Source: Isoetes taiwanensis
Lineage: Eukaryota; Streptophyta; Lycopodiopsida; Isoetales; Isoetaceae
Direction of reading: 5' to 3'
Assembly: GCA_021234155.1 (NCBI GenBank)
Contig: JAJEKV010000024.1
Location: 18,581,858 to 18,645,857 of the forward strand
Length of the DNA stretch: 64,000 nt
Positions 1 to 64,000 of the stretch are shown here, piece after piece (the first letter of the stretch is position 1; every line of letters begins with the position of its first letter). Made by a program: the position numbers and the translations under genes. The notes below the pieces were generated by a model. That model was not told the DNA's origin and searched no databases. It saw only the letters and a list, made by a program, of their open reading frames with translations.

Positions 1-500
1 TGCGGTGGTGAACTGGCGTTTTCGCCTGTTCCGGATGATGTTGGCAGCGAAGGTTTTTCTGCAGCCTGGTTCATCTCAATGCCGCGTTCCCGGCGCACCT
101 GGCCTTGTCGAGCGTTTTCACGGCCTCTCGGACTTCTGGCAGCATCCAGCCCCATCCCAGCGGTAATGCAGCGGGAGAAAGTTTTGGAGCGAAGCGATAC
201 GCCGCTCTCCAGCCTCTCCCGCTTTACCCGCACGAAGCGTTCGCCCGTTTCGCGGCCTTCATATGGTTCCTTTTTTTGGCAGTTCCGTGTTTCAGCGCCC
301 TCTCGCTATCCAGTCAGAACCCATAAAGAGTTCGCCAACGTGGCCCCGTGAGTTGCCAAAGCCCAGTAGCCAGGGGTTGAAATTTGATATGAGTCATTGC
401 GGTTAGAATGCAGCATGGGGAATTTGAGATGAATAGCTGAGGCAATTGTCTTTCCTGGTGGGCTGGGTGTAGTGTATGAGCTGTGTGGGTTTCATTAATG
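1..500. other. No recognised gene; left edge
   Basis: I see no gene here. Open frames at 79-351 and 105-326 overlap each other, have no homology I recognise, and look like chance frames in moderately GC-rich sequence. Confidence 0.4.
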
Positions 501-3500
501 GAAAGGGATTGGGGTCTATTTCTTTCAGCCATTAGTTCTCTCATGGCTGTAATTGTGTTTTTAGAGGCATGCTCAGATTGGGTGCTTAGGAATATCTGGG
601 GAGGTCTCGGAAGCAGTTGGTAGTTTTGGAAGCAGTTGCTGCTAAAGCCAAATGCCCATTCTCCTCAGTGGGGAGTCAGCCCTGCAGCCTCAAAGCCTCC
701 TCCTCTCCTCTCCCTCTCCTCCTCCTCCCTCCCTCCCTGTTTTTCTGCATGTTCTAAAAGCGATAAGTGAAGATCATACTTTGGATTTCGGTTCTCAGAT
801 TCAATCAAGGAATTCCTGAGCCTGCGAACCTGGTCTGCTGGCGTCCAAAACTAACATCCGGGTTCGGAATATATCAACTACATACAGAAGGTTATGGTAG
901 AAACTGGTGTTTTATCGTTTCTGGAGTATTATGAGTTCAATGGCGACCGGATTGGCCCGTAGTCGCTGGGCCACCGACCAAAGGCACGGCCATTTTGCAA
1001 GAGAAACACCACGCCTTTACATCAGGTTGCCGCAAATGGAGAGGGTTTCGCGCTTCTTCGAAGCGGGCGGGCTGGCAAAATCGGTCCTTTAGGCACGTCA
1101 CGCTTCCGGAGTCCACCGCGATGCATCACGCTCCGGAGAGGTAAAGCCGTCCGTCCACTCCCGCACCCCACCCTCAAAGCCGTCTGCCTTAGGGTCCGTG
1201 GTTTCGCTAACACCCCTCTAATGGCTAAGACACGCGGTCCAGTCAACCGACAAGGATAGAGCTCAAACGAACTACAGTTAAGCAGTTCGAAGGGTTTGAA
1301 AGCCAAGTTTTAGCTTTATTCTTTGTTCCTGGACGCGGGTCGACTGCCAGCTGCGCGCCATAACCACAGTGTGATGGACGGAGTTTGACCCGCATCTCCC
1401 CATTGCGGCGCTAGAAGTCAAGGGTCACACACCTGAAATCCGCAACGTCTTACCTGACCCCAAACCCCTGATTTTTGTCACGGCTTCCTGTTACCAACAG
1501 TTGCGCTAACTTTCTGTAAGTACTTTGAATGCGCTTGGACTAAATAAGTTTAGAATGGCCCGGCAATGCGAGCGAAAATTGAAGGCCGGTGCACATTGTT
1601 TCGCCAAATAAGGCTTTATTTTGTAAGGCCCCACGGAGAATCAACCCCAAAGAGGCCATCCCTGCCCTGAGCAGCCTCCCAAACACTGCCTGGGGCGACA
1701 CTAGCACTGTCCCCAAGTGATCCCACCCTGATCCCACCGCTAATCCCTTGTTCAAGGAACTGTCCTCAGAAGGTCCAAAAACCAACCCATCCCATCAACA
1801 TGTCCCAGCTGTTTGTCGCCCCACGGACATGAGTTCAAATGTATATTTCCCACTACATCCCACTTCATCTGTTGTGGTCATTTTGTAAAGAAAGAAAACA
1901 CTACTTCTCATATTTCAGCCACCTGAAGCACTTCCATTTCACTGCTGCCATGAGGTTATGCTTTCTGCTGCAACTTATCCAGGGTAATATCGAGTTTCAG
2001 TCCATTGGCATGTATCACGGCTCCGAGGGAAGCTGTAACGTTCATGGCCTTCTGAGGAAGCAGCTGACCAGGGAGCCTCGCTGCACCAGATATCGCCAGA
2101 TACAAGCAAGGTCCAGTCAACGTTAAGGATAGCGTCCGCCCAACGCAAACCTATGAGCTGCTGTGTTCAGCAGGGGATGGCGCTTTGGGGCGCTGAAGCT
2201 TGGCCTTAATTTGGGATGTATCGATCGTTACGCCGAGAACGCCGTCGGCGGAACCACTCGAACGAGTTCGTAACTCGGTAATCTCCCACTGCGGGCAGCC
2301 AGAAGCTCGGCGGGCCCGCTTTTGGCAAAGCCATTCGTAATTTCAGAATAATGGTAAAATGCATTTACCCGCGATTTTTATAAAGGAAGCTTCCGGTTAT
2401 CGCCAACATGGCATAATCTGCAATTTTGGATAGGCGTTTTGATCAGTTAGTTTGTATTAGGAACGTTCCGCTAAGCGTCAAAGTCCTGAACGGTATTAAT
2501 TTCAGTCAGTCAAAACGGCATGCCGACCTTTGCCTCCTCTATTAGAGGGGGAGAAGCTCGAACTCAGACAGCCCAAAAGCCCTTCGAGGCGTTCTTCGGC
2601 GCCCAGGGCTGACGCTTTTGCAAGACCTCCACACTCTCCGCCTCGAGATCCACCGCGAAACCTGTTCGGCGGAACCGCATCCCAGAAGGTCCAAAGTCCG
2701 TACCATCCGCCCGGGAGGAAATATACCAGCCCGCGCCGGCGGAGTGGAAACTGCATGGTTGCTTGAGAAACCAGTGGCTTTTGCGCTTTAGAGCAGGGAT
2801 TTCGATATGGAGTTCGGATTTCGCGATATCGTTCGGAATGCCAAAATTTCACCTGAAAATTCAAAGTTAAGGGTCATTTTCGCGAAAGAAAGCAAACACT
2901 CTACATTGTAGCACGCACGCACTTCCAGGTTAAATTTGACGTGTTGCACCGTGAGATAGTTTTGCTTCCTGAAGGGCGGTAGGGCTTCTCGCCAATAAAA
3001 ATGGTCTTCAGGGCAATGTCGACGCTCGTCCATCACCGCCCAGAGGAAGCGCCCGTCCGCCGAAATTTTATATGACCTTGCGTCGCCCCGGTTTTCGGTG
3101 ATCCGCTCGCCACCAACTCCCCAACGCCATCAATTCCGTCCCGTTCAAATCACACAGCGATAGAGCCTCCAAACGTAAAACCCATGACTGTAAAGCATGG
3201 TCAGATCAAATAGCTTCAGAATAGAACAACCGCTACCGCTGCTGGCACTGAAATGCCACTGGCTCAAGTCAGACCCAGGCCTCATGAGGAGGAGTTCCAA
3301 ACCCCTGAGGCAGCCCCAAAGTGCTTCCCTTCAGGCAGCCTCTTCTGCCAGCCTCAGTGGCTAATGCCAAAGACCACACTCCTGGATTCTGCCTCAGACA
3401 CCAAGAATCCTTGTTCATGAAACTTGGGTCCAGAACGTAAAACCAACATCCGCCCGAGTACTCAAACCACAGCGCCTCTACAAGGGAAAGTCTCATAGCA

Positions 3501-5015
3501 GCTGCTTGATGACAGTGAGTCGGGTCATGATCACTTTACAGGATCACTGTCTGGAATACCTGGGAGACCAGTGATGGTTATGGAAGATGGATGCTTTGAG
3601 ATAGGATACCAGCCCACCCCAGCCAAATGACCACCGTGCCGCCACAGACAGCTCGCCTCGGTAGTGGCTTCAAACTGGTCCCTAGGGCAATGTCGACACC
3701 AGTCCACAGTACGTATCACGCCTTCCTGAGAGGGAAGCGCCCTCGCCCCGCTGAGACTTTGGGGTAAAGCTGCTTCGTGGGCGTTTTATCCGTGGTCATG
3801 CCAACACTCCCCTACGCCAAGACATTTGCGGTTCCCTGGCCAATGGATATGATGGAAGCCTCTAAACAAACCGGTCGCCGCAGCTCCTGCGGCTCTGGCG
3901 CTGGTGCCGGAGCGGCAGTCATTCTGCGTTCTTCGGACCCAAATTACGCAGTTGAGAATCGCAAGCAAGGGAAACTGACGAATGGAGTTTGACCTACCTC
4001 CGCAGTGTTGAAGTCGGCGCCGCTGCGAGGCGACGGTAACGCACAATGGCGACCAAATTTTATTTTGTCAAGAAGCTTCGTTATCGCCAACATAAGCAGC
4101 GCTAACTTTTCAAAATTTGATATGGTTTAGATTTCAATATATTAGAACGAACCGTAGTCGGCAGTTAAGTGCCTAATGTGGCCACTTGTTTGCCAGCCGG
4201 GCTGGTAATCTGTGGGCCCTCCTCGGTATGAGGGGACCAACTCGTGAGGTAAGCTCCGCAGTGCCTGCCGGGCAGCGCCCACGGGCGCATGCCAGCACCA
4301 GCACTCCTGATTCTTTGCCTCCCAGATCCCACTGCTGCAACTTCGTTCAAGAACCCCGGCCCGAAGTCCAAAACCATCCGTCCGGAGAACAGTTATATCG
4401 TAACTGCTAAGCCCCCAAGGGGCCACATGGCAGGAAACCAAAGTTTCGCCCGTCGACATTATGAGCTCGAAGGAAGTATTCAATTCATGATATTCAATGG
4501 GGCCTACTCGAATAAGCGGTTGCAGCCATTTTACGCTTTATTTTGATATTTTAGTAAATGCACTTCGCTATAATTTTCTTCATCTGGCACGGATATGCTT
4601 TTCGAAGGGGGTGGCTGCCGCAACTTTGCCTTTAGGGTAATGCCGACGTTTTCCGAGTCCATCGCGGTAATGCATCACCGCCTGGTGAGGGGCTTCGCCC
4701 GGCCGCGCCCTCGGCGACTTCGGTGCCCGCGCCCACCCCCACGCCAAGACGGCGGTCCCAGCCCAAACCGACAGCGATAGGTTTTAAACCCGGCGAGCTG
4801 CCGTGCCCTGTGCTGCGGTTTGGCGCTTTGGGTGCCCAGTTTTACCACCTCGCACCGTATCACGGCCCACCCGCGCCGAGAACGCGCGCGTGGAACTGAC
4901 GAAATTGAATCCAGACCCTCCCGCCCAGGCGCCAGCCGTCAGCAACATCCAAAACCGCACCGCTACCGTCTGACCTCAAACTGATTTTCGTCACGCTTCC
5001 TTAATACCAACATGT
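500..5015. repeat. Degenerate tandem array, ~0.9-kb period
   Basis: Several landmarks recur in the same order about every 0.75-1.0 kb. The first is a CAGCC/GCCTCC-rich patch near 680, 1660, 2570, 3310 and 4250. The second is a GGTCCAAAAC-like patch followed by a CATCCG motif near 840, 1769, 2686, 3425, 4365 and 4940. The third is a 'GGTAATGTCGAC..GTCCA' patch followed by 'ATCACG' and a GC-rich run near 1088, 1980, 3010, 3685 and 4630. The fourth is 'TTATCGCCAACAT..' near 1493, 2400, 4080 and 5000. Copies are strongly diverged, with many indels. No coding frame is shared between copies. This could be an old satellite-like array or repeated terminal sequence of an unknown element. Confidence 0.55.
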
Positions 5016-6440
5016 AATGCGCCGCTGAGATAAACCATACCCTCGCATGTTGGGTATTGGTTCTCATAGCGGGGATTAAATTGCAATATATATATATGTC
5101 GCCGCGGAATAAATGAAACACGGAAGCATGATATAATTATTGGCAAACCCAACCTTGTAAAATCTAAACAAAATAAAATTCTCAAGATAACCACATCTTT
5201 TGCATGCTGCAAGGTATTATTATCATAGTACAGTATTACGAAGAGAATCATCAGATATAATTTATAGTTCAAATGGATGCACAAAAACATTGAACATTCT
5301 ATGGTGGCAGATATAACTTTAATCTGTAAGCATGTCAACAAAAATCCTCTCTTTATTCAGCCAAATGCAAACCCAGCGTACCGCAAATACATTTTCTTTC
5401 GGTCACAAAAACATCGCGCTATAAACCGCCATTCAACAACGCTCGCGCCATGACCGTCACAAATTTTATCATTGCGAACGACGACTGCGGATTTTAACCC
5501 GGAAGCGTATTCGCGATAAAGCGATGAGAGCGTGAAGGGATTTCGCTGGATCATTGGTCTATTTTGCGGAAGATAAAGTTTATGGGAGCAGGAAATTATC
5601 ACCTAACTTGCTGGAATTAAACGAAGCGATGGAGCGATGAGTTTGAGCCGACCTGCGCGATGCCATTTTATCGCCGGAGAAGAGAGTTTTCGAGCGAGCG
5701 ATGCTGGAGCGATGCCGCATTTTGCATTTAATCTTTGCGCTTTTTCAGATTCTCCCCTCTATTTTTGTTCCTTCTTTATTCTTTTCGGACTCTTCTATTC
5801 TTTCTATTTTTTTTTCATCTATAAGATTTGCTGTTAAAAGATTTATCCTTCTTTTTTCAAAATTTTTCCTTTATGTTTTTATTATTTTTCTCAATTGATA
5901 ATTTTTTTGTTTTGTATTTACACTGAATAAAGGTTCTGCAACAACTTTGCACCTTCTTTCCAGGGTATAGATTTCTCTGACGTTTAATACTAATAAAATA
6001 CTATTGCTTATTTAGGTTAAATTGAAAGATTCCATATAAGACGCTGAAACCAACCTCCTCACATTGATTTTCATATTTTTCCTTGAAGAGCTTTATTTTG
6101 AGTAACATTATTTTTCTGAATCATTAATTGATGAGCCATAAAAGACTCCTGAAGGTACTGCTGTTTGTGCAAAACAAATCTTATTAATTTATACCTGTAT
6201 ACATTTCTGACTCCTTCTAATATTTTTAAATGGCTGATTAATGGATGGAGTTTAATTTATTTATTAATGATGAAGCAAAATTAGTTATTGTTTAGGAGTG
6301 GAGATGGTTACATTTGCCTAATGATTTAAATCTATATTTCTTTTTATTATTAAATTGGCCTTTATAGGTTTCAATATTAAATGGTTAATCCTCATTCATA
6401 ATAATGGATATTATTACTTTTTTCAATTTATAAAAAAACT
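5016..6440. other. AT-rich spacer without recognised genes
   Basis: From 5040 the sequence becomes AT-rich, with a short TATATATA run at 5089-5098 and long T-rich runs at 5740-5920. Frames at 4991-5341 and 5637-5898 are low-complexity and have no recognisable domain. Homology to the 3.35-kb repeat to the right fades in around 6.4 kb. Confidence 0.4.
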
Positions 6441-9400
6441 TTGAATTGCCTTTGACTTTTTTTATCTGAGCATACCTTTGTATAAATAATTTGATATTAT
6501 TAAGTAGGTTCCTGTTTAGGCTGTAATTAACCTTAGGGAATGACTATGTTAGCATTTTATTCAATATTATCAACTATGCTTCAAAAGAAATTAACATACC
6601 AATATCCAATACCGTGAGGATCCCAAACGCAAATTTTCCCTTAATAACCCAAAACCTACTCCAATAGTTTGCCAACACCAACCAACTTCACAACCAAATA
6701 AACCACCACCATACTTTGACATGGCACGAATTTGGAGTTTATTAGTTTCTCCAGGTTCTCAATACGACTCAGAATTTCATACCGGTTTTATCTGCAGCTT
6801 TTTCCCCACCTTTGCAATACGCAATGAGCGTTATTCCGCACGCATCAAATATTAAGCGCAAAAAGGCTAGAATGGTTGTTTTAGTATGGTGGCAGGTGCT
6901 TGTGGGATCTTTAACTCCGCCAACCCAGCAACCGAAACCGAGCGGAAACCATTGATAATCTTAAATGAAAACCAAGGCAAAAATACTGCATGAATGCTAA
7001 GGATCGAATGATCGTAATGTTTTATGAAACAGACCTGTTTCAAAGGATTGCCCGTGTGGATTCTACTCTGACATTTAATATGGTCTTGATGAGGATTCTG
7101 GTATTTTCATCATTGCAGAGAGCCTAGCATTGGCAAGATTGAATTTGCAAAATAATTTAATACGAACCAGCAGAAAAATCTCAAAGCGTTACAACAAGAT
7201 GCAATGACCGCCGGAATCCTGCCAAAGCTAACACTCCAGGCTCATTCCGCGAACCAGCCACACCATCATACCACCCTAAACCGAATGCCCGCATAAACCA
7301 CATGCAAATATCTATGAAGTTAAAATTAGCTAGGCGGCTCGAGGAGGTCACCAGCCCAGCGAGCAGCTTTTGGAACTAATGGAAGCCGTGGCGGAGTATT
7401 CATAATATTCATGAATCCAATGCTTTAAAAATAGTGGCACCTTTTGTTGGCGGAACCGTAATTAGCCGGTTCAGCAGGTAATGAGCCCGGATTTATAGCG
7501 CGAGTTTAATGAGAGAGAAAGGAGTTGAGTTGACCAGTTTCTTTTAATGTAATCTAGTGGACCCAATACCTCATTAGAGAGCTCCTTTGACAATCTACAT
7601 TTCATCACATTATCCTGTATTTGTAGATTCTCATACATAATAATGAGGCAAGAGACGCCCTTTATGGGCAAGACTCTGCACAGCCCTTGTGGTGGCGCCC
7701 CCTGATCTGCTGGCCTGCTCATCTTAAGATTATGTTTCTAATAAGGCCATACAAGATTTCTGTACACCTAGCACTCACTTCCACATATGCCTAAATGCAA
7801 GCTCTCACTGGTTAAATTATCGACCATCACCACAGATAAATTTAACCTGTTATTGTCGATCTATCGGCCTGGAAGCTTAATTTCAAAGACATACCCATTC
7901 CTTTGGATACATAATTATCATGCTATCTTGAAGGAAGAACTTGTTGCTTATTATATAAAACGCAGCCCACACTTAGTCGCAGACAGGATACTTTTGAAGA
8001 ATCAACGGGATTAGATCTAAATTATATGAAGAAAACTAGCATCTTAGCTTCTCTGGAGACTCCGGCGAATTTATAAGATGTTCCATATGAGCAATTGAAT
8101 CGATAAGGCAACAAACCTATTAAGACGCTTCGAGGCGGTCGGAATGCCGGAGTCGCCCATCATCGGAATTCGCCATATTCGGATCTCCCGGCATACACCG
8201 ATTATTGGCGCGCCACGGTTATTGATCTGGTTTGGCCTGAGGGAGCAGCAGGTGCTTCGCCTACGGCCAGCATTACTGACTATACGTAATTACACTGGCA
8301 ATATCCGGAATTACACCTTCCCATGCTTTCAAAGTCGTCCGGCAAACCTTTGGCCGCCTGGCGATGTCGTTTTCAGCCGGCTGGAATGCTGCGAAGCACA
8401 CCGCAGCTACTGCCCCATTCATGGCACTCCACATTGCAGCCGAGGGGAACCCCAAAACATATGCTATATCGGATAACGCCAACCCAATGCCAGCCATACT
8501 CCCACTGGAAGAAAACGGATAATGTGAGCTTCGTTAGGGCGAAGTGCGATGAAGTGGCTATTCGGTTTTGAAGGGTTTGGAGCGAAGGTGTCGAAGCATT
8601 AATGTACTTTAAAAATACGGATGGAGAAGCGCTACATGGAAGAGATACCGTCAAATGCCCATAATAATCTTATTTTAGGCTCTCGGCTTAAATGTATCTC
8701 GATTTTAAAGCACCGGCTTCAAGGCCTTCCCAACATCAAACCTGCGCAACGCCGGCCAGCACCTCTGGCGCTATTTCGGTGCACCATTAGCAAACAAAAC
8801 GCCGTACGATTCTCAAGAGTCCCAAATGGACCTGCTGGGCTTAAATTCATCAATAAAAAATCCCGCCACTCACCTTCTGGAGGGTTCGGGATAAACCCAG
8901 AACAACGAGAACCGCCTGATGTCCCACCCGGCTGGCCCATACCCAATCTTTATCCTGGCCACACAAACATTAAGGCGATAACCTGGTGCTCACCACCCCA
9001 TCCCACACCAGCATAGTCTGATTTACTGTCCCGCCCTCTAGAATTTTTCCAGCTCATTCAATAAATCCTCAAAAGTTTGGAAACCTAACTCTAACGCAAT
9101 GTTCATATACTGACCATAGCGTCTGTTTGCTATTTATGGTTCCAAATGGAGATCATTGCCTTTTCAAATCAATAGGCTTTTTCATAGTTTTAAGCAAATG
9201 CTTATTGTCGTATGAATCATGAAAACTTTCGCCTCAACCATTACTTTTAACCATCATAGGTTATTGATCTCCTTCTTCTCATCCATTTCTCTTTCCTATA
9301 TTATCCAAACAATATGTCAACTGTTAGCATGATAAAATTTGAATTTAATGCAAGCATAGTCGAGGTTATTGGTATAACCAATACCTTGAGTTAAAACAAA

Positions 9401-9962
9401 AACCTTTTAAATCTGTCTCCAGGAGACTTTTATCTCGTTATACCTTTGCAAGGTAGCGATACAATAAGCGGCCTAAGTTTAGTCGGGGTGTACTAACAGG
9501 CCAGGAACTATGTTGCTTTATTAGGCAGCATTTAACTATAAGCCAAGAAATTAAACATACCAATAGCTGTCGTACTTTCAAATTTAGCAAATCCAGTATA
9601 AATTTTCCTTGATAATGTTAGCCTATCAATAGTTTATAAATACCACCACTCACAATAGTAAAATGGCAGCTGTTAGCCCGTATTTACATCATGCCGATTA
9701 ATGAGGTCGGGTAGGTTTGGTGGCTTAGCAAAATTTGCCTCGTTATCGCGCACAATCTCTTCATATGTATCCGAGTGGTCTTTATCCACGACACCACTTT
9801 TTAGAGAATAGGTAACAATGAACAAAGATCACGATTGCACCAACATTACAAAAACAAGCATTAGAAATGGTTGCTTTGTACATGAGTAGCGGTGTCATGG
9901 GATCTTTTGGGGTCATCCCTTCACCTTTGCTATGTAAAGCAAATCAAAATGAGTAAGCCGAA

Positions 9963-10286
9963 TCAAAGAAATAAAACCATTAGAAATTGAAAACCGGACA
10001 TAATCTGGCCAGATGAAATAGGAGCGATACCGAATACCGTGATCAGCGGTACGTATTTCATGTGAACAACTGAATTGAAGCATCGTAAAATGGATCTCAT
10101 CTCATTTAATGTGGCTGATGAGGACTGCGGTATTTCATCTACTAGTACGATTATATCTAGCATTTCACGACATCGAACTTGAGAAATAATCTGGCTTATG
10201 ACTCTAGATGTTGAATCATAGCAGTAGAAAAAAAATTCTAAAGTAGCAATAACAACATGCATGACATAATAACGGACCTTTGGCAA
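9963..10286 (-). pseudogene. Exon-like segment 'CREMLDIIVLVDEIPQSSSA' of the 3.35-kb unit
   Basis: This is an uninterrupted 107-codon frame on the minus strand. It contains VRCREMLDIIVLVDEIPQSS and LNEMRSILRCFNSVVHM. Related copies recur at about 13480-13640, 16860-16990, 20490-20600, 27440-27560 and 30790-30900, some with shifted frames. In minus-strand order it follows a short conserved segment containing MGIRLGWYDHC (for example about 27671-27730). I do not recognise the family. It could be coding or simply an open stretch within an intron of the amplified gene. Confidence 0.3.
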
Positions 10287-11349
10287 TGCAAAAGCAATAC
10301 TCCTAGGCTATTTAGATCCTTATGAAACCTTGACTTAGCTACAATGATGCATACCACCTAAGCAGATACCCATAGTTAATGCGATTGCCATGGAGACACC
10401 CGTACCAAAATATCTAAGCAATAGCTTAAAAGCAGGTTGTCTTTAATGCGCCGATGCATCAGGTCTAGCTGACTTAATGATATGCTTTAAACTTAATGCA
10501 ATAAAATTTGTTTATATATAATATCCAAGAATCCAAATGCCTAAAAATAGAATGCTTTCTAAATACATATGGAGCTGTGGCACTTTTTCTGGTACATGTA
10601 TGCGGTAAGAGGAGAATTATTCCTAGATCTACATGTTTTCCTAAAGCTCAACTGTTATGCAACATAGCGGCATATACATAAGCTTATTTCACTACTTCAC
10701 GTAGTTTAGGTGATTACTTGCAATGTGTAATCTAGTGGAACAATACCTCATTTAGAGCTCCCTTTGCATTGACAATCTACATCCTTTGCCATTAACATCA
10801 TAGCTAGAAGACCGTTGCGTAACATGTAACACTAAAATGCAAAAGAGGCGTCTCTATAAGTAAGACTTCTAGAGAAGCGACCTTGTGGTGCATAAAATTC
10901 CACACGATGCTGATGCGGCTCATCTTAAGATTAATAGCCCCACAATAAGGCCAAGATTTCTGCAATGTTAGTTCTAGCACTTCGCTTCACATATTAGCAA
11001 GTGACGCCTCTAATGGTTAAATTATCGGACATATGCATTGCGAGATGTATCAGCTTAACCCATATTGTCATGATCTATCAGTCTGGCTAATTTCAAGACA
11101 CTGCAATATCTCTTTATACATAATTATCATGCTAAAGTGCACTATCTTAAGAACAACTTTGTTATTATTATAGCAAATGCAGGTCTACACTAGCTGCAAG
11201 ATGTATATACTTGAAGAATCACTCAGAGATTAGATCTAACTATATATATGAATACAATGAAAGGATTCATATCTTAGCTTCTCAGAAGACCACATAGAAT
11301 TATAAAATATTCATATTAAGCAACAACTCAAGCAAAAAGGCAATCAAAC

Positions 11350-11733
11350 CTTATTAAAAGGCGGCGGGGCTGCTCCGAAAATGTTTAAAGATTAGATCAC
11401 ATCATTGAATCAGCATGCAGATCTTTGGACTTCCCACATGCCACTGCATTGGCTTTGAGCAAAAGCCACAGACATGATCTGGTCGGTGGCCTTGAGGCAG
11501 AAGCTAGTGTTATGCTTCGCTCATTCTTGCCATTACTAGACTTATCCTCAGGGACATTGCAAACAGCTGCACCAATATCTGAATTACAATCTTCACCCAT
11601 GTTTCCAATGTCCTGGCAAACCTTAATAGCGAGGAATGAATGTTTACTTACATGGAATGTCAGGCAAGTGAAGCCTGCTTTGCAAAGCGGTTCCTATCTT
11701 ATGCATTCTAACAGCACAGAGCCAGAGGGGAAC
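11350..11733 (-). pseudogene. Exon-like segment 'VPLWL...SDSLKRLNK' of the 3.35-kb unit
   Basis: On the minus strand an acceptor-like TATATATTTAG precedes GTTCCCC. An open segment then runs to CTTAATAAG followed by a GT donor. The same segment lies at 14697-15073, 18325-18693, 21700-22084, 25300-25668, 28642-29011 and 32038-32421. In two copies it is exactly 369 bp, which is 123 codons in phase 0. Recurrent peptide motifs are LLWTFHVATSIPAIKVCQDI, GNMGEDCNSDIG, WLLLKANAVACGKSKDLHAD and SSNISDSLKRLNK. The frame is broken at different places in different copies, so part of the damage may be sequencing error. I do not recognise the family. The composition looks like a helical cytosolic or nuclear plant protein, but no function can be assigned. 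Confidence 0.5.
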
Positions 11734-11769
11734 CTAAATATATAAGCATTTGATACTACTGTCAGTCAC

Positions 11770-11910
11770 AATTAGGTGCAGACATAGCATTCCATTGGAA
11801 GAGTACCAAGACAACGTGTCTCCGTCGGTATAGGCCAGCCATGCCATCGTTCAAGCTCCAGGGCCATCTTGCCCTAAAGTGTCTAAGAGTTTCCAACAAG
11901 CTCGAATAAT
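11770..11910 (-). pseudogene. Exon-like segment 'RACWKLLDTLGQDGPG' of the 3.35-kb unit
   Basis: This segment lies directly upstream, in minus-strand order, of the 'VPLWL' segment. It reads RACWKLLDTLGQDGPG, then after a frame break AYTDGDTLSWYSSNG and MLCLHLIVTD. Related copies recur in every full unit, for example near 15120-15240, 18740-18870, 25700-25830 and 32440-32590. The alternative frames here (ending in NAMSAPNCD) are shorter in most copies, so the frame choice is tentative. I do not recognise the family. Confidence 0.3.
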
Positions 11911-12001
11911 TGTCAACTTTTAAAATAATACGCTTATTTGAGAATATTTCTCTACTAATGGACATGATACATACCGTTCAAATTTATTGGGGTAAACTTA
12001 C

Positions 12002-12200
12002 TCTAGGCCCTTGCCTAATGCATCCCCTTGATTTCAAAAGCATCCACTGCAATATCTTCCAGACAATATTCAAGTCCCATAGGCAAATCGCCATTACATC
12101 CCAAGTTATTTGAAATATGTGTACCATTACAACAAAATGCGTCAGGGTAATTATCTTCAAAATTTTAAATGGACTCATTAAATCCCTGACTAATAAAAAC
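12002..12200 (-). pseudogene. Exon-like segment 'LMSPF..LEDNYPDAFCCNG' of the 3.35-kb unit
   Basis: Read on the minus strand, an open segment carries LLVRDLMSPF, then LEDNYPDAFCCNGTHIS, NNLGCNGDLPMGLEYC and LEDIAVDAFEIKG. It ends at a textbook GTAAGT donor (11996-12001). One base appears to be missing in a run of G just before the donor. Copies at about 15350-15530, 18960-19180, 22340-22560, 25930-26150 and 29270-29480 keep the same landmarks. In those copies the LMSPF motif continues as GTLEDN, which removes the break seen here. This segment and the one at 11350-11733 are the best coding evidence in the unit. The function is unknown. Confidence 0.45.
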
Positions 12201-12364
12201 CACGCCACCTCTGGTAGGTCGAGGGGGACAAAGTGAGAACAAATTCATAGCAACAAAGTGGGACCTTGTTGCACCAAAATTACACTATATTGCTCATATT
12301 TTTGCCATGCATCTTTTATTCCTATTATTAATAACATTTGTATATGATGTGGAAATACCTCGTG

Positions 12365-12550
12365 CATAATCTTTGAGTATGGCTCCTTTGATGGCTGTCA
12401 AAGAGCTTCACCATTTTTCTCAATATATTCAGCCATCTCCTCAAAGTTTAAAGCGCAGCTCGTGAGAGCGATGAATACTCATATGAGGCATGACCATAAG
12501 GTCTAGCCATATTATATCGAATGGAATCGATAGCCTTTTCAATCAATATA
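12365..12550 (-). pseudogene. Exon-like segment 'AIDSIRYNMARPYGHASYEY' of the 3.35-kb unit
   Basis: The minus strand reads IEKAIDSIRYNMARPYGHAS, then YEYS. A few frame breaks later come NFEEMAEYIEKNGEAL and AIKGAILKDYAR, and then a GT donor (G|GTATTTC). The copies at about 15760-15910, 19350-19510, 22740-22900, 26340-26490 and 29680-29850 conserve the same words (EYIEKNGE, IKGAILRHYAR). Substitutions between copies often keep residue type, for example LKDYAR versus LRHYAR, as expected of former coding sequence. I do not recognise the protein family. Confidence 0.42.
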
Positions 12551-15500
12551 GGCTTTTCATAGTTTAAGCAAATGCTTATTGTCGCTCAATGTGAATGATG
12601 GCTTTTACGCCCCTCAACCATTGCACCCAACCATCATGGAGTTATTGATCTCCTTCTTCTCATCAATTTCTCTTTTCCTATGTTAGCCAAATGATAATAA
12701 TCCTTTATTAGCATGATAAAATTTACGCTGAATTTAATGCAACATAGTCAGGGTCCGTGGTATAACCAATACCTAGCGGTTAAAAAATAAAACCTTTTAA
12801 AACTGTCTCAGGACTTTATCTGCGTTATACCTTTGCAAAGGAAATAACGATGCAATAAGCAGCCTAAGTTTAATTGGTGTACTAACCTTAGGCCCAGTTA
12901 TGTTACTTTATTAGGCAGTAACTATAAGCCAAAAGAAATTAAACATACCAATATCAATGCTTTCGGTGTGATCAATGTAAAATTTTCCTTATTAATATTC
13001 AAAAGCCTATCAATAGTTTATACAAATACCACCACTCACAATCAAATAACCACTATTTAACCATATTTACATCACACGATTAATAGAATTGAGTAGTTCA
13101 TTGTAGCTCACTTAAATTGCCCTCCACGATATCTTTGCAATCTCTTCATGTATCCGTGAAATTGTATCCGGCTTCCACTTTTTTAGAGAATCGTAACAAT
13201 GAGCGAGATCATTTTGCACCAACATTACAAAAACAAGCATTAGAAATGGATTTTACGCTTTTGTACATGGTAGCAAGGTGTCATGGATCTTTTGGTCATC
13301 AACTTCACCTTGCTATGTAAACGTAATCAAAATAGTAAGCGAGAATCCAAAATAAAACCATTGAAAGTGAAAACCAGACATAATCTAATCTGGAGTAAAA
13401 ACCAAGAACAAATACCAAATACTCATATGATCGACTGCAATGTTCATGTGAAGCAACACGATTGACATCACATCCATGTGGATCTCTATCTCATTTAATA
13501 TGGCTGATGGGGACTAAGGTATTTCATCTACTAGTCACCGGTATCAATGGCATTTTCACGACATCGGCGAACTTCAAAAATAATAAAACCCACTGACTCT
13601 AGATGATATTGAATCATAGCGATGAAAAATTCTAAAGAGTAGCAATAACAACATGCATGACTGCTTTGGCCTTGTATGCAAGACTCATATACAAGGCTGG
13701 TAGCGTGAAGGCGCTGGAAGCTTCCGTACGTAGATAGCGGTGCATGATTGGTACGTGCCATGGAACACGCGTAGGAAAATATCTAAGCAATAGCTTAAAG
13801 CGAGTTGTCTTTGCAATACTTCTGATCTGTCGAGTCTAGCCCAGCTTAATATTATTAACGCTAAACTTAATGCAATAAGCTGTTTATACTTATAATATCC
13901 AAGAATCCAAATGCCTAAAAACAGGGTGGCTTTCCTAAGCCATATGGAACTGTGGCACTTTCTAACTTGCGTAATGCGTTAAAGAGGAAGAATTATTCTG
14001 AATCTACATGTTTTCTAAAGCTCCGGTATGCAACATAGCAGCATATACATAGGCTTATTTCACTACTTCCTGTAGTTTCTTGTTCTGCAATGTAATCTAG
14101 TGGATCAATACCTCATTTAGAGAGAACAAGCATTGACAATCACATCAACGCCATTAACATCCTTATCTAGAGGGCAGTTGCATGTAACATGGCAACAACA
14201 TAAAATATGCAAGAGGCGTCTCTATAAGTAAGACTTCACAAGCGACCCGCTTGTGGTGCATAAATTCTGATGCGCCCGATTACGGCTCATCTTAAGATTA
14301 TGCTTCTAAGGCCAGACTTTCTACGTGTTAGTTCTAGCTTCACTTCACATATGCTTAAATGCAAGCCCTTCTCTAATGGATTTAAGAATTATCAGACCTT
14401 ATCAGCTGCGGATGTATCGGCAACCCATATTATTAGCGATCTGCTCCGGTCACGAAATTTCTAATTTCAAGACTTTCTTTGCAATATCTCTTTATACATA
14501 ATTATCGTACTAAAGTGCACTATCTTAAGAACAGCACTGTGTTATTATTATAGCAAATCTGAGGTCTACACTAGGCGCAAGATGTATATACTTGAAGAAT
14601 CACTTTCGAGAGATTAGATCTAACTATATATATGAACCTGTGAAGGTTGCATGTCTTGAAAGCTTCTCAAGCAACTCAAGCAAAAGGCAATCAAACCTTG
14701 TTAAGGCGGCTTTGGGCTATCGAAGCTGCGCATGTTGTTTGGAATTAAGTCATCATTGAATCGGCGTAGGATCTTTGGACTTCCACGTGCAGTACGTGGC
14801 TTTGAGCAAAACCCGGACATGATCACGGTGACGCGAAGCTAGTGTTATGCTTAGCTCATTCTTGCCATTACTAGACTTATCTCGGGGGACGTTACAGCGG
14901 CTGCACCAATATCTGAATTACAATCTTCACCCGCTCTGGCACCGATGTCGGCGAAGCTGTATGCTTGGGAATAGATGTTGCCACATGGAATGTCGGGAAA
15001 CAAAGTGAAGCCTGCTTGCAAAGGCGGTTCTATCTTATGCATTCTAACGACCGCCGAGCCCGAGGAGGGGAACCTAAATAAGCATTTGATACTCTTGTCC
15101 GTTAATTAGGTGCGGACATAGCAGTTCCATTGGAAGAGTACCAAGATAGCGATGTCTAGTCGGTTATAGGCCAGCCATGCCATCGTTCAAGCTCGAGGGG
15201 GCCATCTTGCACCAGAAGTGTCTAGAGTTTCCAACAAGCTCGAATAATTGTCAGCTTTTAAAATAATAAACGTTGAGGAATATTTCTCTACTAATGGACA
15301 TGATACATCTGGATTTCAAATTTATTGGGGTAAAACTTACTCTAGGCCCTTGCCCTGGCCATCCCCTTAGTTTCAAAGCATCCATTTACCAATATCTTCG
15401 GTTATTTCAAAGTCCATGACGGTAGCCATTACATCCGGAATTACATTTTAGTATGCGTATTGCCATTACAACAAAATCGTGGAGATTGATTGTCTTCAAA

Positions 15501-16988
15501 GAGTCCCAAATGGACTCGTGTCGACTAAATAAAAGGCCGCCGCCACTACAGGTAGGTCGAGAGGGACAAAGGAAGTGAAATTTCAGGAGAATTCATAGCA
15601 ACAAAGGAGAGTAGGACCTTGTTGCCGCCAATTCCCTACCCCACCTATATTGCTCATATTTTTACCCATGCATCTTTTACATTCCTGTTATTAATAACGG
15701 TATGATAGCTGGAAATACCTCATTACGCATAATGCGAGGTATAATCGCTTTTGATGGTATCGAAACTTCACCATTTTTTCCTCAATATATTTCCAGTAAT
15801 CTCCTGAGTTTTAAAAGCTGCGAGCTGCATGAAATGAAGCGGTAGAATCACTCATATGAGGCATGACCAAGGTCTAGCCATATTATATCGAATGGAATCG
15901 ATGGCCCTTTTTCCGTGTAAGGCTTTTTCATGGTTTTAAGCAAATGTATTTGTCATGTGAATGATGACTTGCGCCCCTCAACCATTACTTTTCACTGCTT
16001 CCTTCATGGGTTATTGATCTCCTTCTTCTCATGTTCCTCTTTTTCCATATATTATCAAAACGTATAATGCTGTTAGCATGATAAAATTTCGCTGAATTTA
16101 ATGCAACATGGTCCGAGGTGTTGGTATGTAATGCCGAGTTAAAACAAAAACCTTTTAAAAGCTTTTGTCTCGGACTTTATCTGCGTTATACCTTTGCAAG
16201 GAAATAGCGATACAATAAGCAATACAAAGTTAGTCGGTGTACTAACCTTAGGCCAGGACTATCGGTACTTTTATTAAGGCATTAACTATAAGCCAAAAAG
16301 AAATTAGAAACATGCCAATATCCAATGCTTTCGATTAATGATCCAGTATAGAATTTTCCTTATTAATATTCCGAAAGCCTATCAATGGTTTATACAAATA
16401 CCACCAACTCACAATCCAAATAACCCTTTATTTATCACACCCGGTGTAAATTATGAGTAGTTCATTGTAGCTCCGCCAAAGTGCCCTCCACAGAATATCT
16501 TTACCAATCTCTTCGTATGTATCCGTGGTCTTTTATCCGACACCCACTTTTAGAGAATAAAGTAACAATGAGCAAAAGATCACATTACGCACCAACATTA
16601 CAAAAACAAGCATTTAAAGTATAGTTTGCTTTGTACATGGTAGCGGGTGTCATGAGATCTTTTAAAAGGTCATCAACTTCCTGCTTGCTATGTAAACAAT
16701 CAAAATAGTAAAGCGGAATCCAAAATAAAACCATTAGAAAGTGAAAACTACGGACATAATCTAATGGAGTAAATAGAGGTAAATGCCAAATACTCATATG
16801 ATCGTGGTACCAATGTTCATGTGGGAAACAACACGATTAAATATCTGTCCATGGATCTCTCTATCTCATTTAATATGGCATTGGGACTGCGAGTATTTCA
16901 ATACCACTGGTCGATATATCTAGCATTTTCTGACATCGAACTTCAAAATAATAAATAGCAGCTCTAGATATTGAATCATACTTGAGGA

Positions 16989-17235
16989 GTAAAAAGCATG
17001 AAAGGGGTGTCTATAAATGTATCCTTTTTAATTATGGCTATATTACACAAATCTTAAAGTACCCAAAAGTGCATGCATAGCCAAAAACATATCGAGAAAT
17101 TTAGCAAAATGTATATGCAAGTACATAAAAATCGAAAAGTGTATGGAACATACAAATAAAATAACCAAAATGTAGTGAAAAGTGTATATTTGTACATCAA
17201 TTGATTACAATGTCACGTACCTTTCATGCTTTACC
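16989..17235. mobile_element. MITE, copy 1 (in unit U3)
   Basis: This ~247-bp insertion interrupts the 3.35-kb unit between GAATCAT and GATGAAAAATTC. Its ends are inverted repeats, GTAAA(A)AGCATGAAAGG at the left and CCTTTCATGCTTTAC at the right. The interior is AT-rich and noncoding, with repeated AAAAGTG(T/C)AT motifs. Units without it are continuous across the site. The superfamily is not assigned because the target duplication is blurred. Confidence 0.75.
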
Positions 17236-20088
17236 CAGTGATGAAAAATTCACAAAAGTAGCAATAACAACATGCATGACTGTTTGGACCTTGTATGCAA
17301 AAGCAATATACTCCTGAGCTATTTAGATCCTTATGAAACCTTCAGCAGCTACAATGATGAAACACCACCCTAAGCGAATGCCCATGGTTAATGCCCGATT
17401 ATATGGAACACACACATGCAAAATAATATCTAAGCAATAATGGCTTAAAAGCAGGAGTTGACAATGCTTCCACGATCGTAGGTCCTGGCCCGGCAATATT
17501 ATGCTTTTAAACAATGCGTAAAAGGCTGTTTATACTTATAATATCCAAGAATCCAAATGCCTAAAAGCAGTGGCTTTCCTACGGCCATGGGCGTGGCACT
17601 TTCTGGGCTGCATGTGTGCGTTAAGAGGAAAAGGTATTCCTAGATCTACATGTTTTCTAAGCTCAGCGATTATGCAACATAGCAGCGCCTCGCCGGCTTA
17701 TTTCACTACTTCCTGTAGTTTCTTGTTCTGCAATGTAATCTAGTGGATCAATACCTCATTTAGAGAGCTCCTTTGCATTGCGACGTCTACATCAACGCCG
17801 TAACATCCTTATCTAGAAGGCCGTTGCATATAACATGCCAACACTTATAAAATATGCAAAGGGCGTCTCTATGGTAAGACTTCTAGAGCTTGACCTTGTG
17901 GTGCATAAAATTCCTTGATCTGCCAGTCTGGCTCATCTTAAGATTATGCTTCTAATAAGGCCAAGATTTCTCTGTGTTAGTTCTAGCACTTCACTTCACA
18001 TATGCTTAAATGCAAGCCTTCTCTAATGGTTAAATTATCAGACCTTATCAGCTGCAGATGTATCAGCTTAACCCATATTGTCATGATCTATCAGTCTGGC
18101 TAATTTCAAGACACTGCAATATCTCTTTATACATAATTATCATGCTAAAGTGCACTATCTTAAGAACAACTTTGTTATTATTATAGCAAATGCAGGTCTA
18201 CACTAGCTGCAAGATGTATATACTTGAAGAATCACTCAGAGATTAGATCTAACTATATATATGAATACAATGAAAGGATTCATATCTTAGCTTCTCAACA
18301 ACTCAAGCAAAAAGGCAATCAAACCTTATTAAGACGCTTGAGGCTATCAGAAATGTTGCTGGAGTCGTCCATCATTGAATCAGCATGCAGATCTTTGGAC
18401 TTCCCACATGCCACTGCATTGGCTTTGAGCAAAAACTGGAACATGATAAATTCGGTGGCCTTGAAGTGAGAAGCTAGTGTTATCTTGACTCATTCTTGCC
18501 ATTACTAGACTTATCCCTCGGGGACATTGCAAGCGGTACTTTTTAATATCGAATTACAATCTTCACCCATGTTTTCCAATGTCACGGCAAACCTTAATGG
18601 CCGGGAATAGATGTTTGCTACGATGTCGAGCAAATTGAAGCACTTTACCAAGGCGGTTCTATCATATGCATTCTAACAGCGAGGCGAGGGAACCTAAATA
18701 TATAAGCATTTGATACTCTTGTCCGGTCCACAATTAGGTCGGGTTATAGCATTCCATTGGAAGAGTACCAAGACAAGCGTGTCTCGTCGGTATAGGCCAG
18801 TAATGCCGCAATAGTTCAAGCTCCGGGCCATCTTGCCCTAAAGTGTCCTAAGAGTTTCCAACAAGCTCGAGATAATTGTCAACTTTTAAAAATGTAATAC
18901 TTATTTGAGAATATTTCTCTACTAATGGACATGATACATACCGCTCAAATTTATTGGTAACTTACTCTTAGGCCCTTGCCTAATGCATCCCTTGATTTCA
19001 AAAAAGTGCCATCCATCGCGAATATCTTCCGCATAATATTCAAGTCCCATAGGCAAAATCGCCATTACATCCCAAGTTATTTGAAATATGTGTACCATTA
19101 CAACAAATGCGCTGTATAATTATTATCTTCAAGAGTCCCAAATGGACTCATTAAACTGACTAATAAAAACCTCAGCCACCTACCGTAGTCAGACCTTCAA
19201 AGTGAGAATAAATTCATAATGAAGGGAGAGTAGGACCTGTTGCACCAAGGCCCCACCCCACCTATATTTCATATTTTTACCCATGCATCTTTTATTCCTA
19301 TTATTAATAACATTGTATATGATAAACCGAAATACCTCTATTCTCGCATAATGCCGAAGTATAGCTCCTTTCATGGTCACAAAAACTTCACCATTTTTCT
19401 CAATATATTCAATAATCTCAAAGTTTAAACCGCGAAATTGCCAAGCAAGGCGTAACGAATACTCATATGAGTAAATGACCATAAGGTCTAGCCATATTAT
19501 ATCCCAATGGAATCGATACTTTTCAATCAATAGTTTTTCTTATAGTTTTAAGCAAATGCTTACGGTCGCAATTACGCTTTTCCGCCTCAACCATTACTTT
19601 TAACCATCATAGGTTATTTATCTCCTTCTTCTCATCCATTCTCTTTCCTATATTATCAAACAATATGTCATCAAGTAGCATGATAAAATTTCTCACTGAA
19701 TAATGCAACATAGTCCAAAGTTATTGGTATAACCAATACACCGGAAGTTAAAACAAAAACCTTTTAAAATCGCTCTTCCCGTGACTTTTTATCTCAAGTT
19801 ATACCTTGCAAGGAAATAACTTGATATTGTCAGGTTGCTCTTAAGTTTAGTCAGTGTACTAACCTTTAGGCCCGCACTATGTTACTTTTATTCACATTAA
19901 CTATAAGCCAAAAAGAAATTAAACATACCAATAACCCAAATGCTCAAGTGATCCAATGTAAATTTTCCTTATTAATATTCCAAAACCTATCATTAGTTTA
20001 TACAAATACCACCACTCACAATCCAAATAACCACTATTTAACCATATTTACATCACACCGCTATAAATTGAGTAGTTCATCAGAGTCT

Positions 20089-20331
20089 TCAAGAAGTGCC
20101 CTCAATGATATTCTTTGCAATCTCTTCATATGTATCCGGTCTTTTTATCCAAATTTTCCCACTTTTTAGAGAAATACGCAACAATGAAAGCAAAAGATCC
20201 TCAAGTACTGCACTAACATTACAAAAAACAAGCATTAGAAATGGTTGTTGTACATTGTTGTGTGTCATGGGATTCGGGGTCATCCCCTTCACAATCGCTA
20301 TGTAAACAATCAAAATAGTAAACGAATCCAA
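20089..20331 (-). pseudogene. Exon-like segment 'KRPDTYEEIAKNIIEG' of the 3.35-kb unit
   Basis: This is an open frame of 80 codons on the minus strand with CNVSAVLEDLLLSLLRISLK and IKRPDTYEEIAKNIIEGTS. Counterparts lie near 9760-9860, 13100-13220, 16480-16600, 27060-27190 and 30430-30560. In the alternative frame the neighbouring sequence reads RALWRSYNELLNLWCDVNM, so which frame was originally coding is unresolved. No function is assigned. Confidence 0.3.
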
Positions 20332-23300
20332 AATAAAACCATATTAGAAAGTGAAACCGTGTATACCCAATGGAGTAAACCGTTAGGCAAATACCAAATA
20401 CTCATATGATCACCGACCGCGAATGTTCATGTGAAACAACCTCGCTCAAAGATTCGCCCATGTGGACTTATCTCATTTAATAGTGGTTCGATGAGGACTC
20501 GTATTTCCATCTACTAGTACAAAGATATCTAAAGTATTTGCCAAAGATCTAACTCAAATAATCTCGCTTAACAAATTTAGATATTGAATCATAGCAAAGA
20601 GAAAATTCTAAAGTAGTACAATAAATACGTACGACCTCGGGCCGGACCTTGTATGTAAAAAGCAATATACTCTAGGCTATTTCGCCCTTATGGTAAAACC
20701 TTCAAATTTTAGCTACAATGATCATAATACCCACCCTAAACTAATGTCTATAGTTAATGCTGCCATGGAAATCCCATTACGGAAAATATCTACAATAGCT
20801 TAAAATGTAGTTGTGTCATAATACTTCCCTCGACCGTCGTACTAGCCCAAATTTTAATATTATGTTTTAAACTTAATGCAATAAGTCAAGTTTATATACT
20901 TATAATATCCAAGAATCCAAATGCCTAAAAACAGGGCGCTTTCCTAAGCCATATGGAACTGTGGCACTTTTTCTAGCTGCATGTCTGTTAAGAGGAAAAA
21001 TTATTCTAGATCTACATGTTTTCTAAGCTCACTGTTATGCAACATAGCAGCATATACATAAGCTTATTTCACTAACCCAGAAGCTTGTTCAAGTAATGTA
21101 ATCTAGTGGATCAATACCTCATTTAGAGAGCTCCTTTGCATTGACAATCTACATCACTGCCATTAACATCCTTATCTAGAAGACCCGTTGCATGTAACAT
21201 GTAACACTTATAAAATATGCAAGAGACGTCTCTATAAGTAAGCACTCTAGAAACAAAATTGGTGGTGCATAAAAATTCCCCGACCGCCACCGCTCATCTT
21301 AAGATTATGCTTCTAATAAGGCCAAGATTTCTCTGTGTTAGTTCTAGCACTTCACTTCACATATGCTTAAATGCAAGCCTTCTCTAATGGTTAAATTATC
21401 GTGACGCACACTTGCATGTATCACCTTTAACCCATATTGTCATGATCTATCAAATCAAGCAATTTCAAGACACACGAATATCTCTCTTTCTTTATACATA
21501 ATTATTATCATGCTAAAGTGCACTCATCTTAAGAACAACTTTGTTATATTATAGCAAATGCAAAATTCACACTAGTCAAAGTAAAGATGTATATACTTGA
21601 AGAATCAATGAGATTAGATCTAACTATATATATGAATACAATGAAAGGGATTCATATCTTAGTTTCCTCAACAACCTTCAAGCAAAAAGGCAATCAAACC
21701 TATTAAGACGCTTTGAGGCTATCGTAATGTTGCCGAGTCGCCCATCATCAACAAGATGCGTATCTTTGACTTCCCACATGCCAATCAAGAGATTGGCTTC
21801 GAAAGCAAAAAGCCACTGCATGATCCGGCTCTGCGCCTGGAGGCGTAAGCCAGTGTTATGCTTCCGCTTCATTCTGCCATTACTAGACTTATCCCCTCGT
21901 GACATTGCAAATGTACCGCACCAATATCTCACTACAATCTTCACCCATGTTTCCAATGTCCTGGCAAACCTTAATAGCCGGAATAGATGTTGCCACATGG
22001 AATGTCCAGAGCAAGTGAAGCACACTGCAAGATTTCGCTTCTATCTTGCGCATTCTAACAAGACATTGCAGCCGTGAGGGGAACCTAAATATATAAGCAT
22101 TTGATACTACCACAAATTCCAATTAGGTGCGTACATAGCATTCCATCGAAGAAGAGTACTAAGACAACGGTCTCCGCTTCTGGTGATAGCCCATGCCATC
22201 GTTTCAAGCTCCGTGGCCATCTTGCCCTAAAGTGTCTAAGAGTTTCCAACAAGCCACACCAATAACTTTTTAAAAATAATACGCTTATTGGAGAATATTA
22301 TTTCTCTTACCACGGACATGATACATACCGCTCAAATTTATTGGGGTAACTTACTTCCAGGCCCCTGCCTAATGCATCCCCTTGATTTCAAAAGCATCCA
22401 CCTAATATCTTCCGCATAAATATTCAAGTCCCATGAAAATCGCCATTACATCCCAAGTTATTTGAACATGTGTACCATTACAACAAATGCGCCAGTGGTA
22501 ATTATTCTCAAGAATCCTAAATGGACTCATTAAACTGACTAATAAAAACTCCTCACACTCCAATGAGGCTTCCGTGGGGACCAAAGTGAGAACAAATTAT
22601 AGTAACAGCAGAGTAGGACCTTTGCTGCACCAAGGTCTCTACCCCACCTATATATTGCTCATATTTTACCCATGCATCTTTATTCTGGCTATACAAACAT
22701 TGTATATGATAACCGAAATGCCTCACCCGCATAATGCCGAAAAGTAGCCCTTTGATGGCTGCCAAACTCACCATTTTTCTCAATATATTCAATAATTCCT
22801 TAAAGTTTAAAACCGCGATACCAAGAAGGTAACGCGCGAATACCATATGAGGTACACCATAAGGTCTAGCCATATTATATCCGAATGGAATCAATAGCCT
22901 TTTCAATCATAGCTTTTTCTATAGCGTTTTAAGCAAATGCTTGCCGGTCATGTGAATGATGTAGCTTTTCTCGCCTCAACCATTAACCATCAGGTTATTG
23001 ATCTCCTTCTTCTCATCCATTCTTTCCTATATTATCAAACAATATGTCATCATAGCGCTTGATAAATTTCGCCTCAATTACTGCAATATAGTCCAAAGTT
23101 ATTGGTATGTCCAATACATCGAAAGTTAAAACAAAAAAACTCTTTTAAATCGTTCCTTGACTTTTATCTCGTTATACCTTGTAAGGAAATAACTTGATAT
23201 TAATAAGTGTACTCTAAGTTTAGTCGTACTAACCTTAGGCCCGCACTATGTTACTTTATTCTACATTAACTATAAGCCAAAAAGAAAATAAACATACCAA

Positions 23301-23955
23301 TATCCAATGCTCTCACGTATCCAAATGCAAATTTTCCTTATTAATATTCCAAAACCTATCAATAGTTTATACAACACGCCACCACTACAACCAAATAACC
23401 ACTATTTAACCATATTTACATCACACCAAAGGTAAATTGAGTAGTTCATCAGGAAGTTCAGCAAGTGCCTCACCATACCTGCAAATCTCTTTGTATATGT
23501 ATCCTGGTCTTATCCACAAATTTTCCAATTTTTAGAAATACGTATCAATGAGCAAGTGATCCCTAAGCATTCCAATTCAACATTACAAAAAACAAGCATT
23601 AGAAATGGGTTGTTATACAGCAGTGTCATGGGATCTTTTGGGGTCAGTCCTCTTCGCTAATCAAGTAAACAATCAAAATAGGTAATCTGAAAATAAAACC
23701 ATTAGAAAAGTAAAACTGCATATAATCTAGCCTGAAGTAAAACTACCAAATACTCATATGATCACCGACTCCTAATGTTCATGTGAAACAACCTCGTTTC
23801 CAAAGATCTCATGGGATTCTGCCCTATTTAATATGGGTATTCCTCGATGAGGACTCTCCGTATTTTCATCTACTGGCCAAAGATATCTAGCATTTTACAA
23901 AGATCAACTTCAAAATAATCTCAAGCTAATGTTTCTAGATATTGAATCAGCAGCA

Positions 23956-24212
23956 GGTAAAGCATGAAAAGGTGTCTATAAATTGTATCCCTTTTGGTAC
24001 AGCATATATTACACAAATCACCAAAGTACCCAAAAAGTACATGCATAGCCAAACATATCCTAAATTTAGCTTAAATGTTATGCAAAGTGCATAAAATCTA
24101 AAAGTGTATGTTTATACAAATGTACACAACCAAAAATGTACTTGAAAAGTATCCATATTTGTATTATCACAATTCCAAGACAATGTACGCATAATCTCTT
24201 TCATGCTTTACC
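23956..24212. mobile_element. MITE, copy 2 (in unit U5)
   Basis: This is the same element as at 16989-17235, about 257 bp, with left end GGTAAAGCATGAAAAGG and right end CTTTCATGCTTTACCC. It sits at the equivalent position of another tandem unit, just before GTGAGAAAAAATTC. The shared site means it was copied with the unit rather than inserted twice. Confidence 0.75.
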
Positions 24213-27200
24213 CAAATAGTGAGAAAAAATTCTAAAGTAGCAATAACAACATGCATGACCTGCTGGACCTTGTATGCAAAAGCAATATACTCTAGGCTAT
24301 TTCGTCCTTATGAAACCTTCAGCTTAGCTACAATGATCATACCACCCTAAACGAATGCCCATAGTTAATGCTGCCATGGAACTCCCCAAAGACATGCAAA
24401 ATATCTTTAAGCAATAGCTTAAAAACAGAAGTTGCCGCAATATTTCCTCGATTCACGGCCTAGCCCGTACCTTAATATTATGCTTTAAACTCTACGCAAT
24501 GCTGTTTATACTTATAATATCCAAGAATCCAAATGCCTAGTGTACCATTTCAAGCCATGGAACTGCGGGTAATTTCTTTTTCAGCCTTGTGTCCGTATAT
24601 GAGGAAAAATTATTCTAGATTCATATGTTTCTAAGCTTCATCATATGCAACATAAAGAAGATATACATAAGCTATTTCACTACTTCCCTGTAGTTTCTGT
24701 TCCAATGTAATCTAGTGGATCAATACCTCTTAGCTTTAGAGAGCCCTTTGCATTGACAATCTTACATCACCGCCATTAACATCCTTATCTAGAAGACCCT
24801 GCATGGCACATGTAACACTTATAAAATATGCAAGAGACGCTCTATAAGTAAGACTTCTAGAGAAAAATTTTGTGGTGCATATAAAATTCCTCTTTGATCC
24901 GCCACCGCTCATCTTTAAGATTATGCTTCTAATATGCCGTAAGATTTCGTGTTAAGTTCTAGTGACTCTTACTTCACATATGCTTAAATGCAAGCCTTCT
25001 AATGGTTAAATTATCGACCTTTTATCACCGCAGATGTATCACTCTTAACCTATATTGTCATGATCTATCAAATCAAGCAATTTCAAGACACCTAATATTC
25101 TTTATACATAAATTATCATGCTAAAGTGTACTATCTTTTAAGAACAACTTTGTTATATTATAGCAAATGCGTGTCATGCACTAGTCAAGATGTATATACT
25201 TCACAAAACTACCGTAGATTAGATTCAACTATATATGAATACAATGAAAGGATTCATATCTTTAGCTTCTCAACAACTCAAGCAAAAAGGCAATCAAACC
25301 TTATTAAGACGCCAGGCTATCGAATGTTGCCGGAGTCGCCCATCATCAATCAAGATGCGATCTTGGATCTCCACATGCCAACGTGATTGGCTTTGAGTAA
25401 AAAGCCACGCATATGATCTGGTCGGTGGCCTTGGAGGCGTGTTTTCAGTGTTATGCTTCGCTTCATTCTTGCCATTACTAGACTCATTCCCATACGCAAA
25501 CAAACCGCACTCAATATCTGAATTACAATCTTCACCCATGTTTCCAATGTCCTGGCAAACCTTAATAGCCGGAATAGATGTTGCCACATGGAATGTCCAG
25601 AGCAAGTGAAGCACACTGCAAGACGGTTCTATCTTATGCATTCTAACAGCACAGAGCCAGAGGGGAACCTAAATATATAAGCATTTGATACTACTGTCAG
25701 TCACAATTAGGTGCAGACATAGCATTCCATTGGAAGAGTACCAAGACAACGTGTCTCCGTCGGTATAGGCCAGCCATGCCATCGTTCAAGCTCCAGGGCC
25801 ATCTTGCCCTAAAGTGTCTAAGAGTTTCCAACAAGCTCGAATAATTGTCAACTTTTAAAAATAATACGCTTATTTGAGAATATTTCTCTACTAATGGACA
25901 TGATACATACCGTTCAAATTTATTGGGGTAAACTTACTCTAGGCCCTTGCCTAATGCATCCCCTTGATTTCAAAAGCATCCACTGCAATATCTTCCAGAC
26001 AATATTCAAGTCCCATAGGCAAATCGCCATTACATCCCAAGTTATTTGAAATATGTGTACCTAGTCAAGCAACAAAAATGCTGCCGCCGTAGTAATTATC
26101 TCAAGAGAGTCCCAAAATGACTCATTAAATCACTATCAAAAACCGCCACCTAACGTAGGTCGTGGGGACCAAAGTGAGAACAGAAATTATGTAGTAACAA
26201 GTGAGAGTAGGACTTGTTGCACCAAGGCCCTACCCCACCTATATTGCCTATATTTTCACCCATGCATCTTTTATTCTATTATTAAATAACATTGTATATG
26301 ATAACCGAAATAATTCCTCATTCGGTATAATGCCGAGTATAGCTCCTTGATGGCCGCCAAACTTCACCATTTTTCTCAATATATTCAATAATCTCTCAAA
26401 GTTTAAAACCGCAGTCACAAGAATCGTAACGTGAATATTTCATATGAGGTACGAATTCATAAGGTCTAGCCATATTATATCCTATCGGAATCGATAGCCT
26501 TTCAATCAATAGGCTTTCATAGTTTTAAGCAAATGCTTATTGTCATCTCAATCATGGCTTTTCTCTCTACCAACCATTACTTCTAACCATCATAGGTTGA
26601 TCTCCTTCTTTCTCATCCATATATCTCTTTTCCTATATTATCAAAACAATATGTCAACAAGTATACGATAAAATTCTCACCAATTTAATGCAACATAGTT
26701 CAGGGTTATTGGTATAACCAATAATAATCGAGTTAAAAAACAAAAAACCTTTTAAATTCGCTCTCAGACTTTTATCTCAAGTTATACCTTGCAAGGAAAT
26801 AACTTTGATACAATAAGCGTTCTGGTATTTTACCAGTACCAACCTTTTAGGCTCCATCTATGTTACTTTATCTCGACATTAACTATAAGCCAAAAAAGAA
26901 ATTAAACATACCAATATCCAATGCTCAAGGTAATCCAATGTAAATTTTCCTTATTAATATTCCAAAACCTATCAATAGTTTAAATACCACCACTACAATC
27001 CAAATAACCACTATTTAACCATATATTTACATCACACCGTAAATTGAGTAGTTCATTGTAGCTCCGCTAGTGCTGCCCTACCTATATCTTTTGCAATCTC
27101 TTTCCATATGTATCCGTATCTTTATCCAAATTCAATTTTAGAGAATACGCACAATGAGCAAAAGATCCCTGCTATCTCGCACTAACATTACAAAAAAACA

Positions 27201-30200
27201 AGCATTAGAAATGGTTGTTTTGTATACGGTAGCAGTGTCATGGGATCTTTGGGGTCATCCCTTCATTAATCAAGTATGTAAACAATCAAAATAGTAAATG
27301 TAATCCAAAATAAAACCATTAGAGTGAAAACCGTATATAATCTAATGGAGTAAACTACAAGTAAATTAAATACTCATAAGGATCACCGACCGCACTGTTC
27401 ATGTGAAACAACCCTTCAAGATCTCATTCATAAAATTCTATCTCATTTAATATGGCCTGATGAGGACTCTGGTATTTCATCTACTAGTACAGTATATCTA
27501 GCATTTTACAGCATCGAACTTCAAAATAATCTGGCTTAACAGCTCTAGATATTGAATCATGCTAAAGAGAAAAAAATTCTAAAAGTAGTACAATAACAGG
27601 CCACCGTCATTGACTCAGATGCAAAAGCAATATACTCTAGGCTATTTCGTCCTTATGAAACCTTCAGCTTAGCTACAATGATCATACCACCCTAAACGAA
27701 TGCCCATAGTTAATGCCAGTGCCATGGAACCTGCACATGCAAAATATCTAAGCAATAGCTTAAAACAGAGTTGTGCTGCAATACTTCCCTGATCTGTCAG
27801 TCTAGCCCAGCTTAATATTATGCTTTAAACTTAATGCAATAAGCTGTTTATACTTATAATATCCAAGAATCCAAATGCCTAAAAACAGGGCGGCTTTCCT
27901 AAGCCATATGGAACTGTGGCACTTTTTCTAGCTGCATGTCTGTTAAGAGGAAAAATTATTCTAGATCTACATGTTTTCTAAGTCATCATGCAACATAGCA
28001 AAGATATACATAAGCTTATTTCACTACTTCCCGAAGCTCTTCGCTCCGCACATCTAGTGGGATCAATACCTCATTTAGAGAGCTCCTTTGCATTGACAAT
28101 CTACATCACTGCCATTAACATCCTTATCTAGAAGACCCGTTGCATGTAACATGTAACACTTATAAAATATGCAAGAGACGTCTCTATAAGTAAGACTTCT
28201 AGAGAAACAGCCTTGTGGTGCATAAAATTCCCTGATCTGCCAGTCTGGCTCATCTTAAGATTATGCTTCTAATAAGGCCAAGATTTCTCTGTGTTAGTTC
28301 TAGCACTTCACTTCACATATGCTTAAATGCAAGCCTTCTCTAATGGTTAAATTATCAGACCTTATCAGCTGCAGATGTATCAGCTTAACCCATATTGTCA
28401 TGATCTATCAGTCTGGCTAATTTCAAGACACTGCAATATCTCTTTATACATAATTATCATGCTAAAGTGCACTATCTTAAGAACAACTTTGTTATTATTA
28501 TAGCAAATGCAGGTCTACACTAGCTGCAAGATGTATATACTTGAAGAATCACTCAGAGATTAGATCTAACTATATATATGAATACAATGAAAGGATTCAT
28601 ATCTTAGCTTCTCAACAACTCAAGCAAAAAGGCAATCAAACCTTATTAAGACGCTTGAGGCTATCAGAAATGTTGCTCGAGTCGCCCATCATCAACGCCA
28701 TGCGCATCTTTGGACTTCCCACATGCCACTGCATTGGCTTTGAGCAAAAGCCACGCATATGATCCGGCTCTAAGGGTCTTGAGGCGTGGTTGCGTTATGT
28801 CAGCTTCATTCCTTGCCATTACTAGACTTATCCTCGCACACGCAAACACCGCACCAATATCTGAATTACAATCTTCACCCATGTTTCCAATGTCCTGGCA
28901 AACCTTAATAGCCGGAATAGATGTTGCCACATGGAATGTCCAGAGCAAGTGAAGCACACTGCAAGACGGTTCTATCTTATGCATTCTAACAGCACAGAGC
29001 CAGAGGGGAACCTAAATATATAAGCATTTGATACTACCTGTCATTCCAATTAGGTGCGCATAAAGATTCCATCGAAGAATTTCAAGACAACGTGTCTCCC
29101 GGCTTCTGCATAGCCAGCCATGCCATCGCTCAAGCCTCCAGCCATCTTGCCCTAAATAAGAGCTTCCAACAAGCCTACAATTGTCAACTTTAAAAATACG
29201 CTTTATTTGAGAATATTTCTCTACTAATGACATGATACATACCGCTCAAATTTATCAAGTAAACTTACTCTAGGCTCCTGCCTAACGCATCCCCTTGATT
29301 TCAAAAAAGCATCCACCCAATATCTTCCGCATAATATTCAAGTCCTTATATAAATCGTGCCATTACATCCTGCTATTTGGAAATATGTGTACCATTACAA
29401 ACAAAATGCGCCAGGTAATTCTAAGCAGAGTGCACCCCTTTCAAGAGTCCCAAATGGACTCATTAAATCCGGACTAATAAAAACCCCGCCACCCTACCGT
29501 GAGGTCGTAGACCAAAGTGAGAACAAATTCATAGCAACAGTGAGAGAAAATCTCTTGTTGCACCAAGGCCCTACTCCCACCTATATTAAGCCTATATTTT
29601 TACTCATGCATCTTTTATTCCTATTATTAATGTAACATTGTATATGATAACTGAATTACCCTCATTCTCGCAGATAATGCCGAAAGTATAGTCTCTTTGA
29701 TGGTCAGCCAAAACTTCACCATTTTTTCTCAATATATTCAATAATCTCCTCAAAGTTTAAAACCGCACCAAGCAAGCAATCCTAACGTGAATATACTATA
29801 TATGAGGCATGACCATAAGGTCTAAAGCCATATTATATCCTAATGGAATCATAGCCTTTTCAATCAATAGGGTTTTCTATGTTTTAAGCAAATGCTTATT
29901 GTCATGTGAATCATGGCTTTTCTCGCCTCAACCATTACTTTTAACCATCATATAGGTTATTGATCTCCTTCTTCTCATCCATTCTTCTTTTCCTATATTA
30001 TCAAACAATATGTCACCAAGTAAGATGATAAAATTTCGCCCTAATTTAATGTAACATAGTCCAAAGTTATTGGTATAACCAATACACCGAAGTTAAAAAC
30101 AAAACTTTTAAATTGCTTCCGTGACTTTTTATCTCATATACCTTGCAAGGAAATAACTTGATATAATAAGCAAATGCAAGTTTAAATGTGTACTAACCTT

Positions 30201-32878
30201 AGGCCTGCATCGATTTTACTTATTCGACATTAACTATGCCAAAAAAGAAATTAAACATACCAATATCCAATGTCAAGTAGATCCAATGTAAATTTCCTTA
30301 TTAATATTCCAAAACCTATCAATAGTTTATACAAATACCTCACCACTCACAATCCAAATAACCATCACTATTTAACCATATTTATATCACACCAAAGGTA
30401 AATTGGAGTAGTTCATTGTATTTCTGTAAGTGCCCTCACGATATCTTTTTTGCAATCTCTTCATATGTATCCGCGGGTCTTTATCCAAATTTCCACTTTG
30501 TAGAATACGAATAACGAGCAAAAAGATCCCATACCCTCGCACTCAACATTACAAAACAATGGTAGCAAAATATGGGATCTTTTGGGTCATCCCCTTCACA
30601 CCGCTATGTAAACAACCCAAAATAGTAAAATGTAATCCAAAAATAAAACCATTAGAGTGAAAACTGCATATAATCTAATGGAGTAAACCAAGGCAAATAC
30701 CAAATAACACTTCCATGATCATCACCTAATGTTCATGTGAAACAACCTGTTGAGATCTCTGCCCATGTGGATCTCTATCTCATTTAATAATATGGCCTCA
30801 TGAGGACTCGTATTTCATCTACTAATACAAGATATCTAGCATTTTACAAGATCAACTTCAAAATATCCGCTTAACAGCTCTAGATATTGAATCATAGCAA
30901 GAGAAAAATTCTAAAGTAGCAATAACAACATGCATGACCTCACTGACCTCAGGTGATGCAAAAGCAATATATACTTCAGGGCTATTTCTCGTCTCTTATG
31001 AAATCCACTTAGCTACAATGATCATACCACCCTAAACTTAATGCCCATAGTTAATGCTGCCATGGAACCCAAGACATGCAAAAATATATAAGCAACAGCT
31101 TAAAACAGTAGTTGTGCCGCACACTGACTGGCCGGGCCTAGCCCAAATTAATATTATGTTTTTAAACTTAATGCAATAAGTCAAGTTTATACCTTATAAT
31201 ATCCAAGAATCCAAATGCCTAAAAAATTGTGGCTCTTTCCTGCTTCATATGGAACTCCATGGCACTTTTTCTAGCTGCATGTCTGTTAAGAGGAAAAATT
31301 ATTCTAGATCTACATGTTTTCTAAGCTCACTGTTATGCAACATAGCAGCATATACATAAGCTTATTTCACTACTTCCTGTAGTTTCTTGTTCTGCAATGT
31401 AATCTAGTGGAACAATACCTCATTTAGAGAGCTCCTTTGCATTGACAATCTACATCACTGCCATTAACATCCTTATCTAGAAGACCCGCTGTATGTAAAT
31501 ATTACGTAACACTTTCTATAAAATATGCAAGAGACGCCTCTATAAGTAAGACTTCTGTGAGAAATGTACTCTTTGTGGTGCATAAATTCCCCGACTGCCA
31601 AATTGCTCATCTTAAGATTATGCTTCTAATAAGGCCAAGATTTCTCTGTGTTAGTTCTAGCACTTCACTTCACATATGCTTAAATGTAAAGCTTCTCTGA
31701 ACGGTTAAATTTATCGCATCTTTTATCACCGCATGTATCGCCTAACCCATATTGTCATGATCTATCAGTCTGGATAATTTCAAGACACTGCAATATCTCT
31801 TTATATATAATTATCATGCTAAAGTGCACTATCTTAGTTAAGAACAACTTTGTTATTATATAGCAAATGCGTCTACTAATTAGTCGCAAGATGTATATAA
31901 TTTTGAAGAATCACCGAGATTAGATCTAAATCTATATATATGAATACAACCAAGATCTATATTCCTAGCTTCTAAGACTACATAGAATTATATAAAATAT
32001 TCATATAAGGCAACAACTCGGGCAAAAGCAATCAAACCTTTATTAAGACGCTGAGGCTATCGTAAATGCTTGGCTGGAGTCAGCCCATCATTGAATCAAG
32101 ATGCGATCTTTTGACTTCCTACATGCCAATGCATTGCTTTGGTTAAAGCCACGCATATGATGATTCCGCCCTGGGCCTTGAGGCGTAAGCTAGTGTTATG
32201 CTCGGCCTCCTGCCATTTAGCTAGACTTATCCTCGTGGACATTCCGCAAAATACCGCACTAATATCTCAATTACAATCTTCACCCATGTTTCCCAATGTC
32301 CCGCAAACCCTACAGTTTTAACAGATGCTGCCATGAAATGTCCGTGAGCAAGTGAAACATCAGAAGATCTGCCTTCTAATTCCTTATGTATCTCTAACAA
32401 AGACGCAGAGCTGCAGGGAACCTAAATATATAAGTTATTTGATACTACCGTACCTACCAGTACATAAAGATTCCATTGAGTACCAAGACAACGCGGTCTC
32501 CGCTTGCAGATAGGCCAGCCATGCCATCGCTCTCAAGCTCCGTGGCCATCTTGCCCTAAAGTGTCTAAGAGTTTCCATCAAGCCTAATAATCACAATCCA
32601 AAAACATTATTTGAGAATATTTCTTACTAATGGACATGATACATACCGCTCAAATTTACAGTAAACTTACTTAGGCTCCTTGCTACGTATCCCCTTATTT
32701 CAAAAGCATCCACCGCAATATCTTCCACAATATTCAAGTCCCATAGCAAATCGCCATTACATCCTGCAAGTTATCTGGAAATATGTGTACCATTACAACA
32801 AATGCGCCGTGGTAATTCTAAGTGTGAGTGCACCCTCAAATCTTCAAGAGTCCCAAATGGACTCATTAAATCCCACTC

Positions 32879-32933
32879 AAAAAAATAAAAAAAAAAAAAA
32901 AAAATAAAAAAGCACTTTTTTTTATCATTGCAA
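32879..32933. repeat. A-rich run ending the tandem array
   Basis: The last tandem unit is cut off at CTCATTAAATCCCACTC and runs into about 40 bases of almost pure A with rare T, then a T-run. This could be the scar of a retroposed poly(A) insertion or an assembly junction. Confidence 0.6.
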
Positions 32934-33350
32934 GTAAACGACGCTGTTTACGCGCGGCGCCTTGGTATGACGCCGTTAAAGCGATCTACGTAATGCAGCT
33001 GCCACGCCGCGAACGACGGCCGGGTAATGCCGCCACGCCGCCGCGCGGCTTGCCGCGGTAATGCGGATGTCGCAACGACGCCAAACACGCGGGCCGCCAA
33101 GAACCGCTGCCGACGCGTATCGCCGGGCCGCCGGGCCGCTGCGGCGTTTCCACGCAGGCCGGCGCCGCGAACGACAAGTACATCGCTTAAGACGACGCCA
33201 AGGCGACGCCAGAGTAGCGACAAGGCCTCGCTGCTGTGAAAAACGCACGTGCGTATTACCGCTATAGGCGCCGCTATCGACTTCTCGCGCCGCTCATCGA
33301 CGCTCAAACGACGCCCCGGACGCCGTAATAGACGCCGAATGGCAACGCTA
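32934..33350. other. CpG-dense block of ~0.4 kb
   Basis: The composition changes abruptly to GC-rich sequence full of CG dinucleotides and the repeating theme ACGCCG/CGCCACGCCG. AT-rich sequence flanks it on both sides. Arg/Ala-rich frames on both strands (such as minus 32948-33307) are the expected by-product of this composition and match no family I know. It may be a degenerate GC-rich satellite, a CpG island, or foreign or misassembled sequence. Confidence 0.5.
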
Positions 33351-34839
33351 GTGAAATGTGGATCAATTCCTCTCTATTCATATTCACTTTCCATTTCCTT
33401 GACAAGGGAAGAAATTCATCTTGAACAAGTAATCTATAACACCTGGAAACAAAATAGCCTTCCTCAAGAAATTGATCCACCAACCAAAGCTCACCCACCA
33501 ACGAGTGTGCATACTACAGAATGAAACGAACTACAAAGTCCTAGATTTTTCTTCTCTCCTTCCTTCAATGCAAAGGAATATCTAAACACATGCCAAGGGA
33601 CAACTCGTCATGATTGGTACCAAAACCCAACAAACTCAATACCTGCTCTCTTAACCCTTCTTTATAGCTTCACATCTACAATAGAACATAAGGGTTAAGC
33701 ACTCCATCTATTACCGAACCACAAGCATCCTCCCTCGAGATGTAAATGTAAAGATCTTACCACCGGGTGTTTTTAAGTAATCCCTTCCAACAGCGAAATG
33801 TCTTACCTACGCTTTAACTTATAAAATAGCCTGTATCGTGAACTCCGTCGCATCAGATGCCATGTACCATCAGTACATAGAAGAGTAACAACTGAACAAG
33901 AAGTTCCAATCCCAAAGAGTTGACATTATCATTCAAAATCTATCATATGAACTTACAGAGCAGCACCTTACAGTGAAGGTCAATGTTGCAGCACCTTACA
34001 GTGAAGGTCAATGTTTATCATCCCCAAGCCTCTGTGTGCCTTATTTCATACACTTTTCCCAGGCTCCTTTGACATCTGCATGTACCTCATTATCTCCCCA
34101 AACGAAGTTCCTTACTAGATTGCACCATTCTTCTATCTTATCTTGAGGCGCCAATATGACCGAGGCTACATACACGTGTGGTGGAGAGTACCGATTTAGC
34201 TACTGCTATCCGTCCTACCATGGACAATCCTTCATGCCATGGATAGTTTAGCGACTTTCCATTAATTGAGGTGCTTGTTTAATCCCAACATAATCTCATC
34301 CTAAATTTTAAAAGATATCCGCACACCTACTGGGATGGATTCCCAAAAGTTTAAAACTAACGGAGATTTTATAATCTGGGATAGAATACATAGACTCGAA
34401 GACACCAATCTCTTAGAGGCAGGTCATTCAATACTAGACTAATTGAAGACCCTAAGTCTAAATTGACAAGATATATACACTAATACCAAGTGAACGGCTA
34501 AGATTGAAATTTGCTCAAGATCGAAGGTATGGATATCATATGTCATGTGATCGTGGGTCCCACCGTCACAGAATAAAATACCAAAATGGATAGAACAGAC
34601 AGTTTTTGGTTTCAGACAAGAACTGCAAGATCTCTACCTCTACCTGTATAACGCAAGAAAATATCAATGCCTAAAAATAGCACGACGTTTTGAATCTCGC
34701 TCTTTTCAATAAAATCTGCAAATAGATTCACTTTACATGGGCATATGTACAGCAATCACAAAATTTGGTGTCTCTTCTGAAAATATGCATATTTTACAGA
34801 TCAAAGTTTCGAGCATGCCAGATTTGCTTGAAATTTTTG
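33351..34839. other. Intergenic region downstream of the SAP30-like gene
   Basis: I recognise no gene here. A 28-bp unit, CAGCACCTTACAGTGAAGGT plus 8 bases, is duplicated in tandem at 33961-34014. Part of this region is presumably the 3' untranslated and downstream region of the minus-strand gene that ends at 34840. I found no clear polyadenylation signal. Confidence 0.4.
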
Positions 34840-36019
34840 TTAGTGGATCTTTGATCGCTTTGTAGCTTGCATGAAGCAACTTATGACTTGCAATTCGTCC
34901 ATTTGCTGCCAAACAGAAACCAGATAAAGTATGTAAGATCCTAGTAACATAATATATGTTTCTTGATCTGATCAGATGGGATCATTCAAAGGAAAACGAT
35001 ATCCATTGGAGTAAAATTTGAATTTTTAATATGTGGCAGAACTGCAATGCTAGGTATGACTTGCCTGTGACATGAAATGCCTGCCAACTGCATGAAGAAG
35101 TTGTTCTTTGGATGAGTGAGGACCTACATCAACCTGTACAAGATCTACTGCAGATAAGAATATTATATGTAAAACCCATTATGGCCAACAAATTACAAAA
35201 ACATTCCCAATTTCATGCTTAATATGTGTCATATATCTCCTCAGTGCTGCTGTTTCAAGCTTGCTAAGATCAACCATCTTGTAAAGTTTCTCAACTTAGT
35301 TAGACAAACATTACCAGACCAAAGGAATTTTATCAACATTGCTAATGCTTTACAGGAAGGTCATTAGATATAGTTTAGAACTTGTTTCTATATCTGCTTT
35401 TATCTCTGATCTGCAAAATCTCGTACAAAAACAAGTAGAGCCGTCTGTAGACCTCGGGAAATCGCTTTTAATCCTGGTTTGCTAGGCCTTCGCTAGATTT
35501 AAATGTTGTTGAAAAATCGTCTGCACCAAAATGAGACGAGTTTTTAGAATTTGGAGACTGGCAAAAGCTAAATGAAAATGCACTGACCTAAAGCATTACT
35601 GTTAGGAAAAGGATCTTCAACTTCGGGCTCTTCGTCCTGATTATTGGGGGCCTCAATCACGCTTAAAGCATTCCGCTGCAGCTTCACTTCTACGCCGTTT
35701 GTAAGGACCTGCATAAATAAAAAACCCATGTCTTTTTATCATCTGCATGCAAATTATGGCCACGAATTTTCACTAATTGATTACAGAGATTTCTTCATTC
35801 AATCAGAAAGCTGAAAGTTGAAATTACCAGCCAGTGCCAACCACCAAGTCCGACAGCCTTTTTAACAACTCCACGGAGCCCAACAAGCACAGATTTGGTT
35901 CTATTATTTCCTGTAACAATAACTTTAGTGTCTCTGGGAAGCACAGAGAGCTCTTCTTCGTCGTAACTAGTACAAGTGGGAGGGAAAAACCCCACCGATT
36001 CGCCTTCTGTCTCCAGCAT
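34840..36019 (-). CDS. SAP30-like histone deacetylase complex subunit (plant AFR1/AFR2 family)
   Basis: This is a spliced gene on the minus strand. Exon 1 (36019-35828, phase 0) starts MLETEGESVG and carries SVLPRDTKVIVTGNNRTKS and VKKAVGLGGWHWL up to a GTAATT donor. Exon 2 (35708-35588, acceptor TGCAG) reads VLTNGVEVKLQRNALSV and an acidic tail. A possible linker exon begins at 35520 (phase fits; starts DDFSTTFKSSEG), but its end is unclear and a stop is met. Next comes 35277 to about 35203 with VDLSKLETAALRRY, then 35133-35065 with SKEQLLHAVGRHFMSQ and a GC donor (CAG|GCAAGT). The last exon, 34905-34840, reads QMDELQVISCFMQATKR up to TAA. The C-terminal half is the SAP30 Sin3-binding domain, and the order matches Arabidopsis AFR1/AFR2. 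These proteins link SIN3-type histone deacetylase complexes to target genes in the nucleus. The start was chosen for its family-like MLE N terminus and the in-frame stop just upstream. The middle of the model is uncertain; the family assignment is firm. Confidence 0.85.
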
Positions 36020-36340
36020 TTAGTCCCTAAATCTGCCCTTCTAACATATACTCGCAATTTGCAAAGATCTGTTCCATTACATGAATGGCGAGATTGAAAT
36101 GCTGATTCAGAGCCATAAAACATCGAATTAGGTGCTACCCATTTTGGATCTGGACCAATTCCTTGGGATCATTGATTTAGAGAAACGAATTTGAGAAGAT
36201 TTGCAAAGAAATGGAGAGCAGAGAAGGCGAATGGAAGAAGCAAAAGCACAAGCAGCGCAGAGAGGGAAAATCGCAAGATGGGTGTATTAACCCCATTGGA
36301 ATTTGCAGTGGAATCCGGAAGAGCGTTGGTATAAATTAAA
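36020..36340 (-). promoter_or_regulatory. Probable 5' leader and proximal promoter of the SAP30-like gene
   Basis: Upstream of the chosen start, the minus strand is pyrimidine-rich (CCCTCTCTGCGCTGC-type sequence near 36240-36270), as is common in plant leaders. An alternative upstream ATG at 36123 opens a frame of about 35 codons that overlaps in another frame and would act as an upstream ORF. I see no convincing TATA box. Confidence 0.35.
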
Positions 36341-37130
36341 TGATTTTGAAGGAACTCTGAAATCCGCTTTTTTGTTGACTGCGTGAGAATGCACGTGACA
36401 AATTATAACATTTTCGACCCAAGCCCAAACGGCCAAGCAAATGCATGAAAAACCAAAAATAAAATTTTGGATTTTTTAAGCTTTAAAAATACAAGAACTT
36501 CGCTGCTTTGTACTTTTTAGTCTATTTTGTATTTTTAGTCTGTGTTTTGGAAGGCTTGTTAGAAGGCTTGTTTGTTGAAGATGGAGGGCCAAAGAAAAAA
36601 GAGACTAGAGGGCCAAAGAAAAAAGAGACTAGATTGGCTCGGGAAAAAAATAGCTAGTGTCATTATGGCTCTAAGATAATCATCATAGATCAATATATAA
36701 GAAGAGGAAGAGATAGTGGAGGTTATATGTAATGAGGTACATGTTCATAAGAGATCTAGCACAATTTTAAGCCAGCTATTTTGTCTAGCAAAGTCTTGCA
36801 TTCAGTTGACCAATCGATAGGATTGATATTTTGAATCGCAATCTTTTGCCTTCGCCTATTCATGTACTCAGAATGACCACTACATAGAACATTTAAGGAG
36901 TCCATATTGGTTTTTGAATTTCTTTCTGGTATGTTGGTTGATCTCGCGGGTTCGAATTGTGATTAATATGTCATCAACAGTATTTCCACTCAAAGAATCT
37001 CAAATTGCTCGTTGAAGATCGATGCCTTAAGCTTCTCCGGGGCTTGAATCATAATCTTGCTCGACAATACATTTGGTAATATTGTAAATCTGGAAATCGA
37101 AAGTTAAACAAAGGTAATTAGATATGCTTT
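36341..37130. other. Intergenic, no recognised gene
   Basis: This is AT-rich sequence. A perfect 24-bp tandem duplication (GAGGGCCAAAGAAAAAAGAG plus 4 bases) lies at 36584-36631. No coding region is recognised. Confidence 0.4.
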
Positions 37131-37775
37131 TAACAAGGTTTAGAAATGAAATCCACTCCTATTTCAATAGCGCTTGAAAGATTCCTTTCATAAAAATTGA
37201 AAACTTGAAAAACCTTGTATAAAATAGGAGCAAAATAGATTAATGGAAGCACTTACTGCCGGACAAATACCCCCAAAAGTAACATTTTGAGTTTCTTTTA
37301 CTTTTAAAAGAGGGCAAAAAAAAATGCCTGCTTTTAAGGAGAGAAACATTGTTTTGAAAACTCACAAGTTCTATCATAAAAGAAGGAAATATAGTTTGTC
37401 TTTTTGCACCTGCTTAATGTAGTACCATTTAAAATCAAAAAATATAGAAGACAAAGAGTGTGAAATCATGGAGCATGAAAGAGAAGCGCTAATTAAGCAT
37501 CATAGAAGACAAAGCTTTCAATAAAAAAAAATTGGTGAATATATATTATAATTTAGCGCCATAGTTTACAATGAAACTAGAGGCAATCACACAATCAAAT
37601 AATTATAATAAGATTTCAACTGCTCCCAGATAAACTCATACGGAGGTGGGTCTTCCCACCATAGGACTCTCGCCTTAGACTGCTCTACAGGCCACAACAA
37701 ATGAGACGCCTCGCCTGATTCCAATCCTATTGGCACAAAAGTGGCTTCGCAATGTGCTCCACAGCTCTAGGTCGA
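37131..37775. repeat. Direct repeat R1, ~650 bp (pairs with 41003-41655)
   Basis: The sequence beginning TTAACAAGGTTTAGAAATG is repeated in the same orientation at 41003. Shared landmarks include AGCAAAATAGATT, AAGTAACATTTT, GAAGGAAATATAGTTTGTC and GATTCCAATCCTATTGGCAC. Many small indels separate the copies. The pair could be LTRs of a gutted element or a duplicated interspersed repeat. I see no primer-binding site after it. Confidence 0.7.
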
Positions 37776-40700
37776 CAAACCCACCTCCCTCATCTTTTCT
37801 CCCCTCAGTAGCGGAGTAGTCGGATTTCAAGATAAGTGCCTTTGACACGCCAACACCGCTCTTGCTCCTAGTTCCTCGCTTTCATCAGAAAGGATTCACA
37901 AGAGCTTATCCTAGTCCTCGAGCAAACTTATTTTATCCGGGTCTATGTCGACGGAGACAACATTGCCTGGCATGCAAATTGCCGCAGGATCGCTCCAAAA
38001 TGCATCCAAAATCCACCGAGAAAACCATTGTATTAAATTATTAATAAGCTGGCTTCGATAATGGGGACACCACGCTTCTCACGCTTTGGGTCTCTTAACC
38101 GCAGCACGTACTCGTGAACCTAAAAGCATTGCAGGAGGAGTCTTCTATCTCCGCTGCGATTGTATCGAGCCATGGTTTTTAAGGCCCGCGACCGGTAAAA
38201 CCCAGGCTGGAAATGTGCTCAAACAGCCATCACTAATCTTCACCACCGTGTTTCCGACATTCGCTTTAGCCCGCCAAACAATACAAAGAATTAAAAACTA
38301 GTAGAAAGAAACAAAATGAAAATAATTAGTCCAAGGTGTGGCGGTATAAATTTATAATTACTTGGTTAGTTTCGCTGTGATAAATTCTTGAGGCAACTCA
38401 CTTGCCTTGTCAGATAACTTATACTCATCTGTTAGCCTCGCCAGATAAATTCATACCTTAAGGCAATCGTGCTATAAATTTATACCGTGGAGTTACAAAG
38501 GTGAAAGAAAAGCAATGAATGTGTTTACCAAACGCAGTTTTCAAAGTTTTCTGCCAAGCATGCATCAGCCCTAAAGGTTTAAGTAATCGACATTGTTTGA
38601 AGGTCGAATGAAAAATGATAACCCGCCAGCTTGCGAGCATATTGTAATATCCTTTAGCCCGCCCAAAAGCACTTACCAGTAATGCGCGCAGCGGCTTCAA
38701 CGCCAGCGCTATCTTTAATTTTGAAGCCGTATGAATATCAAATTTGGTGACAATGTAAAATTTTTGTTTGTCCAAAAGGCCCCGCTTTGGTGTAATCACT
38801 CCGGAACAACCCTCGCATAAGCAGCCTCCCGCATCAAACATTGTAAATCTCTCTATAGCCGGCGGTCAAAACCGGGCCAGCCGCCTGCTCAATGGCCTAC
38901 CTGCTTGAGAGCAAAACTATTTGGAGTATATTATCAGAAATGTACGGTTAGCATAACCCATATATATTCGGCTGGGTTATCTATCAACAATGTTTTCCTG
39001 CAACTCTCGTATACTTTTGGACAGATCCTTAAGGAAAATTGGCTTATTAACCACTTTAATTTTGTGTTGGTGTAGCCATCCTCGATTCCAAATAAAAAGA
39101 ATCATTCTTTATATTCCCGCAAAGAACTTTCTCACCAACAAGTCAACATTACGTTTCCATGCCGACCACAATGCAACTCTCAGCCTTTGAAAAACACCAT
39201 TCTAAGAACTCTCAGAATCCAGCCCGAAACCGCTTTTGAAGGTTCCACTGAGGGCCACTGCTCCTACCGGATGCAGTGGATTCTCTCTTTCAAGTCAAGT
39301 AAAACTTGCCTAAAACCCCCATTAAAATCCGGGTATCAAGGAGAATTTCAGCTTAACCTCTTAGTTTTTCTCTTGGTTGAGGTTGTATTGGACTCAAGTG
39401 GAGCGCCGCAGATCTTGTCCGTAATCCCGGTTTCTTTGTCAACTTCATCACCGCGATCCGCATTCCGTTTGGCGTTCAACACCAAAACTTCTCTCGTGAA
39501 GGACCCCGTGTAAAACTAATCTCATGGAATTCAATTTCTCCCCCCAAAAACATGCAGGCATCTAGAATCTCTTCTGATGGCTTCCCGCTACAAAAGAGTA
39601 TTTATCTCTCTGTGAACATAATTGAAAATGAGGAAGACCACAGTAAAAATACAAAAAAAAAATAAATCATGTATGTAGCATCTGCATTTACTTGATAATA
39701 CGACCGCATTCCTGGGGCCTTCACTATCCAAATTTCGCTTTTGGAGTCTTCACGCCATCAAGAAATGGGATTGACTTAGAAGTATCAAATGGGGTGAATT
39801 CTAGGTACAACCGGAGGTATTCCTGCGCCTCATAATCGATCGGTAGCGCTGGATAACCGCGTTGGATATCCTTCTTTTGGTCTCACCCTCGCACCAAGTA
39901 AAACATTCAAGTCAAGAGGACCTCGTGGACAACATCAGAAATACAGTTAAGGCACTTACTTGTGTCTGTTCTATGGTAGCACTCAACACCAAAAATCCAA
40001 AAGCCATGTCTCAAATATAATGTGGGCACAAATTGGCCAAGTAGGCTCTAAAGTGTCTCGCGAAAACAAATTCAAAATCACAGAGTTCCTGCATCTAGGT
40101 TGGGGAGATGATAATATTTACCTCAAATGGTGTGATAGACATGGAATGTGATATCAGGATCGCAGACTTACCATCACAACCGGCAACATTTTACTCCTCC
40201 CATTTCGCATAATGTCCACAAAATGCAATAACCTTATCACCTCTTCTTCTCGCCGAAGCATTCGGCGCAGATCTAAAGGAGTGTCATGACCACTACGCCG
40301 TAAAATCTCAAATCTTTTGCATTCGGTAGCAGCCCAAAGCAGTAGTTCACATGCCTTTTTAGCTCACTTCTGCCGCTAGTCCTTACTTAATTGATTCAAA
40401 CTTCGTGCAACACCGCATCATTTACCATCCTTTAGTTCGCTTACAACCCAACACCCTCTCGGCCAGTTGATTTGCCGTCATGATTGGATTGCCATCCGTG
40501 TAAAATCAATTTCGGCGCTGGCGCTCCATCAACTCACCTTCTTTGATATCATTTTTCCTATCCTCGCTTGCTTCGGGCAGTAATCATTAAGCTTGGTATC
40601 CCCATCAAACCTACCTGATGCTGCTCAACCATTCCTTCACAAGTTTGGTTGTACCCCAAAACAAAACACTCACGCATATGTCGGCCTCCCAACACAGTAA

Positions 40701-40780
40701 GCCACGCATCGATGGAAAAACCATTAATCACACACCACACAACACAAGGTATTTTCTTTTCATTAATAATTAATTATTAT
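37776..40780. other. Between direct repeats; no recognised gene
   Basis: The 3.2 kb between the direct repeats holds no domain I recognise. The longest frame (minus 38458-38841, 127 codons) contains KFDIHTASKLKIALALKPL but resembles no known family. The frame at plus 39187-39513 is likewise unassigned. This may be the interior of a non-autonomous element bounded by the two repeats. Confidence 0.35.
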
Positions 40781-40829
40781 ACCACACACCACACACATCA
40801 TACGCAAATGCGACAATAATTTCACACCA

Positions 40830-41003
40830 ACACGCCGTGGTGGTAGCAAGAGGTGGCCACGCCAGTGGTGGTGGCTGTGGTGGTGGTGGTGGGTGTGGTG
40901 GTGGTGGGGTGGTGGTGGGGTTTGGTGGTGGTGATGGTGGGTGTGTGGTGGTGGTGGAGTGTGGTGGGACATGGTGGAGTGTGGTGATGGGGTGGTGGTG
41001 GGT
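40830..41003. repeat. GGT/TGG microsatellite
   Basis: About 170 bases of GGTGGT-type repeats with GTG interruptions lie here and abut the start of direct repeat R2. They create spurious Gly/Val-rich (plus) and His/Pro/Thr-rich (minus) open frames. Confidence 0.85.
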
Positions 41004-41655
41004 GTTAACAAGGTTTAAAATGAAATGCACTTATTTAAGAAGTGCTGCTTGAAAGATTCCCTTTATAAAAATTGAAAACCTAAAAAAGCAGTACAAAAAT
41101 AGGGAGCAAAATAGATTGTTGAGCACTTAGCTCTAATACCCCCCAAAAAGTAACATTTTTGAAGCTTTTTCATTTTAAAAAGAGGGCAAAAAAAAATGCC
41201 TGCTTTAAGGAGAGAGAAACATAGTTTTGAAAACTCACAAGTTCTTATTGCTTTGCAAATAGAAGGAAATATAGTTTGTCTTTTGTACCAAGTAATGTAA
41301 GTACTACTAAAATCAAAAATAAGTAGCATAAAGAGTGTGTTCCATGGAGCATGAAAGAGTTGTGCTAATGTATTTGTTGAAGACAAAGCTTTCAAGAAAA
41401 AATTCTCAGAAATATATATTATAATTTAGCACATAGTTTACAATGAAACTAGGAGCACTCACACAATCAAATAATTATAATAAGATTTCAACTGCCCCAG
41501 ATAAACTTATACCTAGTGGTGGGTCTTCCACCACGTGACTCTGCCCCCTTAGGACTGGTTTAGGCCACAACAAATGGAGAGACTTACTGATTCCAATCCT
41601 ATTGGCACAAAGTGTTTCTAAAGTAATGTGTGCCCACAAAGCTCACAGTCGAGGA
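41003..41655. repeat. Direct repeat R2, ~650 bp (pairs with 37131-37775)
   Basis: This is the second copy of R1, starting TGTTAACAAGGTTTAAAATG. The TG at its start is compatible with an LTR, but R1 begins CTTTTAACAAGG, so the end is not certain. It ends near the sequence CACAGTCGAGGAG. Confidence 0.7.
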
Positions 41656-42130
41656 GATCAACTTGTGATGAGATTAGCCAGCGGCCTTCCTTCCGGCGAA
41701 CATAAGATAGCACGCTATTATGCTTTACAAATTGAAAAGATACAAGATAAGATAAGATAAATTTTACGCCCCACCGAACCTTAACGTTATGGATCAAGAT
41801 ATGCAAGGGCAACTACCATCTAAAACCCTCGGGACTAAATTCCCCATTACCAAAACACACAACCAAATATTAAAAGGCTACCAAGAATAAGATAAGATAA
41901 TGTTAATGCTAGTAGTAGTAATTTATGCTTCTAAATTATCTAGACATAGCCAAATTCAAGGATTAGCGCCATTGATCTAGAATAATTGTTGGCGCTCTCC
42001 CTCTCAATATTAATCGGCCTATTTCCTTTTAAAAAGGGCTGCTCCTTTCACTCGCGAGCTCCTCCTACTTCAAGCGGCCACCGAAGAGGGGAGAGGTCCT
42101 CCCCGTACCGGTGAAATCCAGTCCCTTCCT
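41656..42130. other. Unassigned sequence 3' of the minus-strand copia element
   Basis: The expected 3' LTR of the copia element (which would read TGTTGGAATC on the plus strand) is not visible. GATAAGATAAGATAA runs occur at 41746-41760 and 41888-41899. I see no gene. Confidence 0.35.
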
Positions 42131-45116
42131 CGAGATGGTTTCATGTGTCAAGAACATGTAAGCGCTAAGAGTACCCTTGAAACCAACCAAAAGATGGCGA
42201 GGACGCATCGGGTCTTGCCGCTTCTCCCACCCTAGTAGCTTTGCGACAACTCCACCAAATTTCACATGCATGACATCGCGAAAAAATGCTAAAGTACACC
42301 GTATTCTAAAAGAGGCCCTTATACAAGACGCTTATTTCTCCTCTTCTTCATTTGATCATGTACAAAGTGTATGTAACTCAATATGCTTTGTTCTTTTCAT
42401 GTAAAATCGATCTTAGCCGCGGCAAATACAACTTGTACTATCACAATATAATGGTGTTGGTCTCTGAATAATTCCAACTCGCTAGAAGCCGCCCTGCCGC
42501 ATACAATTCTCTAGATGCAAGAGACATCACAGCATATTCCAGCTTTTGCTTGTGGAAAGCAATAACAGAGTGTTGTTTCTTACTTTTCCAAGAAATAGCG
42601 TACCTCCTAGCAAGCGCGTGCATATTCTCGACCTTGATTCATGAAGCTCGACCACCTCCCCACCGCATCCTGAAGCTATCAAGTAATAGACCTTTGCATC
42701 TTACACCATGTTCACGTCAATACAAGCACGCGCCTCAGTGCCTTTCAAAATCTTAAAATAATGCTTTATGATTTCCAAAGGACCTTCACTGTGATTATTT
42801 AGAAATTGGCTTAACACATTACCGAGCAGAAATATCGTGACGTACAATTTCTGGATACATATTCCAATAAGCTCTCTATAAGGACTATCTTATCATGATA
42901 TGCTCTTCTTCTTTTGTTTTGGGACACATCTCGTAGGCCGATTCTTTGCCCAATATACTGAGTGTTTGGTGTTTTACACTCTTATCATTCCAAATTTTTT
43001 AAGCATGCCTAAAATATTTCATTTTTTGAGTAATAGCTATAAATCACTTTCACCATAAATTTCATACCTAATAAATCAAGCTAAGCTCAAATCGCTTTCT
43101 CATTTGAAATCTTTTCTTTAGAATATCTTTGCAATGATTTAAGCAAACTAATATCATTAGCGCCATTACGCTAATCATCTACATAAACCGCAATTATGCA
43201 AAAGTATTCATCTTCCCTATAGATATAGATATTTCCATCCATATTTATTTTTCAAAACCCAGCGCGCTTTCAAATGATTGTCAATATATACATACTCACC
43301 GACGCGGAGCTTGTCTTAGGCTACAACGCCGCCAATTTCCATATACCTTTATCTCCATCAACTTCGTGATCCGTAGAGGCTTGCTCATATAAATTTCTTC
43401 ATCCAAGTCCAAGATTGAGGAAACAAGCACAAACATTCATATGATGCAACTCTAAGTTTGCATGTTAGTAGGCCATAATTGCCCCTCATTAATTTGTTAA
43501 TTTAACAATTGGAAAGAAAAGTTTTATCATAATCAATAATTTCTTTTGAGAAATCCTTCGCCACCACTGCTTTAAATTTCTAAAATTCCTGCTATTTACT
43601 ACTCGCTTTAATTCTAAAATCTACTATTTGCCAAATCAACATTTCCTATTACTAGGTCCTGCCAATCCAGTTTATATGTTCATGTAATGCTCAAAAGAGC
43701 TTAATTCTAGTGGACACACCTTCTTACCGTAAGATCCCCCAAAGCTTCCACGCCCCTTCTTTCCCTTTTGTACATATATATCGCTAGATGACCAAATTTC
43801 AAGTAGTTTAGCATGAACTACCGATTCTATGCCAGCTATTTTAATATGTCCGGGCCTCCACAACCATAACATCGCTATATCCTTACTTTCCTCTTCCTCT
43901 CCCAAAATATAAAATATTATCTCCCCTTGATCATAAATTTTCCGCCTCTCTTTATGCTGATTTCCTCAGCCCTGCAATACTTTTATATAGCTTTTCCTTT
44001 AGTTCTAGCCATCGCGTTTAATTAAAAGATGCAATATTTTCTGTCATATGCAAAGAAATACATCTCGAGATATAAAAGAATTTTGATTGAATGTAAAAGA
44101 GGTAAAGACCTTCTAAATCCATAAATATTCCTTCCATTTTATCAAATAACTCAACTAGATCTCTGAATTACTTTCATGTTTCAACATTTAGTTCTTGTTC
44201 CAATTTATGTCTCCAGGATGCAATTTAATCGCTCGTGATTCATTTAACAAATACTCGCCACATATCCGTGGAATCATTACTATGAATTGAAGCTATAATA
44301 CCATAACCAAGCTTCAAATGATAATACCTTTTGCTTGAGCTAAATCTTTTGCAGCTTTTGTCGATTCTTCGCTAAGCAGATAATTTCAAATTTTGGACGA
44401 CTTCAAGCAGCCTTCATTCTTCATAGTTACGCTTTTGCTTCAGCCAGAGAGGGATCTTTAATTCAAATCCCACAAAATTTTGCTTCCAAAGTTTCAACTT
44501 TTGCTATCTCCCATGCTTGAAAACTGTAGCCTCCCTTTATACACTCCACCGCCACTTGTAGAATGTATAAAGAACCTTATTAGATGCCATCTCCTTTTAG
44601 ACTCACCTACCATACTGTGATGTTGGAATCAAATGCTTTGAGCCCGAATTGAACCTTAAGAAAAAACCGCACTAATCTTCCTTAGTAACTTCTCCTCTTT
44701 TAAATCCAATACATTTACCTGCTCAAACTGAATTGAGATCCACAACTTAATCTTTACAATGTGATTGAACTATAATATCACACGTAATCGAACTATTTCA
44801 CAATAAAATCTGGACGCTTTTGGCCACAGAGCATAAGATAGCAATCATCACCTATGCAACTCCGCCCAAAGACTACAACCGACAAAGCATACCTGAAAGC
44901 CCAAGTTCTGCTTCAGTAACGGACGCTGTGTACAAACGTGATCCAAATTTCAAAATATGACGCTTCTTACCGTTTCGTGAGTTCAAAAGTCCGTTTCGTT
45001 TCATTCTGCCATTTTACTTTACCCTTTCTATTTTTTCTTCCATGCAAAATCCATGTGTAAATGCCTACCAGGTGTAATTTGGATCAAATGCCTCACTTAG
45101 GCATGTAATTCCAACA
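42131..45116 (-). mobile_element. Ty1/copia LTR retrotransposon, degraded, minus strand
   Basis: Reading on the minus strand, a 5' LTR (45116-44621) runs from TGTTGGAATTACATG to GATTCCAACA. Gag follows, with a start near 44595 (MASNKVL) and the words YHLKLGYGIIASIHSND. A gag-pre-integrase region follows at 43905-43672 (GHIKIAGIESVVHAKL, FGGSYGKKV). The catalytic integrase core seems to be missing. Reverse transcriptase spans about 43590-42890, with VVAKDFSKE, IDYDKTFSPIVK, LEEIYM-like DLDEEIYMSKP, a damaged LYGLRQAPR and the catalytic AVYVDD at about 43190. RNase H follows with SWKSKKQHSVIAFHKQKLEY (about 42590-42530), SLASRELYAAGRLLASW and MKRTKHIELH (about 42400). It has many stops and frame breaks and no 3' LTR, so it is dead. 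The order PR/IN-RT-RH is the copia order. Confidence 0.85.
44621..45116 (-). repeat. 5' LTR of the minus-strand copia element
   Basis: It is 496 bp, bounded by TGTTGG and CCAACA, the usual short inverted LTR ends. The bases that follow in minus orientation (TCACAGTATGG) occupy the place of the primer-binding site but match initiator Met tRNA poorly. Confidence 0.6.
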
Positions 45117-45319
45117 ATGCCAAGGTCAAAAAGTTGCCTAAGTAATCTCAAACTAAGTGTAGCTAGGTGAGATTATGTGACCATGAGTTGAGAACTTATG
45201 ATTAGAAGTTCATGAATCGAAGTGTTGGATATTATCTAGAAGATAATATACAGATGACCATAGCAATCTCTCACATCAAAAATGATGCCCACATCCTCCT
45301 TAAAATACCCCCTTTTGGA

Positions 45320-46220
45320 AATGGGGGATTAACGGGCAAAGGATAATTTCTTGAGGGGAAGGGGATTCTAGTTCTATGTTAGGGCACCGAGGCAACAGGG
45401 ATTGCAATCTAGAACAAGGGATTTTCTCAGAAAATGAAGAATGGGGATGAGGAGAAATGGGGCACTGTGGGGTACTAGGGGTAACCCAGGGAGTAATAAG
45501 GGCATCAGAATTTGTGAACATGGGGATTTCTTTACTAAAAAAATGAAGAATAGGGATGACTTAGAGATGGAGTAGTCGTGTATAGTAGGGTAATGATGGA
45601 GTAATAGGATTGCAATTTAGAAATCACCTGATTTTGTAAAACATGAAGGAATGGGATGAGGACAAATGGGTACTTTGTGATAAATTAAGGTACAAGAAAG
45701 TAATAGGGATTGCAATGTAGAAGATAGAATTCTACTAAAAAAGCCACAAAAGAATGAGGGATGCTGGGTTAGTAGGGTAATGAGGGAGTAATGAGGGATT
45801 GTAATTTAGAATATGGGGATTTCTATGAAAAATCAAGAATGGGATTACAGAAATGCGTCAAGGTTAGTAGGTACGATGGAGTAAGTAATTGGGGATTGCA
45901 ATTAGAACATAGAGATTTTTTATAAAAATGAAGAATCAGGATGAGGACAAATGGGGTAGTCAGTATACTAAGGGTACAAGAAAAGTATTAGGGATTGCAA
46001 TGTAGAACATGGGAATTCTACTAAAAAAAAAATAAAGAATGAGGGATGCTTCAAGTTAGTAGGGGTAATGAGGGAGTAATGGGGATCAGAATTTAGGACA
46101 TGGGGGATTTACTAAAAATGAAGAATGGGGATGGTGAAATGGGTAGCTCGGTTAGTAGGGGGTAATGAGGGAGTAGTGGAGGATTGTACTTGAGAACAAG
46201 GGATTAGAAAATGGATTAGA
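45320..46220. repeat. Minisatellite, ~100-bp unit, about nine copies
   Basis: A G-rich unit recurs at roughly 100-bp steps. Its landmarks are GGGATTGCAATTTAGAACAT, then GGGGATTTCTACTAAAAA, GAAGAATGGGGATGAGG and GGTTAGTAGGGTAATGAGGG. GAAGAATGGGGATG-like cores lie near 45437, 45541, 45640, 45745, 45835, 45930, 46035 and 46120. There is strong strand asymmetry: G-rich on the plus strand. Confidence 0.85.
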
Positions 46221-47600
46221 GTAAAGTACTTAATGTTGTGTGATGAGATGGAAACACCATTAATGACCCTTCCTGATGTGGCATCTGCCAATACGTAGGT
46301 TTACTTTAGTCGTTGAAATATACAGGATTAATGACTCGGCTGGAGCTTGGGGCTTTTGGAAGAGGTAATTTTCACCGCTCCAAATTGTAGGTGAAATTTC
46401 AAGGCCGCCAAAGCAGCCGCAAATTACAAGCCATGAAAATTCTAATTTTAAAAAACAGCGGTTTGAAATTTGCCCCCATATGTTTCCTTCCTGCCATATC
46501 AAGTAAGTTTTTATACCGCTTAAGGTGGGAAGTGAGTTCATCAAGCAGAGAGCATCATCACAGTGGAGGGGCTAATCGACTTCAAGCTTCGACCAAAACA
46601 AGCTCAGCTTGGGGTCAAATTTCCAAGCCTCCTGCTTTTTCGCAATGCCTAAATTTGAGATCCATGGTTGAAATCTAGCTATGCCAATTTGGATGAGGTG
46701 GCATCTTATAATATTTTATTCGTTACCGTTTTTCTCCGGCCAGAACTTGATGTTTCCGTGACTGCTACCAAACTAGGTTCACGGGATATAATGAGATCGA
46801 AGTTGAACTCGCTGTAACATTTATAATATCCTTCCGTGTTCTTGGTTCCTCCCAAATGTACAGGGTGGTTCCCGCGGGTTTCGCATCCTCCTCATACCCT
46901 AGCGTCACCAGCCCGGCAATCAAAGTGCCGCTGAAGGGGATTTTCAAAGCTCGACGCCATCAAGCGCGACCAACTGATTTCGTGTTCGCACATCGGGTTC
47001 AGGATTCGTTTGTTCTCGGTGTTCAAACCACACTTTTCGTGAAGTAGTTCTTATTCTCTATTTTTTCAAATTACCTAAGATTTATAGTTTGATTGCTTCA
47101 TTTCCTTTTATTGCGTATATACGCATTTGGAGACGCATGTTAAAGTCTACTAAATTATACCCGGCTTAGACAATGAAGCCGCATAAGCCGGGCCGCCATT
47201 ACATGATGATGCTACATTTCTAGCCAGCTTTTGTCTCAAAATATCAAGTCGGGTATAACCTTTTCCCGCATTTATATTAACACCTCTATTATTTGAAGGA
47301 TCTCATTCTCGCTGTTTTGGTGGACAACTACGTATGAGCATCGAAGTTTTAGCAACTCGATGAATGGCCTGTGGTGAAGGCAAACATGCATTTATGCCTT
47401 GATGATTGAACAACGTCACATATTAAGGTTTTGTATTTTACGTAAATTCTTTTTTGTTTTGTTAACAATAATATATGGGAGGATGTGTAGTGAAAAGTTT
47501 GGATCTTCAACTCCCGCATAAAATTTATCCTCGTGGCTCATTTTGAGGCTCCTCACCGTCCTCATTAATTTAGTTCCTTTCCCTTTTCTACAATTATTCT
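46221..47600. other. No recognised gene
   Basis: Short frames (for example 46260-46544 minus, 46391-46678 plus, 46856-47047 plus) have no recognisable domain. The stretch directly upstream of 47610 may be a diverged LTR, given the primer-site-like sequence that follows it. Confidence 0.3.
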
Positions 47601-47607
47601 GGCATAG

Positions 47608-47645
47608 TCTTGGTGCCCACAGTGGTGCCTAGCCGGCAACAGAGA
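47608..47645 (+). other. Possible gypsy-type primer-binding site
   Basis: The sequence CTTGGTGCCCACAGTGGTGC followed by CTAGCCGGCAAC resembles the region after the 5' LTR of plant Tat-type gypsy elements (TTGGCGCCCACCGTGGGGC). No gag or pol domain is recognised downstream, so the element would be a fragment. Confidence 0.3.
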
Positions 47646-48640
47646 CGACCGACCTCGACTACATTAGTGACGCCGACACTTATAAGAAACCTCACTCAAG
47701 GGTTTTCGGGGAAAAACCTTTAATAGTAATGAGCTCAAGTAATGCCCAAAATTATTATCAGATCCTTTTTTTCTATCATTTTGGATTTTACTCACAAGCA
47801 CATCCTTTTTTCCATCCGTGGATTTTTGATTCCCATGCCGCCATTAACTTTTCCATCATTCGATTTTGGATTTTTTCCAAGGTTACTGGCCCTTTTTCCA
47901 TCCCATTGATTTTGAAATCGCCACCCATCCTTTGTATACCACAAGTGTATATTTCTATCCTCGGCCGCAATATTTCCCTCGGCCCCTCCATTGTGCTACC
48001 AAATATTTCTGAATTCGGTCTAGCTTTTATCCTGCTTTCTATCCTGCTTTTTATCGCTATCCCCATAGCCCGCCGCCTTCCTCAACATCCATCCTTATAC
48101 CGCTGCCACCCTCATCACCTGCCCCGCATTTCTACATTCTTGGCTATGGAGTCTGCCCGCATTTGAAGGTCCTTAGACTCCCCTTTGACGCCAACTAGGC
48201 ATCCTGAGCAACTGCCCTAAATATTCAAACCCTCGCCATATATCCACTATCTAATCCACTCAGCCTTGGGTATCAAATTCCATTCCGAAAGCATGACCAT
48301 CCCATGGATATCCCTTTGTAAGCAAAGCCTTAAACCTTAAATTTTATGCTGCAAAACCTTAAATCAAGTAACAACTGCTAATGCATGTTCTCAAAAAGAG
48401 AAGGTTACGCAATAAGAATGCCAAATCTTCCCTTTCTGGAAAGCTAATAGCAAAGAGTCAAAGATGGGGATCGCAAGATCGGGCAAGCTTGGCCGAGAGC
48501 ACTAATCGCTGGCCGGTGACATGTCGGCTGCGCTCTATCCCCTTTTTTTCTCCCGCTTCCTTTGTTGCATCCTCGCATATTTCCTTAAAATAATCAAGTG
48601 ATACGAAATTTATCTAGTACCCGATTGGAGCAACTAATGG
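47646..48640. other. No recognised gene
   Basis: An open frame at 47729-48166 (145 codons, hydrophobic, Phe/Ile/Ser-rich) carries no recognised motif and is rejected as a gene. The rest looks like decayed repeat. Confidence 0.3.
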
Positions 48641-49310
48641 AGATAATCGTAGATTTGCTATCGCTCACCAAAAACAACAATGCTTCCTACAACTAAAGCC
48701 ACGCTGTGATGTTTATAGAATCCGGCCTTTGATGTCAGATCTAGATGGTCTCAGAGAGCCTATTTCTACATAAATACTTGAGAAAGAAATGGATGCGAAG
48801 TTGCCTTGTAATGATCTTGAAAACTGAGCATCAAAAAACCCTATAAGATTAAAAGACATTCGGAAGCTCGTGTAAGAGAGCTACCGCTTACTAAGCATCA
48901 CAACCGGAATTGCAAAAAATATATGGAATGGATTGTACGCACGTAGATCATCTAAGCCTCGCTTTGGCCCTCGCTTAATTTTGGTGTCAGCCGTTGCCGC
49001 CTCGCTTCTAATTTAAAACCAATGTTTCCTACTTAATTACGCACCGCTGTGATGCTTTGTAGAGTCCCTTTGTTGTCAGATAGAGATTGTCTCAGAGAGC
49101 CTATTTCCTACAATAGCCAAGTATCATGAGTTGCCCTCAGAGATCCGAAAAATCAAAATCGGAACCTAAAAAACTCCAAAAGATTAAAGGCTTCGAGCCT
49201 CAAAAAATTGCTACCGATTTAACTAAAAAATCACAAATGAATTGCATAGAAACATATGGGAATGGATTATAATAAATATGATTAGCGGCTTATGGTTTTG
49301 GCCCCGCCGC
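48640..49310. repeat. Tandem duplication of a ~340-bp segment
   Basis: Two adjacent copies (about 48640-48985 and 48986-49310) share CGCTGTGATG, GTCTCAGAGAGCCTATTTC, AGATTAAA(A)G and ATATGG(G)AATGGATT in the same order and spacing. No coding sequence is seen. Confidence 0.6.
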
Positions 49311-49900
49311 TTTGCGGCGCTCAAAGATCTTGCCGCTTTGGCGCATTCCTCACACGCTTATAATTTCCGTGTCTCCAGATCTCATTCACTAGTCTTTACA
49401 GATGTGCATTTCTTTTGGCTCTCCATCCATTGCTTCCTTTCTCCCATGGGCATTATTCATCCACTTTCTCCATCATCATAATGCACTTTCCTCAAGGGGT
49501 TGCTACCGCTGGGGAGAGACTGCGGCGCACTTTGTTTCAGCTCCATCCAATGGCCCTGGCCACGCATCCTATGGCAGCCAGCTTTGCCGGTGGATCCCTT
49601 GGTGACGGGCCAAAGTGTATTTCTGTCCTCTCGGTTCTCTCTCGGCCCATCCATTGACACAAATACAAGTGGCTAACAAATGTGTGCCTACCAGATTCTG
49701 CATGGTATAAATGAGACAAGATTGTTGACTCGAAATGAGTTCAAATTGGTTCTCCCTCCTCGGCCGGGACCGCGGCATTTGGGAAAAAGTAGCCGCCACG
49801 CTGCCCTCCACACACCCACAAGATGTGGCTCCCAAGCTCCGATGGTTCATGGCAAGAGCTATGAGGAGCACCCGGCACTCGGAGTATATGTGGTCCCGCT
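49311..49900. other. Probable LINE body or decayed repeat, unassigned
   Basis: Overlapping short frames on both strands (49242-49940) contain no domain I can name. The position 5' of a LINE 3' end suggests it may be diverged LINE coding sequence. Confidence 0.25.
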
Positions 49901-50715
49901 CATCCTAAAGTGTTGCCTTTATCACCAAAGTGGCCTTTAGTTATCCCCTCGAAAGCCTCTTCATCAGAAAGTAGTTCCAAGGATAGGGTATGGGATAAAT
50001 TGCTCCATCATAAGCTCGCCTATTTTATGGTGGCATCACCATAGATGCGCATGTAAATAATCGTTGTTCATCGATTTCGTCCAAGTCTCTCGGTGGATCC
50101 GGCCTCCGCTTTGCATGCAGAGGGGATGAGACAATTGAGCATCAGTTTTGTGTCACCATGTTCCGGGCTCCTGTCGGGCAGCTGGGTTTCTTTGAGTTTT
50201 CCATTGTGACTTGAATAGTCGCTGTGTCCTATTGTCACTATATCCTAGTTTTTGGGACAAGTTGGCAAAGAGGGCATAGGAAACCAATTTAGCATCCGCC
50301 GATCATCCGGTTCATCCGAAGAGACAAAAATCTCCTACCCCAAGGGACAGTTCTTTCGTGACACGCTATGCTTACGATGCCCATAGCTCCATTTTCAGAA
50401 GGCGCATAAGTGTTCCTCCTAGATGACATCAAAACCGTCATTTGGGAGCAATATCTTCAGATGCGCATCTACCAGGCAAAATGCTTGTGCTCGTGGTGAT
50501 ATGTGTTTCTCGCTTCTATGTTATGCGTATGTGGTGGGTAGTGATCGCTAAAAATCTCTTCTTCTTCTTCTTCTTTCTTCTTTCTTTTCTTCTTCTTTCT
50601 TTCTTCTTTCTTCTTCTTCTTCTAATGGATATCTTCTCCAACGGGGTTTTGAGTCCTCCTCGTATTCTTTTGTATTCTTTTGAGTAATAAAGATCCACCT
50701 TTAAAAAAAAAAAAA
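49900..50715 (+). mobile_element. LINE-type retrotransposon 3' end with poly(A)
   Basis: At about 50116-50165 the plus strand reads CRGDETIEHQFC, the signature of the zinc-binding domain that follows the reverse transcriptase in plant LINEs (typical form C..GDETIEHLF..C). The 3' part carries a CTT-rich tract (about 50560-50625), CAACGGGGTTTTGAGTCCTC and TTTTGAGTAATAAAGATCC, and then a run of A at 50703-50714. AATAAA lies 20 bases before the run. This layout is that of a retroposed LINE 3' end. The RT itself is too eroded to identify. Confidence 0.5.
50560..50625. repeat. CTT microsatellite
   Basis: CTT/CTTT repeats lie within the LINE-like 3' region. They produce spurious Phe/Leu-rich and Lys/Arg-rich frames on the two strands. 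Confidence 0.8.
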
Positions 50716-51661
50716 CTCCTAGTCAGGGATAGAAGAGGGCTTACATAAAATAGTAGAGCTCCCACTTCAACCGCAGAGATATTGTGCTCAAGAACTGCTT
50801 GAAGAAAGCTGTAATTTAAAGGGTGAAAGCATGCTAGGGTGTACCATATAAATTACTTTTTAGGGTGAAAACTACCCAGAAAAGTACCCAATACTGGGTA
50901 CTGGGAACTTGCACAAATGCCTCAATAAACAATAAGTTTGAGAGTTAATTAATTTATTTTAGTTTCTAATGGTATTGTTATCCTTTGATACTATAAATTG
51001 ATATGTTGTTGACCTTCAATTCAATTTTTTTTTATTGATTTTAATGGAAAGAAAACTATGAAAGTACCAAATTTGAAAGAACCCAGCGTAGTTTGAGAGT
51101 TCCAAAAGTGGTACACCGTAGCATGCTTTCACCCTAAAGATATTGCAAATTCAAACACTCAAGCTTGCCACTTCTCCAAATCATGCTCCATACTAAGGAC
51201 TTTTTGCTTCCTACAGTCTACTAAATGCACCTTTTCCTCCTTCCCCAAATTGTTTCACATAAAGTAAATTGCTCAAACCAGAAGCCACTAAATCCCAAAT
51301 TATCCTGGCTACTAGAAAGATGCTGCAACATTGAAGCACTCGAGATGCCGGCTCAATAAATCTAGGGCACTCTTCCTATCGCCCCCAAATACCTAGAACC
51401 AAAGTTTACCGTAAATGTATTATTCCTTCAAACATGACTAAGTGAAGCAACTACTCTAATACCTAAACCGCAATGCCCTTTGTCCCCGCCCCATCCACAT
51501 GGAACCTTGAACATTAACACCTGGACATTGTGAGACAATACTTCTTCCATGTCTAAAAACCGAGGACAACCTCTGTAGGCACATACCCAAGCCTTCCCAT
51601 AAGCAACAAAGAACAAGAGTATAACAAGAAAGCATAGCCCTGCAATGAGTGCAGCAAACCA
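50716..51661. other. No recognised gene
   Basis: This is AT-rich to mixed sequence. A short inverted pair, GGTGAAAGCATGCTA at 50822-50836 and TAGCATGCTTTCACC at 51119-51133, brackets about 310 bp and could be the ends of another small inverted-repeat element. No coding sequence is recognised. Confidence 0.4.
50822..51133. mobile_element. Candidate MITE-like element with inverted ends
   Basis: The left end GGTGAAAGCATGCTAGGGTG and the right end GTAGCATGCTTTCACC are inverted copies of each other. They enclose about 280 bp of AT-rich noncoding DNA that also has a GTACC..GGTACT internal palindrome. The ends resemble, but are not the same as, those of the MITE in the 3.35-kb array (GGTAAAGCATGAAAGG). 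No target duplication was confirmed. Confidence 0.55.
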
Positions 51662-52438
51662 TTTTCTTTTTTCCTCTTTCCTTTTGCCCTTTTTAGGCTC
51701 CCCTTTTCCCTCTCCTTCTCTTCCCTTTCCCCTGCCCTTTGTTCCTTTCCCTTTTTCTAAGGGACTTTTTTCCTTCTCTTTTCATCCTTTCCTCAGCCAG
51801 CCATTCCCTCTTATCCTCGCCTTCTTTTTTCCTTCCTCTTTCCTTCCTTTTTCTTTTTTCTTTCCTTTCTCTCTTTCTTTCCTTTCCTCTTTCCCCTATT
51901 CCCATGTCTTTTCAATACCTACCCTTCTCTCTTTTTTTTTCTTTTCTCCATCCTCTTTCTCCCCTTTTTCTCGTAGCTTCCATTTCCTCTCTCTCTTCCT
52001 TTTTCTTTTTCCCTTCTTCTATGTTCTTTTTTCCCTTCCCTTTTTCCCTTTCCTCACCCTTTCCCATCTTTCCCTCTTTTTTTCGTCTCCCTTTTCTCTT
52101 TCTTTTTCCCCTTTTTCCTCGCGGCTCCTTTTTCGCTTCTTCTTCTCCTTTTCTTTTTTCCTCTTTCCCTTCTCTTTTCATCATTTCCCCACCCTTCTCT
52201 TTTTCCCTTTCCTTTTCCTTCTCTGTTTCCTTTTCTTTTCCTATGCTTTTTTCCCATTCCCCTTTTCCCACTTTTTTCATGTGCCCCTTTTTCACCTTGC
52301 CCGATCTTCTTCTTCTTTTCCTTATGCCCATTCCCCCTTCCTTTTTCTTTTTTGCCTTTACCATGACCTTTTCATTTCTTCTTTCGTCCTTCCTCATCCT
52401 TTCCCTCTTTCCCTTTTTTCCATGCTCTTTTCCCCTTC
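51662..52438. repeat. Polypyrimidine tract, left half
   Basis: Nearly 780 bases are almost purely C and T on the plus strand, with loosely repeated TTTTCCCATGTCTTTT-like words. The tract has no stop codons in pyrimidine-only frames. That explains the long Ser/Phe/Leu/Pro frames at 51645-52460 and 51739-52443 and the Lys/Arg/Glu frames opposite. Confidence 0.9.
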
Positions 52439-54762
52439 TGTAACGGTCCTGGCCACCTAATGGGTCAATATACCTATTTATGTATGTATATGGTTATTAT
52501 TCATGGCATATATGCAAAGATGAGATTAGGTTTTGTTCTTTGAGAAAGGGATTGTTGCAGAGCATGAAGGTAGGGAGTACCTCAGCTTTGGAGCCCGGTT
52601 TGAAGCATCATATCTCTGCAAACCCAGATCCTTTCGGGCTGTTTCTTGGAGCTAGAAGACTATCTTTGAGGCGCAATCACTACAAGGGGTCCGTGAGGTC
52701 TATGTGGAAAGAAATTATCGTGTGGGGTTTTGCTTTTGATCAATTGAGGTGTGCTATGAGCTGCCATGATTAGTTCAAGAGCATTACGATTTTTGCATGC
52801 AAATAAGGATATAGATTATGAATTTGTTGGAGACTCATAAGGCTAGAGAAGCAAAATCAATGATTGGAAACATCCCTGTAAGGCTGATTTTAAGTCAAGA
52901 ATGAAGCCAATATTACATGAAGAGCAAGCACCCCATTCAACATGGAAACTTAAAAAAGCGCGTAATTAGATTGATCTGGCCTACACTGTGCCTCCAACGC
53001 CATTTTGTGTTCATGTTATGTTTTTGTCATTTTGGTTTGTGCTTTATTTCGCTGGTCTTGTATTTGCCGCCTTTCTTCAATTTATTTTGCATGTCCTAGT
53101 ATGAAGCTAAGTCCTCATAGATGAATTGGGTTGTATCTCGAAGCTAGCAAAAGAGAGGAGACGGAGCATGAAGAGTCGAAAGCGTAATAATCATAATAGT
53201 AAGAATATGCATTTTGCTTGATAATTGTCTAACCAGGTAAATTCTAAGGTTTGGGATAAAAGTATCTTTCTTAGCTCATGGAGATGGGGGCTACGCCGAA
53301 AAGTAGCTCCAGTTACTGATGTAGAGCGCCAACGACCCCTACATCAAGGATTTCGTAAAGATCAAGTTCGCGATGTGGATCTTGAAATAGGAATGTTTAC
53401 CATCCGGACATCAAGGATTATTGATTGAGACGGGTCCACATTGGGTACAAGGAGTGAGCCATGAAGCTCGTTTCTCAATGTGACTATAGCATGAAGTACA
53501 TCTAGTCCGAAAAGCGTAATCGTAAGTTTTCAAGTTGTTGCATTGTATTTTACCAAGAGCATCATAGCTAATGGATTCAAAGTATAAACGCTATGGAACG
53601 TTGTATTCCTCATGGGAAGATGGTTTCGGAGGTAAGTTTTGCATTATAGAAGATGTTGCATCTTTCCTCGATCAACGATATAGGTATTGAAGCTACATCA
53701 ATGACAACAAAGCTCATAACTTCCTCCACATGTTTGTATCATGGATCATGATCTTCACCAATGAGTTAGCTACTTCTGCATGGTGAGGTAGTTGTATGGG
53801 CAACCTCCATTAGCGTGGCCAAGAGTATGATCTAGGCACATGTTTAATAAATATTGTAATGAACCTCACATGTCATGGTCTTTGCATTGCTCACAAGTTG
53901 TCTCGTGATTTGATTTCTATGGCCCATTGAACCTCCCGGCCTGACCTCTAGGTTCTAAGTGGGCCTAGGTTGCTCCGCATGCCATGTTCATCCTCGCGGA
54001 TTCTCCTCTCGTGGGTTCTTGTGCTCTATGACACCGCTTAGTTTCCCCCGACATCGTGAGGCTACGGCCAACTCTTGTGACTCCATGGTAAGAGGTCCCT
54101 CCGCTGCCGACGTATCGAAAGAGGGTATGCGATAGCGAGGTTCACCCCACCACCGCCATTGCGGCTTGGAATGTAAGTCGGGCCGGGCAACATGTCGCTA
54201 ACGGGCCCGTATGCAGGCCGGCCGAGCTACCCATTGTCCCTGAGTTTGTTTATGATGGTTTGGCACTGCTATGTTCTTTTGCTCTTGATGTTCATGATGT
54301 TTTCTTTATTGTCATCATAGTCTAGCTGCACCATAGGTTCTTATGTCTTTGAATTGTTATGTTTGCTATCCAAGATTCCGTATACTTCCATGCATGCGCA
54401 GGCAGCCTGTGGATCCCCACTTAGTCACGCAGGACTAACCCCAAAGTGAGTGCATGTGCAAGTGAAAGAGCAAGAAGCATGGCAATTCAGCGTCATAGGC
54501 TCATGGATGGGCGCAGAAGCTTCTAGATTGAGTTGCTAACATGGATGTCAGAACTATTGAGAAATATGGATTCTTTGGATGTTAATGTTATCTCATTATA
54601 TTGAGATATCGGCATTTGCTCATTGAGTTTTGAGTGTGCAATTTACGGCAAGAGGAAGATTCACCTTCACCATATTCAATTGTTTGTCTTACCAACCTAG
54701 AATTAGCGTATATTGACAAGATCCCGAAGCTGCTCTAGAGGGTCAACTCTGTGCTCGCTACA
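52439..54762 (+). repeat. 5' LTR of the large-LTR element
   Basis: It is 2324 bp and noncoding. Landmarks shared with the right LTR include CACCTAATGGGTCAATATAC near the start, AAGCATCATATCTC, CAAGGGGTCC and AACATGGATGTCAGAACTA near the end. The frame at 53225-53428 is not conserved in the other LTR and is rejected as a gene. Confidence 0.85.
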
Positions 54763-54764
54763 GC

Positions 54765-54780
54765 TTGGTATCGAGCAGCC
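54765..54780 (+). other. Primer-binding site of the large-LTR element
   Basis: TTGGTATCGAGCAGCC lies 2 bases after the LTR. The plant consensus is TGGTATCAGAGCC, complementary to initiator Met tRNA; the mismatches fall at a CAGAG position. Confidence 0.7.
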
Positions 54781-55144
54781 TGGATCTTTGGGAGTTGGCT
54801 TGCTTTCTGGTTGCATTGTGATGCTAATGATCTTTCTTCAGGAGACATCAAGAGATGGTATCCCTCGTGAGGGATAAGCAATATCTAGGGTGGTTAGCAT
54901 GAAGATGCCAAGGCAAGCAAATTTTGACGATGTTGAAGGTAAAGGCCCCTTTGTGGCATGTTCAAAGAAGATGATAGCAATTGTAAAGATGGTGCCGTAA
55001 GATCGAATATGATTGTGGTAGAGTAAGTTGCTAACGAAAGCTGAAGTTTTGAGTTGAGTTGAGCTTTTCATGCTTGATCCGAGATTTGAATCAAGAAATT
55101 TTCAAGAATCTCCATTTACCTTATGAGGACATGGGTTAATTTTT

Positions 55145-55155
55145 AGAAGGGGAGA
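55145..55155 (+). other. Polypurine tract of the large-LTR element
   Basis: AGAAGGGGAGA directly precedes the right LTR and would prime plus-strand DNA synthesis. Confidence 0.65.
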
Positions 55156-57486
55156 TCAGAATCTGCCCCGCTACCTAATGGGTCAATATACCTATTTATG
55201 TATGTATATATTATTATTCATGGCATATATGCACGCGATGAGATTAGGGTTTTGTCTCTTTGGAGAAAGCGGGATTACCGCAGAGCACATGAAGGTAGGA
55301 GCAATTTCGCGCTTTGGAGCCCGGTTTGAAGCATCATATCTCGCAACCCGAGATCCTTTTCGCTTTTGCTTCTTGAGCTAGAAGACGATCTTTGGAGGCT
55401 AACTCACTCACAAGGGGTCCAGAGGTCTATGTGGAAAGAAATTATCAAAAGTGGGGTTTTGCTTTTGATCAATTGAGGTGTGCTATGAGCTGCTAAGGAT
55501 TAATCGCATTACGATTTTTGCATGCAAATATGATAGATTAAGTGAATTTGTTGAGACTCATAAGGTTGTGCCAGTACCAATGATTGGAAACATCCCCTGC
55601 TGATTTTGGTTTTAAGAATGTATGAATATTACATGAAGAGCTAACTTCATTCAACATGGAAACTTAAAAAAGGCGTAATTAGATTGGATCCGCCTGCTAA
55701 TTTGTGCCTCCAACGCCATTTCCTCTTGGTGGCGTTCATAAGTATGCTTCTGCCAGCTTCTGGTTTTGTGCTTTATTTTGTTGGTCTTGTATTTGCTGCC
55801 TTTCTCAATTTATTTGCATGTCCTAGTATGAAGCTAAGTCCTCATAGATGAATTGGGTTGTATCTGCTTAGCAGCCAGAGGAGATCTGAGTATGAAGAGT
55901 CGAAAGGTAATAACTGCTAATAGTAAGAATATGCATTGTTTGATAATTGTCTAACTATGGTAAAATTCTAAGGTTTGGGATAAAAGTATCTTTTTTAGCT
56001 CACATGTGGAGGATAGCCAAATGCTGAAAAGTAGTCTAGCACAGATGTAGAGCCAACTTACCCCTCAAGATCAAGGATTTCAGCATCAAGTTCGCGATGT
56101 GGGATTCCTGGAATAGGAATAAGCTGGGCCATCCGACATCAAGGATTACTGGTGATTGAGACGGGTCCACATTGCGCCGCTATGTTTTCATGTGAAGTTT
56201 CGGGGTTTCAATGTGACTATAGCATGAAGTACATCTAGTCTCGAAAAAGCAAGTAAATCGTAAGTTTTCAAGTTGTTGCATTGTATTTTATCAAGAGCAT
56301 CATAGCTAATGGATTCAAAGTATAAACGTATGGAACGCTGTATTCCCTATGGGAAGATGGTTTCAGGTAAGTTTTGCATTATAGAAGAGATGTTAGTATC
56401 TTTCCTCGACAACGGTATTGAAGCCATACCACGACAAATGCTCGTAAATCTCCTCCCGCCATGCTCAGACAGGATCATGATCTTCACCAATGAGTTAGCC
56501 ATTTCCTAAGATGTAGGAGGTTGTATGTGGGCAACCTCGACAAGGGCTAAGAGTATGATCTAGGCACATGTTTAATAAATATTGTAATGAACTCACATGT
56601 CATGGTTCCTTTGCATTGCTCTGTCTCAGATGGATTATATCTATTGGAACTCTCCGGCCTGGACACTTGTAGTTCTAAGTGGCCTAGGTTGCTCGCATGC
56701 TCATGTTCATCCGTGATTCCTCTCGTGGTTCTTGTGCTCTAAGAGACACCGGGCGTTTCCTGATCGAGGCTACGCCAACTCTTGTGACTCCATGGTAAGA
56801 GGTCCCTCCAAAGGACACGTGGGCCTGAGAGGGTGGCGCGATATGAGGTTCACTCCCACCACCGCCATGTGGCTTTTGGAATGTAATGGCCGGGTAACAT
56901 GTCGCTAATCTGGGCTCAGAGTGTAGGTCGGGCTGGAGCTACCCATTAACCTTTAGTTTGTTTTATGATGGTTTGGTAATTGCTATGTTCTTTTGCTCTC
57001 GATGTTCATGATGTTTTCTTTATTGTCATAGTCTAGCGCTGCACCATAGGCTCCTTATGTCTTTGAATTGTTATGTTTAAGTATCCAAGATTCCGTAGTA
57101 TTTCCATGCATGTGTGCAGGGCAGCCAGGGATCCCCACTTAGTCAATGCAGGGACTAACCCCTGAGTGCATGTGCGCGAAAGGTTGGGCATGTATGGCAC
57201 CAAATACTGCTAGGCTCATGGATGGGCTAGAAGCTTCTAGGATTGAGTTGCTAACATGGATGTCAGAACTAATGAGAATATGGATTCTTTGGATGTTAAT
57301 GTTATCTCATTATATTTGAGATATCAAGTATTTTGCTCATTGAGTTTTGAGTGCAATTTTAATGCGGTAAGAGGAAGATCACCACCATATTCAATTGTTG
57401 TCTTAACAACTCAGAATTGTTGTAGCTTAGCATTGACAAGATCCCGAGTTGCCTATGGGTCAACTCCTGCTGGTGCTCAAGCCACA
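55156..57486 (+). repeat. 3' LTR of the large-LTR element
   Basis: It is about 2331 bp. The first ~15 bases are blurred relative to the left LTR (TCAGAATCTGCCCC versus TGTAACGGTCCTGG). From CTAATGGGTCAATATA onward the match is clear up to the end at CCACA. Confidence 0.82.
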
Positions 57487-58143
57487 CCTTCTCTTCACTG
57501 CTTTCCCTTTCCCCTTATCTTCATGCCCTTTTTCCTTCCCTCTTCTTCCTCACTTTCCACCTTCCGCTTCCTTTTTCTTTTTTTCCTTCACTCTTTTCCT
57601 TATATTTTCCCATCCTTTCCTTTTCCATTTCTTTTCTCTTACACACTTATCCCTTTTTTTCCCTTACCCCCTTTTTCCTTTTCATTCCACTCCTTCATTT
57701 TCTTCTTTCCCCCCTCTTCCCCTTTCCATTTCTTTTCCCATGTCTTTTTACCCACCCTCTTCCCCTTCCTTCGTGTTCTTTTCTCCTCTTTCTCCTTTCC
57801 TCGCTTTCCCCTCCCTTTCCCCCTTCCTTTTTGTTTTTCCTTTCCCTTTCTCTTTTCACATGTCTTTTTTCCCTTCCCTTCTCTCCATCATATTTCTCTT
57901 CCTTTTTTTCCTTCCCTTTTCCGGTTGCCCCTTTTCCCCTCCATTTCCTCCATCTCCCCTTTCTTTTTCTTTTGTTTTTTCCTTTTCCCATGTCAATTTT
58001 CTTTCCTCACCCATTCCATATTCCTTGTTTTCCATGCCCTTTTTCCCTACCTTTGTTCCCTTTCTCTCTTTCCCTTTTCTTCTTGGCTTTTTGCCCTTTA
58101 CTTTTTCCCTTTCGTCCTCCCTTTTCCTTTTCCTTTTCCTCTT
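57487..58143. repeat. Polypyrimidine tract, right half
   Basis: About 650 bases of C/T-rich sequence of the same style as 51662-52438, with TCCCATGTCTTTT-like words. It begins with the copied target CCTTC. The two halves would form a single ~1.4-kb tract without the inserted element. The long frames at 57256-58155 and 57449-58216 are composition artefacts. Confidence 0.88.
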
Positions 58144-58463
58144 AAGAGATCATAACATAACCAATCACGACGGTGGGAAGTCATGTGATAAATCTCGGCC
58201 TTCGGATGCAACTTGATGATCGTAGTCGTCTAGATTACGGCATGGTCCATTACATACTTATGCTATAACATTATAAGTATAAGAATAGAATAGAATAGAA
58301 TTGTTTTTTATCGCCCACTTGAGACCAATCTACTTATATGGGACCCAATAATACAAAAGCGAAATTGCCACATTACCGCCTCAGATAAACCCTCGTGCCG
58401 AAAGAAGAATGGACAATTGGATAATAATATCTGCGACCAAGCTTCTGCGAAAAGAGATGAATT
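58144..58463. other. Short spacer before the copia element
   Basis: No gene is present. A GAATA/AGAATAGAATAG run lies at 58281-58299. The last ~50 bases resemble the sequence just after the right LTR (see findings). Confidence 0.4.
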
Positions 58464-58987
58464 TGTTGGAAATGACAAATTTATGTGTCATGTGATATTC
58501 TAATCTATGAGAAGCGCTGGCAAGAGATTAGAGGTCAACATTGGATCCCAAGTGAGAAGCAAAGGGCAAAGATCAACCTAAGGAAGTATGAAAAATATGT
58601 GAAAAGCTAAGGTGGCGGGCGTGTACTACCCAGACGCTAGGCTCGCTGCAATGCGTTTCTCGATACCCCCACCGGGCCACTTAGGGTTTTAGTTGACTGT
58701 CAAACAGTCAAAGCTTCAATCTATTGTACCGAACTTAAGACGTTAGGCATCCTAATATTTAGGCAAGTTGGAAAACTTTCTATATATGAAGGCTGGGCAT
58801 GCACGACGGACAAGTGTATATCCAGTTGGTAAGAAAATAAATAGATGAATGATGGGGATAGAGAAGTGTTAGCCGGTGTCGATACAAAAAGGCAGGTGGC
58901 TACGCGTGCCTATAGGTGTGAGGGGGTTTGAAGGAGCATTGTATTCAAGCACACTTAAGTTCAAATCCCAAGTCTCTGATTCTAACA
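58464..58987 (+). repeat. 5' LTR of the plus-strand copia element
   Basis: It is 524 bp, TGTTGGAAATGACAAATTTA at the start and CTGATTCTAACA at the end. The first ~50 bases are identical to the right LTR. Confidence 0.88.
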
Positions 58988-59002
58988 TTGTATCAGAAAG
59001 CC
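58988..59002 (+). other. Primer-binding site of the plus-strand copia element
   Basis: TTGTATCAGAAAGCC follows the LTR directly and is close to the plant initiator-Met site TGGTATCAGAGCC. Confidence 0.75.
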
Positions 59003-60511
59003 AACTAGTTCCCCGCCTTCAAGTGATAATGACAACCGTGATTCTGGCAAATCTATTGAACTCTATTGAAGTTTCAAAGGGAGATGGAGGGACGCAACTG
59101 AAGGAGGGTATTAGGAGGTGTGCCGGAGTTTGAAAAATTGTGGTATTTGGTTGATGGTAGTCCAAAGAAGGGGTGCAACTAGCTCAAAGTATCTAAGTCC
59201 TCCGCCGCTAGTAAAATGCTCAATTGGTGCGTGGGGAACTTTGCAGTAGTTGCACTACCTAAGGGCAATCCTCCGAAGTTTTGGAGCGTATATTTGAAGC
59301 TAAGATTATGGAGGCCTGTGCCATAATCATGTAAGGTAGGCAATCGCTTAAAATCCCAAGCTTCGAGGCATGAAGCCTAAGGAAATGTGGGATTATTTGA
59401 TAAAGCACTATGAACAAAAAAGTTCTTCACAAATAGATGTGCTAGAAAAATGCTAAGGAAGATGAAATTGTTCTCGAGAAAGATAACTTGACCTGATTTT
59501 TTTGGAGAGAGATCGATTCCATTATTGCATCATCTTGAGGGAAATGGAAATATCTTGAATGAAATGCGAGATCAAATACTAGTTTTGGCAAGAGCAGCAT
59601 TCATAATAGTCACTTGGCAACTTTACTCCTAAAATGTAGCCACTTCCAAGAGCATGCTATTAGAATGATAATGCCATTTAATTTGAACAGCCTACTATTA
59701 CACGTGAGAAGCTGATCAATCCCCTCGTGAGGTCTTGTATACGTGCAAGACTAAAAGAGGTGGTTTTCAAGAAGAAAAGTAGGACCTTTGTTATGCATAC
59801 AATCAATTTGGTCACCTAAAGAGTGAATGTCCAAAACAATAGTGAGAAGGAATTTTAGATGTTTCAATTGTGAAGGCAAAGGCATTTTGCTTCCGATTGT
59901 CCAAGTCCTAAAAAAGGAAGAGGTCTAGGGGATTCTCTCGAACTTATAGAGGTGGCAGAGTGTGGGAAAATTCAAAGCGGAGGCTCAAGTATTAATGTGG
60001 TAGAAAAAGCAAGATAGTAGTGAAGGTGAACTTGAGGATGACACCTCGAGTGTAAGGGAAGAATTTAGCTTGTAATGTTTCGTGAGTTTCCAAAGGAAAA
60101 GCAATAACTAAATTTGTTGTTATAGATTCAGAGCGTAAAAAAGTGTGATGTGTGACTTGCATATGCTTAAGGATTGGGAAAAGAAGGAAGGACATGTGCA
60201 ACTTGGTGATGGGGGTTTGAAGAAAATAGAAGATAAATGAGTTTTAGAGTTGTTTGACTTAAATGGCAAAATCAGAAAATTGAGAGATGTTTGTATGTGC
60301 CTGGGCCTTGTTAGAACCCTCATATCCCATACCTTTGTGGATTTGGGATATAAAGTACCGTTGAACAGATCCAATGTAAAGTGTTTCTTAATGGTGAATT
60401 AAAGTTTATTGGCAAAAAAGAGTTGGTAATCTCTTTGATTGATATGGAGCATCTTCTCATGAAATTAATCTACAGGGAATATTCAAATGTGAAAATATGG
60501 CATAACAGATT

Positions 60512-60811
60512 ATGTCATGTAAATGTCAAGTAATAAATAAAAAGACTTGGAGAAAAGGGATTAAATATCCGCCAAGGTACAAAATGAAAGTTCTATGTGG
60601 GGTCATTAACTTGAAAGCAATCAAGATTAAGCATTTAAAAGGTCAGCCACAAAAGAGCAAAGGGCATTTTGATTTGTACACACAGATTTATGGTCCTATA
60701 AATGTTACTAGTTTGAGTGGGCATAAATATTTCATGAGCTTTATTGATGATTTTAGCGTAAAAACCAAGTGTTATATTTTGAAACAAAAGACCAAGTTAG
60801 TGATGCTTTGA
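60512..60811 (+). pseudogene. Copia integrase fragment, longest open piece
   Basis: This is a 99-codon uninterrupted part of the polyprotein. GHFDLYTQIYGPINVTSLSG and HKYFMSFIDDFSVKTKCYIL cover the first catalytic Asp of the integrase core (D in DLYTQIYGP) and the second (D in FIDDFS). The Glu-containing part (QQNGVAERK) lies further on, in another frame, at about 60957-60985. The fragment belongs to the retrotransposon at 58464-63787 and is not a separate gene. Confidence 0.85.
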
Positions 60812-63061
60812 AGTTTATCAATAAACCGAAGCCAGAACCGAAGGAAGATAAAGTGTATAAGGTCGCACAGAGGAGGTGAATATATCTCCTCGATGAATTT
60901 AAAGCTTTTGTGCAAACAGGAATCAAGAGGCAATTGACATGTAGATACCTCACCACAACAAAATGGAGTTGCAGAAAGAAAAAAATATGGAACATTGCTT
61001 GACAAGAGGTCCATGTTGAAGCATTCCTCGCTTACCAAATTATTTATGGGATGAAGCCGTGAAGACTACCGCCTACATTCAAAAACTTTGTTACTCTTCT
61101 ATCAAGTATTAAAGGTGCAATTCCGTAAATGTTTAACTGTAAGTCACCTTTTCTTATGATAGATTAAAAGTATATGGGTGTTTATGTTTTGTACATGTGC
61201 CTCAAGAACTAAGGAAAAGTTGGATGATAGAGCATATTATCTTATCTAGTAGGGTATGATTCTAACCTCAAAGCATTTAGATTATATGATCCTCGCTAGA
61301 AGAAAAATTTTTCATAGTGAGTAGAGATGTGGTTTTCAATGAAACGTAATTTTATAGAAAAATTCCCAAGATAAATACTCAAGATCCATGTGAAATGAAA
61401 GGAAAGATAGTATTGAAGTTACAAATCAGCCAATAAGTGAAGAGGGAAAAACTCAAGGATTGGAGCGTAGATTTGAGTGACTCGAGCACGAGTCGGCGAT
61501 TCAAGTAATGTTATTGGAGCCGTATGGAATCAAGTACAGCAAGAGATTGAACACCGGAGGCGTAAGTTGATAGACCAAAAGAAAACCCAAACAACGTAAG
61601 CTCAAATATTGGCGGTGTAATAGCCAAAACATAATTTGGAGTCTCATGGTGGAACTCTAACTTGGAAAAAGTAAGACTTAGATCTCGTGTAGTGAGAAAT
61701 TAATACCGATTGATTGATTTTGATACTTGAAATGCATAAAGATTCCACACAAAATTATATGGAGGTACCAAAATATGAATGGAAAGAACTGAAATGTGCT
61801 ATGGAAGAAGAAATGAGAGCATTCAAAAGAATGCAAACATTTATACAGTTGGTGGATATTCCTTCCGAGCAAGAATATAGTTGGAAGTAAGTGGATCTAT
61901 AGAATAAAAACCGTGAGTAGACAAAAATACAAAGAAATTCAAAGCTTACTTGTCAAGTATGTGGCTTACACGTAAAAGGGAAGATTTTTGATGAAACATT
62001 CTCACCATTAGTAAAGATAAATAGTTTGGAGAAATGTTATTCGCTATTGCTAATGCTTGTGACCTTTGAAATCCATCATGTTGATGTAAGTACAAAGATT
62101 CTTGAATGCTAAATTAGAGGAGAAATTTATTTAAGACCCCACTGGTTTGAAGAGAGGAAAAGTGAAAAATTGGAAGTTGAATAGAAAGCGCTCTATGGTC
62201 TTAAACAATCTCCTAGGGAAATGGTATAAATGTAGAACAAGGTTTTGAGAAGCTCACTATGATGGTGTAATATCTATAGGTTCAAATGGGAGATGCCCTC
62301 GTAATATCGCTTTATATGTTGGATGACAATATTATGATATCAAAGGGAACTCAAGTACTAAATCATTGCAAAGATACTTAAAGAAACGCATTCCAAATGA
62401 GTGATCTTGAGAATTAAAGGTTTCTCGGCATAGATGTTTACAGGACAGAATCACAAGATATTAGCTTGAGTCAGTCATGACATATTCAAAACATGTTGGA
62501 AGAAATTTCATATGGAAGATTGCACATGGCATATACTCCTATGGTTCCCGGTCACGTAATTTCGCAGTATATGAGTCCAAAGACGTAAAATAGAAAGCAA
62601 ACAAAATGGAGAAAATACCTGGCTGTATTTGATTGGTTGTTTGAAAGTCCCATGTAGCCACTGTACTAGACCCCACATTGCATTTGCGCTAATATTCCCG
62701 CAGGGTACAATGACAAGGCCGGGTAAAGGACACCTGAATGTTGTGCGATTCTCAAATACTTGAAAGGTACAATGCATTTTGGTATAGTATTTAATGAAAC
62801 CAACTTGCAATTGCGTGCTTATTGTGATGCCGGGATTGGGGAGGAGATTTAGATAAACAAAATCAACTCTCGATATGTTATTATTTTATTAGGTGGAGCC
62901 CCAGCTGTTTGAAGTGCAAGAAGCAAAGCAAAGATTATGTTATCTATACCGTCGAAAGTACAACTCAAAGAGCCCTTCGTTGACTAAGGAACTTATTTTG
63001 GGAAAGAAGGTTATGGGCCTAATTTGGATTTGTTCTCAAAGAGGACCAACAAGCATTTAGC

Positions 63062-63086
63062 ATAGGGATATATATATATATATATT
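63062..63086. repeat. TA dinucleotide run
   Basis: GGATATATATATATATATAT lies within the RNase H region of the copia element. It is a small low-complexity expansion that breaks the reading frame. Confidence 0.8.
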
Positions 63087-63282
63087 GTATACCTTACCTA
63101 AAGGTCAAAACACAAGTTCATTTCATCGTGAGATATGGTCAAATCGTCATGCATTTGACCTATGTTAGTACAACCTCGGGACAAAGAGCGTATATTCTTA
63201 CAAAGGCACTACCATTATCCGTATTCCGTGAAATAAGGAAATTATTACAATGTGATGACAGGGAATATCACATGAAGGGGAA

Positions 63283-63787
63283 TGTTGGAAATGACAAATT
63301 TATGTGTCATGTGATATTCTAATCTATGAGAAGCAAGCAAGGATTAGAGTGTCAACATTGATCTATGAGAAGCAAGTAAGATCAACCTAAGGAAGTATGA
63401 AAATATGTGAAAGGCGTGGCGCGTGTACTACCTGCACGCTGCTAGGCTCGCCGTAAATGCTTGATACCCCGCCTCGCCACTTAGGCCTTTGGGGTTGACC
63501 GTCAAATCCGCCAAAAGTCAACGATACCGGAACTTACGCGACAGCAGGCATCCTAATATTGTAAGTAAGTTGAAAACTTTCTATATGAAGGGCATGCACA
63601 TTTGACAAGTGTATATACCTGTGTTGGTAAGAAAAATAAAATAGATGAATGATGGGGATAGAGAAGTGTTAGCCGCGGGTAGGCCGACATGTGTGCGTAG
63701 TATGCAGCCTATAGGTGTGAGGGGTTTTGAAGGTGGGAGATGAGTTCACACACTTTGGGTTCACAAATCCCAAGCTCTCATTCTAAA
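63283..63787 (+). repeat. 3' LTR of the plus-strand copia element
   Basis: It is about 505 bp, starts TGTTGGAAATGACAAATTTA directly after the polypurine tract GAAGGGGAA, and ends near CATTCTAAA. The exact 3' end is blurred relative to the left LTR. Confidence 0.85.
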
Positions 63788-64000
63788 TGGGTAATTGCTA
63801 AGGATGAACTAGTAGAAGGATGAAGCTTCTGCAGCAAGGGATGAATCGCCAAGCTTAGGGACGGGATCTGCTCTCGCAGCTTAAGGACGCTCGTGTCCTG
63901 GCCGCGATCGAAATTTTTTCGAAGAAAGCATAGCACGGCTACGCTCCTGCACTCGCCAACCTTGCAATTGGAGGAAAAAGCTTATCTGAATAAAAAGTGG
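63788..64000. other. Right edge, unassigned
   Basis: No complete gene is seen. The segment AAGCTTCTGC..GGGATGAAT at about 63822-63847 resembles the bases just upstream of the left LTR. Confidence 0.3.

Follow-up and report, generated by a model that had tools for sequence, protein, structure and literature searches.

Structure of the array

The window analysed here, a stretch of 64,000 nucleotides from contig JAJEKV010000024.1 of the Isoetes taiwanensis assembly, contains a head-to-tail array that extends from about 6425/6438 to 32880, as delimited by self-alignment together with start and end motifs, and that closes in an A-tract reaching 32911 (32879-32911 on the plus strand; a T-tract in the sense of the reverse transcriptase, RT, described below). 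Self-alignments of the window under an E limit of 1e-20 are between 258 bp and 10.8 kb long at 75-84% identity, beyond chance, and confirm the tandem arrangement claimed in a preliminary description of this DNA. With the unit at 27619-30950 as reference, six nearly full copies (the unit itself included) and several partial ones are recovered at 71-82% identity over stretches longer than 280 bp. The eight copies originally counted correspond to eight module starts, at 6438, 9403, 12793, 16151, 19765, 23142, 26748 and 30105, the first copy being partial and degraded. Copies are 71-84% alike and are mostly spaced at 3.36-3.6 kb, with seven start-to-start steps of 2965, 3390, 3358, 3614, 3377, 3606 and 3357 bp; the 3.35-kb unit first proposed holds as a tandem period, and its length is not fixed but varies from 2965 to 3614 bp. 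The array is invisible to TRF at periods up to 500 bp, and the view that it differs from ordinary short satellites is upheld.

Each period consists of a module B of 2.7-3.0 kb followed by a module S of about 600 bp, both assigned to the minus strand, which is the RT-sense strand. Where both ends could be located (five window modules), B measures 2730-3013 bp; for S the length is 599-627 bp in the four copies whose two ends are clear. Module B1, partial and degraded, occupies 6438-9402 with the remains of S1; its end was looked for and not found, and similarity resumes at 9141 on the S side. B2, bounded by start and end motifs and read below as a long terminal direct repeat, lies at 9403-12193, and S2, the corresponding putative internal-region remnant, at 12194-12792. 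They are followed by B3 (12793-15537, its end approximate, as 12 of 29 positions mismatch the tail core) and S3 (15538-16150), B4 (16151-19163) and S4 (19164-19764), B5 (19765-22542) and S5 (22543-23141), B6 (23142-26138, end again approximate) and S6 (26139-26747), B7 (26748-29477) and S7 (29478-30104), and finally B8 (30105-32880), the last of the array; B4, B5, B7 and B8 are placed by their module start and end positions.

Coding remnants in the repeat unit

The minus strand of module S reads ..GYNMARPYGHASYEYS..AAAVLNIEELIEYIEKNG.., with variable intactness, and joins two pieces: the start of an open reading frame, ORF1 (an acceptor-like border and the first codons), and the C-terminus of an RT with its 3' hairpin region. 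The border, TTTGATAATATAG followed directly by GAAAAG.., is kept in the family and lies within module S, where ORF1 starts. A composite S query has minus-strand matches, with E values from 1.2e-22 to 8.3e-5, in six of the seven copies of S in the window. The RT remnants so located lie at 12256-12516 in S2 (E 6.5e-7), 15674-15871 in S3 (E 8.3e-5), 19222-19470 in S4 (E 1.9e-15), 22637-22885 in S5 (E 4.3e-6), 26192-26482 in S6 (E 1.2e-22) and 29551-29823 in S7 (E 8.4e-17); four of the six contain stops, those in S4 and S5 being free of them. The same query, which reads through in a single frame at L009 and L010 and is frameshifted in other loci, also finds S modules outside the window and numerous open frames about 690 amino acids long. 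A profile of four RTs run in six frames left the window below detection at E<0.1 and reached that level in only 8 of 32 other loci, with a best value of 1.2e-11 at L013. The noise of the window sequence may account for the miss there, and at the level of sequence comparison it is through the composite S query that the window is linked to the RTs.

Module B presents a different picture. No protein match was seen in it by Pfam in read-through frames: the three minus frames of the window unit, the six frames of a related unit and the six frames of the terminal repeat of an intact element (see below) all gave none. At the four loci read, each of the six frames of its conserved head is interrupted by stops, and no conserved frame of the kind expected of a host gene runs across the unit. 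The open segment of exactly 123 codons reported for two copies is found once in the array by a strict scan of the minus strand (TTAG, 369 open bases, GT), at 25300-25668, and it sits in B6, outside module S.

The earlier observation is consequently real and partly confirmed, and its interpretation partly supported. A protein-coding origin on the minus strand is substantiated by the RT/ORF1 remnant of module S, and at least one splice-like border exists, the acceptor-like one at the ORF1 start. The proposal of a tandem multi-exon gene of unknown family does not survive, as the coding remnant is of retroelement origin and covers only some 600 bp of each period. Translation and profile search of the unit had been suggested as a check, with a lack of protein homology counting against coding origin; the read-through minus frames of the window unit give no Pfam match, and module S does carry RT C-terminal homology.

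An intact relative and its reverse transcriptase family

What the modules once were is best appreciated from a relative at C952:7438500-7462500 (L037-L039). Here direct repeats of about 2.4 kb (2379 aligned bases, 99.0% identical) enclose, in minus sense, ORF1 (534 aa), an RT (690 aa) and the 3' hairpin region. Its sequence suggests that this intact element sits inside an older one. The B heads of the older element match the window family, and its RT is broken over two frames; the ORF1 proteins of the older and inner elements are 54% identical over 435 columns. The nest holds further repeats. Module S of the window family matches the older element on the ORF1-acceptor side (90% over 136 bp) and the inner element beside the 3' hairpins (88% over 58 bp), and given these matches module S is best read as an internal deletion derivative and module B as the terminal direct repeat. 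Pfam holds no match for ORF1. In the three minus read-through frames of the C952 internal region Pfam recovered RVT_1, which served as the positive control of the method, and found no integrase, RNase H, protease, Gag or endonuclease. A weak UBA_3 match in the same region fell below its cut-off.

The open frames of about 690 amino acids carry GIPMG and Y(I/M)DD motifs. RVT_1 matches nine of nine RTs (best E 2.5e-5, all below the Pfam gathering score), and the models for group II RTs and for CRISPR-associated RTs likewise match all nine, whereas profile searches of PDB gave no convincing chain and only a chance match at E 1.4. Proteins of the RT family have no Pfam match to an endonuclease or integrase, and a GIY-YIG domain was found neither by Pfam nor by pattern in 10 RT and 2 ORF1 proteins. 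The family is large, with at least 150 scored matches among 2,771 first-look candidates, all at E<=1e-73. Among ten proteins, the four pairs with dS<1.5 have dN/dS values of 0.088, 0.071, 0.071 and 0.075, and these codon comparisons indicate that the RT family is under purifying selection.

Where the RT frame opens, TAG is followed by G at 11 of 13 loci, several of which are close relatives; L044 and L046 differ. A stop-to-stop frame is by definition preceded by a stop, whereas nothing of the kind imposes the TAG-G context, so it is this context and the preceding sequence alone that speak for a splice acceptor. Any splicing at these borders is putative, as read from the sequence itself. The 3' regions of RT and S share a stem of 18 predicted pairs, two of them changed on both sides; given a slightly unfavourable covariation term of +0.48, the predicted fold is suggestive only. 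No hammerhead ribozyme matched Rfam at gathering within the window, and Rfam returned only weak unrelated hits, far below gathering, for window positions 27000-33000 and for L038, L015, L016 and L018. Telomeric repeat tails were not seen in the family loci, whose tails are A/T runs, and a tRNA scan, a plasmid search and a PHROGs search found nothing relevant.

The family across the genome

The window array belongs to a dispersed family. In the genome (1,658,258,908 bases in 1110 contigs), where 91 NAC-domain matches are the mark of a land plant, a 2.9-kb stretch of the unit has 65 matches, 40 out of 164 first-look candidates being scored, and a second unit query has 55 (40 of 202 scored). Family ends recur at the same unit positions across loci: a 39-bp start motif is present at 38 places with at most three mismatches, 15 of them exact, against none for its reversed control, and the end motif at 26 places against none for its control. 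With the A-tracts outside, copy ends read A-tract followed by CC.. at the start and ..CTAA followed by A-tract at the finish, in the overall layout A-tract - B - A-tract - S - A-tract - B - A-tract. An A-run at the outer start, scored as six or more A within four bases of it, is present at 14 of 17 loci, of which L023 and L024 have a common flank and so do not count as independent cases; at the outer start of the window array the run is only 6-7 A long. The three loci scored without one are L022, L025 and L026, though the start of L022 and one of two in L025 are A-rich. Eleven of 13 loci have an A-run at the outer end, the exceptions being L017 and L026. At the outer end of L028 the A-run continues into a CA repeat.

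Some loci are a single B (among those fetched, L015, L016, L017 and L018 were treated as such), and others are B-S-B or longer rows; in the three rows seen at both ends (the window, C36 and L003) a B stands at both start and finish. L017 contains a 1.06-kb internal duplication, and C1007 bears another row, with a period of about 9.37 kb. Within module B, conservation is good over the first 640 bp or so; a mosaic middle and a short tail follow. Module S is nearly alike in nine of 11 aligned modules (L014, one of the nine, has an insertion), and L011 and L013 differ in the left half. Twenty of 27 fetched family loci lie more than 1 Mb from both contig ends, the remaining seven being on short contigs or nearer a contig end.

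The tendency to lie in one orientation is pronounced. When 94 query matches down to E 0.0091 (the weaker ones of 150 omitted) were merged into 84 copies, 38 neighbouring pairs within 12 kb were on the same strand and none on opposite strands. Twelve of the 38 belong to the window's own row, leaving 26 against 0 outside it, where 29 of 78 merged copies have a same-strand neighbour within 12 kb.

Probable origin and growth of the array

The array most probably arose when a defective, non-autonomous retroelement was amplified in tandem where it stood. In this scheme a B-S-B copy, mobilised in trans by the RT of full relatives, would have landed in an A-rich site; its direct repeats of about 2.8 kb might then have paired unequally at meiosis or replication, unequal exchange would have grown the row to eight B and seven S, and the reverse exchange would leave solo B copies. 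The template may have been unspliced or antisense RNA, given that genomic copies retain the acceptor-like border together with its upstream sequence and that the A-tracts sit at the plus-strand end of B. A plus-strand retroposed non-coding RNA with poly(A) was considered as the whole story and rejected; it fitted the A-tracts, but the opposite-strand RT remnant explains the unit better. A target-site duplication was found at one of eight loci (15 bp at L017), and searches for empty sites returned flanking repeats only and no clean pre-insertion allele; insertion by retrotransposition is consequently a step that we infer.

Alternatively, the row could have been copied as a ready-made multimer, multi-unit read-through RNA being reverse transcribed as proposed for tandem Penelope-like elements. 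This is unlikely, though it would suit rows that start and finish at fixed points with A-tracts, and PMC11167929 describes a Penelope-like locus transcribed as multi-copy RNA. In a tree of the B heads, however, the heads group by locus in seven of seven multi-unit loci (support 0.85-1.00; 0.992 for the window heads), which favours growth or homogenisation in place.

That the row or its length is an artefact of assembly is highly improbable, although the quality of the sequence deserves attention. The likely source assembly, according to PMC8566536, combined nanopore reads, miniasm, racon and pilon with long-read gap closing, and small indels per substitution are alike in the array (0.38-0.54) and in three window repeat pairs unrelated to it (0.43-0.56), as might be expected if assembly error contributed. 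Between loci the ratio is 0.00-0.20 in six of seven comparisons. It is 0.79 in the remaining comparison (5' flank, L023 against L024) and 0.29-0.70 for pairs within other rows, so the indel ratio alone is no proof of error. In the tree, private branches of the window heads are 0.14-0.31 substitutions per site against 0.00-0.05 in the other six rows, and much of the divergence between window units is probably residual nanopore assembly error. Consequently, exact frames in the window are not to be trusted, and private differences between units, many of which may be errors, are no proof against an artefact. Both the divergence and the copy number given for the window rest on a noisy assembly; against an artefact stands the presence of comparable tandem rows at other loci of the genome.

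A non-autonomous LTR retrotransposon of Copia or Gypsy type (TRIM/LARD), amplified by LTR-LTR exchange, is very unlikely. As in such elements, two long direct repeats enclose an internal region, single repeats occur and rows are explicable by repeat-repeat exchange, and TRIM/LARD elements are similarly deletion derivatives with short internal remnants. In contrast, the intact relative yields no integrase, RNase H, protease or Gag in the same Pfam run that recovered RVT_1, the family shows only a weak RVT_1 match among Pfam RT models, and the repeats end in A/T tracts rather than in TG..CA with a short duplication of fixed length. A tandem host multi-exon gene family, or an amplified gene fragment, deserves hardly any credence: the minus-strand coding remnant and acceptor-like border in S would suit it, but the protein remnant is the end of an RT, copies of single-B and B-S-B type, with A-tracts at their borders, are scattered through the genome, and the read-through frames of both the window unit and the related unit lack a Pfam match.

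Relation to known elements

Sequence features suggest, at lesser strength, that the family may belong to the endonuclease-lacking Penelope-like elements. The RT motif pattern (GxxMG before SP, NIP, FLN..YDK) is one that we take to be Penelope-like. Intact ORFs of about 690 amino acids encode an RT, as in these elements; likewise, copies stand in head-to-tail rows that leave repeats flanking an ORF (B flanks S at the loci read, in the manner of pseudo-LTRs), introns may be kept and flanks are A/T-rich, and, as in the endonuclease-lacking members, the RT is without RNase H or integrase matches. For Penelope-like elements PMC11167929 describes head-to-tail copies and pseudo-LTRs, and PMC3846280 intron retention with a proposed antisense template. 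There are also differences. Terminal repeats are 2.4-4 kb here against 218 bp in a rotifer example (PMC3846280), ORF1 is separate and lacks a Pfam match, A/T tracts occur at nearly every junction seen, GIY-YIG was absent from the proteins scanned and a hammerhead ribozyme from the window and scanned loci, and the telomeric location of endonuclease-lacking elements contrasts with the 20 of 27 loci lying deep inside contigs. Land-plant Penelope-like elements without endonuclease are given only for Selaginella and conifers in the review PMC9033089. Among the papers listed in a literature search, the word Penelope is absent from the two Isoetes genome papers, and PMC2864245 and PMC8038606 contain both Isoetes and Penelope.

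Two further comparisons are instructive. Unlike cellular RVT genes, the family is dispersed, repeat-flanked and multi-copy. With plant satellite DNA it shares head-to-tail rows, but it is kilobase-scale and modular, carries protein remnants and is dispersed in short rows.

Implications

What appeared as a puzzling "gene satellite" becomes an explained object, and the same genome proves to hold a big family of intact, selected RT genes of unusual architecture. It is conceivable, if rather doubtful, that they represent a large, recently active order of plant retroelements that is neither LTR, LINE nor canonical Penelope, in which two genes, an ORF1 of no known family and a divergent RT reached by splicing, would be present, multi-kilobase terminal direct repeats would be combined with structured 3' hairpins and junction A/T tracts, and copying from unspliced or antisense RNA would go together with a ready growth of satellite-like rows. 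How Penelope-like elements integrate is poorly understood, according to PMC9033089. With repeats that are 99% identical and introns that are apparently kept, a young copy in the Isoetes genome makes the question of an unspliced or antisense template testable by strand-specific RNA.

Other repeats in the window

Outside the array, the window carries a pair of 2.3-kb direct repeats (52452-54749 and 55170-57466) that are 81% identical in a BLAST self-comparison and separated by a gap of 420 bp, with long polypyrimidine tracts flanking the outer sides of the pair (51.6-52.4 kb and 57.5-58.1 kb). The A-tract and hairpin of the array family were absent at the inspected edges of these two repeats. 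Exact tandem doublets with units of 28 bp and 24 bp lie at 33960-34015 and 36584-36633, respectively, and an open segment of 101 aa at 60506-60808 bears what we take to be a resemblance to the Copia integrase core.

Relatives of the array elsewhere in the genome

The locus L017 holds a copy with a single B module (L017:1459-5356), which contains an internal tandem duplication of 1056 bp at 98.4% identity and has a target-site duplication of 15 bp, the sole clear case seen, separated from the element by short filler and A26. Within the S module, two further family loci, L011 and L014, have in common several hundred bases that, by eye in the alignment, are missing from the other nine aligned S modules; these two loci perhaps retain an internal region with less deletion.

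Further rows are also present, as located by genome match coordinates. At C1007:5530822-5559159, a related stretch occurs four times at spacings of 9365, 9375, and 9370 bp, and this is another row, with a unit longer than that of the window array. Six matches to the C-terminal end of the reverse transcriptase, at steps of 1771, 3313, 3314, 2198, and 3325 bp, lie at C1064:3029627-3043548, which is a further row with a recurrent step of 3.31 kb.
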